Below, one piece after another: positions 1 through 64,000 of a stretch of DNA of 64,000 nucleotides; position 1 is the stretch's first letter; each line of letters begins with the position of its first letter. The stretch is from Streptomyces sp. P3 (GTDB lineage: Bacteria > Actinomycetota > Actinomycetes > Streptomycetales > Streptomycetaceae): assembly GCF_003032475.1 (NCBI RefSeq), contig NZ_CP028369.1, positions 3,844,001 through 3,908,000 on the forward strand, in the 5' to 3' direction. The notes below the pieces were generated by a model, which made no database searches, had not been told where the DNA came from, and saw only the letters and a program-made list of their open reading frames with translations. The position numbers and the translations under genes are program-made.

Positions 1-262
1 CGGACCTGGCGGGGACGAGATTGTGGCGGGCATGGAGCTCAAGATCTCGGCGGACGGCGGCCACCGCCTGGTCGCTGTCCTGTGCCGGTCGGCCGGAACG
101 CAGCCCGATGATGGTCCGGGTCGCGTCCAAGGACAGCCACGAGAACTGGCCGATATGGCCGACGTGGATGCCCTCGGCCGCGGTCGAGCGCAGGAGTCGG
201 TCACGTAACGTGCTCTTTCCCGCTCCTGCGATGCCCTCCAGGGCGAGTAACACGAGGCTCAC
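1..262 (-). CDS. P-loop kinase, thymidylate-kinase-like (partial, C-terminus outside window)
   Basis: The reading frame starts at a GTG at 262 and stays open to the window edge, giving the first 87 residues. Residues 1-19 hold a beta strand followed by the P-loop EGIAGAGKST, the pattern seen at the start of dTMP kinases and related deoxynucleotide kinases. The substrate cannot be named from this fragment. The GTG overlaps the TGA stop of the oxygenase gene (GTGA), so this is the last gene seen in a leftward, translationally coupled operon with Nudix, radical SAM and oxygenase genes. Family: P-loop kinase clear; thymidylate kinase is an inference. Confidence 0.7.
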   Translation of the reverse strand, partial: MSLVLLALEGIAGAGKSTLRDRLLRSTAAEGIHVGHIGQFSWLSLDATRTIIGLRSGRPAQDSDQAVAAVRRDLELHARHNLVPARS

Positions 263-987
263 TCCCCGGGCTTCTCGGCGATCAGCCAGCTGATGAACTT
301 CGAGACCCGGCCATGGGTCACCGGCGCCGTGCCGTGGGTGAGCTGGGAGCCGTAGAGAAGCGCGGTGCCCGGCGCGGGGCTCACGTTCCACCGGGTGCGA
401 GGCATCGCCGTGAACCAGTCGGCGGAGTGGTCCGCTCCGTCGTGGGCCAGCCACATGCCATCCGCGTAGCCGTCTCTCCCGTATTCCAGGCGGGTGTTCC
501 ACAGATGGTCGCTGGAGCAACTCTCGACGTAGAACGTGCCACCGGCCTCCGCCTCGCTGATCACGACGCTGATTCCGGCGATCTGCCGCGGCCAAGCCAG
601 CGGGTCGGGGGCGATGCCGTCGACGTGGCCGGTGATGTGCTGGCCAGGACCGTATTCGACGTACGTCCAAGGGCGGCAGGTGGTGATCGACGGCATGACA
701 CGAGACAGGGCCGGGCGGGCGCGGTCGAAGGCGTGCTGCAGCAGCTTCTCGGCCTCGCCGGGTACCTGTGGGACTTCCACCCGCCCGGCTGGCTCGTACA
801 CGGCCATCGCCTGCTCGTGGGAGTGGCCGGGGATCTCGTGGATGGAGGTCGTCCGCCCCGTGTCGAAGTGGGCAGGCCCCTTGTCTGCGAGGAAGCCGCT
901 CATCACGGTGGCGAGTCGGGCTCGCTCGTCGTCGTTGAGGAACCCCTCGACGCTGCCGACCGTGACGGTCTCGGCTATGTGGATCAC
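259..987 (-). CDS. 2OG-Fe(II) oxygenase-like protein
   Basis: This 242-residue protein shows the layout of prolyl-4-hydroxylase-type Fe(II)/2-oxoglutarate dioxygenases: an H-x-D pair in GHVDG, a beta strand running through GGTFYVES, then a distal His in LTHGTAPV followed by an Arg in HGRVSKF that would bind 2-oxoglutarate. It probably hydroxylates or otherwise oxidises a substrate made by the neighbouring radical SAM enzyme; the substrate is unknown. The GTG start at 987 overlaps the stop of the upstream gene and its own stop overlaps the kinase start, so translation is probably coupled. A longer open frame upstream lies wholly inside the previous gene and was not used. Confidence 0.75.
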   Translation of the reverse strand: MIHIAETVTVGSVEGFLNDDERARLATVMSGFLADKGPAHFDTGRTTSIHEIPGHSHEQAMAVYEPAGRVEVPQVPGEAEKLLQHAFDRARPALSRVMPSITTCRPWTYVEYGPGQHITGHVDGIAPDPLAWPRQIAGISVVISEAEAGGTFYVESCSSDHLWNTRLEYGRDGYADGMWLAHDGADHSADWFTAMPRTRWNVSPAPGTALLYGSQLTHGTAPVTHGRVSKFISWLIAEKPGE

Positions 988-1625
988 GTGCCGGTCCTCC
1001 TCGTGTCGAGCGCACGGCGGACGTCGTCCAGGCCGGTGCAGTGATTGAGCCAACTGGCCACGGGCTGGCGGGTGGTCACGGTCGGGTCGGCCCACAGGGC
1101 CAGGAGCTCGCCGGTCAGCGGCAGCTGCTCCGGGCCGGGCAGTGCCTCCCGCATGGCCAGGACCTCGTCGAACCCGTTCAGGGTGGGGCATGGGGTCTCG
1201 TGCTGGACGGCGAAGACCCGCCCGAGTCTGACGGCCGCCGCATTCCCACAGACGCGCAGGAGCGTTTCCGTGGCATCTTTGCGCCGGTATCCGCGGCACT
1301 CGGCCTGAGCCCATCCGGCTGCCACGGCCGCGGACGCCGAGGCGATGTAGCAGGTGGCGCAGCATGCCCCGGTGGCGCTGGGACAAGGCCGATGGTGATC
1401 CGGGAGCGTGGCGGCGACGTCACCGAGGGCGGCCCAGGCGGAGTCGGGCAGCAGCTCGTCGACAGCGCGGCGGAGCCCGTGGGCCGCGCTGCCGTGGTTG
1501 CAGCACGCCGGACCTGGCTCCGGCCGCGGACCCGGCTGGAGCGCGGGCTCGATGAACAGGGCGTGGAAGTACACGATCCGCCCCAGTAACTGGTGAACGG
1601 TCTGCGTGTCCGCGGCGCTGATCAC
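984..1625 (-). CDS. Cys-rich protein of unknown function in the radical SAM operon
   Basis: A 213-residue protein that I do not recognise. It starts at a GTG (1625) that overlaps the radical SAM stop codon as GTGA. It has about nine cysteines, including a pair in ACCNHG and a cluster in CCATC, which suggests metal binding or a maturase/partner role, and a soluble alpha-helical C-terminal half. No signal peptide or membrane segment is visible. Its position between the radical SAM enzyme and the 2OG oxygenase suggests it works in the same pathway. An apparent 433-residue open frame here is an artefact: its N-terminal half is antisense-like, Arg/Gly-rich sequence inside the radical SAM gene. Confidence 0.65.
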   Translation of the reverse strand: MISAADTQTVHQLLGRIVYFHALFIEPALQPGPRPEPGPACCNHGSAAHGLRRAVDELLPDSAWAALGDVAATLPDHHRPCPSATGACCATCYIASASAAVAAGWAQAECRGYRRKDATETLLRVCGNAAAVRLGRVFAVQHETPCPTLNGFDEVLAMREALPGPEQLPLTGELLALWADPTVTTRQPVASWLNHCTGLDDVRRALDTRRTGT

Positions 1626-3511
1626 GCCAGCACTCCCTCGACAGGGCCTGCGGCGGCCTGCGGCACCGGGCAGGAGCATCCGCCCTGTGCCGTGGGCTGC
1701 TTGCTGCGCAAGGCCTCCGCGATGACCGCGGTGGCCGCGTCCACGGTGTCGAAGTACACCGACCAGTCGTGGCCGGGGGCCGGCAGCAGAGTCAGGTCCA
1801 ACACGGGCGTTGTCCGGCTCGTTGTCTCGCACGTCAGTTCGGCGCGCCCGATGGTCACTCGCACCGCCGGTGGTAGGGAAGTGGCGGCCACGGTGACGGC
1901 CCTGCACATAGCGGCGGCGGTCGCGGCGTACTCGGCCGGGGTGCGAGGGAGAACGCCGATCCGACGCTCGGTGGGCCGTAGTTCCAGGTCGGCGTAGGAG
2001 TGCCCCTGGCAGCTGTCGTACGTGACCAGCTGCCAGTCCCGGGTGATGGCGTCGACCAAGGGCCGGACCCCGGGCTCGATCGCCTCGTGCCACTGGGGGT
2101 GGGCCGGGTCCAGGTCGTCGGCCTCGTGGACTCCGGGCAGGCCGACGGTGTTGATGTTGCCGTGCGCGCTGGTGCGGACGCGTACCGGGGCCCTGAACGA
2201 GCCGGCCTGGTTCCAGCGGGCGAGGAAGGCGCTGACGTCGCGCATGCTGTTCGGTGTGCGTGGACGCCAGCGCGCCGTGCGGCACCAGACACCCGTCGGG
2301 TGCGAGGGTTGAGCGAGGAGCGCGGCTATACCGTCGATCAACCGCATCCGGTAGTCGCAGTAGGCGTCCTGGTCCCCGGCCTGGTCATAGCGCCACCGCG
2401 TGGCGACGCAGCCGCCACCGCATGCTGACCGGTAGTCGCAGGTGACGCACTTCTCCATCAGGGCCTTTCCCTGGTTCAGCAGGTTCGAGCCCCGCTGGGC
2501 CTTGACGACGCCGGACTCCACCGAGCTCTCGTCGAGAAGGGTGAGTCGGGCCTGCGGCCACGGAAGTTCGTCGCAACTGCCGAGTCGGCCGTCGGGATAG
2601 AGGGTGAAGACGTGGTCACACTTCATGTCGGAGAAGTGGCAGAAGCCGGAGTCCAGCCCGCGCAGCCGCCGGATGGTCGAGACGGCCGGTTCCAGCTTCA
2701 CACGGCCGAAGTGACCGGCCCTGATCCAGTGGGCGGTCGCGGCGAGTACGAACTCCGCGTACTCGTGCGGCCTGATGGCCCAGCCGGGACCATCGGCGTC
2801 GCCTACGGCAGCCTGCTGGAGAAGACGGCTCGCCGGCACGCGGCGCCCCGTGATAGCGGTCGGACGCCGGACCGAGGTGTCGAAGCAGGGAACGAAGCTG
2901 ACCGCATTCACCGCCTCGAAGCCGGCGAGGTGATCGAGGACGGCCTCGGCGCGCCCGAGCACGGCGGGGGTAACCGCCGCAATCACGCCCACCTTCCGCC
3001 CACGACTCCCCAGCAGCTGCAGGGCGTTGGTGACGCGCGGGTAGACGGGCTTGCCGTCGTAGCCGACCCGCCAGGCGTTGCCCCGGGCGTCGCCGTCCAG
3101 GGAGATGCCGATCTGTAGGCGGGGGTACAGGGAGTCGAAGAGGTCCAGCCACTGCTCGTCCAGCAGCACGCCGTTGGTCTGTAGCGAGACGCGGACGACA
3201 TTGGGCTGGGAGGCTAGTTCACGCAGGACGTCGGCGATGTGATCGCGGCCGGCGGTCAGCGGTTCCCCGCCGTGCAGTTCGACGGCGAGGCGGCGCCCCC
3301 GGAAGAGCTCGGCGAGCCGGCGTACCTGACCGGCGTCGATCCGGGCTCCTCCCGGGGCCTCCTTGCGTTTCTCGTAGCAGTAGAGGCAGTCGATGTCGCA
3401 GGTGTCACCGCGTAGCTTCAGGATCACCGATACGGCGCTGGCGGTGTCCTCGGTGTCGAGTCCGCGATACAGCTGGGCGATCGGGCCGTGCTGTTCGGTG
3501 GTGTGGCGCAT
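1622..3511 (-). CDS. Radical SAM/SPASM domain protein with long C-terminal extension
   Basis: The 629-residue protein begins at ATG 3511, which has a near-perfect AGGAGG ribosome site; longer open frame upstream is not coding. The radical SAM motif is C38-x3-C42-x2-C45 (CDIDCLYC), followed by the usual GGEPL and glycine-rich strands. A SPASM-like cysteine cluster (KCVTC, then CGGGC) lies at about residues 350-395. SPASM enzymes such as FxsB and anSME modify peptides or proteins and bind auxiliary Fe-S clusters. About 230 residues follow the SPASM region, containing a TYDSCQGHSY motif that I do not recognise. No FxsA-type precursor peptide is visible nearby, so the substrate may be a small molecule or be encoded elsewhere. 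It is coupled to the genes on both sides. Confidence 0.85.
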   Translation of the reverse strand: MRHTTEQHGPIAQLYRGLDTEDTASAVSVILKLRGDTCDIDCLYCYEKRKEAPGGARIDAGQVRRLAELFRGRRLAVELHGGEPLTAGRDHIADVLRELASQPNVVRVSLQTNGVLLDEQWLDLFDSLYPRLQIGISLDGDARGNAWRVGYDGKPVYPRVTNALQLLGSRGRKVGVIAAVTPAVLGRAEAVLDHLAGFEAVNAVSFVPCFDTSVRRPTAITGRRVPASRLLQQAAVGDADGPGWAIRPHEYAEFVLAATAHWIRAGHFGRVKLEPAVSTIRRLRGLDSGFCHFSDMKCDHVFTLYPDGRLGSCDELPWPQARLTLLDESSVESGVVKAQRGSNLLNQGKALMEKCVTCDYRSACGGGCVATRWRYDQAGDQDAYCDYRMRLIDGIAALLAQPSHPTGVWCRTARWRPRTPNSMRDVSAFLARWNQAGSFRAPVRVRTSAHGNINTVGLPGVHEADDLDPAHPQWHEAIEPGVRPLVDAITRDWQLVTYDSCQGHSYADLELRPTERRIGVLPRTPAEYAATAAAMCRAVTVAATSLPPAVRVTIGRAELTCETTSRTTPVLDLTLLPAPGHDWSVYFDTVDAATAVIAEALRSKQPTAQGGCSCPVPQAAAGPVEGVLA

Positions 3512-3546
3512 CGGCTGCCTCCTGGGTGGCCGAGACCGGAAGGGGA

Positions 3547-3981
3547 TCAGTCGGACAGGCGTCCCAACAGGGCTCCCTGGCCGGACTGGAGGATGTGGGC
3601 GGCCTCCAGCGGGACCCAGAAGCACTCGAAGTGTGTGGGCTCCTGCTCGCCGTCGTGGTCCTCCTGGCTGGTCCACCGCTCCGGGGTCGGCTCGGTCAGC
3701 TCCAGGTGGAAGACGTGGCGGCGCTGGATCTCGAACCGGTACGGACTGATGTCGTACTCGGTTTCGCCGAGCTTTCGCACGATCTTGAAGTCCTTGAGAC
3801 CGGTCTCCTCGCGGGCCTCACGCAGGGCCGCCGCCTCCGGCGTCTCTCCCTCGCGGATGCTGCCGGCTGGGACCTGGATGCCGACTTCCTCGTAGCTGTA
3901 GTCGGTGTGACGGAACACCAGCAGCTTGCCGTCGCGTACGACGTAGCAGAGAACCTTGTCCTTGGTGACCTTCTCGGGCAC
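3547..3981 (-). CDS. Nudix hydrolase
   Basis: The protein is 144 residues from the GTG at 3981, which has an AGAGGGG site upstream and puts the first strand of the Nudix fold at the N-terminus. An ATG at 4041 would add 20 residues but has no visible ribosome site. The Nudix box spans residues 40-62 and is complete: G40, then E46, then REAREETG. Nudix enzymes hydrolyse nucleoside diphosphates linked to another moiety. As first gene of the leftward operon it may make or clean up a nucleotide substrate for the kinase, radical SAM and oxygenase genes. The 13-bp palindrome at 4244 lies in its promoter region. Confidence 0.88.
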   Translation of the reverse strand: MPEKVTKDKVLCYVVRDGKLLVFRHTDYSYEEVGIQVPAGSIREGETPEAAALREAREETGLKDFKIVRKLGETEYDISPYRFEIQRRHVFHLELTEPTPERWTSQEDHDGEQEPTHFECFWVPLEAAHILQSGQGALLGRLSD

Positions 3982-4243
3982 GGGAACACCCCTCTTCAAC
4001 TCGTTGGAACCGGGCGTGAACGCGGCAACGCCCGAGGTCATGGTGCACAGACGCGTGAACCGCCGTGTGGCGGGCCGCTCAATGCCCGTGCGCGACCCTG
4101 AGTCTAGATCTTGTGACTGGACGTCACGGCACACTCCTGAACCGGTCGAACTCACTTACGGCTTACGGGAGTTGCGGTACAGACCTGACCGCCCAGGGCG
4201 GTGGCCATGCGAAGAGTCTTCCAACTCTGCGCGGACAGTGAGC

Positions 4244-4256
4244 GGACAGGTTGTCC
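4244..4256. promoter_or_regulatory. Palindrome GGACA-GGT-TGTCC, candidate operator 1
   Basis: Perfect 5-3-5 inverted repeat between the divergent Nudix and XRE genes. A further half site GGACAG lies 11 bp to the left. The same GGACA-N3-TGTCC pattern recurs at 4460 and 5996. The adjacent XRE regulator is the obvious candidate binder, but that is inference. Confidence 0.6.
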
Positions 4257-4459
4257 GTAGGAATTCTTGGTGAACTCGACTACGTTGGAGTCAAGTTGTG
4301 ATACATGGCGGGGACTTTGGCTGTGGCTTCGTCATCCGGATGAGGTTGCGTCCGTGAGCGTGGTCTACTGGGCCCCGGGTGCACCGGGGTGACGTGTCGA
4401 TGGACCTGTTGCCGGTCGGCTGTCGGCGCCCTTGAGGCTGTCGCGGGCTGGAGCGACGC

Positions 4460-4472
4460 GGACAGTTTGTCC
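4460..4472. promoter_or_regulatory. Palindrome GGACA-GTT-TGTCC, candidate operator 2
   Basis: Second perfect copy of the 5-3-5 palindrome, 250 bp upstream of the XRE gene start. A TTGACA hexamer follows at 4495-4500 and could be a -35 box for the rightward transcript, although no convincing -10 box is seen at the right distance. Confidence 0.6.
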
Positions 4473-4722
4473 ATAGGTACTTCTCTGGGAGCTCTTGACA
4501 GCAGTGCTGTAACGGCTTCCAGGCGTTGGTCTTTGATAGGGAAATGCCCATATTTGCACCAGTCCAAAGGCTTTACTGGAGGCCTCAGACGTGGCACCAG
4601 CAGGCTTCGCCCGCTGGTCGCGGCGCTTCCGGCTCTGTTAACACTTGGCGACCACGGTCGCGGTCCAAGGCCTTTTCCGTACCCTGAACCGAGTGCTCCA
4701 TCGCGAAGGGACAGATCCACCG

Positions 4723-5961
4723 ATGAGTGAAAACCTGACGCTGGGAGACCGTCTCCGTACGGCACGTAGGACACGGAAGCTGTCTGCCGCCCAGCTGGCA
4801 CAGAAGGTCGCAGTCTCCCCGAGCTACGTGCAGAAGCTGGAGTCCGGCGCGCGGAAGGCTTCACCGTCGCTGGTGCTGGCGCTTGCCAAGGCACTGCGCT
4901 TCGGCCCCGAGGTCCTGACCGGGCAGCCGTACTACGGTGAGCCGGAAGCCGAGGACGGCGTTCATGCCGTCATTCCCGAACTGCGCCGCCTCCTGCTCTG
5001 TTACGACACCCCCGACGACCTGGAGATCGCCCCGCGCGCGCTTCCCGTGCTCGCCTCGGAGGTCGACCAAGTGGCGGCCCTGCGTCGCGACGCCCGCTAC
5101 GCCCCGATGGGCCCCCTGCTGCCGCCGATCATCACTGAGCTGACGCATGTGGCCCTTGGCGGCAGCAACGGCGACAGGAACAAGGCGTTCTGGCATCTCG
5201 CGCGCGCCTACCGTGCCGTGAACTCTCTCGCCCACAAGATGGGCCACCACGACCTGTCGAACACCGCGTTGGAGCGTGTCCGGTGGGCAGCCGACCGCTC
5301 TGGCGACCCCCTGATGCAGTTCACGGCCGGCTATCTGGTCGCCGGGGCGATGCTCCGCCAGGGTGCCTACTCGCCGGCACGCCGTAGGCTCGTCGCGCTG
5401 CGTACCGAGTTGGAGCGGCTGCAGCCGGAACGCTCCTTCACGGAGGACGCGCTCGCGGTCGACGGCGCTCTGCTGTTGAAGCTCGCGGTCCTGGAAGCTC
5501 GCGAGAACAACTCCAATCGTGCCGAGGCGTACCTGCGGGAGGCGGAGCAGGTGGCGCGCATGGGGGGCAACCGCGACTCCCTTGCGTACGAGATGTCGTT
5601 CGGCCCGACGAACATCCGCATTCACGAGGTGCACGCGATGATCGACATGGGCGACACCGAGCAGGCTCTCGCCCGCCTGGCCGAGTGGTCCCCGGTCTCC
5701 GGTGGCGAGTGGGCGCCGCCCGCGACGACCGTCGGTGAGCGGTCGAGCCACCACTTCATCGACGTGGCATCCGCGAAGCTCGCTGTGGGCGACAGGGGTG
5801 GCTCCTTCGCCGATCTCAAGCGGGCGCGCAAGGTCGCACCGAACCACACGCGGTTCCATCCGTCCGTTCGTGAGACCACTGCGGCGTTGCTCAGGATGGA
5901 CACGCATCCCTCCAACGAGCTGTCTGCGTTCGGCAGTTGGACGGGAATTAGCACAATGTGA
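4723..5961 (+). CDS. XRE-family regulator with helical-repeat C-terminus
   Basis: A 412-residue protein. Residues 5-60 form an XRE/Cro helix-turn-helix (LGDRLRTARRTRKLSAAQLA, then VSPSYVQKLESG). The rest is almost entirely amphipathic helices with alternating Ala/Leu/Arg, resembling the tetratricopeptide-type sensor domain of quorum-type regulators. The ATG at 4723 was chosen because the HTH begins right after it; an upstream GAAGGGA is a distant ribosome site. It is transcribed away from the radical SAM operon. The three GGACA-N3-TGTCC palindromes around it make it the likely local regulator, possibly responding to a small ligand or peptide. Confidence 0.85.
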   Translation: MSENLTLGDRLRTARRTRKLSAAQLAQKVAVSPSYVQKLESGARKASPSLVLALAKALRFGPEVLTGQPYYGEPEAEDGVHAVIPELRRLLLCYDTPDDLEIAPRALPVLASEVDQVAALRRDARYAPMGPLLPPIITELTHVALGGSNGDRNKAFWHLARAYRAVNSLAHKMGHHDLSNTALERVRWAADRSGDPLMQFTAGYLVAGAMLRQGAYSPARRRLVALRTELERLQPERSFTEDALAVDGALLLKLAVLEARENNSNRAEAYLREAEQVARMGGNRDSLAYEMSFGPTNIRIHEVHAMIDMGDTEQALARLAEWSPVSGGEWAPPATTVGERSSHHFIDVASAKLAVGDRGGSFADLKRARKVAPNHTRFHPSVRETTAALLRMDTHPSNELSAFGSWTGISTM

Positions 5962-5995
5962 CGTTGTGTCAAGGGCTTTGGCAGGTGAACCCCAC

Positions 5996-6008
5996 GGACA
6001 ATCTGTCC
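5996..6008. promoter_or_regulatory. Palindrome GGACA-ATC-TGTCC, candidate operator 3
   Basis: Third copy of the 5-3-5 palindrome, 34 bp after the XRE stop codon and 62 bp before the next start codon. It would place the 6070-6704 genes under the same control as the divergent operon. Confidence 0.6.
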
Positions 6009-6069
6009 GCGCAGAGAGCTTGCTGAGTGGAATGGTCTCCTCACACGCAGTGGTGAGGAGGCCTTTTCC

Positions 6070-6510
6070 ATGTCCGACGACAATCCCACAGCTCGCGCGC
6101 TCCCGCCGCGCTGGATGCCCATCGGCGACGAGCCCGAACTGTGCTCGGCGGGTGAGTGGTGGGATGCCGTACGCGCCGTCGAGGCCGCGGGCCGGCGCGC
6201 CATCGAGATCCTCGGCGAGGGCGGCGAGCCGGTCGGCCCGGTGATCCTTGACCACGGAGGACCGGAGCCCCGGCTGTACTTCCTGGTCCCGGTGGGCACC
6301 GCGGTCCGCTGGGAGGAACCGGGGACCGTGGCGCTCGGGCAGAAGTGTCACGTCGTCGTGCCGTCCGCCGAGAGCACGACGCCCCCGGGGATGCACTGGC
6401 ACGTCTATCCCCCTGGTCCTCGAACCCTGACCCGACCGGACGCCCTGTGCCGGGCATTGGGCCAGGCACGCAGGGAACGACGCGGGCCCGCGGAGGGAGC
6501 GGCCTCCTGA
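6070..6510 (+). CDS. Conserved actinobacterial protein of unknown function
   Basis: A 146-residue soluble protein starting at an ATG with a strong GAGGAGG ribosome site. It has a beta-rich middle (RLYFLVPVGTAVRW) and a TTPPGMHWHVYPPG segment. I recall similar Streptomyces proteins that usually sit beside XRE regulators, but they have no known function. Its stop overlaps the next start (TGATG), so the two are co-translated, and the operator-like palindrome at 5996 lies just upstream. Confidence 0.75.
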   Translation: MSDDNPTARALPPRWMPIGDEPELCSAGEWWDAVRAVEAAGRRAIEILGEGGEPVGPVILDHGGPEPRLYFLVPVGTAVRWEEPGTVALGQKCHVVVPSAESTTPPGMHWHVYPPGPRTLTRPDALCRALGQARRERRGPAEGAAS

Positions 6511-6704
6511 TGGCTCTGAGCATCTCCCTCGTGTTGTTGCTCGGGATCCTCGTGGTCGTCCTGATCCGAGGCAAGTCCGTGAAGCCCGGCCCCGCCGTCG
6601 TCTGCGTGCTCTTCGGTTTCTTCCTGGCGAGCACGTCTATGGCCCCGAGCATCAACCGCTTCGTCACCAGCGTCGCGGACATGATCGGCCAGATTCGCCT
6701 CTAG
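6510..6704 (+). CDS. Small membrane protein
   Basis: A 64-residue protein whose ATG overlaps the previous stop codon. It has two hydrophobic stretches, residues 4-18 and 28-43, separated by a short basic loop (RGKSVKPG), so it should be a two-helix membrane hairpin. No enzymatic motif is visible. It likely acts with the product of the gene it overlaps. Confidence 0.65.
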   Translation: MALSISLVLLLGILVVVLIRGKSVKPGPAVVCVLFGFFLASTSMAPSINRFVTSVADMIGQIRL

Positions 6705-6917
6705 GACGCCCGACTCGGTCAGCGAGTCCCCCTCACTTGTCGGCGGTGGGGCATCCCACCCACTTCGCAGCGCCATCCCCCCAACCTGCCTGAGGCCTTT
6801 GATGACATCGACGTTCAACCCAGAGAGCACGACGCCCCCTTGCATGGCCCGAAGGCAAAGGATGAGCAGCCTCGGCCTCGCGTCCCGTTGCCGCCCTGTT
6901 CGTTGCGAGGGACGCTG

Positions 6918-7922
6918 ATGCGTCTCGTGTACCACCCCGCCGGCCACGACGACGACCTGGGTGTGGCCTTGGTCGAGTTACAGGCGGGCCGCTGGAGAAC
7001 GGCACGGGAGTTGCTGCTGGCCACGGGCACGCATTGGGCACTGCGAACGTCGCGCACCCAACTGCTGGCGGTGGCAGCCGCCCGGTCGGACGTGCTGGGC
7101 GTGTGGCTCGACGAAGAGCCTGGCAGCTACGACGCGCAGTTGATGGGTGCCCGCGTGGCCGTCGAGCGGGCGTTGCGCGCGCACAGGCAACAGCATCCAT
7201 GGGCAATGGAGTTCGAGTTCAGGGCTCGCCGTGATGCGCTGCTGGCGGCTCGTCGCGCGCCGCATGATCCCGTGCCGTGGGTATGTCTCCTGGCTTTGGC
7301 GCAGATCGACACGCGGCAGCTACGCCAGGAACACCGCGTGAACCCCGGCGAGCCGATGCTGCCCAGCGGTCCGTGGGGGCTGTTGTACGAGGTCAACCAG
7401 CGTGATCCGTACAACCGGGAGGCCTACCACCGGGTGCTGCAGTTCATGCTCTCCCTGGAGGGCCCGTCGGGTGCTTCCCTGGCCGCGGTCTTCGACTTCG
7501 GTCGGTCCGTCGCCTCACAGCGGCCTGTCGGATCGTCACTGCTGCTTCTGCCCGCGTACTCGCAGGTCGAGCAGCGACGGCAATTGCGCGCCGATCCGCT
7601 GTGGCGGCGGCAGTGGGCGCAGGAGTCGACGCTCGACTACACGCTGACCGCCTTCCACGACTGGTTCCACAAGACGCATGGCGAGCAGCGCTCAGTGGCT
7701 GACCTGAGCCTTCTTGCCTACGCATTGTGGGCCGGCCACCAGTATCTGGAAGCAGCCGAGGTGTTCGAGGCGATGGGCCCGTACGCGGCCCGCGAGCCGT
7801 GGGCGTCGGTGCACGAAGGGGCCGCAGGGCCAGACCCGGGTGAGGCGCTGCTCCTTCGAGCGCGCGCCGAGTCCCTCTCTTACGCCCGTACCCGTAGATC
7901 GCGCGCCGGGCCACACCCATGA
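6918..7922 (+). CDS. Hypothetical helical protein
   Basis: A 334-residue protein starting at ATG 6918 with a GAGGGA site. It is rich in Ala, Leu, Arg and Trp and looks wholly alpha-helical. I see no catalytic motif, signal peptide or membrane segment. A central VNQRDPYNREAYHRVLQFM segment and repeated helical pairs suggest a repeat scaffold fold. The 213-bp gap before it, and the lack of overlap with the permease after it, suggest its own transcript. Real gene by codon bias and length; function unknown. Confidence 0.65.
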   Translation: MRLVYHPAGHDDDLGVALVELQAGRWRTARELLLATGTHWALRTSRTQLLAVAAARSDVLGVWLDEEPGSYDAQLMGARVAVERALRAHRQQHPWAMEFEFRARRDALLAARRAPHDPVPWVCLLALAQIDTRQLRQEHRVNPGEPMLPSGPWGLLYEVNQRDPYNREAYHRVLQFMLSLEGPSGASLAAVFDFGRSVASQRPVGSSLLLLPAYSQVEQRRQLRADPLWRRQWAQESTLDYTLTAFHDWFHKTHGEQRSVADLSLLAYALWAGHQYLEAAEVFEAMGPYAAREPWASVHEGAAGPDPGEALLLRARAESLSYARTRRSRAGPHP

Positions 7923-7996
7923 CCCGCATCTGCTGCCCATCAAGTCCGATTTGGCATAAACCTGTCCATTTGTTGTCTGAGTTTGGAGGCTGACCC

Positions 7997-9526
7997 GTGT
8001 CTCGCTTGAGTCCGAACCACCATGCGACGTCCCGGAAATCCGATGACGCGTACCTGCGGGAGCTGGGCTACGAGCCCGTGCTGACCCGGCGCATGGGGCC
8101 GTTCGGGAACTTCGCGATCTCCTTCAGCGTCATCAGCGTCCTGTCCGGCTGCATGACCCTGTACGGCTTCGGCCTGAACACCGGCGGCCCTCCGGTGATG
8201 CTGTGGGGCTGGCTCATCGTCGGGGCCATGGTGATGTTCATCGGTGCCGCCCTCGCCGAGGTGACCTCCGCCTATCCGACCTCCGGGGCCCTGTACTACC
8301 AGGCAGAGCAGCTCGGCGGCCGGAAGTGGGGCTGGTACACGGGCTGGCTGAACCTGCTGGGCCTGCTCGGGGCGATCGCCGGCATCGACTACGGGGCCGC
8401 GCTGTTCACAGGCGCCCTGTTCAACCTGCAGTGGGGATTCGTGCCTACCCCGGGCAAGATCATGATGATCTTCCTGTGCATCCTCGCCCTTCACCTCGCC
8501 CTGAACCTGTTTGGGGTCCGGCTGGTCAGCATCCTCAACAGCATCAGCGTCTGGTGGCATCTCGGCGGCGTCACGGTGATCGTCGGCGCTCTGGCGATTG
8601 TCCCCTCCCACCATCAATCCTCGGACTTCGTGTTCGGCGAGTTCGTCAACAACACCGGCTGGAGCCCCCTCTACGCGTCGGTGCTCGGTCTGCTGCTGGC
8701 CCAGTACACGTTCTGCGGTTATGACGCTTCCGCGCACCTGTCGGAGGAGACGACCGACGCCCAGGTGTCCGCATCCCGCGGGATCATCCACGCGATCGGC
8801 TGGTCGTGGCTGGCCGGGTTCGTCCTGCTTGCCGGGCTCACCTTTGCGATCCAGGACTACGCGGGCACCGTCGGCACGGCGACAGGAGTGCCGCCGGCGC
8901 AGATCTTCCTCGATGCCTTGGGCGTGGCGGGGGCGAAGGCTCTGCTCCTGGTGGTGATCATCGCGCAGTTGTGCTGTGGCAACGCCGAGACCGCCGCGGC
9001 GAGCCGGATGGTGTTCGCGTTCTCGCGTGACGGGGCGCTGCCTGGCTCGCACCTCTGGCGGCAGGTTGACCGTCGCACCGGCACCCCGCGCATGGCCGTG
9101 CTGCTGGCCGTCGTGTGCGCCGCCGTGCTAGCCCTGCCCAGCCTGTACAGCCCGGTCGCGTACGCGGCGATCACCAGCATCAACGTCGTCGGCATCACCC
9201 CGGCGTACGCGATCCCGATCTACCTGCGCATCAAGAACCGCCACCGGTTCCGGCCCGGACCCTGGAACCTCGGCAACTGGGGCGTGACCGTCGGCACGAT
9301 CGCAGTTGTCTGGGTGGTGTTCGTGACGGTCCTTTTCTGCCTGCCGCAGACGCGCCCGGCCGACAGCGGCCTTCTGTCCGTCGAGACCTTCAACTACGCG
9401 CCGATCGCCCTGCTCGTCGTCCTCGCCCTGGCCTGGGGCTGGTGGCGGAAACAGGGCAGCTCCTACGAAGTGCCGGCCCAGAACTTCGACCGCTCGGCGG
9501 CCACGTACGAAGACGAGGTCGTCTGA
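7997..9526 (+). CDS. APC-family amino acid/polyamine permease
   Basis: A 509-residue integral membrane protein starting at GTG 7997 behind GGAGG. It has about twelve hydrophobic segments and the APC-family signature at the first helix (FGNFAISFSVISVLSG), with the conserved Glu/Pro turn AEVTSAYPTSGALYY in helix 2-3. Such transporters take up amino acids, polyamines or gamma-aminobutyrate. Its stop overlaps the start of a glutamine-synthetase-like ligase (TGATG). Permease plus GS-like ligase pairs typically import an amine and gamma-glutamylate it, so polyamine or monoamine use as nitrogen source is likely. Confidence 0.88.
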   Translation: MSRLSPNHHATSRKSDDAYLRELGYEPVLTRRMGPFGNFAISFSVISVLSGCMTLYGFGLNTGGPPVMLWGWLIVGAMVMFIGAALAEVTSAYPTSGALYYQAEQLGGRKWGWYTGWLNLLGLLGAIAGIDYGAALFTGALFNLQWGFVPTPGKIMMIFLCILALHLALNLFGVRLVSILNSISVWWHLGGVTVIVGALAIVPSHHQSSDFVFGEFVNNTGWSPLYASVLGLLLAQYTFCGYDASAHLSEETTDAQVSASRGIIHAIGWSWLAGFVLLAGLTFAIQDYAGTVGTATGVPPAQIFLDALGVAGAKALLLVVIIAQLCCGNAETAAASRMVFAFSRDGALPGSHLWRQVDRRTGTPRMAVLLAVVCAAVLALPSLYSPVAYAAITSINVVGITPAYAIPIYLRIKNRHRFRPGPWNLGNWGVTVGTIAVVWVVFVTVLFCLPQTRPADSGLLSVETFNYAPIALLVVLALAWGWWRKQGSSYEVPAQNFDRSAATYEDEVV

Positions 9527-10950
9527 TGACGAGATCCACGATCAATAACGACGCCGTGCCACGCCTGGCTGCCCCGTCCACCCCCGAGCAGGGCGGACGC
9601 TCCGAGAAGGCATTTTCCGTGACTGACCTGCGAAGCCTGGTCAAGGCGGGGGCGATCGACACGGTACTGCTGGCCATCCCCGATCTGCAGGGGAGGCTGA
9701 AGGGTAAGCGCTACGACGCGAACCACTTCCTCAAGCGCGTCGCGCATCACGGCGCCGAGGTGTGTGCCTACGTCCTGGCGACCGACGTCGACATGAGCCC
9801 GGCGGACGGCTTCGCGCTGAGTTCGTGGGAGACCGGCTATCAGGACCTGTCGGTGCAGCCGGCCCTGTCGACACTGCGGGTGGTGCCGTGGCTGGCGCGT
9901 ACCGCCGTCGTGCTCGGCGACGCCGTGGCCCACGACGGAACACCCATCGAGATCGCGCCCCGCGAGATCCTCCACCGGCAATTGACCCGGATGGCGCGCC
10001 ACGGGCTGCACCCCAAGGCGGGGATCGAGGCCGAGTTCGTCCTCTACAGGGGCACATACGCGGAAGCGGAGCAGGCCGGATACCAGGGCCTGCAGCCGCT
10101 GGCCACGGAGAACCTCGACTACGCCCTCGACCATGATCCGGTCTCCGACCGGTTCTTCCGCCGCCTTCAGCGCGCGCTCGCGGGCGCCGGAATGCCTGTG
10201 GAAGCGATCAAGACGGAGGCCGGGCCCGGCCAGGTCGAGGTGACCTTCCCGTACGGGCCCGCCCTCACCGCCTGCGACCGGCACCTGCTCTTCAAGCACG
10301 CGGTACGCACCCTCGGCTCGCGTACCGGACTGGCGCCCACCTTCATGGCAGCCCCGGAAACCGGCCGGGCCAACGGTCTGCACCTGCACGTGTCGCTGTG
10401 GTCGAAGGCCATAAGCCAGCTCGTCGAGCCCGGTGGCGGGCTGTCCCAGACAGGGCAACACGCCATCGCCGGCCTGCTCGCCGGCCTGCCGGAGCTGGCC
10501 CCCTTCTACGCCCCGAACACCAACTCCTACAAGCGGTTCACGCCTGGCTCGTTCGCGCCAACCACGTTCAACTGGGGCTACGACAACCGCACCTGTGCCG
10601 TCCGCGTCGTCGGCCACGGCGACGGCCTCCATCTGGAGATCCGGGTGCCGGGCGCGGATGCCAACCCCTACCTGGCCTTGTCCGCGGTCCTGGCGGCCAT
10701 CGACCACGGCATCGAACAGAAACTCACCCCCGGTCCGGCGGAGACGGGCAACTCCTACCGGGTGGGCGGCACATCCGTCCCGCCCACCCTGGCCGACGCC
10801 CTCGTCGCCTTCCAGAAAAGCGCCCTCACGCAGGAAGCCTTCGGAACCGATGTGGTCGAGCACTACACCCGTCTTGCCCAGCTGGAACTCGACCACGAGC
10901 GGAGTCTGGTCACCGATACCGAGCGGCGTCGGTGGCTGGCCCGCGCCTGA
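9526..10950 (+). CDS. Glutamine synthetase family ligase (gamma-glutamyl-amine synthetase-like)
   Basis: A 474-residue protein with the glutamine synthetase catalytic fold: the metal-binding EAEFVLY motif, NGLHLHVSLW with its HxH, the nucleotide/ammonia region FNWGYDNRTCAVRV and the C-terminal EIRVPGADANPYLA. The N-terminal region and length fit the GlnA2/GlnA3/GlnA4 or PuuA group, which ligate glutamate to polyamines or ethanolamine, better than housekeeping GlnA. The regulatory Tyr-adenylylation loop of GlnA is not obvious. Co-translation with the APC permease supports amine catabolism. Confidence 0.85.
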   Translation: MTRSTINNDAVPRLAAPSTPEQGGRSEKAFSVTDLRSLVKAGAIDTVLLAIPDLQGRLKGKRYDANHFLKRVAHHGAEVCAYVLATDVDMSPADGFALSSWETGYQDLSVQPALSTLRVVPWLARTAVVLGDAVAHDGTPIEIAPREILHRQLTRMARHGLHPKAGIEAEFVLYRGTYAEAEQAGYQGLQPLATENLDYALDHDPVSDRFFRRLQRALAGAGMPVEAIKTEAGPGQVEVTFPYGPALTACDRHLLFKHAVRTLGSRTGLAPTFMAAPETGRANGLHLHVSLWSKAISQLVEPGGGLSQTGQHAIAGLLAGLPELAPFYAPNTNSYKRFTPGSFAPTTFNWGYDNRTCAVRVVGHGDGLHLEIRVPGADANPYLALSAVLAAIDHGIEQKLTPGPAETGNSYRVGGTSVPPTLADALVAFQKSALTQEAFGTDVVEHYTRLAQLELDHERSLVTDTERRRWLARA

Positions 10951-10984
10951 CCGCCAATCCTCCCAGAAAGGATCGAGAGCTCCC

Positions 10985-11485
10985 GTGAGTGCCCGACAGG
11001 CGCGCCCGTCCCCGACGTCGCTCGACCTGACACCAGCGCAGATCCGGATCGTCCAGCAGGTCGCGGAGGGCAAGAGCACCGACGCGATCGCCTCCGACCT
11101 CACGATCACGGCTGGCACGATCAACGTGCAGTTGAAGCACTGCGGACAGAAGTTCGGCACCCGTGGCCGGGCCGCAGTCGTCCGCGCCTGCTTTGTCACC
11201 GAGCAGCTCCGGCGCCCCGAGATGGCCATCCTCCCGGGAGCCTTCGCGGAGGCGGTGATCGAGACGTGGCGCATGGTCGCCATCGGTGCGACGTCAAAGG
11301 AGTACGCGGCGCGCGCCCGCATCAGCCACGAAGAAGCCCTGGGACGAGTACGGGCGTTGCGGCAGCGCGTCGAGGCGGAAAACGACCCGCACCTGGTGAC
11401 GCTCGGCTGGAGGTACGGAGTTCTGAGCGAGTCCCTCCTCGAGTTGGCCTCCGGCGCCGTCCTTCGCCTCCGGGCAGGCAAATGA
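10985..11485 (+). CDS. Stand-alone LuxR-type HTH regulator
   Basis: A 166-residue protein from GTG 10985 with a GAAAGGA ribosome site. Residues 13-70 are a LuxR/GerE-type helix-turn-helix (LTPAQIRIVQQVAEGKSTDA, then TINVQLKH). No receiver or ligand-binding domain precedes it. A second HTH-like stretch (TSKEYAARARISHEEALGRV) is present in the C-terminal half, so it may be a double-HTH protein. It lies 34 bp after the GS-like gene and could control that operon or the kinase cassette downstream. Confidence 0.75.
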   Translation: MSARQARPSPTSLDLTPAQIRIVQQVAEGKSTDAIASDLTITAGTINVQLKHCGQKFGTRGRAAVVRACFVTEQLRRPEMAILPGAFAEAVIETWRMVAIGATSKEYAARARISHEEALGRVRALRQRVEAENDPHLVTLGWRYGVLSESLLELASGAVLRLRAGK

Positions 11486-11612
11486 CCAGCTCAGAGCGCA
11501 TTGTCAGTGGCACTTGGCAAGCTACACACCCACACTTGAATACCCTGCGCGCCCATCCGGTCACATACTGTGGCTCGGCTGGGCGACTCGGCCAGCGGAA
11601 GGGCGCAGCGAC

Positions 11613-12509
11613 GTGACCGATATGCCCGGCGCACTCCACGAGTTGGTGGGATCGGTGACCGACAGGTACACCGTCGTAGCCGAACATCCCCGGCCCGGCG
11701 ACATCCGGCCGTCGGTCTGGGAGGTCAACGAACCCGGCGGTGAGCGGTGGTTCGCCAAGCAACATGCCGGCCCCAAGCTCCACCGACGCGAGGTTGACGC
11801 CTACCAGAAGTGGACGATCTCCCTCGGCGCCGACCGTGCGCCCGAGCTGGTCGCTTCCGACGCGGAGACACGCGCCATCCTGGTCACCGGGGTGCCCGGG
11901 CGCAGTCTGGACACGCTCCGCCTTCCGGCCGAGCAGGAGCGCAAGGCCTACGAGCAGGCCGGAGAACTCCTTGCCCGGCACCACGCCGCGGCGGCGGACG
12001 GGCCGATGACCGCGGACCTGACCGACGATGCGTGGGGCGCGACGGTCGCGAAGCTGCTCGACGGTGCCGCACGGCACGTGCCGGAGTATGAGATCACGTT
12101 GGTGCGTGCCCTCCTCCGGGAGGTTCCGCCGCGTCTGCCGCAGGTCGCGGCGCACGGCGACTACATGCCCAAGAACTGGGTGTGGGACGAGAACGAGCAG
12201 TGGCTACGGATCATCGACTTCGAGCGGGCTGAACTCCAGGCCGCCGCCCGGCGGGACTTCAGTCGCCTGCGCTACAGGATTCTGCTCCACCGTCCCGACC
12301 TCAATGCCGCCGTCCACCAGGGGTACGGCCGTCAGCTCACCGAGGATGAGCTGGCGGCGTGCCGGGCGTACGGGGCTCTGGACGTGCTCGACTCGCTGTC
12401 CTGGGGGATCAGGCATCACGACGTCGGTCTTGTCGACGAGGCCCACACCATGCTGGAGAACCTGCGCCTGGAGAACCGCACTCGCGCGTGGGGCGGGTGG
12501 AGTTCGTGA
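11613..12509 (+). CDS. Aminoglycoside phosphotransferase-fold kinase
   Basis: A 298-residue protein starting at GTG 11613 behind GGAAGG. It has the APH/choline kinase catalytic loop HGDYMPKN (HGDxxxxN) and metal-binding motif IIDFERA at about residues 180-210. The N-terminal lysine of the nucleotide site is probably in RWFAKQHAG. Fold members phosphorylate hydroxyl groups on small molecules; antibiotic resistance is only one role. The gene overlaps the methyltransferase that follows (GTGA), and a second APH-fold kinase comes next, pointing to a biosynthetic or self-protection cassette. Confidence 0.82.
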   Translation: MTDMPGALHELVGSVTDRYTVVAEHPRPGDIRPSVWEVNEPGGERWFAKQHAGPKLHRREVDAYQKWTISLGADRAPELVASDAETRAILVTGVPGRSLDTLRLPAEQERKAYEQAGELLARHHAAAADGPMTADLTDDAWGATVAKLLDGAARHVPEYEITLVRALLREVPPRLPQVAAHGDYMPKNWVWDENEQWLRIIDFERAELQAAARRDFSRLRYRILLHRPDLNAAVHQGYGRQLTEDELAACRAYGALDVLDSLSWGIRHHDVGLVDEAHTMLENLRLENRTRAWGGWSS

Positions 12510-13309
12510 ACGCCTTTGCCGGCACCTCCTCGTACTACCGGCGCTTTCGCCCCGGCATCCCGAATGATCTCGCCGCCCTTCTCGACCAAGCGGCTCCCAC
12601 GGGTTCTCCGCGGCGCCTTGTGGACATCGGTACCGGCCCCGGGCTCGTTGTCCGCGCGCTCCTGCCGTACTTCGACGATCTGTTCGCGGTGGATGCCGAG
12701 CCGACGATGCTCGCTGAAGCCGAAACCGTCCTCCGCCCCGTGCTCTCCACCGACCACCGGTTGCGGACCCGGCACGCGCTGGCGGAGGACTTCGTGCCCC
12801 CGGAGGGATGGCGGCCGCATCTCGTGACCTGCGGTCGGGTCTTCCACTGGCTTGACCAGCCCCGCTTCCTCGACCGGATCAGTGAGTACGTCACACCGGA
12901 TGGTGTCGTCGCGGTGTTCAGCGATCGCAGCCTGTGGACAGGTGACTGCCCCTGGCAGCAGGCCGCGCGAGAAGTTGTCCAGGAGTTCCTTGGCGAACGC
13001 CGGCGCGCGGGCGACGGCTTCTTCAGCACGGTGGGACCACCCTATGAGGAGGTGCTGCGCGCGTCCGCCTTCCGCGATGTCACCTCCACGATCGTGCCCG
13101 TCCACCGCAGGTGGAGCGTCGATCAGGTCATCGGCTACCTGTACTCGACGTCGTTCGCGGCCCAACACTTGTTCGGCGACCGCCAGGATGCCTTCGAGGC
13201 GGCTCTCACAGGTGCCCTTGCCCCTTTCGCCGAGGGTGGGCGGCTCCCGGAGGACAACGCCTTCACCGTGCTCACCGCCCGCCGTACCGGCGCGCGCCGA
13301 GAGAGGTGA
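12506..13309 (+). CDS. Class I SAM-dependent methyltransferase
   Basis: A 267-residue protein. The SAM-binding glycine motif is VDIGTGPGLVV at residues 38-48, followed by the acidic strand end FAVDAEPTML and the motif III-like HLVTCGRVFHWL. These match class I (UbiE/Ubie11-like) small-molecule methyltransferases. Start is the GTG at 12506 overlapping the kinase stop; an in-frame GTG three codons upstream is also possible. Substrate unknown. The ATG of the next kinase follows 6 bp after its stop. Confidence 0.82.
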   Translation: MNAFAGTSSYYRRFRPGIPNDLAALLDQAAPTGSPRRLVDIGTGPGLVVRALLPYFDDLFAVDAEPTMLAEAETVLRPVLSTDHRLRTRHALAEDFVPPEGWRPHLVTCGRVFHWLDQPRFLDRISEYVTPDGVVAVFSDRSLWTGDCPWQQAAREVVQEFLGERRRAGDGFFSTVGPPYEEVLRASAFRDVTSTIVPVHRRWSVDQVIGYLYSTSFAAQHLFGDRQDAFEAALTGALAPFAEGGRLPEDNAFTVLTARRTGARRER

Positions 13310-13314
13310 CGGGG

Positions 13315-14361
13315 ATGAGCGAGGCGGACTGGGGCAGGGAGTTGACGGCTGACGTGTTGGAGGACCGGTACGGGTTCGTTGTCGACGTGATCGAGCCGGT
13401 GCCCATGGGCACGGACACGATCAATCGGCGGGTTCTGACCGCGGACGGCTTGCGGTTGTTCGTCAAGGAGTACCGGTCGCTCGCGGATGTCGATGCGGCA
13501 CGGGCCGCGTTGGACATGTCGGAGTACTGCCGTGCTGCACGGCTTCCCGTACCGCGAGTGTGGCCCGACGTGGACGGCAACCTCGTCACGATTTCGGAGG
13601 GCAGAGTATGGGCGGTCGTTGACGAGGCGCCCGGTCGTGTGGCCACCTCGGCGATGACGGGTTCCCTCGCCGAACACATCGGTGTCGTGATGGGGCGCAT
13701 GCACCGCGTGCTGGCCGCGTATCCGCTGCCGAAGCGTGTTCAGCAGTCGCGTTGGCGCGCTGGTGCCATTGAGGACGCGGTCGCGAAGTGCGACAGCGTG
13801 ATGGCCATGGCCCGGAGGCAGGGACAGGACGATCTCGGGCAACTGCGGGTCGACCTCGATCACCGGCGTGAGGACGTGCACGGTCATGTCTGCCGACTGC
13901 GCGAGCAGTTGCCCGACGCGTTGGTGGAACAGGCTCTGCACGCGGACCTCACCCGTACCAACCTGATCGTCCTCGCCAATGCCGTCACCGGCGTCATCGA
14001 CTTCCGCTGCGCGACCGGAATGCCGGTCTGGGAGTTGGGCCGGGCGGCGTTCGACCCGCGCACCGTCGCCAACAGCCCGGACTGGGCTGCCTGCGCGCTG
14101 GCGATGTTGAGGGCATACCACGCGGAGAACCCCGGCCTCCCATTGGCGGAAGTGCAGTCCTGCGCCAGGGTCGCGCTCCTGTACATGCTGTTCAGCTTCT
14201 ACGGCGCCACGACGGCCGAATACGACCTTCCGCAGGAAGCCGAAACGGACCTGAAGCAGCACTGGAGCGAGAGACAGACCACCATCCGCCGCCTGCTGAA
14301 CCACATGGGCGACCTCGACGACGCGTTCGCCCGCCTCGGGGCGGACGGAGGCGGCACGTGA
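13315..14361 (+). CDS. Second APH-fold kinase
   Basis: A 348-residue protein with the catalytic loop HADLTRTN and metal motif GVIDFRC at about residues 205-225, and a nucleotide-site lysine in LRLFVKEYRS. It is only distantly similar to the kinase at 11613 (longer helical insert), so this is not a recent duplication. It lies in the same operon as the methyltransferase. Two kinases bracketing a methyltransferase suggest successive tailoring of one small molecule, with an ABC exporter encoded downstream. Confidence 0.8.
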   Translation: MSEADWGRELTADVLEDRYGFVVDVIEPVPMGTDTINRRVLTADGLRLFVKEYRSLADVDAARAALDMSEYCRAARLPVPRVWPDVDGNLVTISEGRVWAVVDEAPGRVATSAMTGSLAEHIGVVMGRMHRVLAAYPLPKRVQQSRWRAGAIEDAVAKCDSVMAMARRQGQDDLGQLRVDLDHRREDVHGHVCRLREQLPDALVEQALHADLTRTNLIVLANAVTGVIDFRCATGMPVWELGRAAFDPRTVANSPDWAACALAMLRAYHAENPGLPLAEVQSCARVALLYMLFSFYGATTAEYDLPQEAETDLKQHWSERQTTIRRLLNHMGDLDDAFARLGADGGGT

Positions 14362-14362
14362 C

Positions 14363-14563
14363 GTGCCCACTCATTCAGACCGTGCCAGCACGCACGGCAA
14401 CCCAGCCGTGGGCCCATCCGCACCTCACCTACAGGGGGATGTCTTGTATCGCACACTGATCGGTCGGCACCGGGCGGCCGAGGCGGTCGCGCCGTACGTC
14501 GCGACCGCGGCCGGGGCTGTCCGGGCCCGGCGACGGATGGCGGTGGAGGGACGGAGCCGATGA
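14363..14563 (+). CDS. Small ORF upstream of ABC exporter
   Basis: An open frame of 66 codons from GTG 14363, ending in an ATGA overlap with the ABC exporter start, which argues that it is translated. A TTG at about 14445 preceded by AGGGGG is an alternative start giving roughly 40 residues, beginning LYRTLIGRHRAAEA. The product is basic and Ala-rich at its end (GAVRARRRMAVEGRSR). It could be a coupling leader or an exported peptide; no known precursor motif is visible. Confidence 0.45.
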   Translation: MPTHSDRASTHGNPAVGPSAPHLQGDVLYRTLIGRHRAAEAVAPYVATAAGAVRARRRMAVEGRSR

Positions 14564-16530
14564 CGACCGCTGCGAAAAGTGCCCAGAAAGCCGCGCCGTC
14601 CGAAGACGCGGAGGTATCAGACGAGGAGCTGAGGTTCGCCATCCCCGGCGACCGCCGTATCGAGGCCGCCAACGCCATCACCAGCCGCTCCATGGCTCGT
14701 CGTCTACCCCAGCTGATCCGCCGCGCCCTCGCGCTGGGCTGGCAGGTGGACCGCAACGCGGTCATCGCCCTGTTGGTCGTACAGGTCCTCTCCGGGGTGT
14801 TGGAAGCGTTCGGACTGATGGCCACCACCGGAGCGATCAAGCCGCTGATCGCCTCCCAGCACATCAGCAGTGATCAACTCACGCACGCCGCACCGTCCTT
14901 GGCAGTGCTGACCGGGGCCATCGGTCTGCGCGCTCTTCTGGGCATCGCCTCGTCCTCGCTGTCGGCCCGGCTGGCGCCCCGTATCTCCCGCGAAGCCGAA
15001 CTCAAGCTCCTTGTTGCCGCGACCAAGGCGGAACTCTCCGCGTACGACAACCCCGGATACAACGATCGGTGGGATGCGGCCGACCGTGGCGTGGAAGTCT
15101 CCCGGGACCTCTTGACGCAGACCCAGTACATCCTCGCGGCGTCGGCATCGCTGATCGCCTCCGCGTGCGTCCTGACCGCCGTGCACCCGGTGCTGCTGCC
15201 GCTGCTCGTCCTTGCCGCGCTGCCGAAGGGTGTGGCCAGCGTGCGAGCGGCCCGCATCAGCTACATCGCCTCACTCGCGACTTCGAAGGACCGTCGACTG
15301 CTGGGGATGCTGCGCTGGTACCTGGTCGACAAGCAGACCGCCGACCAGGTCCGCTCCGGCACCATGGCCCCGTTCCTGCTTGACAAGTACCGCACGGCCG
15401 GCGCGCGGATCGACAGGACGACCGACCAGGCCACCTGGCGCGCTGCTCGGATTTCCCTGGTTGGCGGCGCCACGGGAGGCCTCGCCCATGCCGTGGTCTG
15501 GGCGGCCCTGGTTCTGCTGGTGTCCGCCGGTCAGATCTCGGTCGCCGCCCTCGGCACTGCGTTCCTCGCACTGGGGCGTGTCAGTGCCGGGTTGGACGGC
15601 ATCGTCGGCTATGGCGCCCAACTCTTCCGTACCGGCATGTACTTGGACGACTGGGCCGACTTCATCGACGAAGCCGGCGGCCACCGCATCGACCGCGGCA
15701 CCCGGAAGCCGACTGGCCCCACGGTCGTGCGCGCCGAGAACGTCACCTTCAAGTATCCGAGCGCCGATCGTCCAGCCGTGAGTGACGTATCCCTGGAAGT
15801 CCGGCGGGGCGAGGTCGTCGCCCTCGTGGGTGAGAACGGTTCTGGCAAGACCACGCTCAGCAAGCTTCTGTCTTCGCTGTACCTCCCCGACGACGGAGCG
15901 ATCACGTGGGACGGCGCCGACGCACGGGAGTTGGACGCGCATGCAGCCTGGGAGCGGGTCGCCGTCGTACCGCAGTCCTACGCGAACTGGCCCTTGTCAG
16001 CACGGGAGAACATCACCCTGGGTCAGCCCACCAAGGAGGGAGACGCCGCCGTACTCGCCGCAGCCCACGCGGCGGGCGCCGACGAGGTCGTCGACGGTCT
16101 GCGCAACGGCCTGAACACCCTACTCGCCAAGGAATGGTGGGGTGGACAGGAACTCTCCGGCGGGCAGTGGCAGCGGATCGCGCTCGCCCGAGCGTTCCAC
16201 CGCCCGGCCGGGCTCCTGGTACTGGACGAGCCGACCGCCGCCCTCGACCCGCGGGCCGAGCACCGCATCTTCACCGGCCTCCGCCGCCTCGCCGCTGACC
16301 GGGCCGTGGTCCTGGTTACCCACAGGCTCACCAACGTGGCGATCGCGGACCGCATCGTTGTCCTGGCCAAGGGACGCGTCGTCCAGGATGGCACCTTCGA
16401 CGAACTCCTCGCCCAGCGCGACGGGTTGTTCCGCGAACTGTGGGATCTGCAGAACGAGCGCACGGGACGCGTCCCCGCCCCCACCGTGTCGGTTGAGGTC
16501 GTCTCGCCGGATCAGCACGCCCTCTTCTGA
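14560..16530 (+). CDS. ABC exporter (fused permease and ATPase)
   Basis: A 656-residue half-transporter. Residues 60-340 hold about six membrane helices of the type 1 exporter fold; residues 385-640 are the nucleotide-binding domain with Walker A GENGSGKTT near 424, signature LSGGQ near 531 and Walker B LLVLDEP near 552, followed by the switch histidine in VTHRL. It should act as a homodimer exporting a small molecule or peptide. No peptidase C39 domain is present at the N-terminus. It is coupled to the small ORF at 14363 and ends the kinase/methyltransferase operon. Confidence 0.9.
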   Translation: MTTAAKSAQKAAPSEDAEVSDEELRFAIPGDRRIEAANAITSRSMARRLPQLIRRALALGWQVDRNAVIALLVVQVLSGVLEAFGLMATTGAIKPLIASQHISSDQLTHAAPSLAVLTGAIGLRALLGIASSSLSARLAPRISREAELKLLVAATKAELSAYDNPGYNDRWDAADRGVEVSRDLLTQTQYILAASASLIASACVLTAVHPVLLPLLVLAALPKGVASVRAARISYIASLATSKDRRLLGMLRWYLVDKQTADQVRSGTMAPFLLDKYRTAGARIDRTTDQATWRAARISLVGGATGGLAHAVVWAALVLLVSAGQISVAALGTAFLALGRVSAGLDGIVGYGAQLFRTGMYLDDWADFIDEAGGHRIDRGTRKPTGPTVVRAENVTFKYPSADRPAVSDVSLEVRRGEVVALVGENGSGKTTLSKLLSSLYLPDDGAITWDGADARELDAHAAWERVAVVPQSYANWPLSARENITLGQPTKEGDAAVLAAAHAAGADEVVDGLRNGLNTLLAKEWWGGQELSGGQWQRIALARAFHRPAGLLVLDEPTAALDPRAEHRIFTGLRRLAADRAVVLVTHRLTNVAIADRIVVLAKGRVVQDGTFDELLAQRDGLFRELWDLQNERTGRVPAPTVSVEVVSPDQHALF

Positions 16531-16751
16531 GACGGAGCGGATCGTCAGGAGATGTGACGGAGTCCACCCACGGCGATCAGCTTCTAGAGGAAGTCCCGTA
16601 ACCGGTGGGGTGATTGGTGCCTTGCCCCGGCATGGGTGGGGTGGTTTCAGTGGATCACCCGAAGTGGATCGAGCCATACTCCGGGTTTAACGAGGTGTAG
16701 TTCGTCAGGTTGGTGGCTCTGGTGCGACGCTGTGGGGGTGATCGGGAACTC

Positions 16752-17651
16752 TTAGCCGGCCGCTACCTGGCGAAAGCCCCCGCGGCAGAACCAGTCGTTG
16801 GCAGCGAGCGCTTCGTACAGGGCCACCATCCAGGAATTCTTGTGCCGACGTGCACGGGAGCGTGCGAGTCCCTCCAGGTGCGCACGGACGTCTGGTGCTC
16901 CGCCGGCCAGGAAGGCTTCCTCGATCGACAGCTCGATACCTGGCAGGTCGTCGGCGACCTGCTCCTCATACAACCGGGCCAGCTTAAAGGTATCGAAGTG
17001 ATATCTGACGCGCTCCGCGAGCTTCTCATCCCATGATGAGGGTGGATCCACGTAGAACTCGATCACCCAACTCGCCGGGCTGTCCAGGGGCTTTGCCTGA
17101 TAGGCCCGGCCATCAGCCGAGCACGTTATGAGCCGCGCCCTCAGCCATCGGTCGTCGTCGACGTCATCGAAGTAGGGATGGAGGGTCTGTTCCGCGTAGC
17201 AGGTCGGTGCACGGTCCTTCTTCTCGAAGTTGCAGTCCGAGCAGATGGGCAGCAAGTTGATCGGTACGGCGGCAAGGTAGGGGTAGATCGACTTGGGCAT
17301 GTGGTGATCGACCTGGCGCACTGCACCGACACCGCACATTGGGCACTTGGTCTTGCGGTTGCGGGCTTCTTCGTACACGGGGCGGCCAGGATGATGCGGC
17401 CCCATCCGCCGTTCGTACATGGCGATCAGCGCGTCCCTGTCGCGCTTCTTAGACGGAAGGGGAGCGAACGCGGCAGGATGCAGGTGGTGAAGCGTGGAAG
17501 TCCGGCACGCCTGCTCATACGCACCGGCGGCGATCACAACTCTTAGCTCGTAACTGTTGAGCAGAGTCCGCATCGACAGACTGATCTTCGTGCTGATGCA
17601 CATGCGGAACGCTTCTTGCGTTCCGATTTGAGGAGGGTCGAGTCGGCGCAT
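16752..17651 (-). CDS. ptuB: HNH endonuclease, PtuB-like (Septu-type defence)
   Basis: A 299-residue protein with an HNH nuclease core at about residues 100-145: CPMC, then VDHHMPKS, then NLLPICSDCN, i.e. two CxxC zinc pairs around the catalytic His. Its ATG overlaps the stop of the upstream ATPase gene (TGATG). ATPase followed by HNH nuclease in one operon is the layout of the Septu anti-phage system (PtuA-PtuB), and both lengths fit. The open reading extends to TAA at 16752. Codon use is less GC-extreme than in neighbours. Septu assignment rests on gene pairing and domains, not on a database match. Confidence 0.72.
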   Translation of the reverse strand: MRRLDPPQIGTQEAFRMCISTKISLSMRTLLNSYELRVVIAAGAYEQACRTSTLHHLHPAAFAPLPSKKRDRDALIAMYERRMGPHHPGRPVYEEARNRKTKCPMCGVGAVRQVDHHMPKSIYPYLAAVPINLLPICSDCNFEKKDRAPTCYAEQTLHPYFDDVDDDRWLRARLITCSADGRAYQAKPLDSPASWVIEFYVDPPSSWDEKLAERVRYHFDTFKLARLYEEQVADDLPGIELSIEEAFLAGGAPDVRAHLEGLARSRARRHKNSWMVALYEALAANDWFCRGGFRQVAAG

Positions 17652-19159
17652 CAGCGCCCGCCTTCGCGGCGGCGGGTCGCGGAGCGGGCCAGTGCTCGCC
17701 CTTCAGCGCCCAGCTGGTCATCGAATTCGTTGAGAATGTCCTCGAACGACATGCCGCCATCGGCGAGCGACTGGATCAGTCGGTTGAACCCTGTGCGGCG
17801 CACCTCCAATCCGAAGATCTCCCGGGTGATCACTCCGACGTTCTCGCCGAACGTCTCAATCTCAGGGTGATCGACGCGCAGATCATCGCCCGCCCTACGC
17901 AGGGCCCAGACTGCCTCACGCGGGGTCTCCTGGAGCACCACGGGCGAGTGCGTGGCAATGATCGCGATGCCGTTGCGGTCTTTCAGCAGCTCGGACAGGG
18001 TTCGCACGAACGTCGACAGCAACGGGGGATGGAGATGGCCCTCCGGTTCGTCGATCAGGACGAGGGTGCGTTCGGTGGTGTGCTGCACCAGCCGGGCCAG
18101 GGTCAGCAGGACAATCTTGTGTCCCGAGCTGAGTCCGTCGAAGACCTGCTCGGGGTCCGGCCGGTCCTGGGCGCGCGCGAGCCGCGTGATCTCCAGGTCA
18201 TGGAAGAGGGGATCCGTCTCTTCGAGCTTGGTCAGGACGTCGCTCCAGCGGCGAGCCTTCGCGGGGTGATCCTCCACGCACCTCTGTGTGCACTCCGCGA
18301 ACTCGGAGCCCAGAGCCGCGTAGCTCTTCACTCCCGCGCCATCGGTCGTTTTCAGGCCGACGTACTGGTAGTCGACGCTGTCACCGACGCGGTTGGGAGC
18401 TTTGCTGACCTGGTGCGGGCCCTGGGAGTCGAATGCACTGAACGATACGTACACGACGTTGGTGAAGGGATGCTGGCGGTGGTCGAGCCTGTCCTCCAGC
18501 GAGCTGTGGCGCCGCATGCCGCGTGGGGTGAGTGTGGTCTGGGCGATGTTGTGCAGCAGGCGCGTCTTGCCTACGCCGTTGCTTCCGATGACCGCATGGA
18601 TGTTGCTGGGAGGGTTCTTTTCGGGGTCCACCGTCAGTTCGATGGTGAGTGTCGGGGCTCTCTCGGACAGCGCCTCCTGCCGGTAGCGGATGAGGAAGCG
18701 CGAGAGTGTGGGTCCGCCGTTGACGATCCTGCGGTACTGCGTACGGACCGTATCGGCATCGATGCCGCGCAGCAGCGATTCCCGCATGACGGGCTCGTTG
18801 CGTGCTTGTTCGAAGAGCTCGGCGTCGTAGGCGACATCGTGCAGACCGGAGAGGACGGCCAAGCGCGTCTCGTCATCGAACTCGTCACGGAGCGTGGCGT
18901 AATAGCTCTCATCGATCCCCAGGGAGAAGAACCCTGGCTCGAGGGCTTCGAAGTGCTTGGGCAGGGAAGTCCGGCCGGGCTCCATGCCGAAGGAGCCGAT
19001 CTTCACTGCACCGACGTTGACGCCCCGGCTACCGTTGTAGCAACGCAATTGGAAGACTGTCTTGAACCCGTAGTCATCCCAGTTGTCGCTTCCGAGCCAG
19101 GCTATGCCGGGACGAGTGCGCGCTGATTCTCGCGCGTTGGGCGCCGTAGTGAAGTGCAC
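17651..19159 (-). CDS. ptuA: AAA/ABC-type ATPase, PtuA-like (Septu-type defence)
   Basis: A 502-residue SMC/ABC-like ATPase. Walker A is GSNGVGKTRLL at about residues 195-205; an ABC signature-like LSSGHK and Walker B LVLIDEPEGHLHP follow at about 340-380, then an ATHSPVVLQ switch region. These are features of PtuA and other defence ATPases. No TOPRIM domain follows, which separates it from OLD/GajA proteins. Start is GTG 19159 with no clear ribosome site. The downstream HNH gene is coupled. In Septu, PtuA binds NTP and gates the PtuB nuclease; here that is inferred. Confidence 0.75.
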   Translation of the reverse strand: MHFTTAPNARESARTRPGIAWLGSDNWDDYGFKTVFQLRCYNGSRGVNVGAVKIGSFGMEPGRTSLPKHFEALEPGFFSLGIDESYYATLRDEFDDETRLAVLSGLHDVAYDAELFEQARNEPVMRESLLRGIDADTVRTQYRRIVNGGPTLSRFLIRYRQEALSERAPTLTIELTVDPEKNPPSNIHAVIGSNGVGKTRLLHNIAQTTLTPRGMRRHSSLEDRLDHRQHPFTNVVYVSFSAFDSQGPHQVSKAPNRVGDSVDYQYVGLKTTDGAGVKSYAALGSEFAECTQRCVEDHPAKARRWSDVLTKLEETDPLFHDLEITRLARAQDRPDPEQVFDGLSSGHKIVLLTLARLVQHTTERTLVLIDEPEGHLHPPLLSTFVRTLSELLKDRNGIAIIATHSPVVLQETPREAVWALRRAGDDLRVDHPEIETFGENVGVITREIFGLEVRRTGFNRLIQSLADGGMSFEDILNEFDDQLGAEGRALARSATRRREGGR

Positions 19160-19265
19160 CGCGTCACATTACCGAACACACTCCCGCCGTACGGGCGACT
19201 GCCCCCGACCGGACAGAAGTACGGATCAGCAGACTGGGCAATCTGGGCTGCGCGGTGGCACCGCC

Positions 19266-19703
19266 CCTCGACCCAGTGCCTTGGCCGCTCTCCCACCCCG
19301 AACAGTGGGTGAGCAGGACCGCGAGCGACTCATGCTCTGACACCGCGAGTTCGTCACCGACATCGGAGGAGCCCCCTCTGCGGACAACAGCTCGTGGGCG
19401 GACACGCGCATCGCCGACGAACGCGTCACGCGTTGGGAAACCCCGGACGGCACCCCCGTCTCCATGGCGGGCAGGACCCCGATGGTGGCGGGCCAGATCC
19501 GGGTGGCCCCCGTCTATACCCCGGCCCACCTGTGAGGCCGCGGTTATGCGGGCGCCGCGACAGTCGAGGTGAGCCGGGCCGCGCTGGCCGCGGGCGCGGC
19601 GGAGGTCATCCTGTTCGCGGACCTAGCCAACCCCACCAGCAATGGCCTGTACCAGAGGATTGGGTACCGCCCTGTCGCCGACTTCGCGGTGTACGACTTC
19701 TAG
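19266..19703 (+). pseudogene. Broken GNAT-type acetyltransferase
   Basis: One reading frame encodes the C-terminal two thirds of a GNAT protein, including the acetyl-CoA loop GRGYAGA, and NPTSNGLYQRIGYRPVADF before a TAG at 19701. It is interrupted by in-frame TGA codons at 19338-19340 and 19533-19535; the second falls exactly where a basic residue normally precedes GRGYAG. No ribosome site or intact start is seen. Both stops are single-base changes from sense codons, so this is a decaying gene. The 5' limit is approximate. Confidence 0.6.
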
Positions 19704-19811
19704 TGCGCCGCTCGGGAGAGCCGGCGAAGAGCTGCGGAGGGCCCCGTAGCGGGTAGCGCCCACTCGATAATTCGATTGCTGGAGAAGGAGCCGCCTGCTG
19801 CACTGAACCGC

Positions 19812-20588
19812 ATGGTGACCATCACCGCTGAGCAGAGGACCGCGTTCCGCCAGCAGGGGTTCGTCGTGATTCCCGAGGTTCTCAGCGCCGAGCAGATTGC
19901 CGAGGGGCGCGAACTGGTCGCGGCGCTGCTGGAGCAGCAGCCTCACGCCGACGATTACGTCGGACCGTATTTCCTGTGGCCGCGCTTCGCCGCGGAGGGC
20001 CATCAACTGCTTGACTTCTACCGGGAGACGGGCGTGGGGGACCTCGCCGGCCAGCTGCTGGGTTCGGATCTGGATGTGCAGGACCCTGATTTCGCGCAGG
20101 TGGCCACCACGATTCCGCCCTGGCCGCATCGGCCAGGTGGCCCACACGTCGACGGCCTGACGCCGACCGAACCGGACGGACGTCCCGGGTCCTTCTCGCT
20201 GCTGGCCGGCGTGTGGCTCACCGGCCACGACCACCGGCACCGGGGAAACCTGTGGGTGTGGCCGGGCACCCATCTACGATTCGGTCAGTACCTCGCCGAA
20301 CGCGGCGCCGACGCTCTCGCGCGCGTCGAGGAGATGAATCCGGGCCCGTATCCGAAGATCGAGCTCGGCGAGCCGAGGCAGGCGGTCGGTCCCGCCGGCA
20401 GCGTCCTGTTCGCCCACTACCTGCTTGCTCACAACATCGGCGGCCACGACGGCGTGGCCGACGAGGGGCGACGCGAGACGCTGTACTACCGGCTCCACGC
20501 CAGCGGTCACCGGGAGCGATGGCGGGAGGTCGTCACCAATCCGCTCGCCGAATTCCGCTCATCAGAAGCAATGCAGAGGTCAGGCTGA
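19812..20588 (+). CDS. Phytanoyl-CoA dioxygenase (PhyH) family protein
   Basis: A 258-residue Fe(II)/2-oxoglutarate dioxygenase of the PhyH type. It opens with the typical FRQQGFVVIPEVLSAEQIAE segment, carries the metal pair H-x-D in GGPHVDG, and a distal His in LLAHNIGGHDG followed by RRETLYYRLH with the 2-oxoglutarate Arg. ATG 19812 was chosen because the family N-terminus begins there; a TTG at 19776 is an alternative. Substrate unknown. It converges on the membrane protein gene at 20604 with only 15 bp between stops. Confidence 0.82.
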   Translation: MVTITAEQRTAFRQQGFVVIPEVLSAEQIAEGRELVAALLEQQPHADDYVGPYFLWPRFAAEGHQLLDFYRETGVGDLAGQLLGSDLDVQDPDFAQVATTIPPWPHRPGGPHVDGLTPTEPDGRPGSFSLLAGVWLTGHDHRHRGNLWVWPGTHLRFGQYLAERGADALARVEEMNPGPYPKIELGEPRQAVGPAGSVLFAHYLLAHNIGGHDGVADEGRRETLYYRLHASGHRERWREVVTNPLAEFRSSEAMQRSG

Positions 20589-20603
20589 GGGACGACGGGC
20601 TCG

Positions 20604-21182
20604 TTAGCGCATCAGGCTGAACACAACTGCAGCTGCCAGCCCGCCGAGCAGGGCGCCGACGGCGGTTTGAGCGGGGGTGTGATCGCGGAGGGCGACACGG
20701 GACCAGCCGATGGCGGCGATTCCGAGCAGCAACGGCGCCATGCTCATGCCGTAGGCGAGCAACAAGATCACGACCACCCCGCTGGCGACGGCGGTGTGCA
20801 CCGAGACCTTCCACCAGACGGTCACGATCATGGTCACGATGAGGCCGACGAGCATGGCGACGACCAGGGCGAACACCTCGCGGGGCGCTTTGAAGGCAAC
20901 AAGCAGCGAGATGCCGACGACCACCGACGTCATCGTGGCGAGGAGGGGGACGGCGCGCTGCTCACGGACTCGTATGTGCTTGTCGGTCCAGCTGCCGCGC
21001 TTCACGCCAAGCATGATGACGGCGAACGGGATACCGCCACAGAACAGCGCCGCCAGCACGCCCCACCCGAGCCCCGTGACGCTGCTTGTGCTGTGCCAGC
21101 CGATGATCAGAAGTATCGCGATGACGAGGTTGGCCGGCGCGAGGGTGTCGGTGATGAGGCGGGCCGTGCGGGACAGGGTCAC
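20604..21182 (-). CDS. PAP2-like integral membrane protein
   Basis: A 192-residue protein with about six membrane helices. It has features of the PAP2 phosphatase family in weak form: KVSVHTAVASG resembles the PSGH-containing motif and RVALRDHTPAQ the final R-x-x-x-H motif. Some catalytic positions differ, so activity is uncertain. Its GTG start overlaps the stop of the DUF-type membrane gene upstream, and the two follow an ImmA-like peptidase and an EspR-like regulator, an arrangement I have seen repeatedly in Streptomyces. Confidence 0.65.
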   Translation of the reverse strand: MTLSRTARLITDTLAPANLVIAILLIIGWHSTSSVTGLGWGVLAALFCGGIPFAVIMLGVKRGSWTDKHIRVREQRAVPLLATMTSVVVGISLLVAFKAPREVFALVVAMLVGLIVTMIVTVWWKVSVHTAVASGVVVILLLAYGMSMAPLLLGIAAIGWSRVALRDHTPAQTAVGALLGGLAAAVVFSLMR

Positions 21183-22372
21183 TGCGTCGTCTCCAGTGTT
21201 CGGGCATCGTCGAGCTTGGTGGCGAAGGCGCGGGTGAGATCGGAGGCGTAGGCCTCGGCGAGTTGCTTGAGCGCATGGATTTCGCTGGGCAGGTCTCGGC
21301 CGCCGCTGGCCGGCGGGAGAGCCTCACCGGACAAGGGCTCGTTGTGCTGCCGGGCTTGTTGGGCGCCGATGATCCAGCAGGCTTCGGCGGCGATGTCTGC
21401 CTGGGCCCCGATGAGGCCGGAGGCCGCGACGTGGGCGCGGGCCTGGGCACGCAGGCTGCTGGGGGCGTGGTCACTGAGGGTGAGGACGGCGTCTCGGATC
21501 TCTATGGTGCGGCGATACAGCCGGTCGTGAACGCGGCGGGGGTGGACGATTTCGATGGTTCTGCGTCGCGCCGGGTCGAGGCGTACGGAGGGCACGGCCT
21601 CCGTGAGGCTGAGCCAGAGCGGGTACAGCTGCAGCAGGTCGAGGTACTCGCGGCTCCAGCGGCGCAGTCGTCCGGCGGCGGGCAGCGTGCTGCCAGTCAC
21701 GATGAAGAGCAGCGCACCGAAGAGCAGAAGGCCGCCGATCGTCTCGTTCGTGCTGGCCGGAACGGGGCTCAACCCCAGGAATCCCAGGACGATGACGACC
21801 ACGCGCTGCGTCGCGTAGACGATGCCGATGGTGGTGCCCATGCCGGTGAGACGCAGGCCATGGCCGAGGAGGCCGGCGTCTGGCTGTCGGCCCCAGCGCC
21901 AGCACAGCCGGGAGGCGCTGAACAGGGCCGCTCCGAGGTACGCCGTCCACACCCCTCCGTAGGCGGCGATGTGCCAGTCGGAGGCGTACTCGGTCAGCAG
22001 GTCGACCGCTTCGCGCGGCTGCGGGGTGGCGAAGAACAGCAACGTGACGATGCATGCCGCGGCCGACGGGGAGACGAGGTGCAGGCGGGAGGACTTCAGT
22101 CCGGATGCATTCTCCTGGGCCATGTCGTGGACGAAGGTCAGCACGGCATGTGCGGCAACGATGCAGCCGAGGTGCTTGCCCAGGGCGCTCAGGTTGTTGA
22201 CTCCGATCGCGGCGTCCATCGGGGCGGCGACGGAGGGCACCCTGAGAGTGATGGCGACGGCGAGAGCGAGAAAGGCGATCCAGAGGACTCTCTTGCTGGG
22301 ATCGCGCCACGCGGCCGGGGTACGCCACGCCGTGACCAGCCACAGCAGGACCGCGGGAAGTACGTCGATCAT
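21179..22372 (-). CDS. MAB_1171c-like membrane protein
   Basis: A 397-residue protein with seven or eight predicted membrane helices in the first 240 residues and a soluble C-terminal domain of about 150 residues (ending in DDARTLETTQ). The layout fits the MAB_1171c/DUF6545 family of actinobacteria, known for occurring next to an XRE regulator and an ImmA/IrrE peptidase. Function unknown; a ligand-sensing or signalling role is inferred from the context. It lies 12 bp after the peptidase gene and overlaps the next gene as GTGA. Confidence 0.72.
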   Translation of the reverse strand: MIDVLPAVLLWLVTAWRTPAAWRDPSKRVLWIAFLALAVAITLRVPSVAAPMDAAIGVNNLSALGKHLGCIVAAHAVLTFVHDMAQENASGLKSSRLHLVSPSAAACIVTLLFFATPQPREAVDLLTEYASDWHIAAYGGVWTAYLGAALFSASRLCWRWGRQPDAGLLGHGLRLTGMGTTIGIVYATQRVVVIVLGFLGLSPVPASTNETIGGLLLFGALLFIVTGSTLPAAGRLRRWSREYLDLLQLYPLWLSLTEAVPSVRLDPARRRTIEIVHPRRVHDRLYRRTIEIRDAVLTLSDHAPSSLRAQARAHVAASGLIGAQADIAAEACWIIGAQQARQHNEPLSGEALPPASGGRDLPSEIHALKQLAEAYASDLTRAFATKLDDARTLETTQ

Positions 22373-22384
22373 TCCGGGACGCTC

Positions 22385-22918
22385 TTACGAGTCGCTGAGC
22401 GCGTCGCCCAGGCGGCGCAGGACACTGCTGCGCGGGGTCTTGCTGGTGCTCGAGGCGGCGGCTTTGCCAGCGATCAGTCCTGCGAGACGTTCGGCGTCCC
22501 GTTCGTCCTCGGTGCCGTAGCTGGCCCTGGTGAGGAGACTGACCACGGTGGCAGGGTCGATGTCCGGGAACAGGCCGCCGCCGTCTGTCTGGACGCCGTC
22601 GAGGATCGAGCGGTGGCCCAGGAGCATGTGACCGATCTCGTGCAGGATGATGTGATCTTGGTGCAGTGGGCTTGTCGCCGCCTCGTGGAAGATGTGGTCC
22701 GCCTTCTCGGTGGCGATCCATACCCCGCACGGGGCGTCGGTGCCGGAGACGCCGGGGACACTGTGCAGATGGAGCGGACGACCGCGTTGTGCCGCGATCC
22801 GATCGCAGAGGACCTGGACGTCGAATGGGTTCGGGATGTCAATCGAGGCCAGCACGACCCCTATGTCCGGGCGGTCGTGTCCGTCGTCCGACTGCTGTCT
22901 TCGACTACGCAAAGGCAA
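22385..22918 (-). CDS. ImmA/IrrE-type metallopeptidase
   Basis: About 177 residues from a TTG at 22918, which has GGAG five bases upstream and gives the short basic N-terminus usual in the family before IDIPNPFDV. The zinc motif HEIGHMLLGH (HExxH) is complete. ImmA/IrrE proteases cleave partner XRE repressors; here the partner would be the EspR-like protein encoded just upstream. The open frame extends to an ATG at 23026, which would add 36 residues, but that stretch has AT-richer sequence and two palindromes and looks like promoter DNA. Start therefore uncertain. Confidence 0.78.
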   Translation of the reverse strand: MPLRSRRQQSDDGHDRPDIGVVLASIDIPNPFDVQVLCDRIAAQRGRPLHLHSVPGVSGTDAPCGVWIATEKADHIFHEAATSPLHQDHIILHEIGHMLLGHRSILDGVQTDGGGLFPDIDPATVVSLLTRASYGTEDERDAERLAGLIAGKAAASSTSKTPRSSVLRRLGDALSDS

Positions 22919-22942
22919 CTCAGCTCCGCAGGTGGCCCTGTA

Positions 22943-23026
22943 CCTGTCCGCGACAGGCAGCACCGGAATCCAACATTCCGGCACAGGAACGATATGGCAA
23001 CCTTCAAGAGAATATGCCAAAGGCAT
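22943..23026 (-). promoter_or_regulatory. Probable promoter/operator region with two palindromes
   Basis: This AT-richer stretch between the EspR-like and ImmA-like genes holds CCTGTC-CGC-GACAGG (22943-22957) and ATGCC-AAA-GGCAT (23014-23026). On the minus strand two TTGGCAT repeats lie close together and one is followed 18 bp later by CATATC, a plausible -35/-10 pair driving the peptidase and membrane genes. Confidence 0.45.
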
Positions 23027-23209
23027 GCCAATACGCGCTCACGGCTATGGTGATCAAAAGGTGAGCCTGATGCCGTATCACTTGATCAAGGCTGAATTGC
23101 GCGGCCGTGGGTGCGGGTATCTCCGTGAAATGTGCTGGTGGACCCCGCGGGTGACCTGCATCACACCTTGCGCCGGGCGGCACCTCGACAACTTGGCGTC
23201 ACCCCGCGT

Positions 23210-23650
23210 TCACTGGCCGGACGCCTCGCTGTCGGTCAGCCCCTCCAGTTGGCGGGCCCGCTCAATGAATCCCTTGATCGTCTTGAGGGTCTCCACCGAC
23301 AGGCCGGAGGCCCTGGTGGCAACCTCGACCACATCGTTGTCTCGTATGGTCTCGATCAGTTCCAGCTGGGCCGCAATCCGCTCGGACGACTCGTCATTGA
23401 AGAAGTAGGCGGGGGCGACACCGAAGAAGCCGGCGAGAGCCTCCAGGTGCTTCATGGTCGGGTTGTCCTTCTTGCCCTTCCGGAGGGTCCAGATATAACT
23501 CGCCGAGATGGTTGCCCCCCCTGACTCCTGGATCGCTTGCGCCACCTCTTCGTAGGTGTACTCACCGCGGCTCTTCGGGTGGACCGTCTTGAAGAGATGG
23601 TCGAGCTTCTGCGCGAGGGTGCGCGGCTCGGTGGGCGCTCCGTCGCTCAT
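23210..23650 (-). CDS. EspR-like XRE-family DNA-binding protein
   Basis: A 146-residue protein with an HTH at residues 28-75 (YTYEEVAQAIQ, SASYIWTLRKGKKDNPT) and a C-terminal dimerisation half containing FFGVAPAYFFND. Length, spacing and the RSGxxxNP-like turn match mycobacterial EspR and its Streptomyces relatives, which act as regulators and nucleoid-associated proteins. It heads a leftward module with an ImmA-like protease and two membrane proteins. Start is the ATG at 23650; the ribosome site is weak (GGACC). Confidence 0.8.
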   Translation of the reverse strand: MSDGAPTEPRTLAQKLDHLFKTVHPKSRGEYTYEEVAQAIQESGGATISASYIWTLRKGKKDNPTMKHLEALAGFFGVAPAYFFNDESSERIAAQLELIETIRDNDVVEVATRASGLSVETLKTIKGFIERARQLEGLTDSEASGQ

Positions 23651-23906
23651 TTCGGGGTCCTTCGGTAGCTCGCTTGGTTTCTTGTTGCATCGACTGCTGT
23701 GGACGATACACGTCCTGCTGTGGCCGTTCCATTCTCCTCAGTTGACGTGATCCATATTTGCTGGTCTAGTGTCGTCGCGTCGCCATCGACTGGCGCGAAT
23801 GAGGAGGCTGTGGCCTTCCGAGGAGCAGACCGAAGCGAAGGGGGAATCGGGTGCGAACGCCGCCGCTCAGAGGGCCGTGAGGCCGCAGTGTGAGCCGAAC
23901 ATGAAA

Positions 23907-23941
23907 CCGGCGCCCGGGAGCTACCAACTCCCAAGCGCCGG
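23907..23941. promoter_or_regulatory. Two-part stem-loop in leader of the replication/mobilisation module
   Basis: Outer arms CCGGCGC (23907-23913) and GCGCCGG (23935-23941) enclose inner arms GGGAG and CTCCC around a CTACCAA-type loop. It lies in the 388-bp gene-free stretch between the EspR-like gene and the first plus-strand gene, about 100 bp before its start, so it could be an attenuator or antisense-controlled leader. I see no other clear feature in that gap. Confidence 0.45.
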
Positions 23942-24038
23942 GCCAGCGCCCCGAAGGGCACCGATTCACATCTCGCGGGCGGCGGGGCTTTTGCACGAGA
24001 ACCGCCGCACCGCACTCCTACGAACAACGGAGTATCGC

Positions 24039-24359
24039 ATGCTCGCCACGCCGAGCGAAACGCTGGCATGCCCGGACACAGCCCGTCAGCACCGCCTGGC
24101 GGCCCAGCTCGCCGACATGATCCCCGGGGCGGCCGCCATCCGCGTCAGCCTCACCGATCCCACCCAGACGTGGCCCCACCCCCACACCATCGCCAAGGGC
24201 GCGGGCGGGGCAACGGTCGAGCTGAGCCGGACGACCGCCAGGGTCGCGGCACGCTGGATCATGCGGATCTGGCCGGACGTGAACTGGGCCCGCCCTCACA
24301 CCTTCGGCATCGCCACCGCGACCCTCACCCGCAGCGACCTCGTCGGCGGGGGCCGCTGA
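24039..24359 (+). CDS. Hypothetical protein, first gene of the replication module
   Basis: A 106-residue protein from ATG 24039 with a GGAG site seven bases upstream. It is rich in Ala, Thr and Trp, with a helical N-terminal part (ARQHRLAAQLADMIPGA) and a C-terminal segment ARPHTFGIATATLTRSDL. I do not recognise the family. Its stop is one base before the ATG of the replication-initiator-like gene, so the two are probably co-expressed. A role in copy control or regulation is plausible by position only. Confidence 0.6.
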   Translation: MLATPSETLACPDTARQHRLAAQLADMIPGAAAIRVSLTDPTQTWPHPHTIAKGAGGATVELSRTTARVAARWIMRIWPDVNWARPHTFGIATATLTRSDLVGGGR

Positions 24360-24360
24360 C

Positions 24361-25380
24361 ATGGCACGGATCCGGACCGTCAAGCCGGAGGCGTTCTTCT
24401 CCGAGTCGCTCGCCGAGGTGAGCGTCGAGGCAGAGCGGACCTTCTTCGGCCTCCTCACCCAGGCCGACGACCACGGCCGCCATCGCGACAACGCCGCGAT
24501 CATCGCGGGGTTGCTCTGGCCCCTGCGGGCCGAGCACACCTCGGTCCACGTCGAGGACGACCTCCAGCAGCTTGCCAACGCCGGCCTGCTCTGCCGATAC
24601 ACCGGCTGCGACGGCCGCCGCTACCTCCACGTCGTGACCTGGTCCGAGCACCAGAAGATCGACAAGCCCAGCCAGTCCCGACTGCCCTCCTGCCCGCAGC
24701 ACCACGCGGCGGACCGGTGTGGTCCCTGCAAGGGGGCCTGCGCTCGGCACCCCGAAGCGGCGCCCACCCCTACCCGAGAAGTCGCCGAGACTTCGGCGAA
24801 CGCTTCCCGAACCCTCGACCCGCCCACGCAGCCCCCTCCGACACCTCCCATACCCCGAAGCGGGGCCCCGGCCGCCCGGCAGGACCCCTTGGTCGGCCTC
24901 GCCGGGACCCCTGATCGCAGTGACAAGAAAGCTGCAGGTCGGGAGGCATCCGCCGAAGGTTCCCCGAAGCCTCCCCGAAGTCTCGCGGAGGGCTCGGCGC
25001 CTGGATCAAGGATCTTGGATCCTGGATCTTCATTCCCTACGGGGCGCACAGCGCCCGCCACCACCGTCTCGGCCAACGAACTGATCGGCGAGTACGTCGC
25101 CGCATGCGCCGAGCGTCCGCCCAGCGACGTGATCGGACACCTTGGCCGCATCGCGAAGAAGCTCCTCGGCGAGGGCATTGCCTCGGAGTACGTCCGCGCC
25201 GGGCTGAAGCGCTTCGCGGAGATCCAGGGCCACCCCAGCCGCCTGCCGAGCCTGGTCAACGACGCCATGAACGCTCGATCGGCTGGTTTGGTGCGGCCGG
25301 GAATCCGGCCTAACGTGCCCGCTCACCAGGCGTGGACCAACCCGGTCGACGCTGCCGCCGCCTACGCCGAGGAGCTGTGA
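24361..25380 (+). CDS. Phage/plasmid replication initiator-like protein
   Basis: A 339-residue protein. The N-terminus MARIRTVKPEAFFSESLAEV, followed by a winged-helix segment with FFGLLTQADDHGR, is typical of replisome-organiser proteins of actinophages and integrative elements. A Cys/His cluster (CPQHH, CGPCKGACARH) near residues 110-128 may bind zinc. A Pro/Ser-rich linker (130-225) joins a C-terminal domain. The stop overlaps the start of a DnaC-like loader gene (TGATG), supporting a role in replication start. Confidence 0.7.
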   Translation: MARIRTVKPEAFFSESLAEVSVEAERTFFGLLTQADDHGRHRDNAAIIAGLLWPLRAEHTSVHVEDDLQQLANAGLLCRYTGCDGRRYLHVVTWSEHQKIDKPSQSRLPSCPQHHAADRCGPCKGACARHPEAAPTPTREVAETSANASRTLDPPTQPPPTPPIPRSGAPAARQDPLVGLAGTPDRSDKKAAGREASAEGSPKPPRSLAEGSAPGSRILDPGSSFPTGRTAPATTVSANELIGEYVAACAERPPSDVIGHLGRIAKKLLGEGIASEYVRAGLKRFAEIQGHPSRLPSLVNDAMNARSAGLVRPGIRPNVPAHQAWTNPVDAAAAYAEEL

Positions 25381-26087
25381 TGCGCACCCGTACCCGCGAC
25401 CCGCAGACCCTCGGCGGCGCAGGCACCCTGGACCGGATGGCCCGGATCCTGGCCGCCCGCAACATCGACCCTGCCGCCGTCGCTGCCCTGGCCGACGAGC
25501 CCGAACCCTTCTCCCCGCTGGACGCCCTGCTGGTCACGATGCCCCCGCGCTATCAGGGCGCGGTCGCCGACCACCCGCAGGTCCTGGCCTGGGCGCGGGA
25601 CGTCGCGCAGCAGGCCGTCGCCCCCAGCCGGGGAGCCCGGCGGCAGGTCACCACCGGCCCGAGCCTGCTGATGGCCGGGGTGGTCGGCGCGGGCAAGACG
25701 CACCAGGCGTACGGGGCGGTCCGGCAGCTGGTGCAGACCGGAGTGGGCGTGCGGTGGCGCGCGACCACGGCCGCCGACCTGTACGCCGACCTGCGCCCTC
25801 GCCCCGGGGCGGACAGTGAGCAGGAGCTGGCGGCGGTCAGCCGGTGCCCACTGCTGATCATCGACGACCTCGGCGCGGCGAAGGCGTCCGAGTGGGTCGA
25901 GGAAGTGACCTACCGGTTGATCAACCGCCGGTACAACCACATGCTCCCGACGCTGATCACCACCAACCTCGCGATCAAGGACCTCCGGGCCTACCTCGGC
26001 GACCGCGTCACCTCCCGGCTCGCGCAGATGACCACCCGGGTCGAGTTCGAGCCGGTCGACCGCAGACGCCACCGCCCCGCCGCCTGA
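25380..26087 (+). CDS. DnaC/IstB-like helicase loader ATPase
   Basis: A 235-residue AAA+ ATPase. Walker A is GVVGAGKTH at residues 100-108 and Walker B LLIIDDLG near 158, followed by a sensor-like LITTNLAIKDL and an arginine finger region SRLAQM. These match DnaC/DnaI/IstB loaders, which place the replicative helicase on DNA. It is coupled to the initiator-like gene and lies in a replication module, so helicase loading is more likely than a transposase helper role (no IstA is present). Confidence 0.82.
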   Translation: MRTRTRDPQTLGGAGTLDRMARILAARNIDPAAVAALADEPEPFSPLDALLVTMPPRYQGAVADHPQVLAWARDVAQQAVAPSRGARRQVTTGPSLLMAGVVGAGKTHQAYGAVRQLVQTGVGVRWRATTAADLYADLRPRPGADSEQELAAVSRCPLLIIDDLGAAKASEWVEEVTYRLINRRYNHMLPTLITTNLAIKDLRAYLGDRVTSRLAQMTTRVEFEPVDRRRHRPAA

Positions 26088-26205
26088 CCCACCGCCGGCC
26101 GTACCGCCGGGCCGCGCCTCCAGCGCGCCCCCCCCATGCACCTCCCGACCAAGCGCACCCCTCCGCCGACGCCCCTGCGCGCGGAGAGCGATCGGAGCAA
26201 CCCGC

Positions 26206-26772
26206 ATGACCACCACGACGATCAGCCCTGCCCGCCACCGCTCACTCGGTGACCACACCTGGCAGGACCAGGCTGTCTGCCAGAGCACCGAGTACAACCC
26301 GGTGGACCCCGAAATCTTCTTCCCCGAGCCCGACGAGACCGTCAAGATCACAGCCGCCAAGACGCTGTGCGGCCAGTGCCCGGTCCGCCGCACCTGCCTG
26401 GACGCCGCCCTGGAAGGCGGCGACACCCACGGCATCCGGGGCGGTATGACCGAGGAGGAGCGCGAGCCGCTGCACGAGAACATCGCCAGCCGCCTCGACT
26501 ACAGCCGGGTCAACGCCACCATCGCCGGACGGGACGTGCACCTCACCAAGGCCGAGCGCCGCGCGGTCGTCCGCGCCGCCTACCGCCACGGCCTCACCGA
26601 ACAGCGTCTGGCCTGGCTCCTGAAGATCAGCGAGGAGCACGCCCAGAAGCTCTACCGCGAGACCCGCCGGGCCCTGCGCAACCGCGACCTGGAGCAGAAC
26701 ACGAAGACCGCCTCACCCCCTGAGACCGACGGCAAGCACCTGGGCCGCGACGACTTCGGGACGGCGGCGTGA
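26206..26772 (+). CDS. WhiB-family iron-sulfur transcription factor
   Basis: A 188-residue protein with the four WhiB cysteines at positions 25, 55, 58 and 64 (C-x29-C-x2-C-x5-C) and the GIRGGMT turn at 76-82, which together bind a [4Fe-4S] cluster and contact the sigma factor. A C-terminal helical domain of about 100 residues, longer than in most WhiB proteins, contains an HTH-like LTEQRLAWLLKISEEHAQKL. WhiB proteins occur on actinobacterial phages and mobile elements, where they can act on host transcription. It overlaps the DUF2637 gene (GTGA). Confidence 0.88.
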   Translation: MTTTTISPARHRSLGDHTWQDQAVCQSTEYNPVDPEIFFPEPDETVKITAAKTLCGQCPVRRTCLDAALEGGDTHGIRGGMTEEEREPLHENIASRLDYSRVNATIAGRDVHLTKAERRAVVRAAYRHGLTEQRLAWLLKISEEHAQKLYRETRRALRNRDLEQNTKTASPPETDGKHLGRDDFGTAA

Positions 26773-27836
26773 GTATCGCGGGCGCGCCAAGTACGGCGCA
26801 CGTCACCGGCTGGGACCGCGCGGTCGTCATAGCCCTCGGCGGCGCGGGATGCGCCCTGTCCTACGACGCCCTGCAGCAGATGGCCGTCGCCATCCACGTG
26901 CGGGGTCTGCTGACCTACCTCTTCCCCTTGGTGATCGACGGGTTCATCGCGTACGGCATCCGTGCCCTGCTGGTCCTGCGCAACGCCCCCCTGCGAGCCC
27001 GGTTCTACGTGTGGACGCTCTTCGGCACGGCTACCGCCGCCAGTATCTGGGCCAACGCGCTGCACGCGGTCAGGCTCAACGAGGAGAACACCTCGGTCAC
27101 TGGGCTGCGGCTCGGAGACGCGGTGGTCGCGGTGCTGTCCACGATCGCCCCGCTGGCACTGGCCGGAGCGGTGCACCTGTACATCCTCATCGCCCGGGGG
27201 CCGGTCAAGGACAGCGACCGGCCTGACCGCGACGACCTCGGTCAGGCTGGTCACCCCGGTCAGCCCGAGCTCAACGCGGTCACTCGGACTGACTGGGCCG
27301 GTCAGCAGCAGCCGCAGCCCGGTCAGGTCGGCGCCGGACAGCCGGTCACCGCCCTGACCGACCGGCCCCGCCTGTCGCTGGACAAGCAAACCCCGGATGC
27401 CCGGACACCGAGCGGGGACAGCACCCCGGCGGACAGCAGCAGTCCGGACACTGGTCACCATGGCCGGGAGCCCAAGGCCGCTGACCTGGGCGGACAGCCG
27501 GACACCACCCCGGCGGTCAGTGACCGACAGACCGTCACCGAGCCGGTCACTGGTTACCCGAACAACCTCTCGCCGGTTAACGACCGGCCGGTCACTCCGG
27601 CACCGGTCACTGACGGCACCCCCCGGGCAACCGGTGGCCGGCGACCTGACCCGGACACCGAGGAGCTGCTGGAGATCGCCCGGTCAGCGGTCAGGGCCGA
27701 GGACAAACTGACCCGCAAGGTGGTCGCCCAGGCGATCCGCGGTCAGCAGATCCCGCTGTCCAGCGACACGCTGACCGCCCTGATGGTCCAGCTCCGCCAG
27801 CAGCACGGACAGTCGGTCACCACCCCCCGGAACTGA
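26769..27836 (+). CDS. DUF2637 (SpdB2-like) membrane protein
   Basis: A 355-residue protein from GTG 26769. Four membrane helices in the first 145 residues fit DUF2637, found in Streptomyces conjugative elements and related to plasmid spread proteins. Residues 150-290 are low-complexity (many Pro-Val-Thr and Asp-Arg-Pro units) and are encoded by dense GGTCA and GGACA repeats. A short helical domain (DTEELLEIARSAVRAEDKL) ends the protein. The repeats continue past the stop codon, so the DNA itself may matter more than the peptide. Confidence 0.78.
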   Translation: MSIAGAPSTAHVTGWDRAVVIALGGAGCALSYDALQQMAVAIHVRGLLTYLFPLVIDGFIAYGIRALLVLRNAPLRARFYVWTLFGTATAASIWANALHAVRLNEENTSVTGLRLGDAVVAVLSTIAPLALAGAVHLYILIARGPVKDSDRPDRDDLGQAGHPGQPELNAVTRTDWAGQQQPQPGQVGAGQPVTALTDRPRLSLDKQTPDARTPSGDSTPADSSSPDTGHHGREPKAADLGGQPDTTPAVSDRQTVTEPVTGYPNNLSPVNDRPVTPAPVTDGTPRATGGRRPDPDTEELLEIARSAVRAEDKLTRKVVAQAIRGQQIPLSSDTLTALMVQLRQQHGQSVTTPRN

Positions 27837-27886
27837 CCGCACACCCCATGGGGCGGGTGACCGGGGTCGGACACCTCGGCCGGTCA
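27203..27886. repeat. Cluster of GGTCA/TGACC and GGACA pentamers
   Basis: By eye I count about 27 GGTCA or TGACC pentamers and about 14 GGACA pentamers in 690 bp, mostly written as cGGTCAc or cGGTCAg. One or two would be expected at this GC content. They cover the 3' half of the DUF2637 gene and run on into the gap before the next gene. This may be a protein-binding array used in transfer or partition. Confidence 0.6.
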
Positions 27887-27941
27887 CCCGCCCCGGACAG
27901 CCCGCCCCACGACGTCCTCCCGTGAACCGGAGAGCACCGCC

Positions 27942-28166
27942 ATGCGCACGAAACCCGCGACACCCGCCGAGGTGGACACCTGGCTGACCGTCCTGCACCA
28001 GCGCGGCCACCTCCACCGCGCCGAATCCGGTCCCGACAACACCTGGACCGTGCAACGACATCGACACAGCCGCCCCTGGACCCTGCACCACCCGGTCCTC
28101 GCCATGGACTGGATCGAGGACATCGTCCGCGACATCCACCAGCAGGACGCGGAGACGGGCCGGTGA
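27942..28166 (+). CDS. Small protein upstream of oriT/mobC
   Basis: A 74-residue His/Trp-rich protein (WLTVLHQRGHLHRAESGP, ending VRDIHQQDAETGR) with a GGAG site before the ATG. It looks like a compact soluble domain; I do not recognise it. Its stop overlaps a GTG (28163) that opens the longer version of the mobC frame, so it may be co-translated with the mobilisation genes. Confidence 0.6.
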   Translation: MRTKPATPAEVDTWLTVLHQRGHLHRAESGPDNTWTVQRHRHSRPWTLHHPVLAMDWIEDIVRDIHQQDAETGR

Positions 28167-28231
28167 CCGCCAACGACCCGGCGGCCAGCACCTCCGGACC
28201 GCCGCGTGGCTCCAACTCGGCTCCAGGCGGA

Positions 28232-28278
28232 GCAAGTTGTCGCGTACGACGGTCCTACGGCCCGTCGTACGCACTTGC
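28232..28278. other. Candidate origin of transfer (oriT): long inverted repeat
   Basis: Arms GCGTACGACGG (28242-28252) and CCGTCGTACGC (28262-28272) form a perfect 11-bp inverted repeat around a 9-base loop. Outer arms GCAAGT (28232) and ACTTGC (28273) extend it after a 4-base mismatch. A second hairpin with arms CCCCGCCC and GGGCGGGG follows at about 28279-28298. It lies just upstream of mobC and the relaxase gene, the usual place for oriT. The nick site is not identified. Confidence 0.6.
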
Positions 28279-28369
28279 CCCCGCCCAGGGGGGCGGGGAA
28301 AGTCCGGCTGGTCCCCGAGCGAGGGCGCACGGTGACCAGCCGGACTCCCGGCACCAGGGGGCGCCTGTC

Positions 28370-28828
28370 GTGGGAGGAGAAGCAGACGTCCGCGCGCCGC
28401 GCGAGCAGCAGAGCCCGAGCCAACCTGCGTTCCCCGACCGAAAGCCACGCCGCCGCACCCGCAACCCGAGCCAGCGCACCCACAAGACGACCACCCGCCT
28501 GTCCGACACCGAGAAGACCGAGATCGCCGCCGCCGCCAAGCAGCGCGCCGTCACCGTCGCCCGATTCCTCGCCGCCGCCGGCCTCGCCGTCGCCCGCGGT
28601 TCGACCACCGTGCACACCAACGAACAGCTCGACGCCGCCATCGACGAGCTGGTCGCCCTGCGCACCGCCATCTCCCGTGTCGGCAACAACATCAACCAGA
28701 TCGCCTTCGTCTACAACGCCGGAGGACAGCCCCGCCCCGGCGAACTCGACCGCGCCCTGACGACCGTGAACCGCGTCCTGGCCCGCGTAGACAACGCGGC
28801 CGACACTCTGGTGGAGAAGCGCCTCTGA
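28370..28828 (+). CDS. mobC: MobC-like relaxosome accessory protein
   Basis: A 152-residue protein from GTG 28370, which has AGGGGG upstream. The same frame is open back to a GTG at 28163, but that extension would translate through the oriT-like repeat and is low-complexity, so I prefer the shorter form. The C-terminal 110 residues hold the ribbon-helix-helix-like LSDTEKTEIAAAAKQRA and the MobC signature RVGNNINQIAF. MobC proteins bind oriT and help the relaxase open the DNA. The stop overlaps the relaxase start (TGATG). Confidence 0.78.
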   Translation: MGGEADVRAPREQQSPSQPAFPDRKPRRRTRNPSQRTHKTTTRLSDTEKTEIAAAAKQRAVTVARFLAAAGLAVARGSTTVHTNEQLDAAIDELVALRTAISRVGNNINQIAFVYNAGGQPRPGELDRALTTVNRVLARVDNAADTLVEKRL

Positions 28829-30597
28829 TGGTCCCCAAGATCCGACGAGGCTCGCGCACCCACGGCCTGCTCGTCTACCTGTACGGACCTGGCAAGCGCG
28901 ACGAGCACACCGACCCCCACCTCGTCGGCAGTTGGGACGGCTTCGCCCCCGACCCCGGCCGCGACACCAGCCCCGACCCCGACCCCAAGGTCACCCTTGC
29001 CCGGCTCGCCGCCGCCCTGGACCTGCGGGTCAAGCAGGCCGGCGACGAGGCGCCGGCCCAGCACGTCTGGCACTGCTCGGTGCGTACCGACCCGGGCGAC
29101 CGGACCCTGACCGACGCCGAGTGGAACACCGTCGCCCGCCGCCTGGTCCACGCCGTCAACCTCGCCCCCGAAGGCGATCCGGACGGCTGCCGCTGGGTCG
29201 CGGTGCGGCACGCCGACGACCACATCCACATCGTGGCCACCATGGTCCGAGGTGACCTGCGCCGCCCGAGGATGAACTACGACTTCAAGAAGGCCCAGGC
29301 CGAATGCCGCCGCATCGAACAGGAGATGGGCCTGCGCCGGCTCAAGCCCGGCGACGGTACCGGAGCCAAGACGCCCACCAGCGCCGAGCGCTTCAAAGCC
29401 GAGCGGACCGGCCGACCCGAGACACCGCGCGAAACGCTGCGCGAAGCCATCCGCCAGGCCGTCGCCGGAGTCGCCAGCGAAGCCGAGTTCTTCACCCGCC
29501 TTCGCGAGGCGGGCCTGCGCGTCAAGCTCAGGCACGCCCCGTCCGGTGACATCCTCGGCTACACGGTCGCGCTGCCCGGTGACCGCAACCGTGACCGCGA
29601 GCCGGTCTGGTTCGCGGGCTCGACCCTGGCCCCCGACCTCTCCTATCCCAAGATCCAGCGCCGCCTTGCCGACGGAAGCCCCGATACGGCCCCGCTGCCG
29701 GAAGCCGACAGTGGCCGCTCGGACTGGTCGTTGCCCGCGCGGGGGCGACGCACCGCCACGGGGATCGCCGAGCGCGCCGCAGTCCTCCTGGACACCGACG
29801 ACGACGAAGCCGCAGCCCAACTCGTCGGAGTCGGCGAACTCCTCGACGCCGTCGCCCAGACCTCTCCGGCCGCCACACGAGCCGAACTGAGCGCCGCCGC
29901 TCGCTCCTTCGAACGCGCCACCCGCAGCCACATCCGAGCCGAATGCGCCGGCACCCGGGCGATCCGCTCGGCGGCCCGGGGCATCATCCAGGCCGGAGGC
30001 GCGCTCGGCCGAGGAGAAGACGGCGGCACCACCGCCATGCTCGTCTCCACTCTCGTCCTGGTGGCGCTGGCCGCAGCACGCTGGCACTCCGCACGCGGTC
30101 ACGCCCAGCAGGCCGAAGCCTCCCGTCAGACCGCCGAGCACCTTCGCGCCGCCTACCGCCAAGCCGCTGCCGCACCCATGCAGGCCCTGCGCCACCAGGG
30201 CCGAGCCTTGCCCGAAGCCCAGCGCCGCGCCTACGAGACCACGATCCGCGCCGCCCTGCCGGAGCACCGCACCCGACCGGGCACGAGCACGAAGAACGAC
30301 GCCCTGACCGCCACCCTGGCTCAGGCCGAGCAGGCAGGCCACGACCCGAAGGCCCTCCTGCAGGAGGCCATCGCCATGCGCGAACTCGACACGGCCGAGG
30401 ACGTGAACGACGTCTTGGTCTGGCGACTGCGCCGCCTTGCCCAGCTCCCCGCCCACCCGGGCGAAGCCACTCGACGCCCGCAGGCTGGCGCCGGTCGCGC
30501 CACGCCTCCCGCCAACCCGGCCAGCGTCCGGACCGCGCCCCCGGCCTCGCCGAGGCCCGCCGCACCGGACCCGCGCAGCCGCCCGCCGCGCCGCTGA
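28828..30597 (+). CDS. Relaxase (MobA/VirD2-type mobilisation nuclease)
   Basis: A 589-residue protein. Motif I has two tyrosines (Y17, Y19) in LLVYLYGPG, and motif III with the metal-binding histidines is RHADDHIHIV near residues 127-137, so the nuclease is probably active. It would nick oriT and stay covalently bound to the transferred strand. The middle is helical with a possible membrane-like hydrophobic stretch (MLVSTLVLVALAAA, about 405-420); the C-terminal 60 residues are Pro/Ala/Arg-rich, as expected for a type IV secretion tail. It is coupled to mobC. Confidence 0.9.
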   Translation: MVPKIRRGSRTHGLLVYLYGPGKRDEHTDPHLVGSWDGFAPDPGRDTSPDPDPKVTLARLAAALDLRVKQAGDEAPAQHVWHCSVRTDPGDRTLTDAEWNTVARRLVHAVNLAPEGDPDGCRWVAVRHADDHIHIVATMVRGDLRRPRMNYDFKKAQAECRRIEQEMGLRRLKPGDGTGAKTPTSAERFKAERTGRPETPRETLREAIRQAVAGVASEAEFFTRLREAGLRVKLRHAPSGDILGYTVALPGDRNRDREPVWFAGSTLAPDLSYPKIQRRLADGSPDTAPLPEADSGRSDWSLPARGRRTATGIAERAAVLLDTDDDEAAAQLVGVGELLDAVAQTSPAATRAELSAAARSFERATRSHIRAECAGTRAIRSAARGIIQAGGALGRGEDGGTTAMLVSTLVLVALAAARWHSARGHAQQAEASRQTAEHLRAAYRQAAAAPMQALRHQGRALPEAQRRAYETTIRAALPEHRTRPGTSTKNDALTATLAQAEQAGHDPKALLQEAIAMRELDTAEDVNDVLVWRLRRLAQLPAHPGEATRRPQAGAGRATPPANPASVRTAPPASPRPAAPDPRSRPPRR

Positions 30598-30702
30598 CCA
30601 GCAGTCCGGCAGGCCCGCCACCGGCCTGCCGGACTGCACGAAACACCTGGACAACCCGCACCACCGGCTGTTACGGATGCAGAGAAGGCCCTCGACCGGG
30701 AG

Positions 30703-31107
30703 ATGACGCTCGTGCTCAGAACGACCGACCACCACGTAGAGCCGACCCCAATCCTGCCCGCCGCCCCCGCCGCAAGTGATCCGCTACTGCAACTCCAGTA
30801 CGAGACGCAGCCACCCAGCGGACCGGGAGCGACGCGATGCCTCAGCCACTCGCCGGAGCTGTCCCTGCGCGGCATCCCCGTGCTGTGCTCGGCCTGCCGG
30901 GCCCGGCGCGACTGGCTGCTCATCAACCACGGCCGCGACGTCTGGGTCCGCTGCCGCTGCAGCAACCAGTGGCTCGAGCCCGAGATCAACCGCGCCGACT
31001 TCGACGCCATGATCGCCATCCCGGACGGGACGACGTACCCGAGTGTCGAGCAGGGCCTGATCGCACTCGGCTTCGACGGCGCCTTCGCTGGCACCTACCT
31101 GGAGTAA
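30703..31107 (+). CDS. Hypothetical zinc-ribbon-like protein
   Basis: A 134-residue protein, 105 bp after the relaxase gene. It has CSACRARRDW and VRCRCSNQWLEPE, which together resemble a zinc ribbon (CxxC ... CxC). The rest is a small mixed alpha/beta fold. The N-terminus is less certain because the ribosome site is weak. Function unknown; position suggests a transfer accessory role. Confidence 0.6.
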   Translation: MTLVLRTTDHHVEPTPILPAAPAASDPLLQLQYETQPPSGPGATRCLSHSPELSLRGIPVLCSACRARRDWLLINHGRDVWVRCRCSNQWLEPEINRADFDAMIAIPDGTTYPSVEQGLIALGFDGAFAGTYLE

Positions 31108-31153
31108 CTGGTGCTCGCTGCCGGCCCGGCCACCCTGCTGGCGGCCGTCGGCC

Positions 31154-31438
31154 CTGATCGGGCGACACCGGCAGTCGATCATCGGCCGTGTTCTCAGGGA
31201 TGCGACCACGGTCGACCGACTGCGGATGGAGTATCGCGGCGGCTGGGCCCACAAGTACGAGGCCCAGCTGGCACACGTCGGTGCCGTGCCCAACTTCAGG
31301 CCGAGAGACAGAGAAGAACGACTCGACGACGTCCGTGAAGCCTCCACCGATCTCGCGACCTGCCTCACGTCCAACGCCTTTGTCAGGACCGCTCACACCG
31401 CGAGACTGAGGTGCCGTGCCCTGGTGAGCGCGACGTAG
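31154..31438 (+). pseudogene. Possible gene remnant before the Gabija-like pair
   Basis: A protein-like frame reads IIGRVLRDATTVDRLRMEYR, then GGWAHKYEAQLAHVGAVPNF, without a convincing start, and runs into the 3' end of the helicase gene on the other strand. The first in-frame ATG is 31226. It could be the tail of a gene cut when the Gabija-like cassette was inserted. The surrounding 285 bp hold nothing else I can support. Confidence 0.3.
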
Positions 31439-32880
31439 AGCGCGCGGTGGGCTTCGTTAGTGGGGTTGAGACCTCTCAGGAGAGCGGCCTCGTCGGTCTC
31501 CTCCAGCCTCACCCCGACCCGGTTCCACTCCCGCCCCTTCGCCTGGTGGCAGGTCATGCCGGGGACCAGCCCCTCACGGGCGACCTCGAGCCTCGTGCGC
31601 AGCTTGGAGAGGGCGGCCCGGGGTGTCCGTTTCTGGCCTTCCGACGGCTCAACGGGCGTCATAGCGACCATTGTGGATGCCAAGTCCGTCCAGATTCCGG
31701 TGAGATTGCCCTGACCTGCCAGGCGCTCAAGGGCGTTACGCAGATACGGACGCAGCTGTGCGAGGGTGTCGCTCTCCATGATGCCCAGGCTGGTCCGGGC
31801 ATCGACGAGGTCGATGCCCGGCCGGCCGAAGGTGCTCTGGGCGAGTTCGTTCAGGAGCAGGGTGCAGACCGCTTCCTGGAACTGGCCTGTCTTGGTCCTG
31901 ACGGCCAGAGGAAGGATATGAGGGTCGGCATCCCACAAAAGTCTCCACTGCCGTGCAAGGACGACATCGACGTCGCGTGCCTCTCCTGTGGGAAGGACTG
32001 CCCTCTCCTTGCGGCGCAGCTGGCGTGCCAACGATGTCTGAGCTGCGCTGCCACGCCAGCGGAACGAGGTCTGGAGTTCACTGCGCTCGAAGCCCAGTCG
32101 GCTTAGGAGGCGGGGGACATTCTCTGGGCGTGCACCGCGAAAGCCGTAGAGAGCCTGCCAGGGGTCTCCTACCAGGGTGATGACGAGGCCCGCGTCTGCC
32201 GCAAGGCGGATGACTCCTAGGTCCAAGTCGTTTGCGTCATAGACCTCGTCGACGAGCAGGGATCGGATCGTCGTGGCGAAGTAGGCCATCACGCAGGCGC
32301 GGACGCCCTCGATGCGAAGAGCAACCTGCAGTACTTCGCGTACGTTGTCGTGCGTACACCGCCCTTCACCGACGGCCGAGGCGAAGCAGTCCGGTTTCAC
32401 GAAGCTCTCCCGTCTCGCTTGCCGTACGGAGTCGGTGACGATACGCGTGCCATTCAGGGTGAGGACCGGCTTGTCGAGGGTATAGGTGGTCGGCAGATGG
32501 GAACGCCATGTGTCCAGCACCTCGAGTTCCTGGTGGCCGCCGGGCCACTGGAGGATCCCGAAGCGCAGGAGGTGGGCGAGGAGATCGTTCAGGATCGTGT
32601 CGAGCGTGACGATGCGGTGAGGCCATGCCAGTGCCGACGCGCCCCACTGCCGGGACACGCGGCTGCGTATCTCCTCGGTGGCCGAGCGGGTGAAGCTGAC
32701 CGCCACGACCGCCCGGTGATCGGTCGTACGTGCGTAGCGGTGCAGGCCGAAACGCTGGTTCGACACGGTCGTCTTCCCCGAACCAGGAAAAGCCTCTACG
32801 TAGAGAAGGCGGTGCGGGCTCGCTGCCGCGAGGACCTGCTCGGGTGTGAGAATGCGGGTGCGGGGCCCAAAGTTACTCAT
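31393..32880 (-). CDS. gajB: UvrD-like helicase, GajB-like (Gabija-type defence)
   Basis: A 495-residue superfamily 1 helicase. Motifs: Walker [11 protein letters not shown] (residues 28-37), Walker [13 protein letters not shown], motif [16 protein letters not shown], motif V HQAKGREW and motif [11 protein letters not shown]. The ATG at 32880 overlaps the stop of the upstream gene (ATGA); an upstream extension of the frame is antisense to nothing and lies inside that gene, so it was not used. Length matches canonical GajB (about 490). In Gabija, GajB senses DNA ends or nucleotides and works with the GajA nuclease. Confidence 0.8.
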
Positions 32881-35069
32881 GGTCGCCCGTCGCCTGCTGT
32901 ATGGCGGCCGTGGGCCAGGGCGCCGGGTGAGCGACGCTGAAGTTGGAGACTCTCCCAGGGCAGATCCTCTGCCTCTGGTCCATCGGGATCCGGTTCGTAC
33001 GTCGTCTCGTCGGCCCACTCGGGGCTCTCCAACTCGTCTGGCCAGAAAAGTCCTTCGACGTCAGCAGTCGGGACGTCGTCTGTGTCCCGTTCGCCGGCCG
33101 TCATGAACCAGTCCGGTTCGTCGTGAGCCTCAAGAGGTTCGCTGCCGTCCGCCGCGGCGCCATCTGCTGCCGGATCGGACGGGTACAGGAAGTCGAAGAG
33201 CTGCCGCATGTGCTCGGGGACTGTTGGCGGGTCGGGCACCTCCCCAGAGTCCGCCTCGTTGGCCTCCGCAAGCAGAGAGGCGAAGGCCAGCGCGAACTCG
33301 CCCTTCTTGCTGGAGCCCCGGCCTGCCTTGATCGCGGGCTCCTCCTTCGTGCCCTTCTTCGCGCTACGAAACAGCTCGTGCATCGTGCGGGCCGTCACGT
33401 TTTCCTCGCCATCTAGGCCGACCTCGCGCAGAGCTGCAACGATCAAGCGCTCATTGCCCTTGGTGATGGACGGTTCCAGGGTCGGGTGACTGACGAAGGC
33501 GTCGACGACCGAGGGGTCGTGTTCGGAGAGCCATCCCGGTTTCTTGCGCTCCTCGCTCTCGAAGGGCAGGTCGCTGTCGACGAGGACGGCCAGCTTGGTG
33601 CATAGTTCGCTGCCTCGGGTCGCCAGGAGATGCGCCGGCCACTGGCCGACTTTCCATCCCATGTGCACGATGCTGAGTGCGTCAATGAAAGCGTGTTTGA
33701 GTGTGTCCTGACCGGCCCAAGTCCTGCCGAACTCCCGGAGGACAGCCGCGTCGGTAACACCCTCGACGAGGACGAGACGTTCCGCGAAGAGGGCGGCGGA
33801 CCGGCTCGCATCCAGATGGAGCCGGGTCTTCCGCAGGGTGACGTCACGGTGCTCGGCCGGCACGACGTCGGCAACGGTGCGGCACACCCTTCCTTGCGCC
33901 GTCCGGCGCACGACGACGAGTTCCTCCGGGGCACAGGACGTGATCACGTCCGTCGCGTGGCTGGAGAGAATGACCTGTAGCTCCGGCCGCTCCTTGACAG
34001 TCTTGCGCAAGTATCGGACAAGGGCGTGCTGCAGCTGCGGATGGAGGTGCGCCTCGGGCTCCTCGATGACGACCGTTGCGTGGAAGGGCTTCGTACCGAA
34101 GAAGGAATCCTCCTCCGACTCGGCGTCGGCCTGGGCCTGTTCGAGGTTCCGGATAGCCTGCTGGATCTCTTCCTCCACCGTGAGGGGCGGCCGATCAGCG
34201 AACTCCGAGTGAGGCCGGGCAGTGTCCTGCGGAAGCTCGGTGGAGTCAGGTATCGCCGCCAGGGTCACGGCTATGTGCAACAGGTTCACGTATCCCAGGC
34301 CGGACACTTCGAGAGGCCGGGCGAAGGCGCGTCCTTCCAACACGGCGAGCATGAGCTCCAACACGCGGGCGAGGTAGGTGTCGTCGATGACCTGGCCACG
34401 TATGTACGGCCACTGGGGATTCACCCCAGCCGACAGATCTGTCAGGTAGCCGCGGATCCGCGCCTCGACCGCATCGATGATGTTTTCCTTGGCCAGATCC
34501 TCCAACAGTTGGGAGGCCCGCGCCCGGAGACCCACCAGGTTCCGGGTGCCGCTCTGGCGCTGCTGTTCGGCACGGAGTAGCTCCACCAGGATCCGTGTCT
34601 CTCGGCGGGCCAGCTCGTCCAGCGGATGACGCCAGGCCGGCAGGTAGATGAGTTTGTACGGGTCCAAGTCCAGAGACCTGCCGTGCGCCGCCTCGATCTT
34701 GGTGGCGACGCTGCCGAGCCTGCGGCTCAGCGTGACGCCCCATCTCTGGGCGACTTCACCGAGCCGTTGATGGCCGACCCTGTGCAGCTGGCGTCCGAGG
34801 CGCCCTTCCTCGGCGAGACTGTCGGCCAGCTTGTACGCCACCTCGATAGTGCGCTTGGAGCCTTCGGGCGCGAGCGTGGCAGATCCGTACCTCGGCAGGA
34901 CCGGGAAGCGGGAACCGGGATGAGCGAGGTAGAGCGCGTCCGTGAGGGTCGTCTTTCCGGCGCCGTTGGCTCCGATCAGCACGCCGAAACGGCCGGGCAA
35001 GTGGCAGACTATCTCGCCCTCCGTACTTGCCCGGAACCCGCTCACCGCGATACGACTCAGGTGCACCAT
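32877..35069 (-). CDS. gajA: OLD-family ATPase-TOPRIM nuclease, GajA-like
   Basis: A 730-residue protein. The N-terminal ABC-type ATPase has Walker [11 protein letters not shown] near residue 35, a Walker B strand [17 protein letters not shown] and switch ILSSHATD. The C-terminal TOPRIM domain has [12 protein letters not shown] (the glutamate) and [10 protein letters not shown] (DxD). This is the GajA layout, but canonical GajA is nearer 580 residues; the extra length is mostly an acidic C-terminal tail (residues 620-725). Start at ATG 35069 is chosen over ATG 35078 and TTG 35084, because the conserved [11 protein letters not shown] begins there. Confidence 0.8.
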
Positions 35070-35238
35070 GCCCCCCATGGACAAGAAGTACGTCAGTAGT
35101 CATCATCGCCCCCGACACTGACAACACCCGGCCTTTTGTGCTCACTTGCAGTCCGAATGTGGGCCTGGGCGAAACCGACAGTCAGGTGACCAGAACGACA
35201 AGAGTCGTATGACGGGAGACTGTCACGTACGGATCTGT

Positions 35239-35271
35239 GGGAGCCCGAGGGTGAGATCCCCTCGGGCTCCC
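35239..35271. terminator. Strong bidirectional hairpin terminator
   Basis: Perfect 13-bp stem: GGGAGCCCGAGGG (35239-35251) and CCCTCGGGCTCCC (35259-35271) with a 7-base loop. It lies just beyond the last gene of the long leftward block and upstream of the Gabija-like pair, so it probably insulates the two. Confidence 0.75.
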
Positions 35272-35290
35272 CGACCTTCTGCGGTGGCGG

Positions 35291-35629
35291 TCAGACCTCG
35301 GCGAGGCGGTTGGAGAGGTCCAGGGCGCTGGTGGCGATGGCGAGGGCGGTGCACAGGCCGGTCACCTCGTGGAGGGTGGGGCGGACCAGGCGCGGCCAGT
35401 CGTCGGGGGCGGCGGGCCAGGAGGCGAGGAGAACCTCGGTGGTGGCCAGGCCGAGGTGGGCGGTGACGTCCCAGCTCCCGTGGGGGGCGGGCTCCCAGTG
35501 CAGGCGGATACGGCCGAGCGGGAGTTCAGGGGTGCCCGCCGGGAGCCAGAAGACGTCGAGCGGTCCCTCCGGGAGGGCGGAGACGCGCTGGACCACTGCG
35601 CCGCGCACTCCCGACGGCATGGGCCGCAC
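35291..35629 (-). CDS. Hypothetical protein, last gene of leftward block
   Basis: A 112-residue protein starting at GTG 35629. It has a Trp-rich beta region (LDVFWLPAGTPELPLGRIRL, HGSWDVTAHLG) and a helical C-terminus (LCTALAIATSALDLSNRLAE). Small proteins of this kind are common on Streptomyces conjugative elements; I cannot name the family. It ends 20 bp before the strong terminator at 35239. Confidence 0.6.
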   Translation of the reverse strand: MRPMPSGVRGAVVQRVSALPEGPLDVFWLPAGTPELPLGRIRLHWEPAPHGSWDVTAHLGLATTEVLLASWPAAPDDWPRLVRPTLHEVTGLCTALAIATSALDLSNRLAEV

Positions 35630-35711
35630 GGCGAGGGCGTGCAGCGGGTGGGCGGTGGAAGGGCGGGGTCGCGGTGAGATCGGGGCCTCCTGGACAGGTC
35701 CGTACGGTGGG

Positions 35712-36002
35712 TCAGGCCCAGGCGAGGGCGTTGCGGACCGATGCCGGGAGGTAGCCCTCTTGGCCGTTTTCGGCGATGAACGCCATGCCGTCGCCCACGA
35801 CGACGTCGGTGCCGACGTAGTGGGCGAAGGGCCAGTCGGGGTTGACGGCCAGGCGGATCGGCAGGTCGGGGTCGAGGTTCTGAAGTTGGCGGAGCAGGTG
35901 GCCGACGGTCAGGTGCTGGGGCAACGGGGAGCCTCCGGGATCGAGGGTGAAGCGGTGTGGTGATAGAGCGTCAGGGGCGTCGAGGCAGAGTTGGTCGCGC
36001 AA
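35712..36002 (-). CDS. Hypothetical protein
   Basis: A 96-residue soluble protein. A helical LTVGHLLRQLQNLDPDLPIR is followed by short strands ending EGYLPASVRNALAW. This pattern (helix, LDPDLP turn, strands) recurs in small Streptomyces element proteins of unknown function. The start could also lie a few codons inside. It sits between the gene at 35291 and the DUF317 gene. Confidence 0.55.
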   Translation of the reverse strand: MRDQLCLDAPDALSPHRFTLDPGGSPLPQHLTVGHLLRQLQNLDPDLPIRLAVNPDWPFAHYVGTDVVVGDGMAFIAENGQEGYLPASVRNALAWA

Positions 36003-36020
36003 GACCGTCTGCTGGGTGGT

Positions 36021-36362
36021 TCAGCGGCCAGCGATGAGCGCGGCGAGGAACCCGGCCACGGCCTCGGAAGGGGTGTCGGGGCCGAACTCCTGGATCCAGG
36101 GCTCGGCGTCGGAGGGGTGGACCCGGACCTGCCAGACGATGCCGTGCTTCCAAGCGGTGGTGTCCTCGGGGAGACAGCCGACGTAGACGCGCCCGTCCGG
36201 GCTGGTGCAGTGCACGTTGGCCTCCGGGGTGTCGACGATCGCCCAGCCGAGCCCGCCGAGCAGTTCGAGTACCGGGCTCGCACAGTGGTCGCTGGAGAGC
36301 CAGACGCGTTCCTCCACGGCGGGGCGGACGACGGCTGGCAGGAGGGTGCTGGAGGCGTTCAC
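36021..36362 (-). CDS. DUF317 domain protein (single domain)
   Basis: A 113-residue protein from GTG 36362 with AAGGGA upstream. It has the DUF317 pattern: WLSSDHCASPVLELLGGLGW, a CTSPDGRVYVGCLPE strand pair, WKHGIVWQVRVHP, and a final TPSEAVAGFLAALI helix. DUF317 proteins are found almost only on Streptomyces plasmids and integrative elements. A two-domain DUF317 protein is encoded at 37421. The frame is open well upstream, but that part lies across the divergent promoter region and is not protein-like. Confidence 0.75.
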   Translation of the reverse strand: MNASSTLLPAVVRPAVEERVWLSSDHCASPVLELLGGLGWAIVDTPEANVHCTSPDGRVYVGCLPEDTTAWKHGIVWQVRVHPSDAEPWIQEFGPDTPSEAVAGFLAALIAGR

Positions 36363-36581
36363 GAGTGGGCGTCCCTTCGTTGACCTGCGGGTATTCCCGA
36401 CGTCCGTACGTTGACATGCGGTGTGCCGAAGTACGTAGTCGTTTCCGGGAAGGTGACGTCTGCCGTGGGCGAACTGGCCGCCGAGGGGGGAGGAGGCCTG
36501 CGGGCCGGGGAATGGATCGGCGCGATCGGTTGTCGTAACCGGGTTGCGGCGCGGGGCCGTACGGAGCAGAAGGGGCAGGCC

Positions 36582-36848
36582 ATGGCGGAGTCGAGCAGAC
36601 ACTGGGACGGTGCCGGGCTGGAGCGCAAGATCCGTGGCGCCGGGCGGCCGTGGACGGTGGGCGACATAGCGATGGTGGCCGACGGCCAGTGGGCCGTGGG
36701 CATCCAGGCCCGGAGGCAGCGTGGCGGTGAAGCCGCGGTGGAGCGTCGGATCGCGGACGGGCGGCGCGTCGAGCTGACGTTCGTGGAGCTGGCCCGCGCG
36801 ATGGACCCCCGGTTCGGTGCGGCCCATCGCGACGAAGGCTCCTGCTGA
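36582..36848 (+). CDS. Small basic protein, opposite to the leftward block
   Basis: An 88-residue protein from ATG 36582 with an AAGGGGC site. It reads ERKIRGAGRPWTVGDIAMVA then DGQWAVGIQARRQRGGEA and is net basic with a VELTFVELARAMDP helix. It is the only plus-strand gene in this block, diverging from the DUF317 gene, with a TTGACA at 36411 as a possible -35 box. It converges on 36853 with a 4-bp gap. Function unknown. Confidence 0.5.
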   Translation: MAESSRHWDGAGLERKIRGAGRPWTVGDIAMVADGQWAVGIQARRQRGGEAAVERRIADGRRVELTFVELARAMDPRFGAAHRDEGSC

Positions 36849-36852
36849 CCGG

Positions 36853-37349
36853 TTACCGTCCGGGCCCGGTCGTGGCCACCGTGGGGCGGACAGCGGCCAA
36901 CGGGGCGGGCTGGTCCGGTGGTTGGCCCAGGGCGCGCGGTGCGTGCGCGGAGCGGGCGACAGCGGCCTGGGCCAGGCTGAGTGACGGTGCGCGGTCCGTG
37001 GTCATGGCGGCTTCGCGGGCCTGGATCACGTGGCTGATCGCCTGCAGGCTATGCGGCTCTCGGCCTGCGCGACGCGCAGGTCCACCGCAGAGCTGGTGAT
37101 CCGCTCCAGGTCGTGGAAGGCCGGCACATGACCGGGCCGGGTTATGGCGTGCAGGCGGTCTTGGTGGACGGCGACCGCGTTGTTCGAGACGACGAGGCTC
37201 GAACGGGTATGCATCGCCGAGCGCAGGAGCGGATCCTCGACGGGGCGGCGGACCGCGAGGGTTTCCAGCGCCTCGATGGGGCGGCCAGGGCGGCCCCAGG
37301 CTTTCTCGATCATCGCGTCGGCCTGGTCGAGTGCGGTGGCGTCGGGCAT
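36853..37349 (-). pseudogene. Frameshifted helical protein with AxARS-type tail
   Basis: The first frame starts at 37349 (MPDATALDQADAMIEKAWGR) and gives good coding sequence to about 37060, where it hits TGA after a change of frame. The next frame carries the natural continuation (HSLQAISHVIQAREAAM) and a tail with LAQAAVARSAHAPRALGQ to TAA at 36853. One base lost or gained near 37058 explains this. The intact product would be about 165 residues. It may be a sequencing error rather than a true pseudogene. Confidence 0.55.
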
Positions 37350-37420
37350 GGCGGAACTCCCGGTATTCGGAGGTGCTGCTTCGGTCAGAGGCGACGTCTC
37401 GGAGGGGCTGGGGGCGGGAG

Positions 37421-38365
37421 TCAGCGGCTGTGCCGTGGGGCCGACGGGCTGGCCGGCGGCCTGGCCGCCGCTGCGTGTGCGAGGTTGCCCGACAGATTCT
37501 GTGCCGCAGTCGCGGTGCGACTGCGAGCGGCCACCACGCGGAGGTCGGCTGCTGTCTGCGGGGCGCGTGCGGCGCGGTGGACGGCCTGGGCGACAGCGGT
37601 GCGGCGCACGTCGAGTGGGGTCGGAGCACGAGAGATCTGAGGATCGGCGGCTTGGCCGATCGGGGCCAGCGTGACCAGGTGCTCCACCTTGCGGTTGATC
37701 TGGTGCCGCTCACGAATCGCCGGGGCTGAGTCCGACATGGCGGCTGCGGTCGCCGCGATCAGGTGGGTCGGGGTGCGGGCTGTGAAGACCGCTTCCGCGC
37801 GCGTGCCCCAACCCGGAGGACCGGCCCACAGCCTGACGGTTTCGTCGTCCCAGTCAGAGAGGCGGTTGTCGATCAGAACGCCTGCTTGTCCGTCGGGGGC
37901 GATGATCTCGACAGTGCCGCGCTCGGCCGCCTCGTCGCGGGTCCAGCCGGCATTGGTCAGCGGCCGGACGGCACCAGCCCAGTACAACGACGGGTTCGTC
38001 AAGAAGCGCGCGTTGCCTTCGCTGGCCTCGGATTCGGCGTAGTCGCGGGCCAGAGCGCTGGTGAGCCCGGCGACGATCTCGGCCGGGGTGACGTGGTTGA
38101 AGGTTGCCGTCCAGCGGGGTGCGGAGACGGCGTCCTCGGCGGCGGTGATCTTCCACAGTTCGAAGTCGTCGCCGAACCAGCCGATCCGTATTCGCTGGTC
38201 GGGCGAGGTGACGAGGAGCTGGCAGGGGCCCTCGTCGAGATAGTGGTGCGGCCAGTGACTGACAGGGGCGAAGCCAGCGTCCCCGGTCCCGTTGGAGCCG
38301 GCCAGGTACATGGGGCTGACCAGTACCTCTTGATAGGGATGCTGGTCGTAGGGCTGGGTGTTCAC
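37421..38365 (-). CDS. DUF317 domain protein (two domains)
   Basis: A 314-residue protein from GTG 38365 with GGAG ten bases upstream. The first DUF317 copy includes RIRIGWFGDDFELWKI and APRWTATFNHVTPAEIVAGL; the second runs from about 120 to 215 (SLYWAGAVRPL, VLIDNRLSDWDDETVRLW). The last 95 residues are helical and end with a tail containing AARSRTATAAQNL and a Pro/Ala-rich SPSAPRHSR end. That tail resembles those of many unrelated proteins in this block. Confidence 0.8.
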   Translation of the reverse strand: MNTQPYDQHPYQEVLVSPMYLAGSNGTGDAGFAPVSHWPHHYLDEGPCQLLVTSPDQRIRIGWFGDDFELWKITAAEDAVSAPRWTATFNHVTPAEIVAGLTSALARDYAESEASEGNARFLTNPSLYWAGAVRPLTNAGWTRDEAAERGTVEIIAPDGQAGVLIDNRLSDWDDETVRLWAGPPGWGTRAEAVFTARTPTHLIAATAAAMSDSAPAIRERHQINRKVEHLVTLAPIGQAADPQISRAPTPLDVRRTAVAQAVHRAARAPQTAADLRVVAARSRTATAAQNLSGNLAHAAAARPPASPSAPRHSR

Positions 38366-38485
38366 GGTCGAGACTCCGAGGTGTAGGAGGGGAACGCGCC
38401 CGCGTGCGCAGAGGAACGAACGGCTGGACCGCACGGGGGCGCCGTGGCAACGGCGTGAAGCGGTTGACTCTCAGCGCCACCCGGG

Positions 38486-39320
38486 TCACCGGCCTCGGGA
38501 GGAGGCCGACTGAGCGGCCACGGCCACCGGCACCCGCGGTTGTGGCTGCGGGGCATGGCTGAACAGGGAGCTGGGCGCGGCGGTGCTCCGCCGCAGGGCC
38601 GCTGAGGTACGGATGCCGTCCGATCCCGGCGGGATGCCCGTGAGGGTGCGTGGCCGCCGCGACCCGGACAGGGGCGGGACGTGGTGCGGCGACGGGGTTG
38701 CTCCAGTGCTCGACGGCTGCGTAGACCGGGCCCAGCGCCCGTCCGGCGGCGGTCAGGACGTATGGATCGCCGTGGCGCGGTCCGGTGCGGGTGACCAGGC
38801 CGTCGAGCTGAAGCCGGATCAGGCGCTGCCGGGTGAAGCTGTTGTCCAGTCCTGCCTGTTCGGAGATGTGGACGAACCGCATGGGCCCGCCCGCGTCGAG
38901 GACCTGGATCACAGCGGTCGAGTGGCGAAGGTGCAGTCGGCGCACGGCGTCCTCGACGCGCTCGGCACCGGCCACCTTGCCCAGCGATAGGTGCGCGTGG
39001 GACCAGTCGGACAGCGCACGGTGTACCGGGGACAGGGCGTCGCCGAACCCACTGAGCTGGTACGGGGCACCGTGGCGATCACCGGCTCGGATCACCAGCC
39101 CGTCATCGTGCATCTGGGCCAGCCGCTTGCCGACGAACTGCTCGCTGACGAAGGGGAGACGGGCGGCGACATCACGCACACGCATGGGGCCGTCCTGCTG
39201 GGCCAGGGTCTGTGACGACCAGGTGGTCCACTTCGGCGCTATCAGGGACAGTGCCTCCTCGACGCGCTGGGCGTCGACGAAGCCGATCTGGGAGGTTGCG
39301 GGTTGTGCAGGGGCGGACAT
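38486..39320 (-). pseudogene. Double winged-helix (HxlR/MarR-like) protein, frameshifted
   Basis: From ATG 39320 the frame encodes two tandem winged-helix units: first residues 15-110 (MRVRDVAARLPFVSEQFVGK, LVIRAGDRHGAPYQLSGFG) and then a second repeat (MRFVHISEQAGLDNSFTRQR, LVTRTGPRHGDPYVLTAAG). After HPHGHPAGI the frame loses coding character and runs open into the next gene, while the neighbouring frame gives a typical element tail (AALRRSTAAPSS) ending at TGA 38486. A one-base indel near 38620 is likely. Whether the DNA-binding part is functional depends on that indel being real. Confidence 0.55.
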
Positions 39321-39368
39321 GGCGCTAACTCCGTTATGGCGAAGGGGAATCGGGCGGCGGGGTGCGGA

Positions 39369-39914
39369 TCAGTGGAGGTCGCGCTCGGCGCGGAGACGCT
39401 GGAGCACCGTGCCGAGGCGGCGGTTGCTGACGTGGATGCCGCGGGCGCGCAGGCCCTGGCGCAAGGCTTCGCGGTTGAGCCGGGGCAGACGGGCGGCGAC
39501 CTGGCGGGATACGGCTATGAGGTCCTCGTCGCCCGGCGCGGGGCCGGTTCGCCGGACGGTCGAAGGCCGGCGGGCGGCAGGCTGGTCCAGGAGTAGGCGG
39601 ACGTCCAGCAGGTCCCAGACTGCCTCGGCTTCCGACTGCTCGCGGCGTTCGAGGTCCACTACTTCGGCCGCGTACCGCAGCACGAGGTCGTCGAGGGCGT
39701 GTTCGCCGGAGCGGCAGTGCTGCCAGGCAGCATCGAGATTGCGGCGGGCGGCACGGGCATGGGCGTTCGTCGTGGCCAGGCCGTCGAGCCGCCGCAGCAC
39801 GATGGGCAGAACGGGATCTCCCGAACCGCCATGCGCGTTGTGGCGCTGGAGGTCCTCCAACGGGCGGCCGTACCGGTGCTCGACCAGATGGCGGGTGTAG
39901 TTCACGGTGGACAT
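39369..39914 (-). CDS. Hypothetical helical protein
   Basis: A 181-residue protein starting at ATG 39914, mostly alpha-helical and charged. It opens with NYTRHLVEHRYGRPLEDLQR and ends with a compact region (LNREALRQGLRARGIHVSNR, RLGTVLQRLRAERDLH) that looks like a winged-helix or RHH-type DNA-binding unit. It lies in the leftward conjugation block. No catalytic residues can be named. Confidence 0.6.
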   Translation of the reverse strand: MSTVNYTRHLVEHRYGRPLEDLQRHNAHGGSGDPVLPIVLRRLDGLATTNAHARAARRNLDAAWQHCRSGEHALDDLVLRYAAEVVDLERREQSEAEAVWDLLDVRLLLDQPAARRPSTVRRTGPAPGDEDLIAVSRQVAARLPRLNREALRQGLRARGIHVSNRRLGTVLQRLRAERDLH

Positions 39915-39935
39915 GGGGGTCTTCCTCCTGGGGAT

Positions 39936-40095
39936 TTAAGCGGGAGCGGGAGCGGGAGGGTTTGGCGGTCGGGCCGGTGAGGGAACGCGGGTCGCGGGGT
40001 AGACGGTCGTCGCTCAGCGCCCAGGGGTCTTCGACGCCGAACTCCTCGGCGATCAGGTGCGCGCCGGGCCGCTTCGCCCTGTCGTGGGGGTTCAT
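39936..40095 (-). pseudogene. Short gene with lost frame
   Basis: An ATG at 40095 overlaps the stop of the upstream gene (ATGA) and opens a clear coding stretch RPGAHLIAEEFGVEDPWALS, but no stop occurs in that frame before the next gene is entirely overrun. A TAA at 39936 is out of frame by one base, so an indel is likely. It may encode a 50-60 residue protein in intact form. Confidence 0.35.
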
Positions 40096-40760
40096 TCGGC
40101 AGCGTTCATCCGGGCGAGCAGGGAGCGCACCAGGGTGGGCAGGCTGTCGGGGCCCTCGCCGATTCGGACGTGATCGGTTGCTTCGCCGAGGACGTACGCG
40201 GCGTCTTCGAGGAGGCCGCTGGAGATCTCCATGCAGGCGTCGGTGATCCGGGAAGCGGCGAGCAGGGACCGAGAGAGCACCTCGACGTAGTCGCCGGGGC
40301 TGAGGTCGGCAGCCTCGGCGGCTGTGCGGATGGCGGCCAACTCCAGCGCGCTGAACGCGAAGTCGAACTCGTCGTCCTGGTCCGTCGGCGAGGGCGCGAC
40401 GAAGGCCGGGTCCGGCAGCTCGGCCGGGATGCCGACGCGCGTGCAGATCTGGTCCACGGAGGCGGTCAGCTCGGCGAGGGACTCGGTGAGCCAGCCGAGC
40501 GCGGAAGCGTAGGACGCCAGGGTGAACAGACCGGCGGGGGTGGAAGGCAGCGGCTCCTCGGCGACGAACTCTTCGAGCCGGTCGTTCAGTTCGCGGACCA
40601 CCCGGGGACCGGCGGACAGTGCGCCGAGGACGGGATGCAGGTAGGAGCGGCCGGCGGAGGTGGGGTACTCGGTCGTGAGGACCTCCGAGACGCTGCGCGC
40701 GGCGTCGGTGAGCAGCCCGGCCAGTTCGGTGCGGTCGAGGGACGCACGGTCGGCGGTCAT
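40092..40760 (-). CDS. Hypothetical protein in RelE-like gene pair
   Basis: A 222-residue protein from ATG 40760, which overlaps the stop of the RelE-like gene (ATGA). It is helical: LASYASALGWLTESLAELTA and LSPGDYVEVLSRSLLAASR. An acidic segment QDDEFDFAFSALELAAIRTA is central. It may be the antitoxin or partner of the RelE-like protein, by position only. A 413-residue open frame covering it is mostly shadow of the neighbouring gene. Confidence 0.6.
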   Translation of the reverse strand: MTADRASLDRTELAGLLTDAARSVSEVLTTEYPTSAGRSYLHPVLGALSAGPRVVRELNDRLEEFVAEEPLPSTPAGLFTLASYASALGWLTESLAELTASVDQICTRVGIPAELPDPAFVAPSPTDQDDEFDFAFSALELAAIRTAAEAADLSPGDYVEVLSRSLLAASRITDACMEISSGLLEDAAYVLGEATDHVRIGEGPDSLPTLVRSLLARMNAAE

Positions 40761-41245
40761 CGGATGGAGGCCTTTCGGGAGGTGGCCGGGGCGGAGGGGC
40801 TGGCTGCCGCCGGTGCGGTGGCTGGGAGGGATGCGGTCGGGTCGATCGCGTGGGGGGATCGGGACCGGGCAGCCTGGACTCGTGCCTCGGCCGCCGCGTC
40901 GGTGCCCTCGTGCCGGTTGAGGCCGGTGCGGTTGGTGCGGAGCTGGGCCGTGCGGTAGACCGCGTAGTCCTCCCGGGCACCGGCCGCGACGAGGTAGATC
41001 TCGCGCTTGTGGGTCGAGGTGGGCGGGGCCGGGCGGAACTGGATGACCATCCGGTAGGAGACGGCCGGGTCGACGTAGACCTTGTGGAAGCCCGCGAGGC
41101 GGCCGGTCAGCGGCAGGCAGTCGTCGCTGCCGTGGACCAGGTTCTGCAGTTCCAGCAGCGCCAGGTCGCGGATTTCGTCGGGGAGTTGGCGCAGGTCCGC
41201 GATGGCGTCCGTGTGGGCGGCGAAGGCGAAGCGGGCGCGGCTCAC
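40757..41245 (-). CDS. RelE/ParE-like fold protein
   Basis: A 162-residue protein from GTG 41245. Residues 1-105 fit the RelE/ParE toxin fold: a helical DAIADLRQLPDEIRDLALLE, then strands GFHKVYVDPAVSYRMVIQFR and KREIYLVAAGAREDYAVYRT. The last 45 residues are a non-globular tail (VQAARSRSPHAID, then Ala/Pro/Ser-rich), which toxins of this family do not normally have. Typical catalytic Lys/Arg/Tyr at the C-terminus are only partly visible, so activity is unclear. Confidence 0.6.
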   Translation of the reverse strand: MSRARFAFAAHTDAIADLRQLPDEIRDLALLELQNLVHGSDDCLPLTGRLAGFHKVYVDPAVSYRMVIQFRPAPPTSTHKREIYLVAAGAREDYAVYRTAQLRTNRTGLNRHEGTDAAAEARVQAARSRSPHAIDPTASLPATAPAAASPSAPATSRKASIR

Positions 41246-42009
41246 ATCGGCCTCCGGGGGGTCGGGCGCTGACCCGTTCCTGCCGACGGCGTGTTGCCCG
41301 TGTCGCGGCCGGCTTTCGGGATCGCGGAGGCACCCGATGACCGGGTGAGGGCGGCGCGGGTCAGCCGGGCGGCGGCCTCACCGCGGTAGTCCGGAGGCTG
41401 CGGCAGCGGACTGCCGCGGTGCTCCAGCCAGTGGCGGGCGGCGGCGTCGTCGGTGAAGGCGCCCTCGCGCATCGTGTACGTGTGGGCGTCGGGGTTCCCC
41501 TCTTCGAGGAAGACACGAATCGGTGCCTGAGCGGCGCTGGAGTCACGGGTCAACGTCCAGGTCTCGTACGGGGCGAAGTCCGAGGTCCAACTGTCGAGGA
41601 CCTTGTAACGAGAGCCTGACTCCCGGATCTGCCGCTCGACCCAGAGGGTGAGATCGTCGGCGGGCTTCAGGGAGTCCCCCTTGGCCTGGGCGATCCGCTC
41701 GGGCGGGCAGCCATGCTCGATCAGCCAGTTCTGGGCGAACGCCAGGCTGGCGTGGTTCGCGGTCTCGAAGGTGAACGTGCGCTCGCGCAGGTCCCGCGTG
41801 ATCTTGATGGCGACGAGTGCCGGATCACCGGGGACGCCCCAGGTCATCGACCTGTCGTGGGCGACGAGGTAGCTGTGCGTCCCCTCCGGGGTGGTGTGGT
41901 GCTCGGCCAGCACGGTCAGGTCTCCGGCCCAGATGCTGCTCTCGGCGAGTTCGGAGGCGGCGTCGGCAGGCTCGAAGTCGGCGAGGCGGAAGTCGGGTTC
42001 GGCGATCAC
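41242..42009 (-). CDS. Hypothetical conserved element protein
   Basis: A 255-residue protein from GTG 42009 overlapping the DUF4913 gene stop. Beta-rich region around HSYLVAHDRSMTWGVPGDPA and RERTFTFETANHASLAFAQN suggests an anti-parallel sheet domain; a second unit includes YETWTLTRDSSAAQAPIRVF. The tail reads ARLTRAALTRSSGASAIPKA and ends in TPRRPM. Function unknown; it overlaps the RelE-like gene as GTGA and is co-translated with both neighbours. Confidence 0.65.
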   Translation of the reverse strand: MIAEPDFRLADFEPADAASELAESSIWAGDLTVLAEHHTTPEGTHSYLVAHDRSMTWGVPGDPALVAIKITRDLRERTFTFETANHASLAFAQNWLIEHGCPPERIAQAKGDSLKPADDLTLWVERQIRESGSRYKVLDSWTSDFAPYETWTLTRDSSAAQAPIRVFLEEGNPDAHTYTMREGAFTDDAAARHWLEHRGSPLPQPPDYRGEAAARLTRAALTRSSGASAIPKAGRDTGNTPSAGTGQRPTPRRPM

Positions 42010-42602
42010 TGGGTGGCTCCCGTCAGCTCGGGCGCCGGGGTGGCCAGCACGCGGTGGTTGGGCCGGGTCGGGCTCGTCGTGCATGCGGCGAAGGGGCCGT
42101 CGGGGGCGCGGAGATGAACCAGGGCCTGGTCGAGGTGATCGCGGTGCCACGTCGAGGGACCGGACAGGCCGGCCTCGGCGTCGGTGAGCTGCTGCCACGC
42201 GAGCCAGAGCGCGTGCAGCCGGGCAACGGCCTCGGGGTGCTCGTGCCACTGGTCGCACCACGGTCGGGTAGTGCTGATCTCCCGTCCGTAGACGGGCAGG
42301 AACAGGTAGTTGACCCAGTCGCTGAGCGCGGCCAGCTCGACGGCGTACGCCTCGCCGCCCAGGGCGAGGATGAACACCGAGGCCGGGGCGGCGGCCTTGG
42401 CGGCGTCGGCGGCGCCTGCGGTGGAGGTGTCCGCAGTGGGCTGAGGGGTGGGGACGGGCTCGGAGCCGAGGCGGTCGAGGATGACGCCGTGCTGGCGTAC
42501 CTCCGCCATGGTCTTGGCGAGGGTGCTGGCGAGATCGTCGAGGTCGCCGTCGGGAACGCGGAACGGCTCGGGCTCGGGGGTGGCCTTGCTGGGGTCGGAC
42601 AT
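42006..42602 (-). CDS. DUF4913 domain protein
   Basis: A 198-residue protein. The DUF4913 core is at residues 90-165: DWVNYLFLPVYGREISTTRP, then WHEHPEAVARLHALWLAWQQ and WHRDHLD. A short coiled-coil-like start (DLDDLASTLAKTMAEVRQHG) precedes it. DUF4913 proteins are typical of Streptomyces conjugative elements; role unknown. About 110 bp upstream lies the first copy of the conserved element also found at 51359 and 60269, probably its promoter region. Confidence 0.78.
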   Translation of the reverse strand: MSDPSKATPEPEPFRVPDGDLDDLASTLAKTMAEVRQHGVILDRLGSEPVPTPQPTADTSTAGAADAAKAAAPASVFILALGGEAYAVELAALSDWVNYLFLPVYGREISTTRPWCDQWHEHPEAVARLHALWLAWQQLTDAEAGLSGPSTWHRDHLDQALVHLRAPDGPFAACTTSPTRPNHRVLATPAPELTGATQ

Positions 42603-42710
42603 GGCGGATCCAAGGGAGTGAGCGAGCAGGGCGGGGGCGAAGTGCGGCGCGCTCTTCTGGAGGTCACGGCGGTGCTCCCTTCGCAGGTCGGCATGGGCAG
42701 GAGGATGCGG

Positions 42711-42749
42711 AGATTCCGCGATTTGGCGCGGCCGGGGAAACCGGGTAAT
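42711..42749 (-). promoter_or_regulatory. Conserved element, copy 1
   Basis: On the minus strand it reads ATTACCC, a spacer, CCGGCCGCGCCAAATCGC. It matches two other sites (51359-51395 and 60269-60314) over roughly 35 bp, with conserved core GCCAAAxCGC, and each site lies 70-110 bp upstream of a leftward gene. Probable promoter or operator. Confidence 0.55.
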
Positions 42750-42755
42750 GGGGCG

Positions 42756-43953
42756 CTACGGCGCGGTGCAGCGGGGGCAGCCCGGAAAGGGAGGTGCCAG
42801 CAACCGCACGGCTCGGGCGGCCTGTTGGGGGACCACGCCGTTGCCGAGCGCGGTGAGCTGAGCCGGTCGGCCGAGTCCCGGAGTGGCGGTCACCCAGCCG
42901 GGAGCCAGGCCCTGCATCCACTCCACGAAGTCGGCGCGCAGGCGTCCGGCGGCGTCGGTGGGCGGCGGCGCGGGGCGGGTGAGGTTCTCCCATCGGGCGA
43001 TGGCGGAGGCGTACGCTCCCCATCGCCCGTCGGTACCTCCGCTTCCGGGGCCGCCTCCGCCCACAGCGGCAGGACCACCGCCGACAGGGGCGGACGCCAG
43101 CCCTTGCCCGGACGGCGGCCAGGGGTGCCGGTGTCGCTCGCCCTCGGGGTGGGCAGCAGCGACGCTGCCGCACTCGGCAGCGTCATGTCCCCGTTGCCGT
43201 GCCGCTGGTTCGGCGAGCCCTTGATCCCGTCCGACGCCTTCGGCGTGGGCAGCAGCCACTCCACCTCGTCGGCCAGGTTCGGGCCGTGGCCGCCGCTTTT
43301 CCTCTTCGACGGGTGCTGGGAGCCGCCGTTCTTGCCGATGTTGCTCGTCGGGGTCTTGAGCAGGGTGCTCGGCGGGCCAGGCGGCGAGGAAGGTGCGCTC
43401 GCGTCGATGGGGGGCTCCGACGTCGGAGGCACGAAGCACGAGCCACCTCGCGTCGTACCGGATATCGGCCAGGGATCCGAGTACGGCACCAAGTGCCCGC
43501 ACAGGAGGCTGGGTTGGGTCGTCTCCCAGACACCACGGGCAGAATTCCACGTCGCCAGGGGAACCGGCGGGCGAGGTGAGGAGACCTCGGACATTCTCGA
43601 TCACCACCAAGCAGGGGCGGAGGGCTTCGACCGCACGGGCGACGTGCAGCCACAGCCCCGAGCGGGTGTGGGGGTTGAGTCCGGCCCGGCGGCCGGCGAC
43701 GGAGACGTCTTTGACAGGGGAAACCGGCCGTCAGGACGCACACCCGAGGCACATCGGCCCAGTCGACGGCGGTGATGTCCCCCAGATTGGGCACGCCGGG
43801 CCAGTGCCGGGCCAGGATGCGCGCGGCGTCGGGGTTGATCTCGGCGTGCCAGGACACGGTGCCGCCGAGCGCGGTCTGGACCCCGAGGTCCAGACCGCCG
43901 TAACCCGAGCAGAGCGAGCCGATCAACGGCGTTCGCGCGGTGGTGGTTTCCAT
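42756..43953 (-). pseudogene. C5-cytosine DNA methyltransferase (Dcm-like), frameshifted
   Basis: All main C5-methyltransferase motifs are present but in different frames: SLCSGYGGLDLGV (motif I), TAGFPCQ (motif IV catalytic Cys), VVIENVRG (motif VI), GAPHRRERTF (motif VIII) and LGNGVVPQQA (motif X). After GFPCQ an extra A in a run of A (near 43711) shifts frame; two further shifts near 43370 and 43020 are needed to read through SNIGKNGGSQHPSKRKSGGH and back to RWGAYASAIARWE. The element's own modification enzyme therefore looks dead, unless the indels are sequencing errors. Confidence 0.75.
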
Positions 43954-43954
43954 G

Positions 43955-44539
43955 TCACCGGCCACGTGCGATTCGGTCTGAGGGGGCCGCCACCGCCGTG
44001 GTGACGTTGGGCGGCGGAGGCCCCGGAGAACGCGCGGTGGTCGCGGATCGGCTACGGGCGGCCTGGAGCCGCGCGGACGGGGGAGAGATCGTTGCCGACG
44101 CGGCGTGCAGGGAGTTGGCCCCGTCGTGCAGTGCCGCGCCGGCGGTGGCGAGTGCTTCCTCCATCACCCGTATTGCTGCCTCCCGGGCATCCCTGGCGTC
44201 GGGCTGGTCGCGCAGACTCTCGGGCTGGTTCAGGAAGGCGACCTGGTGGGCCACCGCTCCCAGGGCGGAAGCCGCTTCGCTCGCGGGCTCGACGGCGGCG
44301 GCGAAGTTGGTGATCACGCGAGCGGTGTGGGGCGCTTGGTCCTGGCCGGCGGCACGGAAGAGGACCTCGTCGCCCAGATCGGTGACCAGCTTTCCGAGCT
44401 CGGAGATCTGGCGGGCGACGGCGACGACATCGGGTGAGCGGTGGGGGTCTCCCGGCACCGGCAGCTTGCCGCGCTGGGCGTCGAAGGCGGAGGCCATGGC
44501 GCGCAGGGCCAGGGCGTCGGAGAGTGGGGTGTTGTCCAC
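43955..44539 (-). CDS. Hypothetical helical protein with AARSR tail
   Basis: About 194 residues from GTG 44539; the frame opens at a TTG four codons earlier. It is helical (MASAFDAQRGKLPVPGDPHR, VARQISELGKLVTDLGDEVL), with a coiled-coil-like middle, and ends with LQAARSRSATTARSPGPPPP before DRIARGR. The methyltransferase ATG follows its stop by one base. No known family recognised. Confidence 0.6.
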   Translation of the reverse strand: MDNTPLSDALALRAMASAFDAQRGKLPVPGDPHRSPDVVAVARQISELGKLVTDLGDEVLFRAAGQDQAPHTARVITNFAAAVEPASEAASALGAVAHQVAFLNQPESLRDQPDARDAREAAIRVMEEALATAGAALHDGANSLHAASATISPPSARLQAARSRSATTARSPGPPPPNVTTAVAAPSDRIARGR

Positions 44540-44594
44540 GGGGCGTTCCAAGGTGGGTTCAGTCGGATGGGCTGGGTTGGTGGGCGAGGACGGT

Positions 44595-45764
44595 TCAGCC
44601 GTGGGTGCGTGAGGGCGGTCGTGCGGCTGATGGCGTGGAGGCAGAGCCTGGGCATTCCGAGGGCCGTGCGGCCGGTCGCGCCGTGCTGCGGGCGAGGGCG
44701 GCGTGGACCTGCGCCGTCGGGGGCCCCTCGGCCGACGGCGCAGGGGGCGGCGCCGGAGCGAGGTGGCCGTTCGCGGTCTGCCAGCGAGCGCGCACGTTGT
44801 CGAGCGGTCCGAGCGCGTGCAGGGCGTGGCTGATGAGCCGTCCGGGGGCCAGGGTCTCGTTCTCGGCCAGGGCGCGGATGGCGCGGGCGGAGGCGGCGGC
44901 CGTACGAGCGACGGAGAAGCGCATGATCTGCTCGCCGAGCCACGCGGCGCTGCCGGGGCCGACGCCGTCGCAGATGGCGGTGACCTGTTCGGTGGTCAGC
45001 GTGCCGTCGGCGAGCAGACCGCGCCGCTGGGCTTCCCACAGCACGGTGATCCGGTCGATGGGTTCGCCGCGGTGGTGCAGCGCTCCCAGGCAGCGGTAGA
45101 GCTGGCCGTGGGCGGGATCGGCGAAGTCGCCGGGTCGCAGCCAGCCGACGACTTCGTCCATCGCCTTCGGCTGCTCGACTAGGACCGCCAGCAGGAACTG
45201 CTCGTCCTCGGCGACCTGGTCCGCTCGTGCTGGCGGCGGCGCGACGGGAGCTGTGGTGGGCGGTGCCGCCGGGGCGACCGGGCGCGGTTCGGACCCCCAG
45301 CGGCGTGCGAGGTCTTCGAGCACCCCGGTCAGGACGTCCGCGTGGTGCAGCGCTCCTTCCACCTCACCCTGGAGGGCGGCGGCGCGGGCTGCCTGGTGGA
45401 GGCGGATCGCGTGCGCAGTCACGCTGCGGTGGATCGCTCCCTCCAGCACCATCCGGCCGTACACCGGGGCGTGCTCGGGTCGCGGGCAGGCTGAGATCAG
45501 GATGTGGGGATACACGGCGGTCAGCCCTCGGACATGGTTGCTGGCCTCGGCGACGGCGTCCATCACCCAGGACAGCGGCACGCGTTCTCCGGTCGCTACG
45601 GCGGGATGGCTCTCGGTCCGGAGCTTGCGCAAGGCGGCGAACAGCGCCTGGTGGATGGGCCGGTAGAAGTGATCGGGCGCGAGCCAGTCCAGGTGCGTGA
45701 GCTGGCCGGGGTCGAGCAGCACCGAGCCGAGCACCGCCTGCTCGGCACTCAGCAGCGGGTTCAT
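44595..45764 (-). CDS. Protein with two DnaB N-terminal-like domains, no helicase domain
   Basis: A 389-residue protein from ATG 45764. Residues 1-130 match the DnaB helicase N-terminal domain (SAEQAVLGSVLLDPGQLTHL, FYRPIHQALFAALRKL); a second copy lies at 183-310 (DEQFLLAVLVEQPKAMDEVV, LYRCLGALHHRGEPIDRITV). The RecA-like motor with Walker A is absent. It ends in a tail (VHAALARSTARPAARPS). It could mimic the DnaB hexamerisation/primase-interaction face and thus recruit or block host DnaG or DnaB during transfer or replication. Confidence 0.75.
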   Translation of the reverse strand: MNPLLSAEQAVLGSVLLDPGQLTHLDWLAPDHFYRPIHQALFAALRKLRTESHPAVATGERVPLSWVMDAVAEASNHVRGLTAVYPHILISACPRPEHAPVYGRMVLEGAIHRSVTAHAIRLHQAARAAALQGEVEGALHHADVLTGVLEDLARRWGSEPRPVAPAAPPTTAPVAPPPARADQVAEDEQFLLAVLVEQPKAMDEVVGWLRPGDFADPAHGQLYRCLGALHHRGEPIDRITVLWEAQRRGLLADGTLTTEQVTAICDGVGPGSAAWLGEQIMRFSVARTAAASARAIRALAENETLAPGRLISHALHALGPLDNVRARWQTANGHLAPAPPPAPSAEGPPTAQVHAALARSTARPAARPSECPGSASTPSAARPPSRTHG

Positions 45765-46006
45765 CGCTGCCGCCCGGGGCGGGGAGACGGCGGGTCGTCC
45801 TGCTGCGAGCGGAGATTGGCGACGGCCTGGTCGGCGGCGGTCATCGCGTCGGCGAAGCGGTCCAGCTCGCCGGTGAACTTCGGATCGGTGGCGAGGATCG
45901 ATCCGGAACCGGTGACCAGCCACCACTGGCCACCGCGTCGGACGACCGGTGACCGGGCGAGGCGTTCGGAACGCGCCAGAGGAGGGGACGGAGTGCGCGA
46001 GGACAC
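45761..46006 (-). CDS. Small hypothetical protein
   Basis: An 81-residue protein from GTG 46006 with GGAG eight bases upstream, ending in an ATGA overlap with the DnaB-N-like gene. A strand-rich VVRRGGQWWLVTGSGSILAT is followed by a helix ELDRFADAMTAADQAVANLR. It is likely co-translated with the gene it overlaps. Confidence 0.55.
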   Translation of the reverse strand: MSSRTPSPPLARSERLARSPVVRRGGQWWLVTGSGSILATDPKFTGELDRFADAMTAADQAVANLRSQQDDPPSPRPGRQR

Positions 46007-46258
46007 GAGGGGACTCCTGAGCAGGTAGAGGGGAGGGGCAGGCCGTGGGGTCGACGTCGGCCTGGACGGGGGTGCCGGAGCGGCGGGACCAGGGCGGGCA
46101 GCCGTCCGGGTCGCCGTTCTCCAGTTCGGCGTCCGCCAGCGCGTCGAAGATGTCGCCCTCATGTCCGGACCACTCGTGGCCGGTGACCCGGTCGATCGGT
46201 GCCCGGTCCAGAGGCTGGCGACTGCGCTGCGGATACGCCTGGCTGAGCAGCGGCGTGC
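46007..46258 (-). pseudogene. Coding-like remnant without start or stop
   Basis: A clearly protein-like frame reads HEWSGHEGDIFDALADAELE, then NGDPDGCPPWSRRSGTPVQA, but has no ATG, GTG or TTG after the upstream stop and no stop before the next genes. An ACG following GGAGGGC at the 5' end may be a mutated start. It may originally have been fused to, or out of frame with, the 81-residue gene. Confidence 0.35.
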
Positions 46259-46264
46259 CCTCCG

Positions 46265-47281
46265 TCAGCGGCGACGGCTGCGGTCGAGAGCCGTCTGCGC
46301 GGACGCCGGGAGGGACGACGTGGCGGGCGGTGGAGTGTGCGGTGTGGGGCGGTGGGGTGTCGTGGTGCGTGCGGTGGCGGCTCGGACTCGTGGGGAGGTG
46401 TCGTCGGTGTGCTGGAGGGCGTTGGCGGTGTCGGTGAAGCGGCGCCAGGCGTAGTCGGAGCGGTCCGCGGTCCAGGTCGGCGCCCGGGCGACGAGGGCTT
46501 CGGCGAGGGCGGCGACGTCGTTCTCGGGTGCGGTGCCTCGGGCGAGGAGGGGACCGGCGGGGGACCACAGGTCGATGCGCCATTCGTCGCCGAGCCGGAC
46601 GGCGGTGACGAAGCCGTCGTCGGGTGCCGGCTGGTAGGTCCACATGTGGGCGCGGACTGTCCAGCCGGGTCCGGCGAAGGCGGGTGGGGCGGGCTCGGGC
46701 AGCAGTTCGGGTGTGCCGACCTCGAACAGGTCGAGCAGCGGTCCGTCGTTGAGAGCCGCGTTCATGAGCCGCAGCGCGTCGTCCGTGGGGACGTCCTGGC
46801 GTCCCTTGAGCGCGGCGAGGACGGTGCGCAGGGTGCTGAGGTGTTCCCGGGCGTCGCCGGGGTCGAGCCGGTCCTCGGCGGGCCCGTCCTGGCGTAGCCA
46901 GTGCCGCACCGACGCCGCCTGGGACCGCAGCGATTCGATGTCCCCGGCGGAGAGCCGTTCCGGCAGCTGTTCCACGCGGTGGACCAACTGCCAGTAGGGC
47001 TTGAGGTGTTCGCTGACGACGTGGCGGGCGATGCGATCGATCTGGGGGCGGAAGCCGGCCACGGCCCCGGCGCGGACCTGGTCGTCGTGGTGGCGTAGAT
47101 CGGTGAGCAGGCGCATGTAGGCGTCGTGGATGTCGATCCGGTCGCGGACGACGGACTCGTAGGCCCGGTTGAGGAGTTCCAGATCCGACAGTTCCTGCGC
47201 TCCGGACTCGGGGTGGTGGGCTGCTTCGCCCCGGAGGGCGGCGACGCGTTCGGCGGCGGGGACGTCCCAGACCCCGCTCAT
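46265..47281 (-). CDS. Hypothetical element protein
   Basis: A 338-residue protein from ATG 47281, overlapping the coupling protein stop (ATGA). The first half is helical (ELLNRAYESVVRDRIDIHDA, HLKPYWQLVHRVEQLPERLS), the second has a beta unit (WTVRAHMWTYQPAPDDGFVT, DEWRIDLWSPAGPLLARGTA) resembling half of a DUF317 domain. Tail: VRAATARTTTPHRPTPH then Pro-rich, ending DRSRRR. Overlap with the VirD4-like gene implies tight coupling to the secretion machinery. Confidence 0.65.
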   Translation of the reverse strand: MSGVWDVPAAERVAALRGEAAHHPESGAQELSDLELLNRAYESVVRDRIDIHDAYMRLLTDLRHHDDQVRAGAVAGFRPQIDRIARHVVSEHLKPYWQLVHRVEQLPERLSAGDIESLRSQAASVRHWLRQDGPAEDRLDPGDAREHLSTLRTVLAALKGRQDVPTDDALRLMNAALNDGPLLDLFEVGTPELLPEPAPPAFAGPGWTVRAHMWTYQPAPDDGFVTAVRLGDEWRIDLWSPAGPLLARGTAPENDVAALAEALVARAPTWTADRSDYAWRRFTDTANALQHTDDTSPRVRAATARTTTPHRPTPHTPPPATSSLPASAQTALDRSRRR

Positions 47282-49062
47282 GCCGCACGCCTGAGGCCGG
47301 AGTTGTTCGCCTTCGCGAGTGCGCGGTCGGTGATGGTGGCCGTGGCGGCGGCGGAGGCAGGCGCGATGGTCTTCGCCGACGGCTCCTTGTACCAGGGCTT
47401 GAGGTCGAGCAGCGCGATGCGTAGGCCGGTGGCCAGGAGGAGTGCCTTGCCCTTGGGCAGCGCACGGATCGCGTCGGGGGCGAGGATCCGCTCGGTGCGC
47501 ATTGACACGGAGGTCGACTTGCCGCTGTCGGAGTGGGAGACGGAGACGGTCCGTACTTCGTGCTCCCCGATCGCGCGGCTCAGCTTGTCGGCGAAGTCGA
47601 TGTCGTCGATGCCGGAGCCGACGATCTTGACCGTGGCGGCGCTCCAGAGTGCGTCCATGCCGGTCTCGCCCCAGCATCGCTGGCCCTGCCGGTAGGACTG
47701 CAGGATCGTCATCGGGATCACGCCCCGTGAGCCCAAGTGGCTGTACAGGTCGGGGAGATCGGAGATCTTGCACACGTTGGCGGCCTCGTCGAGGACGCAC
47801 AGGGCAGGCGGGTCGAGCCGCCCGCCGGAGCGCTCGGCGACGACCACGGCCGCGCGCATCACCGCGTCGGCCGCCGCGGCGATGATCGCCGATGCCGAGC
47901 CGCCGCCGTCCTTGCTGAGCAGGTACAACGTGTCGCGGGAGGTGGCGAACGCGGAGGGCTTGAACTCGGGAAGGCGCTTGTCGGGTGTGACCCAGGCGGC
48001 GATGTCCGGGTCGAGCAGACAGCTCGCGTACTGCCGTGCGGTCTCATAGATGCCGTCCCGCGTTTCCGTGGCCCCGCTGACGGTGCCCTGGAGCTGGGCG
48101 GCGACCGCCTCGTGGCCGGCATCGGTGAGCAGGTCCACCGGAGTGCGGTCGGCGGGGGAGGCGAGCCAGGCCAGGACATCGGTGATCGGGCGCCGGTCGC
48201 TGGCGGCGGCCAGGAACAGTGCGCCCAGCGTGTTGCTCGCGGCGGTGGACCAGAAGTCGGCGCCGCTGGACTCGTCGACGCTGGCGGCGACGAAGTGCCC
48301 GGCCAAACGTTTCGCCCCGGCCAGGTCGCGTGCGTCGGCCAGGATGTCCCACCACATCTCGCGCGGGTGGTGGGCGATCTGCTGCGGGTCGAGCGTCCAG
48401 ATCGTGCCGACCTCGGCGCGGGCGTCCACTGTCGCGGTGAAGGCGTCGTTCGCCGCCTTGTTCGAGGTCAGCAGTACCGGGCCGGGAGCGGCGAGGATCG
48501 CCGGGATCGCCAGCCCGGACGTCTTGCCGGAGCGCGGGGCCATGATCGCGACGATCACGTCCTCCCAGGAGGCGCGGACCTCGGCCCGGCCCGGGGAGTG
48601 CGTGCCGACGAGGATCCCGCGGTCCGCGGGATCGACCTCCTTCGGTTTGAGGCCGGAGAGGCTCGGCCGCAGGCTCTTCGCCTTGGCGGCGATCTCCCTG
48701 TCCAGCAGCGGGGCGAGATCCCGCCTGCAGGCGAGGCCGTTTTTCGCACCGCCGCGCAGCCGCAGCCACACAACCAGGACGGTGACGGTGAGGCAGACGG
48801 AGAGCAGCCCGGGGACGAGCCGCGCGCCAACCAGCAGAGCGGTGGGGCTCAGGTGCGGCCACAGCACGTCGGGGTGCAACAGCGCGTTGGTGGCCTCGAA
48901 CGGCGCCCAGGTGCCGGTGCCGACGAGAGAGTTGGTGAGGTTGCCGGTCAGCCAGGCGAGGGAGCCGAAGGCGATGCCGACGCCGAGGACGCCAAACAGG
49001 AGGTAGAGGAGCGCGTCGGAGCCGGTGGTGGTCGAGGGCGCGCTGGTGCGCGGTGCGGGCAT
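47278..49062 (-). CDS. VirD4/TraG-type coupling protein (T4CP)
   Basis: A 594-residue protein. Two N-terminal membrane helices (about 18-39 and 78-103) precede an FtsK/VirD4-type ATPase: Walker A APRSGKT near residue 175, and Walker B ALCVLDEAANVCKI near 422, then the SYRQGQRCWG and KIVGSG motifs seen in TraG/TraD. These proteins form the hexameric pump that delivers relaxase-DNA and other substrates to the type IV secretion channel. An all-alpha domain lies between the motifs (residues 230-330). It overlaps the hypothetical gene at 46265. Confidence 0.9.
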   Translation of the reverse strand: MPAPRTSAPSTTTGSDALLYLLFGVLGVGIAFGSLAWLTGNLTNSLVGTGTWAPFEATNALLHPDVLWPHLSPTALLVGARLVPGLLSVCLTVTVLVVWLRLRGGAKNGLACRRDLAPLLDREIAAKAKSLRPSLSGLKPKEVDPADRGILVGTHSPGRAEVRASWEDVIVAIMAPRSGKTSGLAIPAILAAPGPVLLTSNKAANDAFTATVDARAEVGTIWTLDPQQIAHHPREMWWDILADARDLAGAKRLAGHFVAASVDESSGADFWSTAASNTLGALFLAAASDRRPITDVLAWLASPADRTPVDLLTDAGHEAVAAQLQGTVSGATETRDGIYETARQYASCLLDPDIAAWVTPDKRLPEFKPSAFATSRDTLYLLSKDGGGSASAIIAAAADAVMRAAVVVAERSGGRLDPPALCVLDEAANVCKISDLPDLYSHLGSRGVIPMTILQSYRQGQRCWGETGMDALWSAATVKIVGSGIDDIDFADKLSRAIGEHEVRTVSVSHSDSGKSTSVSMRTERILAPDAIRALPKGKALLLATGLRIALLDLKPWYKEPSAKTIAPASAAATATITDRALAKANNSGLRRAA

Positions 49063-49176
49063 GGCGGGTCCAAGGAGGGAGAGCGGACAAGGAGAGGCGG
49101 GGTGCGCGGTGCTCTGCTGGTGGTCATCGGGGCAGCTCCTGCTCAGGGATGGGGCGACAGCCGCGTCAGGCCGAGG

Positions 49177-49851
49177 TCATCGGGACCGCGGCGACCGGGG
49201 TGGCGGGGCGCTGGCAGGTGGTTCGGACGTCGCGCCGACGGAGGGCGCGATCCGCTGCTTGCCGGCGTGTGGGGAGGAGGCGCGGGCGGCTCGGCGCCGG
49301 TCCGCTTCCGGGTTCTGGGCGGCGGGCGGCTCGTTGTCCGCGATTGTGTCGTTGCCGAGGACATCGTTGAGCGGCTCCTTGGTCCGCAGGGCGGGCACCT
49401 CGTCGCGGTACTTGGGGTCGCTGAGTTGCACAGGGCACGCGCCGATCATGTCCTCGGCGACCGCCAATTCCTCCTGGACGTCCCGCAGCATGCGGGTGGC
49501 GGCGGCCAGCCGTGTCCACGTCTCGAAGGTCGGGTTGTGGTGCGGGTTTTCGAAGGTCAGCCGGGCTCGGGTCCAGTCGGCCGCTGCGGCTACGAGTTCG
49601 GTCAGCTGGGGGAGGGCCCCGAGCGCTCCGTTGACCTCCTCGATGATTCCGGCGACCTCATGGGGAGTTGCCGTCTCGGTGAGCCGGGAGATCATCCCCG
49701 GGACGGAGTACGGGTCGGCCGACGGGTGGGACAGGTGTCGGACCTGCAGGGGCGTGTCGGAGCCGGGCGCCTTGTCACCGTAGGCAAGCCGGATGTTGTG
49801 CTGCATCGCGGCGCCTACGGCCTCCCCGATGCTCGGGTAGAACTCGGGCAC
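49177..49851 (-). CDS. Hypothetical element protein with Ala/Arg/Ser tail
   Basis: A 224-residue protein from ATG 49851. It is mainly helical: IGEAVGAAMQHNIRLAYGDK, HEVAGIIEEVNGALGALPQL, TWTRLAAATRMLRDVQEELA. The C-terminal 45 residues are disordered (RRAARASSPHAGK, then Pro/Ser-rich, ending RSPRSR). It lies between the coupling protein and the second relaxase homologue, so a role in transfer is likely. Family not recognised. Confidence 0.6.
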   Translation of the reverse strand: MPEFYPSIGEAVGAAMQHNIRLAYGDKAPGSDTPLQVRHLSHPSADPYSVPGMISRLTETATPHEVAGIIEEVNGALGALPQLTELVAAAADWTRARLTFENPHHNPTFETWTRLAAATRMLRDVQEELAVAEDMIGACPVQLSDPKYRDEVPALRTKEPLNDVLGNDTIADNEPPAAQNPEADRRRAARASSPHAGKQRIAPSVGATSEPPASAPPPRSPRSR

Positions 49852-50018
49852 TGTTCCTCCTTGGGCGCGGTGTTGGGTCGGTGCCGGGTGGGTGGGACAG
49901 ACCCCTCGGAACTTGGTTCGGTCTGACGGCGGATGCGCTGGCCAGCGCGTCGATGGCTGTCCGCATGAGGCCGGTGCGCGTCAGACCGCCGGAGGGGTAC
50001 GAGAGGAGAGGATCGGGA

Positions 50019-51287
50019 TCAACGGGTCCGAGGGCTGGCGACCTGCGGCGCACCTACGGCGGTACCGACCTCCGGAGGCGGAGTTCCGAGCGCCGAAGAC
50101 GCCTTGGCCCTGTCCGCCGCGGGCGACGTGGCGAGAGCCGCGCTCCGGGCGTCGGGTGGGGCGGGAGACTGCGTCTGCGCCCCGGCGTGGTCCTGCCGCG
50201 ATTCGTTGACACGGTGCAGTTCGCGTCCCGCTCCGACGAGTTCTGATTGCGCCGCGCTGACGAACTCCGCAGCGAAGCCGAACCGGTCGGCGAGCGCGTA
50301 TGCCTCGTCGTCGAGGTCGGTGATCTGTTCGCCTGCCGTCTCCAGAGCTTCCCGGAGGCGTTCCAGGACGCCGTGCTCGGGATGAAGGAGGTGATCGACC
50401 GCCTGGGCAAGGCCTGCACCGTTCTCGGCGGCCCTGATCTGGTCAGTCAGCCGCAGGACTTCGGCTCCGGCGGTGTAGAGCCCGAGAGGGTTGGCCGGGC
50501 TGGTCAACCGGCTCGTGTCGAGGTGGGGGTCCAGATCGACGCTGTACCGGGCGGCGCGGAGCATCTCGGCTGCGTGGGAGGCGATGGCGACGCGCTCTGC
50601 CTGCGGGGTGGTGGTGGCCAGGCGGTGGCGGCGGCCGTACCAGTCCTCGATCTGCTGGAATCCGGCGTGCTTGAGGAGCGTGGCGGACAGGTCGTCGCTG
50701 GCGCCTTTCGCTGAGACGCTGCCGCTGGGCTCTGCGCTGATGGTGATGTAGGGGGCTGGCACGTGGGTCTCCTGGGCGCGGGGTGTCGGGCGCGGGGCCG
50801 GGGGCAGGTGGCCGAGTTCGGTGGCGATGCGGTGGCACTCGGTCTGGAGACGGAAGGCGTCGCGGTAGGCCTTGTGGAGGCTGCCGTCCTCGCGGGCGAG
50901 GGTGGCCACGACGTGCACTTGCCGTGCTTGGTTGCGCACGGCGATCCATCGGCAGGCGTCCGGATCGCCCTCCCGGGCGATGCCGGTGGCCGCCACCACC
51001 CGGCGGGCCACCCAGGCCCACTGCGAGTCGGTCAGGTCGGGGTGCCGGGGATCGGAGCGGACCCACACTGGCCGCTCGGGAGCTCGGGCCCCGAGGCGCT
51101 CGACGGGTGCGTCGAGGGCGTGGGCCAGGTACGCCGGCGCGTCGGTCTGGGCGAGCATCTCGATCGGGGCGCCGTGGCCGTCCCCCGCGATCAGGCGGGG
51201 GTTGGTGTGGTTGCCGCGCTCGCCTGGCCCGTACAGGTACGCAAGGAGGCCGGCGGTATGGCTGGCACGCTGCAGGTGGGCGATCAC
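50019..51287 (-). CDS. Relaxase homologue with degenerate metal motif
   Basis: A 422-residue protein from GTG 51287 (GAGG eight bases upstream). It clearly shares the N-terminal fold of the relaxase at 28828: GLLAYLYGPGERGNH with Y17 and Y19 aligned, then EGDPDACRWIAVR. At motif III, where the active protein has RHADDHIHIV, it has RNQARQVHVV, losing two histidines and both aspartates. Nicking is therefore unlikely, but DNA or channel binding could remain. The tail has AALATSPAADRAK and a Pro-rich end. An extension of the frame to 51545 crosses a promoter-like element and was not used. Confidence 0.78.
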   Translation of the reverse strand: MIAHLQRASHTAGLLAYLYGPGERGNHTNPRLIAGDGHGAPIEMLAQTDAPAYLAHALDAPVERLGARAPERPVWVRSDPRHPDLTDSQWAWVARRVVAATGIAREGDPDACRWIAVRNQARQVHVVATLAREDGSLHKAYRDAFRLQTECHRIATELGHLPPAPRPTPRAQETHVPAPYITISAEPSGSVSAKGASDDLSATLLKHAGFQQIEDWYGRRHRLATTTPQAERVAIASHAAEMLRAARYSVDLDPHLDTSRLTSPANPLGLYTAGAEVLRLTDQIRAAENGAGLAQAVDHLLHPEHGVLERLREALETAGEQITDLDDEAYALADRFGFAAEFVSAAQSELVGAGRELHRVNESRQDHAGAQTQSPAPPDARSAALATSPAADRAKASSALGTPPPEVGTAVGAPQVASPRTR

Positions 51288-51358
51288 GGCGTCTACCTCG
51301 AAGGGGAGTGGTGAACGGGAGCCCGGGTGGTCGGGCCGTTGGGGACAGAGGATCCGCG

Positions 51359-51395
51359 GAATCCGCGATTTGGCCCGGCCGGAGATGGGTGATAG
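51359..51395 (-). promoter_or_regulatory. Conserved element, copy 2
   Basis: On the minus strand it reads CTATCACCC, spacer, TCCGGCCGGGCCAAATCGC. It is nearly identical to copy 1 over the last 15-20 bases and lies 72 bp upstream of the relaxase-homologue start. Confidence 0.55.
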
Positions 51396-51405
51396 ATGGC
51401 TGTGG

Positions 51406-51663
51406 TCACCCGGCTCGTCGTGGGCGAAGGCCGTGCAGATGGAGCGGGCGCCGTTGTACATGCGGGCCCAGCGGCCGTCGTGGCGGATGACGGTGGCGAC
51501 GAGGACCTCGCGCGTTAGCTCGAGCCAGTCGTCGTCGGTCCACATCGGTGGTGTTGGGGTCGTGCAGTGACAGGGGAGCCGCTGGCACGCGGTGTGGCCG
51601 GTCCCCGGTCGTCGTGTAGCCGATCACGGTCCGCCGCTTCCGCTTTGGAGCCGTCCGGTACAT
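51406..51663 (-). pseudogene. Small frameshifted gene upstream of relaxase homologue
   Basis: From ATG 51663 the frame begins MYRTAPKRKRRTVIGYTTT but turns into Arg/Pro-rich non-protein-like sequence after about 40 codons. The adjacent frame then reads TDDDWLELTREVLVATVIRH and DGRWARMYNGARSICTAF, a natural continuation. One indel near 51540 is implied. No intact stop is seen in the second frame before the conserved element. Confidence 0.35.
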
Positions 51664-51887
51664 GCCGCTGCCAGCCGCCGTGCGATCACGGCTGGTCCCG
51701 GCCCAGCGAGCCTCACCAGGGCCTCCGGCGAGGGCGATTCGGGCCGCGACCTGGGAATTCCGTCAGCTTGATCGACTGCACCACTCAGCGGGACGACATC
51801 CGGCATAAGACCGCCAGGCCCGACGCCAAGGAACTGCGCGTCGAACGCTCCGACATCGAGGCCGCCTCAGGCACCGGTAACCGGGGG

Positions 51888-53225
51888 TCAGAAGGCTCGC
51901 AGCCTCTCGATGTGGCGTCTCTGCTGTTGGTCGTCCTGTTTGATGTGCACACTGACAAGCACTCTTTGGCCGCCCGGCTTGTAGTAGATGCGGCCAAGTC
52001 GCTCGCTTCCCGCGATGCCCGTTGCCAATTTCGTCACCTCAAACCAACCACGCATTCCCTCAAGGTCCTTCCCTACAAGGCGCCCAGAGTCGATCTCAGC
52101 AAGTGCTCTCATCGTGGATGCTGGCGAATCGAGGTTGGCGATCACATCGACTGCATCGAGAACGAACTCGAGGCGACTGAACGCCCGAGGCAGGAACTCA
52201 ATGACACCCCCGCGCCGAGGCCGTTGCGCGGTCGCGGCGCGAAGTCGCTCCGTCTCCAGAGCCTCAAGTTCCGACACTCTCCCAAGGAGTGCGTCTACCT
52301 GCACCGCCAAGTTGTCAGCGCGTGCTCCGCTTTCTGCGGCTTCCGAGTCGGCCGCTCGCACACGCTCCAGCAGCAAGGAGTTCTCGGCAAGAGCGAGTTC
52401 TCGAAGCTCCTCGGCGTCAGCGAGGTTCTTCAACAGTTCCGCCGTGTCAGCCATGCCTCCGAGGCCTTGTCGGAGCACGGCGAGTTGCTCTTGCAGATCT
52501 GAATGACGGCGTTCTGCGAGGACAACGGATTCCCGGTATCGATGCTCGCTCGCCTCCGCGTTCGCAAGATCGTGACGGAGCTGCGCGACCTCACGTTCAG
52601 CCGCCTCGCCCTTGCGTGTCGCGACGTACAGTTGGTTGAGCAGCTCCTCGATCCGACCCTCGGCATCAGCAAGGCGAGAGGTGGTCGGATCCGTGACTGG
52701 CACCGTCGGCGCGGAGGACGACGGCGGTGCGATGACAGCCCCGACGAGCGCAAGTGCTTCGGCCTGGCTGCCCTTGAACCGAAGGCGCGCGAACCAGTCG
52801 TAGAAGTTTCCGTCATCTGCTGGACGATGGCTGACGTCCCAGCGCTGGACGTTGAGACCCGCGTCCTCAAGCGCTGACACCAAGCTGCTGGCAACGTGCT
52901 CCGACGCGTTGAAGACGACGTTATGCCCGTACTGGTTGGTTTCGAGGTGCCACTCGACGTCGAAACCGCTGGCCTTCTCCAGCGGTTCACCGGCAATGGG
53001 AGCGTACGGAACCTCTGCTCCGGTGAACAGGAAACGATCGCAGTCCGCGAGTTCCCAGCTCGTTCCGTCCAAGTCGATGAGATCGCCCTGCCGGAGTGGG
53101 TAGACGGAGCCCGCATAGGCGACGCCCGCATATCCATCGGGAGTCAGACGAATCGGACGGCGGACTCCGGACTCGACTTCCGTTCCGTGGTCGAGCACTC
53201 GCACGAGTACCTTGGCGCTCGCCAT
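51888..53225 (-). CDS. Coiled-coil protein, fourth gene of zinc-finger/Hsp70 operon
   Basis: A 445-residue protein from ATG 53225, two bases after the Hsp70 stop. Residues 1-150 form a mixed domain (VYPLRQGDLIDLDGTSWELA, EWHLETNQYGHNVVFNASEH). Residues 165-330 are a long coiled coil rich in Glu/Ala/Leu (EAAEREVAQLRHDLANAEAS). A last domain of about 110 residues includes FSRLEFVLDAVDVIANLD and RLGRIYYKPGGQRVLVSVHI, which looks like a ParE/RelE-type beta unit. No catalytic motif is recognised. It may be the client or scaffold of the Hsp70. Confidence 0.75.
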   Translation of the reverse strand: MASAKVLVRVLDHGTEVESGVRRPIRLTPDGYAGVAYAGSVYPLRQGDLIDLDGTSWELADCDRFLFTGAEVPYAPIAGEPLEKASGFDVEWHLETNQYGHNVVFNASEHVASSLVSALEDAGLNVQRWDVSHRPADDGNFYDWFARLRFKGSQAEALALVGAVIAPPSSSAPTVPVTDPTTSRLADAEGRIEELLNQLYVATRKGEAAEREVAQLRHDLANAEASEHRYRESVVLAERRHSDLQEQLAVLRQGLGGMADTAELLKNLADAEELRELALAENSLLLERVRAADSEAAESGARADNLAVQVDALLGRVSELEALETERLRAATAQRPRRGGVIEFLPRAFSRLEFVLDAVDVIANLDSPASTMRALAEIDSGRLVGKDLEGMRGWFEVTKLATGIAGSERLGRIYYKPGGQRVLVSVHIKQDDQQQRRHIERLRAF

Positions 53226-53226
53226 G

Positions 53227-55002
53227 TCACGCCGTTCCGCATCGACAATCCGGGTGCCCCCACTGGCGCTTGCAGGCGGCGCACGGCTTGTAGTACAGGT
53301 GTTCCAGCACCTGGGCTTCTGTCGCTCCGTCGCGCACGTGCCGGGTGAAGGCCCTTGAATTGTGCCGATACAGCACGTCGCCCGGAACGGTTGCCTGGTC
53401 CTTGTCCCTCGCCACATTCGCACGGACGACCAGTCCCGCCTGTGGCACGACTGTGGACTCCTCAGGTGCTTTTGGGGCTGCGGCTGCGTCTCCGGGCATA
53501 GCTGAAGCAGGGAGGCCAAGACCGAACTCCAGGTCGTAGTACGACGCTGTGACTCGATCGTGCTTCTGGCTTGATGACGCCTCGACCGACAACACCAAGT
53601 CGTCGTCGAGAACGACCTTCAGCTCGAGGCGCTCGTGCAGTGGCGGGGCGGTCTCGTCGACGGCGAGTGTGATCATTCCCAGCGACGTTCGCCGCTCGCT
53701 CGCCTGCGGGTGTGATGACAACGCGGTCGGAGTGGCAATCGGAAATTTCGCCTTCCCGTCCGTCGGATCCGCGCAGTACAGGTGGAGGGTTTCGTGCTTG
53801 ATCTCTCCACCGAGAGGCATTTCGGTGCCCGCAGCGAGGAGCGGCATCAACGACCCACGGGCGAGCTCGAGTTCGATGGGCTTTGCCAGTCGGAGTCTCT
53901 GCCTGTCATGCGCGATCCACGCAGCTCCTTGTGAGATCAACGTGGCACTGTTCGTCGGCACCTCAACTCGGTCCGGGCCAAACAACTCGTGCAGTCGGCT
54001 CCGAATCGCGGGCATGGCCGCCATGCCACCGACCACGACGACCAGCGAGACCTGGCCGGGCGCCATCGACAGGCTGCCGAGCAGCGACTCGATCTCATCG
54101 ATACCTGCCGTGACGAGCGGCCGTGTGATCTCCTCCAGCTCCTGACGCGTGAGCCGGTACTGCAACGTGGCACCTGATTGGAAGTAACTTGGCCGGTAGA
54201 ACGTCACGTTGGCGCGGTCAGCCGAGAGCTCGATCTTGTTGCGTTCCGCGTCTTGGAGGAGCCGGAGTTCAGCCTCAGGGATCGCGAGGTCGTCGTCAGT
54301 GGCACTTCCGCGAGCCCGAGCGCGCTTCACGACCTCGTCGCGAATTACCTTGTCGAACTCGTCGCCGCCGACCTGGGCCGAGCCACCATTACGAAGTTGT
54401 CGAACCTGGTCTTCGTCGACTCGACAGAGAGTCAGGTCCAGCGTTCCGCCGCCCCAGTCGACAACCAGGACGTTTCGTCGTGCAAGCCGCCGGGCCATCT
54501 CTTCTGGATCGTCTGCTCCCCGGATGAATCCGTACAGGGCGGCGAGCGGCTCGTGGACGAACTGCGCTACACCCATCCCGGCCCCGGCGAACGCCTCTCG
54601 CAGCGCCGCGCGTCGGTGCCCATTCATGGTCACGGGGATCGTGACCACAGCATTGTCGAGGCCGCCGAGCACCTTCCGTTGCGGACTGCGCAGGGACTCC
54701 GACCGGACGTGCCGCACGACGTCCGCAACGATGTCCACCGGGCTCCGGTCGACGCCTCCGACGGCGATTACCTCCTCGCCGAGGAGGAACTTCGGCGATT
54801 TCACCGTGTTGCCGTGCACCCCAATGCCCGCGGCACCCAACGCGTCCTTGGCCTCGCGACCGACGACTACCTGCTCGCCCTCGTACCGGACGATCGAGGG
54901 ATGTGGCCGGCCAGTCTCGACGTCCATCACGTCGATCACGCGGTCACCAACTACCACCGAAACAAGGCTGTTGGTCGTTCCGAAGTCGAACCCGACGATC
55001 AC
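53227..55002 (-). CDS. Hsp70 (DnaK-like) family protein
   Basis: A 591-residue protein from GTG 55002, overlapping the upstream stop. The actin-like ATPase is complete: phosphate-1 GFDFGTTNS (residues 4-12), HEPLAALYGF near 150, phosphate-2 VVDWGGGTLDL near 182, and adenosine motif VVVVGGMAAMP near 324. A beta-rich C-terminal region follows (EMPLGGEIKHETLHLY) in place of a typical DnaK substrate domain with EEVD-type lid. The last 20 residues carry CAACK and CRC, a probable zinc site. Not the housekeeping dnaK: no grpE or dnaJ nearby, and divergent C-terminus. Confidence 0.87.
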   Translation of the reverse strand: MIVGFDFGTTNSLVSVVVGDRVIDVMDVETGRPHPSIVRYEGEQVVVGREAKDALGAAGIGVHGNTVKSPKFLLGEEVIAVGGVDRSPVDIVADVVRHVRSESLRSPQRKVLGGLDNAVVTIPVTMNGHRRAALREAFAGAGMGVAQFVHEPLAALYGFIRGADDPEEMARRLARRNVLVVDWGGGTLDLTLCRVDEDQVRQLRNGGSAQVGGDEFDKVIRDEVVKRARARGSATDDDLAIPEAELRLLQDAERNKIELSADRANVTFYRPSYFQSGATLQYRLTRQELEEITRPLVTAGIDEIESLLGSLSMAPGQVSLVVVVGGMAAMPAIRSRLHELFGPDRVEVPTNSATLISQGAAWIAHDRQRLRLAKPIELELARGSLMPLLAAGTEMPLGGEIKHETLHLYCADPTDGKAKFPIATPTALSSHPQASERRTSLGMITLAVDETAPPLHERLELKVVLDDDLVLSVEASSSQKHDRVTASYYDLEFGLGLPASAMPGDAAAAPKAPEESTVVPQAGLVVRANVARDKDQATVPGDVLYRHNSRAFTRHVRDGATEAQVLEHLYYKPCAACKRQWGHPDCRCGTA

Positions 55003-56222
55003 GCGAAGCCTCCAGACGCGTCCTTCAGCTGCTTGACCTCACGCGTGAGGGCAAGCAGAGAACGGTCGAGGAACTCCTCCGCGACGTCGGGCGCACCGTT
55101 CCGGAGTGCGTGCAGACCATCGGTAAGCAGATCGATCTCACCCCCGAGACGCCGGATGATGCGCGTTCGCAGCGTTTCGTAGTCGTCCGCCATATGGCTC
55201 TTGTCGACCACTCTGTTATCGCGCTCAGCCACGAGCTCCTTCTGCAGTCGCACCACGTCGGCAGAGAACGCGTCGGCGCGAGCCAGCGCAGATTGCTCAC
55301 GCTCCTCGACGGTCGAAAGCTCATTGCGGAGCCGAGTCTCGCGATTCCGAGCAGCCGCAGCCTCACTCTCGAGATGTGTGACCTGCCGTTCCAAGCGGGC
55401 GATCCGGGCGAGGTAGTTCGCGCCGACGATCCCGAGCACCTTGTGATCGCTGCTTGCCCCGACCTGGCTGGCGGCTCGCTCCAGCCCTGCTGCCTCCGGG
55501 GCCTCGTACCTCCAGAGAGAGTCGTACGACGCATCGATGAACTGATCCAGGGTCCAATCACGTTGGAGCGCGCGGAGGAGTCCGTAGCACGCGATCGCAT
55601 GCCTGACGAGGCGCTCACTGTCTGCGGCTTTGAATTGCTTCGGGGCCGCTCCAAGTTCGTCGGCGACCCGCTGAGCCGCGGCACGCACGTGTTCGATCGA
55701 GAGCTGCGGATCCTTGCGGGGATCGACCAGCTGGTCCACCCTGCCCCCGAACACCGGGCTGTGGCCCAGTGCGACTACCGCGAGGTCAACGAGCCGGTTC
55801 AACGCCGGTGCGAGGCCACCGTCCTCGGCGCGCTTGAGCGGGACCCCTTGGCGCGCCGCGAACTGAAGCAGCTTGAACGGGGCCGACAACGTTGGGTCTG
55901 TCGGCGCGAGAGACTCAACCAGCGCGCTCTGTGACGCGATGCCCTCATCGGTAATCGCCAGCTTCTTGAGGTCCTCCTTCGAGAACTCAAGCAGTCGAGC
56001 GTTCGACTCGTAGGCGAACGTCAGCAACTCCTCGATCGAGGTAATGATCGGCTTCGGTTTCGTCTTGGACTTGGCCCGCTGTGTCCCCTTCTCCGCAGCG
56101 GGTGCCGCTGACGCATTGTCAGTAGGCGCGGCCGAGGCAGTGCCATCGCCGGTAGCGGTAGCCGATGCGGGGTCGCTCGGCCCCGACTCCGCGCCGGGCT
56201 CTGGAATGGTCTCGTTGCTCAA
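54999..56222 (-). CDS. Coiled-coil protein of zinc-finger/Hsp70 operon
   Basis: A 407-residue protein. An Ala/Ser/Pro-rich disordered N-terminus (1-55) leads to a helical domain (SIEELLTFAYESNARLLEFS, HVRAAAQRVADELGAAP) and a long coiled coil at about 265-345 (RLERQVTHLESEAAAARNRE). It may act as the nucleotide exchange or adaptor partner of the adjacent Hsp70, since the gene order and overlap (GTGA) imply a complex. No known family recognised. Confidence 0.72.
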   Translation of the reverse strand: MSNETIPEPGAESGPSDPASATATGDGTASAAPTDNASAAPAAEKGTQRAKSKTKPKPIITSIEELLTFAYESNARLLEFSKEDLKKLAITDEGIASQSALVESLAPTDPTLSAPFKLLQFAARQGVPLKRAEDGGLAPALNRLVDLAVVALGHSPVFGGRVDQLVDPRKDPQLSIEHVRAAAQRVADELGAAPKQFKAADSERLVRHAIACYGLLRALQRDWTLDQFIDASYDSLWRYEAPEAAGLERAASQVGASSDHKVLGIVGANYLARIARLERQVTHLESEAAAARNRETRLRNELSTVEEREQSALARADAFSADVVRLQKELVAERDNRVVDKSHMADDYETLRTRIIRRLGGEIDLLTDGLHALRNGAPDVAEEFLDRSLLALTREVKQLKDASGGFA

Positions 56223-57322
56223 CGTCCTACCTCTTGCAATCGGGTCCGAAATCCTGCGTACCAGGCGCCGGTCTCCTTGGAGTGCCTGAGCGCCTCGCCA
56301 TGTCGTGATGCACCATCGATGTCTCCCACAGCGAGCAGCGCCTCAGCCGCGATGAGTCGGACCTTGAATTGGTCCTGGGGCCGGAGCTCGCCCAGCGAGG
56401 GCAGTAGTTGGGTGACCATGGATGACTGTGTCCCGTCCAAAGCCGTCGCACCGAGGTCCAGGAGGTCCTCGGTAACGGAGTCGCTCAAGGCCCGATCGAA
56501 GCTTCCGTGCGACCGGTCGGCCAGGCTTGTCGTGACGAATGCGCCGCCTGCGAGGAGGGATCGGAACCGCGCCGCGACATCGGAGACGCGGTGGCTGTTG
56601 GTCTTGCGTACCGCAAGTTCGAACTGGTTGTAGTGCAACGCGACCAACCCGCAGATCGCCTCCGCTGCGGGGCGGTCGAAGGTCGACAGCAGAGAGACCG
56701 CACTGTTGTACCGCTGCTCGTAGATCGGCGCGCCCGACGCATCTACCCGGCCGGGGTCCTCGACCGCTTCACGCGCGAGTACGCCGTACAGGTATGCCGC
56801 CACACCTTCGCGGTAACGGCGGGCCGTCACCCCGCCGCCGGCACGCATGATGAAGGTGTCGATTGCGTTGCGACTCAACTCGCGACTGGAGATGAGCTTC
56901 TCCAAGGCCTGGTCGACGAGGCAGAGGTCGTCTTCTTCTGCAAGGCAGAAATCGAACTCAAACGTCCGCTCCAGCGGGCCATTGGAAACAGCCACCGTCT
57001 GGACGCCAACCTTCACCGACGCAAGGAAGCCGGCGGCCTCAGACGGTGAGGTTTCGCGGCCGTTGATGGCGATGGATTCGACATCCGAGGTCACCCAATC
57101 GGCGGAGACACTGGGGCTCGTGACCATCAAGCGCGTGCGCCCGCACTCTCGTCCCCTGAAGAGGAGGGTCGGCCGCTTAGTCGCATGACCGTCGAAGCGG
57201 TGCGCTCGGAGGGCGCGCTCGGACGAGAAGATGAGCCCACACTCAGTGCAGGGAAACTCAGGGGGCTTTGGCGGGGCTGGTAGCCCGACCCATTCAATTC
57301 CGGTCGGCTCATGGAACTCCAT
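56219..57322 (-). CDS. C2H2 zinc-finger-containing protein, first gene of Hsp70 operon
   Basis: A 367-residue protein from ATG 57322; a GTG at 57355 would add 11 residues. Residues 24-45 form a textbook classical C2H2 finger: C-x2-C-x12-H-x4-H in FPCTECGLIFSSERALRAHR, then DGH. Such fingers are rare in bacteria. The rest is a mixed fold followed by a helical-repeat domain (YREGVAAYLYGVLAREAVED, RLIAAEALLAVGDIDGASRH) that resembles TPR. It probably senses a protein or nucleic acid for the Hsp70 system. It overlaps the coiled-coil gene (ATGA). Confidence 0.75.
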   Translation of the reverse strand: MEFHEPTGIEWVGLPAPPKPPEFPCTECGLIFSSERALRAHRFDGHATKRPTLLFRGRECGRTRLMVTSPSVSADWVTSDVESIAINGRETSPSEAAGFLASVKVGVQTVAVSNGPLERTFEFDFCLAEEDDLCLVDQALEKLISSRELSRNAIDTFIMRAGGGVTARRYREGVAAYLYGVLAREAVEDPGRVDASGAPIYEQRYNSAVSLLSTFDRPAAEAICGLVALHYNQFELAVRKTNSHRVSDVAARFRSLLAGGAFVTTSLADRSHGSFDRALSDSVTEDLLDLGATALDGTQSSMVTQLLPSLGELRPQDQFKVRLIAAEALLAVGDIDGASRHGEALRHSKETGAWYAGFRTRLQEVGR

Positions 57323-57518
57323 GTAGCCGGTGTGCCAGAACCCCACGAGCCCCACCCGTCGCTTCCTGATCCGCGTCCCCTACGCCTTCGGAAGGCTAGT
57401 CGGACTGCGGGTACTTTGCGAGGTCGCCGGTTTAGTGAGATCGACCCGTGATGGGCTGTCATGTCACCTTCGTGTGGGCCGAGCTGCCGATGCATGTCTG
57501 AGAGACGCCATCCGCTTC

Positions 57519-57536
57519 CCAAACGTGACCGTTTGG
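57519..57536. promoter_or_regulatory. Palindrome CCAAACG-TGAC-CGTTTGG, candidate operator
   Basis: Perfect 7-4-7 inverted repeat in the 311-bp stretch between the zinc-finger gene start and the gene at 57634. That stretch is also less GC-rich and holds a GCCCC-GTA-GGGGC hairpin at 57608-57620 that may end transcription of the 57634 gene. The palindrome probably controls the Hsp70 operon. Confidence 0.5.
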
Positions 57537-57633
57537 TTTGGACGGGGTGGGCATGAACTCCGTCTGGCGGCAGGAGAGAAGGGCGTAGTTCTTCCGTTTG
57601 TCTCGCTGCCCCGTAGGGGCGGGGCACGGGCGG

Positions 57634-58131
57634 TCAGAAGTGGGGGTTCTCGGTGGGCCGTTCGGCGCCGGTGGCCGCTTCGAGCAGCTCGGTCAGGTCG
57701 CCGGGCTCGGAGGAGCGTTGATCAATCCACCAGCCGGCGCGGGTGATCGTGCGAGCCGCTTCTTCGATCTCCTCCCACTCCGCCTCGCTGGTCTCGCCTT
57801 CGAGGACCAGAACGGTGTAGGCGGCGGCCAGGACCTGGTGGCGGCAGCGCACGCCCCAGGCGACGGCGCGCTCGCGGCCTTCGAGGGGTGGCATTCGGTA
57901 CTGTTCCGACCAGGCTTCGGACGCGGCCTGCTCTTCGGCGCGCTTGGTCTCCAGCCAGGCGGCCTTGTCCTGCTCGTCGCCCTCCCTCGCGGCCCGCCAG
58001 CAATCGGTGCACTCCTGCTTGGCGAGCCACTCGGCGAACCCTGCGCGACGGTCGGCCGCACGGTCGGACAGGTCTCGCTCAGCCTGGTGCCCACAGGAGT
58101 GGGTGATCTGCCAAAAGGTCTTCACAGCCAT
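57634..58131 (-). CDS. Hypothetical zinc-ribbon-like element protein
   Basis: A 165-residue protein from ATG 58131. HSCGHQAERDLS and ECTDCWRAARE form a CxxH/CxxC pair near residues 12-45, probably a zinc site. Helical, charged C-terminus (EAEWEEIEEAARTITRAG). Similar small proteins are common on Streptomyces plasmids, often beside transfer genes; function unknown. It belongs to the T4SS-side gene string, separated from the Hsp70 operon by a gap. Confidence 0.65.
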   Translation of the reverse strand: MAVKTFWQITHSCGHQAERDLSDRAADRRAGFAEWLAKQECTDCWRAAREGDEQDKAAWLETKRAEEQAASEAWSEQYRMPPLEGRERAVAWGVRCRHQVLAAAYTVLVLEGETSEAEWEEIEEAARTITRAGWWIDQRSSEPGDLTELLEAATGAERPTENPHF

Positions 58132-58157
58132 GGGAACTGCTCCTTACGGGAGTTGGA

Positions 58158-58931
58158 TCAGCGGTTACGGGAGAACGCGATGCGCGGGTCCACCGGGCGG
58201 GCCGCCGGGCCGGAGGCGGCGGGCACGGCCACCGGCGCCTTACCCGGCAGGCCGGCGCGGGCGGGACTGGCGGCGAGCGCGGCGGCGCTCATGGGGAACT
58301 TGTGAGTGGTGAAGCCCTGATCGCGCTGGGGGCGCGCTGCCGTCGTAGGCGCGGGTGAGCGGCGCGCGGCTACGTCCTGGGCGAGGAAGGGCTGCACGGC
58401 CACCTGGAGGTTGGCACGATGCATCGCCAGCGTGGCAGTGGCGACCTTGTCGAGCGCCTCGCTGCGGTGCGTGGTGATGGGCAGCGTGTAGATGTCCAGG
58501 CTCGGTTTGTGTCGCCAGCCGTGCTCTTCCAGGATGAGCGGGCCGTCGAGAGCGGAGGAACCGTCGGCGGTGGCGGCGACCACGCCGAGCTGCGGGTGTT
58601 CGGCGAACGCGACGTCCGGCTCGACGCGCGGGGGCCGGTCGGGGGCGGGCGCTGGTCCGAAGGTCGGCGAGGGGTCGAACGCGGTGTCCACGTCGACCCG
58701 GTAGCCGGCCTTGCGCAGTAGCGCGACGGCCCGGGTGGTGCGGCCCTGCCCGTCACGCTGCTGGTTGGCCAGTGCGTACAGGTTGGGGTGGTCGGGGACG
58801 GGGTGGAAGTCGAATCCCTTCAACATCCAGGTGCTTGCCGCCAGTTGCTTGGGGTTGGCGGCGACGATGCCGAGGTCGGGGTGGCGGCCGACCGCGATGT
58901 CGGGAAGCGGGTCGTGCTCGGGGGTGGGCAT
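58158..58931 (-). CDS. Hypothetical protein with internal repeat and Pro/Ala tail
   Basis: A 257-residue protein from ATG 58931. Two related units occur: HPDLGIVAANPKQLAAST with LKGFDFHPVPDHPNLYALAN (residues 17-60), and HPQLGVVAATADGSSALDGP with EEHGWRHKPSLDIYTLPITT (residues 112-155). The tail (ALAASPARAGLPGK, VPAASGPAARPV, ending AFSRNR) resembles that of other proteins here. Function unknown; repeated aromatic/His strand suggests a small binding domain used twice. Confidence 0.65.
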   Translation of the reverse strand: MPTPEHDPLPDIAVGRHPDLGIVAANPKQLAASTWMLKGFDFHPVPDHPNLYALANQQRDGQGRTTRAVALLRKAGYRVDVDTAFDPSPTFGPAPAPDRPPRVEPDVAFAEHPQLGVVAATADGSSALDGPLILEEHGWRHKPSLDIYTLPITTHRSEALDKVATATLAMHRANLQVAVQPFLAQDVAARRSPAPTTAARPQRDQGFTTHKFPMSAAALAASPARAGLPGKAPVAVPAASGPAARPVDPRIAFSRNR

Positions 58932-59028
58932 GGCGGATCCGTCCGATGGGCGCAGGGGGAGCGGGGCGGTCGAGGGCGGGGACGGTTCTGCTGGTGCGGG
59001 ACATGGCGGGCTCCAAGCTGGGCAGCGG

Positions 59029-60174
59029 TCAGCGACCGGGCGCGGACGAGGGCCGGGCGGGTGGCAGGGAGGCAGGTGCGGCTGAAGCGGACGGCGGCGC
59101 GACCGGGGTTGTGGGCCGTGCGGTCGGCGAGACCGCGAGAGCGGCGGCGACCCGGGACGCCGCCGGTTCCTCCGGGGCGACTTGGTCCACCCGGGTCTGG
59201 AGCCTGCCGGGGTGGTCGGTGTGCCGGTCGGCCAGGACGCCGCGCATGGACCGAATGTCCAAGGCGTAGGAGTCGAGCTTCTGGGCGATGTAACGCAGCC
59301 GGTTCGCGTAGTGGGGATCGGCGGGTTCGTCCAGGCCTCCCCACCAGTCGGCCGTCGTGTTGAGGGACTCCACGACGCGCTGGAGAACGCCGTCACCGGG
59401 AGCGGTCAGCTCGCTCAGCGCGGCGACGACTTCGCCCGTGTGCGCCGCCGACCGGATGGACTGGGGCAGGTGGCCGAGCCGGTCGCCGAGGCTGAGCCCC
59501 TGATCACCAGGGGGCGGCAGGCTGGGGTCGAGCAGGCCGGGATCGCACGAGACGTCGAAGCCCTCGGCCTGAAGCATGTCGACGGCCCGGGTCACCATCT
59601 GCCGCTGCTCGACCGGGTCGGTCATGGCGGAGGGCAGCCGGTGGAAACGCTCGCGGAACAGCACGACGGGGACGAAGCCCGCACGGTGGAGCACCGCGTC
59701 GGCGCCGCTCTCGTGGGCAGGTCGCCGCGGTTCCGGCCGGGGCGGCAGGCCGAGCTGGTCCAGGCGAGTGTCGATGGCGGCGAACAGGCGGGGGATGCTG
59801 CCGCCGTGTCGGGCGTGGGGATCGTGGGGCTCCGAGTCGTAGATCACTTCGTGGAGCGTGGAATCGTCGGGATGACCGCGGGTCACCAACCAGCTCTCCG
59901 GATACCCGGGTGGGTGGTCGGTGGGCGGTTCCTGGGGCGGAGAGATGATCAGGGCGCTGCCGTCGGGAAGTTCGGCGTGGACGATGTGGTCGCTGAGGCC
60001 GTACTCGACGGTGCAGGACAGTCCGCGCTGCCGAAGCGGCGTGGTCAGGTGGCCGTACGGGTGGTCATGCTCCGACGTGCCAGCGGCGGCTTCCTGGATG
60101 AAGGGTTCGCTGGTGCGCGCCGTGATGCGTGTGCCCTCCCGCTGGAGGGTGACCAGGGTCTGATCGGGGCGCAT
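59029..60174 (-). CDS. Hypothetical element protein with tail
   Basis: A 381-residue protein from ATG 60174 with GGAGAAG upstream. It has a mixed N-terminal domain (LVTLQREGTRITARTSEPFI, VEYGLSDHIVHAELPDGSAL) and a helical second half (QMVTRAVDMLQAEGFDVSCD, YANRLRYIAQKLDSYALDIR). The second half resembles the region of the relaxase homologue that includes AAEMLRAARYSVDLDP, so a shared domain is possible. Tail: RVAAALAVSPTARPTTPVAP. The conserved element at 60269 lies 95 bp upstream. Confidence 0.65.
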   Translation of the reverse strand: MRPDQTLVTLQREGTRITARTSEPFIQEAAAGTSEHDHPYGHLTTPLRQRGLSCTVEYGLSDHIVHAELPDGSALIISPPQEPPTDHPPGYPESWLVTRGHPDDSTLHEVIYDSEPHDPHARHGGSIPRLFAAIDTRLDQLGLPPRPEPRRPAHESGADAVLHRAGFVPVVLFRERFHRLPSAMTDPVEQRQMVTRAVDMLQAEGFDVSCDPGLLDPSLPPPGDQGLSLGDRLGHLPQSIRSAAHTGEVVAALSELTAPGDGVLQRVVESLNTTADWWGGLDEPADPHYANRLRYIAQKLDSYALDIRSMRGVLADRHTDHPGRLQTRVDQVAPEEPAASRVAAALAVSPTARPTTPVAPPSASAAPASLPPARPSSAPGR

Positions 60175-60268
60175 GTGGGCTTCTCCGTAGCCGGCCGTCC
60201 CCAGGGGGCGACGGCGGTGGGAAGCCGCAGCCGGGCGGGGGCCGGTAGGGGGTAGTGGCGTTCGTTGA

Positions 60269-60314
60269 GGATCCGGCGATCGTGCGGTTTGGCCTCGCCG
60301 GAAGTCGGTGCTAG
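60269..60314 (-). promoter_or_regulatory. Conserved element, copy 3
   Basis: On the minus strand it reads CTAGCACC, spacer, TTCCGGCGAGGCCAAACCGC. It matches copies 1 and 2 in the CCGGC and GCCAAAxCGC core but is the most divergent, and its right part overlaps the end of the gene at 60320 by only the space between them. Confidence 0.45.
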
Positions 60315-60319
60315 AGGCG

Positions 60320-61018
60320 TCAGCGCGAGCGCCGCACGGCAGGGGGCTCTGACGCTGCCGAGGCGGACGGCGAAGCGGCAGAGGCATCGTGCCGACCGGA
60401 GGTGGATCGGGCCAGGGCCGCCTGGACACGCCCCGTGTGCGCGGACTGGTCGACCGCGATCCGGTCGGTCAGGTGATCGGCAGCCCTGGCCAACGCCGCT
60501 TCGCTGTAGCTGAGTTCGTCGGCGTAGTGCCAGCCTTCGGAGTTGCGGATCTCGCGGGCTCGTTCCTCGTAGAGCTCCCGCGACCCGGGCATGGACCCCT
60601 CCATGAGCGCGATGACCTGATCCCACTCGCGGCGGATCTCGCCCGCTCGCTCCAGTACGGAGTCGATCCCGCGCAGGCGCAGCAGGTCGGCGCTGATCGG
60701 GCCGTCAAGGTAGTCGGCCGGTTGCGCGGCGGCCCGAACACCGGCGAGGACTTCGGGGCCGTGGGCCAGGAAGGTCTCGACGTGCTCCCAGGCGGTAGCG
60801 TCCCGGGCCACCTTGCCGTCGGCGTAGCCGGTCTCATCGACGGGCCACCCGTCCTCGTCGCAGTACGAGTCGGAGACCGCGTCCCACTGGTCCGAGGCCT
60901 GCCTGATGCCATCAGCAGCGGAGGCCAGGGCCTGGACACGCGCCCGCCATGCTGCCCGTTCGTTGGCATCTTGCGGCTGGCGATCAGGGGTGGCGGAGGA
61001 GTCGGGAGAGGTGGGCAT
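60320..61018 (-). CDS. Hypothetical helical protein with AALARS tail
   Basis: A 232-residue protein from ATG 61018. It is alpha-helical and acidic (AAWRARVQALASAADGIRQA, WEHVETFLAHGPEVLAGVRA, LLRLRGIDSVLERAGEIRRE), without recognisable catalytic residues. The last 40 residues are a disordered tail with VQAALARSTSGRHDASAA. Probably a transfer accessory or translocated protein by context. Confidence 0.65.
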   Translation of the reverse strand: MPTSPDSSATPDRQPQDANERAAWRARVQALASAADGIRQASDQWDAVSDSYCDEDGWPVDETGYADGKVARDATAWEHVETFLAHGPEVLAGVRAAAQPADYLDGPISADLLRLRGIDSVLERAGEIRREWDQVIALMEGSMPGSRELYEERAREIRNSEGWHYADELSYSEAALARAADHLTDRIAVDQSAHTGRVQAALARSTSGRHDASAASPSASAASEPPAVRRSR

Positions 61019-61046
61019 GGTCGTTACTCGTTTCTGTACGGGTGCC

Positions 61047-61568
61047 TCACCGCGAACGCGGCAGCGAGCGCGTGACGGATGGTGGGACAGGAGATGGAGC
61101 GTCGTTACGCTGGCCGGGGGAAGTTCCCCGGGCCGACGCCGCTGGCGAGAAGCGGGCTGCTGCTGCCGCTTGGTGCGCCCGGGAGCGGATCTCGTGGTCG
61201 AGGTTCTCCGCGACGAGATGCAGCTCCTCGCCAATGTCGGTCAACCGGGAGGCGATGGTGTCCAACTCGGACGCGCTGCGTCGGGCACCGTGGGTGCGAC
61301 ATCACTCGGAGGCGGTTTCGAGCATCTGGTGCAGGCGGGCCACCGCGCCGAAGTCCTCCGTGACGGCCTCGCGGAATAGGTCGGTGAACTCCTCGGTCCG
61401 GGCTGCGGCGAGGCGGTCGTTCCCGTCAGTTGCCGGTGCGCCGTTGTCCGGACTCGCGGCCGGGCCGGTCGTCGGGTGGCGCTGGAGCGGGGCGGCGTCC
61501 TCGACCGCACCGAACCGGAGACCGGGGGCGAGCCCGGACCGGGAACCCGAGACCCCACGGGGGCTCAC
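61047..61568 (-). pseudogene. Helical protein gene with in-frame stop
   Basis: One frame runs from GTG 61568 (overlapping the VirB4-like stop as GTGA) to 61302, stops at TGA after LHQMLETASE, and continues in the same frame with ASELDTIASRLTDIGEELHL and VAENLDHEIRSRAHQAAAAA to 61047, ending in the tail typical of this block. Read through, it would be a 173-residue helical protein. Alternatively the 88-residue first part is complete and the second part a separate small gene starting at TTG 61265. Confidence 0.45.
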
Positions 61569-63136
61569 GGCCGCGCCTCCCTGCTCGGTCCAAGAACTGA
61601 GGACTTGTCAGTTACGGTGAACTCACGGGGGTCTGCATGCATCCGGGCGTCCGTGTCGAACAGTTCGCGCTCGGCCGGATGCAGGATGTGCTGCGTGATG
61701 AAGCTCCGACCTGCGACTTTCCACAGGCCCCGGCCCTTGGTCAGGGCGGACACGGCCTGGGTTTCGATTCCGGTCAGGCCGAGCAGCGACGCGGCGGCGG
61801 CGAGTTGGTCGGGCTCCTGGCGGTAGATGATGCGGGTGCTGCAGTCGGCGAGGAGGCCCTCGGCCAGTACCCGGCCGCGTGAGCCGGCGTCGCCCGCGCT
61901 CAGTAGATCGCTGAGGCGGTGGATGACCATCAGGTTGGCGATGCCGAGCCCTCGGCTGAGCTTCCACTGGCTCTGCATGCGCTCCAGCAGGCCGACGTGC
62001 CTCATCACGCGCCATGCCTCGTCGTAGATCACCCAGCGTCGGCCGCCGTCGGGGTCGGCGAGCGCGGACTCCATCCAGGCGCTCGCGCAGGTCATCGCGA
62101 GGACCAGAGCGGTGTCGTCGCCTGAGCCGCCCAGGCGGGAGAGGTCGATGGACAGCATCGGGGTGGTCGGGTCGAAGGCCACGGTCGAGGGCGCGTCGAA
62201 CATGCCGCTCAAGTCGCCGTGGACCAGACGGCGTAGGGCGTGGGCGAGGTCCTGCGCGGCGGCCCCCATGCGCCCGGCCTGGTCGCCGAGGGCGCGGTCG
62301 AGGAGCTCGGGTGAGCCGAGGGTGTGCGCGATCTCGCCGAGCAGGGGCACGGTGCCGCCTGCCTCGGCTTCGGTGACGACCAGGTCCAGCGCCAGATCGA
62401 GGGCCGTGTGCTCCATCGGCTGGAGATCGCGCTTCAGCACAGTGCGCGCGAGGCCGGCCAGGAGCAGGAGACGGCGCTTGCGGACCTCGGTCGACCAGTC
62501 GTCCTTGCTCACCGAGGCGGGCCGGGCCGGGGCGTCAAGGGGGTTCAGCCTGCCCGGGAGCCCTGGCCCCAGCGCGATGCTGTAGCCGCCGAGAGTCTGC
62601 GCGACGGCCGTCCACTCGCCCTTGGGGTCGCAGGGCACGTAGACCCGGTAACCGTGGGCGATCGCTCGGGTGGCGATGGACTTGGCGAGCGCGGACTTGC
62701 CCATGCCGATGATCCCGGCCAGGACCGCGTTGGGGTTGGTGAAGCCCTCGATCCGGCCGCTGCTGTACAGCGAGAACGGGTCGTAGCAGAACGCGGCCTC
62801 CGCGTGGACGTCGCGGCCGATGAAGATGCCCTCCGCGCCCAGGCCGCCCTCGGCGAGGAACGGGTAGGCCCCGGACACGGTGGCGGTGGTCATCCGGTGG
62901 GCGGGCAGGCTGAGCTTGCCGCCGCGTGCCGAGGAGGAGCCGGGGCGACCGGACGGCGGATACGTCGGCCGCAGCTCCGGGTCGAGGGTCTCCTCGTCGC
63001 GGCGCCTGGGCGGGGCTCCGGCGAGGCGGGCCTGGCGCCGGGCCTCGGCGAAACCGGCGCGGGCGGCGCGCTGATCGGCCCGCGATGCCTTGCGGGGGAC
63101 GAACAGGGGAGAGGCGCTGGCGCGGGTGCGGGGCAT
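61565..63136 (-). CDS. VirB4/TraC-like T4SS ATPase
   Basis: A 523-residue protein from ATG 63136. It has a Pro/Arg-rich N-terminus and the VirB4-type C-terminal ATPase: Walker A GIIGMGKSALAK near residue 144, Walker B RRWVIYDEAW near 374, then NLMVIHRLSDLL and the C-terminal LLGLTGIETQAVSALTKGRG. The usual large N-terminal VirB4 domain is absent, so it is the short actinobacterial form whose other half is likely carried by the SCO6880-like protein next to it. It powers the secretion channel at the membrane. Confidence 0.85.
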   Translation of the reverse strand: MPRTRASASPLFVPRKASRADQRAARAGFAEARRQARLAGAPPRRRDEETLDPELRPTYPPSGRPGSSSARGGKLSLPAHRMTTATVSGAYPFLAEGGLGAEGIFIGRDVHAEAAFCYDPFSLYSSGRIEGFTNPNAVLAGIIGMGKSALAKSIATRAIAHGYRVYVPCDPKGEWTAVAQTLGGYSIALGPGLPGRLNPLDAPARPASVSKDDWSTEVRKRRLLLLAGLARTVLKRDLQPMEHTALDLALDLVVTEAEAGGTVPLLGEIAHTLGSPELLDRALGDQAGRMGAAAQDLAHALRRLVHGDLSGMFDAPSTVAFDPTTPMLSIDLSRLGGSGDDTALVLAMTCASAWMESALADPDGGRRWVIYDEAWRVMRHVGLLERMQSQWKLSRGLGIANLMVIHRLSDLLSAGDAGSRGRVLAEGLLADCSTRIIYRQEPDQLAAAASLLGLTGIETQAVSALTKGRGLWKVAGRSFITQHILHPAERELFDTDARMHADPREFTVTDKSSVLGPSREARP

Positions 63137-63163
63137 GAACGATTCTCCAGACGGGAGGCAGAG

Positions 63164-63616
63164 TCAGTGGCGGACGAGGCCGGTGAACGGAGCGTGGAGG
63201 TCAGCCGGGGTGGTACGGCGTCGGACCAGGTGCGCGGTGCGCTGGTGGCGCTGGCAGATGGTCAGCTCAGGTGCGCCTTCTGGCAGGCCGACCTGGCACG
63301 CATCGCGGTCGGGGACCTCGCCGGAACCGGGGTGGGGGGCCGCGTGGTAGGCGGCGTGGACGTGGTCGGCGGCCTGCCAGATCCGGATGCGGGCGGCGCT
63401 GAGCTGGTCACCCTCGATCGGCACGAGCCGGCCTGTGCGGACGGCGTGAGCGTCGAGTAGGCCGTGCAGTGAGACGAGGTGGGCGTGCAGGGCGTCCAGC
63501 TCGGGGCGGGTGGTGACGAGGGGACCGCCTGGCACGTTGAGCGCGCGGTGGAAGTCGAGCGCGGCGGTGGCGAAGGGCACGAAGTCCTGCGCGGTCGGGC
63601 TGGCGGTGCGGGACAT
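63164..63616 (-). CDS. Conserved element protein (possibly DUF6238)
   Basis: A 150-residue protein from ATG 63616. QDFVPFATAALDFHRALNVP and ELDALHAHLVSLHGLLDAHA, with a later RIWQAADHVHAAYHAA, resemble a small helical family of Streptomyces element proteins that I recall as DUF6238; not certain. A C-terminal CQRHQRTAHLVRRRTTPADL is basic. It lies between the VirB4-like ATPase and the SCO6880-like gene, so it is probably part of the secretion cluster. Confidence 0.6.
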   Translation of the reverse strand: MSRTASPTAQDFVPFATAALDFHRALNVPGGPLVTTRPELDALHAHLVSLHGLLDAHAVRTGRLVPIEGDQLSAARIRIWQAADHVHAAYHAAPHPGSGEVPDRDACQVGLPEGAPELTICQRHQRTAHLVRRRTTPADLHAPFTGLVRH

Positions 63617-63650
63617 GGGGGCGCTCTTTCGGAAGGGAGGAGGGCCGGCA

Positions 63651-64000
63651 TCAGGCGGCGAGGGCGAGCGGCATGGCGGCGGCGGTGAACGCCTCGGCCT
63701 GCTGCCAGGTGAGCGGCCTGAGGTCGAGCTGGGCGCCGACCGCCGCGGTCTCCACGACCGCGCAAGCGGAACGAAGTTCCTCCTCGGAGTCGGCCGAGAC
63801 GGTCAGCAGGCCGGTCAGGGCGACATCCGCGTGGCCCGCGATGAGCTGGCGCTCCCGGGACTTGATGTCCTGGTACTCGATAGAGTCCGCTTCGGAGTCG
63901 ACCTGGCCGCGACGAGCCCGCTCGGCGGCGTCCGCGATCACGCTGGCCTTCCTGCGCTGGACATCACGCAGGGCGGCGTCCAAGCCCTTCGGCTCGTACG
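63651..64000 (-). CDS. SCO6880-like T4SS protein (partial, N-terminus outside window)
   Basis: The frame enters from the right edge and ends at 63651, giving about 116 C-terminal residues. GLDAALRDVQRRKASVIADA, then RERQLIAGHADVALTGLLTV and LRSACAVVETAAVGAQLDLR, then LTWQQAEAFTAAAMPLAL match the end of SCO6880-family proteins, which correspond to the N-terminal half of VirB4. It sits just upstream of the VirB4-like motor. A TTG at 63983 is not a real start; the frame continues beyond the window. Confidence 0.65.
   Translation of the reverse strand, partial: YEPKGLDAALRDVQRRKASVIADAAERARRGQVDSEADSIEYQDIKSRERQLIAGHADVALTGLLTVSADSEEELRSACAVVETAAVGAQLDLRPLTWQQAEAFTAAAMPLALAA

Follow-up and report, generated by a model that had tools for sequence, protein, structure and literature searches.

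Conjugation in Streptomyces is known chiefly for the TraB-type transfer of double-stranded DNA. MOB relaxases are the canonical T4SS substrates, and the E-block of Dot/Icm substrates is a Glu-rich C-terminus. Signals read by T4SSs are described as usually too variable for substrate prediction from sequence (PMC10025392). According to the same source, Arg-rich C-terminal signals are carried by the Agrobacterium VirB/VirD4 substrates VirF, VirE2, and VirE3 and by the relaxase MobA; Xanthomonas-type killing T4SS effectors have in common a VirD4-read C-terminal module, XVIPCD; and a BID domain with a basic tail is present on Bartonella effectors and on some conjugative relaxases (PMC10025392). The conjutome of the F-plasmid pED208 is described as including many proteins carried to recipients by the conjugation T4SS, some of them via C-terminal signals (PMC11288057, PMC8406263). 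Polyvalent proteins of conjugative elements and phages are likewise proposed to enter alongside DNA (PMC5512222).

The window analyzed here is a 64,000-nucleotide stretch of the genome of Streptomyces sp. P3 (contig NZ_CP028369.1, positions 3,844,001 to 3,908,000); all coordinates below are counted from its first letter. The original prediction had quoted 13 similar Ala/Arg/Ser cores, each followed by a basic end, near the C-termini of a dozen or so unrelated proteins, and had suggested a T4SS substrate signal. All 13 cores were found at the quoted positions, on the minus strand. From core to stop, the in-frame tails are RVVAARSRTATA (37421..37540) on the DUF317 protein 37421-38365, RVQAARSRSPHA (40757..40882) on the RelE-fold protein 40757-41245, LTRAALTRSSGA (41242..41364) on the gene 41242-42009, RLQAARSRSATT (43955..44071) on the gene 43955-44539, QVHAALARSTAR (44595..44711) on the DnaB-N-domain protein 44595-45764, RVRAATARTTTP (46265..46390) on the gene 46265-47281, RRRAARASSPHA (49177..49299) on the gene 49177-49851, ARSAALATSPAA (50019..50150) on the relaxase-like protein 50019-51545, MSAAALAASPAR (58158..58292) on the gene 58158-58931, RVAAALAVSPTA (59029..59154) on the gene 59029-60174, and RVQAALARSTSG (60320..60430) on the gene 60320-61018. 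The tails LAQAAVARSAHA (36853..36975) and RTSAALRRSTAA (38486..38611) are in frame in relatives; in this strain their frames differ from those of the gene bodies (37349-37041 and the HxlR-type body 39320-38640, respectively). Thus, 11 of the 13 tails are attached to their genes, and the claim of a tail on a dozen-odd proteins stands, in this strain, for these 11 but not for the other two. The relaxase-like protein had been taken for a dead relaxase, which was confirmed: it shares 43% identity with the element's relaxase across 168 residues, and in it two of the three motif histidines are replaced (HADDHIHIV to NQARQVHVV). Few of 42 representative cargo proteins received a label from Pfam or NCBIfam.

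The consensus core of the window tails has 12 residues, roughly R-V-x-A-A-L/R-A-R-S-x-x-A, and starts 36-44 residues before the stop in all 13. It is followed by a P/A/S/T linker and then mostly by a terminal Arg. As for the predicted basic end, Arg is the last residue of 11 of the 13 tails, and the remaining two close with THG and RPM. Arg or Lys occupied position -1 in 81% of 194 tailed proteins, themselves picked partly by this property, vs. 17% of 311 background proteins, and position -3 in 58% vs. 10%. As in general T4SS C-terminal signals, the end is hydrophilic and net positive and forms the C-terminus of proteins co-encoded with a T4SS. In an AlphaFold2 model of the RelE-fold protein, the initial two thirds of the core were helical with moderate confidence, and the final 26 residues had pLDDT values below 50. 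A gapped alignment of 27 non-redundant relatives of this protein, drawn from 120 listed of 424, showed the core columns ARV-AARSRS to be 96-100% conserved except one, with values mostly of 0.2-0.8 in the flanks. Loss of the core was seen in some orthologues.

The resemblance among the tails far exceeds chance. With leave-one-out profiles, 10 of the 13 tails outscored all 50 of their own shuffles and nine outscored every scored C-terminus of the genome background (287-296 of 311 scored); tails 36853, 41242, and 49177 failed both tests, and 38486 failed the background test. A profile of all 13 tails, run against the six-frame translation of the 9.85 Mb genome with 150 of 657 first-look candidates scored, gave at least 12 hits with E below 2e-6, all within the element, and the next hit had E = 0.009. 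Tail 37421 was missing from the 12 hits; since the profile was built from the same tails, the sensitivity estimate is circular. As a general detector, the whole-tail profile was weak and was set aside. Among 61 genomes, our own included, with at most 110 candidates scored in each, the window-only profile found at least 11 hits in our genome, one in genome G023, one, possibly by chance, in G002, and none scored in G028, which it missed despite the tails there. Matches of a 20-tail profile were limited to our genome, G023, and G028, from which its training tails had come.

The window also encodes transfer machinery. A VirD4/TraG-type coupling protein, the candidate receptor of the tail (47278..49062, minus strand), was recognized by a Pfam match above the cut-off; a PDB sequence search with it gave no match at E up to 0.001. 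A VirB4-like T4SS ATPase (61565..63136, minus strand) was assigned from sub-cut-off Pfam AAA hits and synteny with the related locus L107, where its counterpart is annotated as "ATP-binding protein". An SCO6880-family T4SS protein (63651..64000, minus strand, running past the window) was identified by synteny with an annotated plasmid. These three proteins are without the tail. On the plus strand, the element encodes a MOB (PF03432) relaxase with an intact HxH motif and a Pfam match above the cut-off (28828..30597), preceded by a MobC/NikA-like relaxosome protein (28370..28828); in a plasmid relative, relaxase and MobC also occur within one locus. The coupling protein, ATPase, and relaxase that characterize a T4SS-type conjugative element of Actinobacteria are therefore all found, with the ATPase assigned solely from synteny and weak AAA hits.

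As had been expected of homologous elements, the tail occurs there on many accessory genes and is concentrated on them. Over 15 loci, the strict tail test was passed by 176 of 525 non-machinery genes vs. 1 of 82 T4SS-machinery genes; in background genes the figure was 1 of 311. These loci were collected via VirD4, so VirD4 stands beside the arrays by design and is not singled out as the receptor. Within this genome, 11 DUF317 genes lie inside tailed arrays or next to them, and 10 of these carry the tail (three, including the window's own gene, by the loose test only), and three of the four DUF317 genes elsewhere are without it. The array-bearing loci form a single coupling-protein clade (support 1.00), and tail type tracks the coupling-protein tree: the core is common only in subclade I, while in clade II the cargo retains the P/A/S/T-Arg tail but mostly lacks the core (0/144 at 10 bits; 2/446 proteins at the expected position). 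Because clade II keeps the one and mostly not the other, the core and the spacer may serve distinct purposes. Some T4SS loci have no cargo array. The coupling protein has 29 clade-diagnostic columns, nine of them at 302-332; they show no clear clustering in the substrate-binding domain, and with the domain limits that we assume, a hand estimate gives no significant excess for the domain as a whole.

The core is also present on some intact-looking relaxases. With a matrix made from the window cores alone and the best match sought across about 565 residues, the best match fell at -38 to -41 in 115 of the 120 members listed for one relaxase family. Among 20 relaxases sampled irrespective of tail, eight matched at -35 to -42 (shuffle control: mean 1.0, maximum 4, n=300); in the other 12 the core was not at that position, and 18 of the 20 end in a terminal Arg. 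General T4SS signals are shared with relaxases, and this core is shared with some of them, though the P/A/R-rich C-terminus of the window's own relaxase is without it and the L107 orthologue failed the strict tail test. L111:3750-4895, near a distant relaxase, was rejected as a further case: its core-like stretch lies at -45, scores just 6.5 bits, and the protein is dissimilar to the window's relaxase.

The same tail on many unrelated proteins and on some relaxases is probably an address label for export to the next cell, more specifically a C-terminal translocation signal read by a VirD4-type coupling protein. The suggestion of a substrate signal thus gains support from comparative evidence, namely cargo concentration, core conservation, the coupling-protein tree, and the relaxase cores. 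In such a mechanism, the core x-V-x-A-A-x-A-R-S, which is short, helical in part, and placed some 40 residues before the end, would be recognized together with the flexible P/A/S/T spacer and the terminal Arg by the element's VirD4-type protein. VirD4 would then feed the tagged proteins through the T4SS to the recipient, alongside relaxase-bound DNA. The cargo would comprise the RelE-fold, DUF317, and DnaB-N proteins, the HxlR regulator (in relatives), the histidine-lost relaxase-like protein, and others, which would function in the recipient.

A tail could also arise as a neutral C-terminal extension, high GC favouring P/A/R-rich translations, or as a copied 3' gene-end repeat. The composition is, however, not that of six-frame translation (Gly 0.037 vs. 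0.116; Pro 0.232 vs. 0.116), and the core, the most conserved part of the tail, is under constraint by pN/pS (0.23 vs. 0.79-0.80 in the flanks). Codon sharing among paralogous cores is without excess (151/356 observed vs. 142.8 expected from codon usage), and there is no sign of DNA copying between cores. Together with the near-constant lack of the tail on machinery of the same elements, these data contradict both forms of this very improbable explanation.

Two other readings keep the tail as a binding site. It could dock accessory proteins to the relaxosome or to each other in the donor, without export, which would suit its basic end, its occurrence on some relaxases, and the DNA-metabolism-like nature of several cargo proteins (DnaB-N, HxlR, relaxase-like). 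We consider this unlikely: the linker is not markedly basic (Arg 0.09 vs. 0.17 in six-frame translation), the conserved part is the Ala-rich core, and the MobC proteins of the window, L107, and L108 do not end in the tail. It is rather improbable, too, that the tail binds some other shared partner unrelated to secretion, for example a chaperone of the element or one of its factors for stability or localisation. A short conserved motif within disorder would suit any docking motif, and relatives have a MoxR-type AAA protein and a protein weakly matching VWA among their cargo; yet this MoxR-VWA-like pair did not appear in the gene lists for three loci that have tails (the window, L107, and L108), and it is unlikely as the common receptor. 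In addition, one core-bearing relaxase is encoded on a 40 kb stretch in which no other gene is tailed.

On the best reading, the tail would be a new sort of C-terminal T4SS translocation tag. It is like the Agrobacterium signals in being C-terminal, about 20-50 residues long, with an Arg motif, and carried by effectors and a relaxase; unlike them, as they are described (PMC10025392), it has a fixed Ala-rich core 40 residues upstream as its most conserved part. For pED208, the source reports diverse signals and does not describe a common motif (PMC11288057), whereas in Streptomyces, in the Actinobacteria, one tag is found on a cargo set. XVIPCD has about 120 residues and a Gln-rich tail, while the Streptomyces tail has about 40, with a helix, P/A/S/T, and Arg; its conserved part is 12 residues long and the Gln fraction of its linker is 0.033. 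The BID domain with its basic tail is similar in that effectors and relaxases both carry the signal (PMC10025392), whereas the Streptomyces core is a short linear motif, and no Pfam match to BID was found at E 0.001 in the 42 representative cargo proteins. Polyvalent proteins are multi-domain, in contrast to a cargo of many small proteins with a common tail. An E-block was not evident in the linker either (Glu 0.010; Asp and Glu together 2.5%).

A fixed-position motif on some relaxases and dozens of unrelated accessory proteins would make the protein cargo of actinobacterial conjugation readable from genomes and would place many "hypothetical" genes in a functional class. It would suggest that Streptomyces also sends protein sets via a VirD4-type channel. 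With a little better than an even chance, the tag belongs to a dedicated "passport" system of Streptomyces T4SS elements, with one coupling-protein lineage and the tag co-diversifying, about 7-23 accessory proteins injected into each new host, and the same tag on relaxases of mobilizable elements, which would ride the channel. The cargo set of such a system would include the RelE-fold protein and the relaxase-like protein with its lost histidines.

All 13 cores quoted in the original prediction were present in the window sequence, and, anchored on the core, the distance from core start to stop was 36–44 residues in all 13 tails. Leave-one-out profiles ranked 10 of the 13 tails above each of 50 shuffled versions of themselves; 9 tails also ranked above every scored background C-terminus (287–296 of 311 were scored). 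The claimed common C-terminal tail of a dozen unrelated minus-strand proteins was confirmed, except that two of the 13 tails (36853 and 38486) were off-frame relative to their gene bodies, as comparison with relatives revealed. In these two cargo genes (36853–37349 and 38486–39320), which have a single frame in relatives, the frame break is due either to decay or to an assembly error. A C5 cytosine methyltransferase (42756–43965) was also apparently split across two frames (PF00145 parts at 43183–43965 and 42756–43610), a third apparent frameshift within the element. Gene starts are approximate because a simple codon-usage caller was used; C-termini are independent of the starts.

The VirD4/TraG coupling protein was encoded at 47278–49062 of the window, which spans positions 3,844,001–3,908,000 of a host genome of 9.85 Mb, and a VirB4-like ATPase at 61565–63136; the latter had weak AAA matches and was named by synteny with a Streptomyces angustmyceticus plasmid. 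Further T4SS genes were called past the window end up to a C40 peptidase, with names taken from the same syntenic plasmid. The relaxase (PF03432, 28828–30597) and MobC (28370–28828) lie on the strand opposite to the T4SS genes; since the plasmid has a similar gene order with relaxase and MobC inside the locus, both were treated as putative parts of the element. Beside the relaxase, a GajA-like OLD-type ATPase/TOPRIM protein adjoins a GajB-like UvrD helicase (31393–35084), forming a Gabija-like defence pair.

A strict test of C-terminal composition, limited to the final 25 residues, marked 9 of the element's 29 genes in the window as tailed. Of 311 genes serving as background, drawn from 20 stretches of the same genome (20 kb each), one passed. 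Loci were searched for via the coupling protein in 60 relatives and the own genome, and five plasmid loci were taken from 352 matching records. The tail recurred in other elements, with 6–20 of 24–41 genes passing the strict test per homologous locus of relatives and of two further places in the own genome. Six loci with a more distant coupling protein had 0–2 strictly tailed genes, and ten with still more distant ones 0–1 each. Genome G028, whose coupling protein is close to that of the window, had 5 of 18, while the fetched plasmids L107, L108 and L111 carried four, nine and one tailed genes, respectively, and L109 and L110 none. Pooled over 15 array-bearing loci, tails were found in 176 of 525 non-machinery genes, the 525 taking in flanking genes from outside the elements, whereas of the 82 orthologues of machinery genes a single one was tailed (p = 2e-12, Fisher test). 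A set of 194 tailed proteins (7–23 per locus) comprised 13 window genes added by hand, the relaxase included, and others collected by a looser test, also passed by 10 of the 311 background genes; it fell into 47 groups by body similarity, and the tail is therefore common to unrelated proteins.

Two proteins encoded near T4SS genes of distant loci (L111:3750–4895 and L061:10502–11638) resemble the core in their C-terminal part, with AAARSxSPSVGP lying some 45 residues ahead of the stop. Beside the 7.24 Mb locus of the own genome, the tailed array runs on in the opposite strand (L167 and L168, 7.26–7.30 Mb).

Within single families of the own genome, 10 of 11 DUF317 genes in or beside tailed arrays were tailed (three by the loose test only, one of them the window's own), the exception being the short 36021 gene of the window. 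Three of the four other DUF317 genes had no tail (two of the four lie past the 7.28 Mb array, at a distance of about 29 kb); the fourth passed the loose test only, and its end looks domain-like. The HxlR gene of the 7.28 Mb array passed the loose test, and none of 16 other HxlR genes (found at E <= 1e-8) did.

A phylogeny of 29 coupling proteins, built without five of the most distant ones, placed all array-bearing loci in one clade (support 1.00), within which clade I (support 1.00) separated from clade II (0.95). The 13 cores of the window were turned into a matrix, and matches were counted at positions -46 to -34 with at least 11 bits. Five further clade I loci had 22 matching proteins among 189, and clade II loci 2 among 446; the core thus belongs mainly to clade I. 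There were no such matches among 528 proteins of array-free loci or 312 background proteins, and only four matches lay elsewhere within a protein. Clade II keeps the spacer and the Arg end, and one RelE-type gene of this clade, at 7.27 Mb of the own genome in the L167/L168 array, keeps the core (RTHAARSRSPQL at -44).

Window genes formed 30 orthologue pairs with four clade I loci (G010 left out). Four pairs were dropped; the comparison kept the 26 whose core could still be recognised by five or more identities over its 12 positions. Identity was 0.85–1.0 at core positions 3, 4, 5, 7 and 8, 0.69 at position 6 and about 0.3–0.6 at most flanking positions; pN/pS was 0.23 for positions 3–8, 0.79 upstream and 0.80 downstream. 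This contrast is favoured by picking pairs by their core and by comparing flanks ungapped. A gapped alignment of 27 non-redundant RelE-fold sequences, free of both biases, had nearly invariant core columns and variable linkers. The core was lost or truncated in orthologues in G023 (44595, 49177), in L107 and G028 (37421) and, for several, in G010. Paralogues used the same codon at 151 of 356 identical residues (142.8 expected); thus, the peptide was kept, without recent copying of DNA.

Arg/Lys occupied position -1 in 81% of the 194 tailed proteins versus 17% of background and position -3 in 58% versus 10%, frequencies inflated by selection for Arg/Lys within the last four residues. The linker composition was P 0.232, A 0.227 and G 0.037; six-frame translation of the same DNA gave 0.116, 0.126 and 0.116, respectively. 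For the RelE-fold member, AlphaFold2 predicted a RelE fold that matched M. tuberculosis RelE1 best among PDB structures (TM-score 0.77 by target), with core residues 1–8 of 12 in a predicted helix at 113–129 (block pLDDT 55–75) and the tail at 137–162 below pLDDT 50.

An intact-looking relaxase of genome G015 carried RTQAARSRSTAT 40 residues before its end, far from the genome's one coupling-protein match and with no other tailed gene in its 40 kb stretch (1 of 40 surrounding proteins matched the core matrix). Among 120 listed of its 2909 relatives found among 7997 scored candidates (itself included; 70 below 92% identity), the best whole-protein match lay at -38 to -41 in 115, and 88 reached 10 bits. 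In a tail-blind sample of 20 PF03432 matches in 101 genus genomes (17 with one; two pairs >80% identical), the matrix scored highest between -35 and -42 in 8 proteins; shuffling the last 70 residues gave a mean of 1.0 and a maximum of 4 (300 trials). Six of these eight score only 2–7 bits and the others 9.7 and 11.4, so the evidence lies in position, not score. The other 12, the window's own included, had no core at -35 to -42. Terminal Arg was found in 18 of the 20, and 17 passed the loose test, including the possibly misframed L210.

These several kinds of comparative evidence support the predicted possible T4SS signal, and the tail probably acts as a T4SS translocation tag. No such tail was described for Streptomyces elements among the matches listed in the open-access literature, which included PMC11288057, PMC12857230, PMC5512222, PMC3218068, PMC10025392 and PMC8406263, subscription papers being outside its scope.

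The tailed cargo included a RelE-fold protein, DUF317, a DnaB N-terminal domain and an HxlR-type regulator (frameshifted in the window), and that of relatives a MoxR-type AAA protein. A cargo relaxase-domain protein, 43% identical to the element relaxase, was altered at the motif, as expected from the prediction of a dead relaxase: NQARQVHVV stands in place of HADDHIHIV, a change that leaves one of the three histidines and replaces two. We infer that the cargo as a whole has the profile that a set for establishment or conflict would show. A low-GC island among the cargo genes (52000–57355) encoded three untailed proteins: one Hsp70-like, one coiled-coil-like and one with a weak C2H2-like finger. 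In G023, the adjacent stretch of the cargo region includes a MoxR-VWA-like pair. The tailed RelE-fold gene overlaps by its final four bases with the start of a gene for an untailed 222-residue protein (40092–40760), and the two genes are neighbours in relatives as well. This protein, which had no Pfam match, is a candidate partner or immunity protein.
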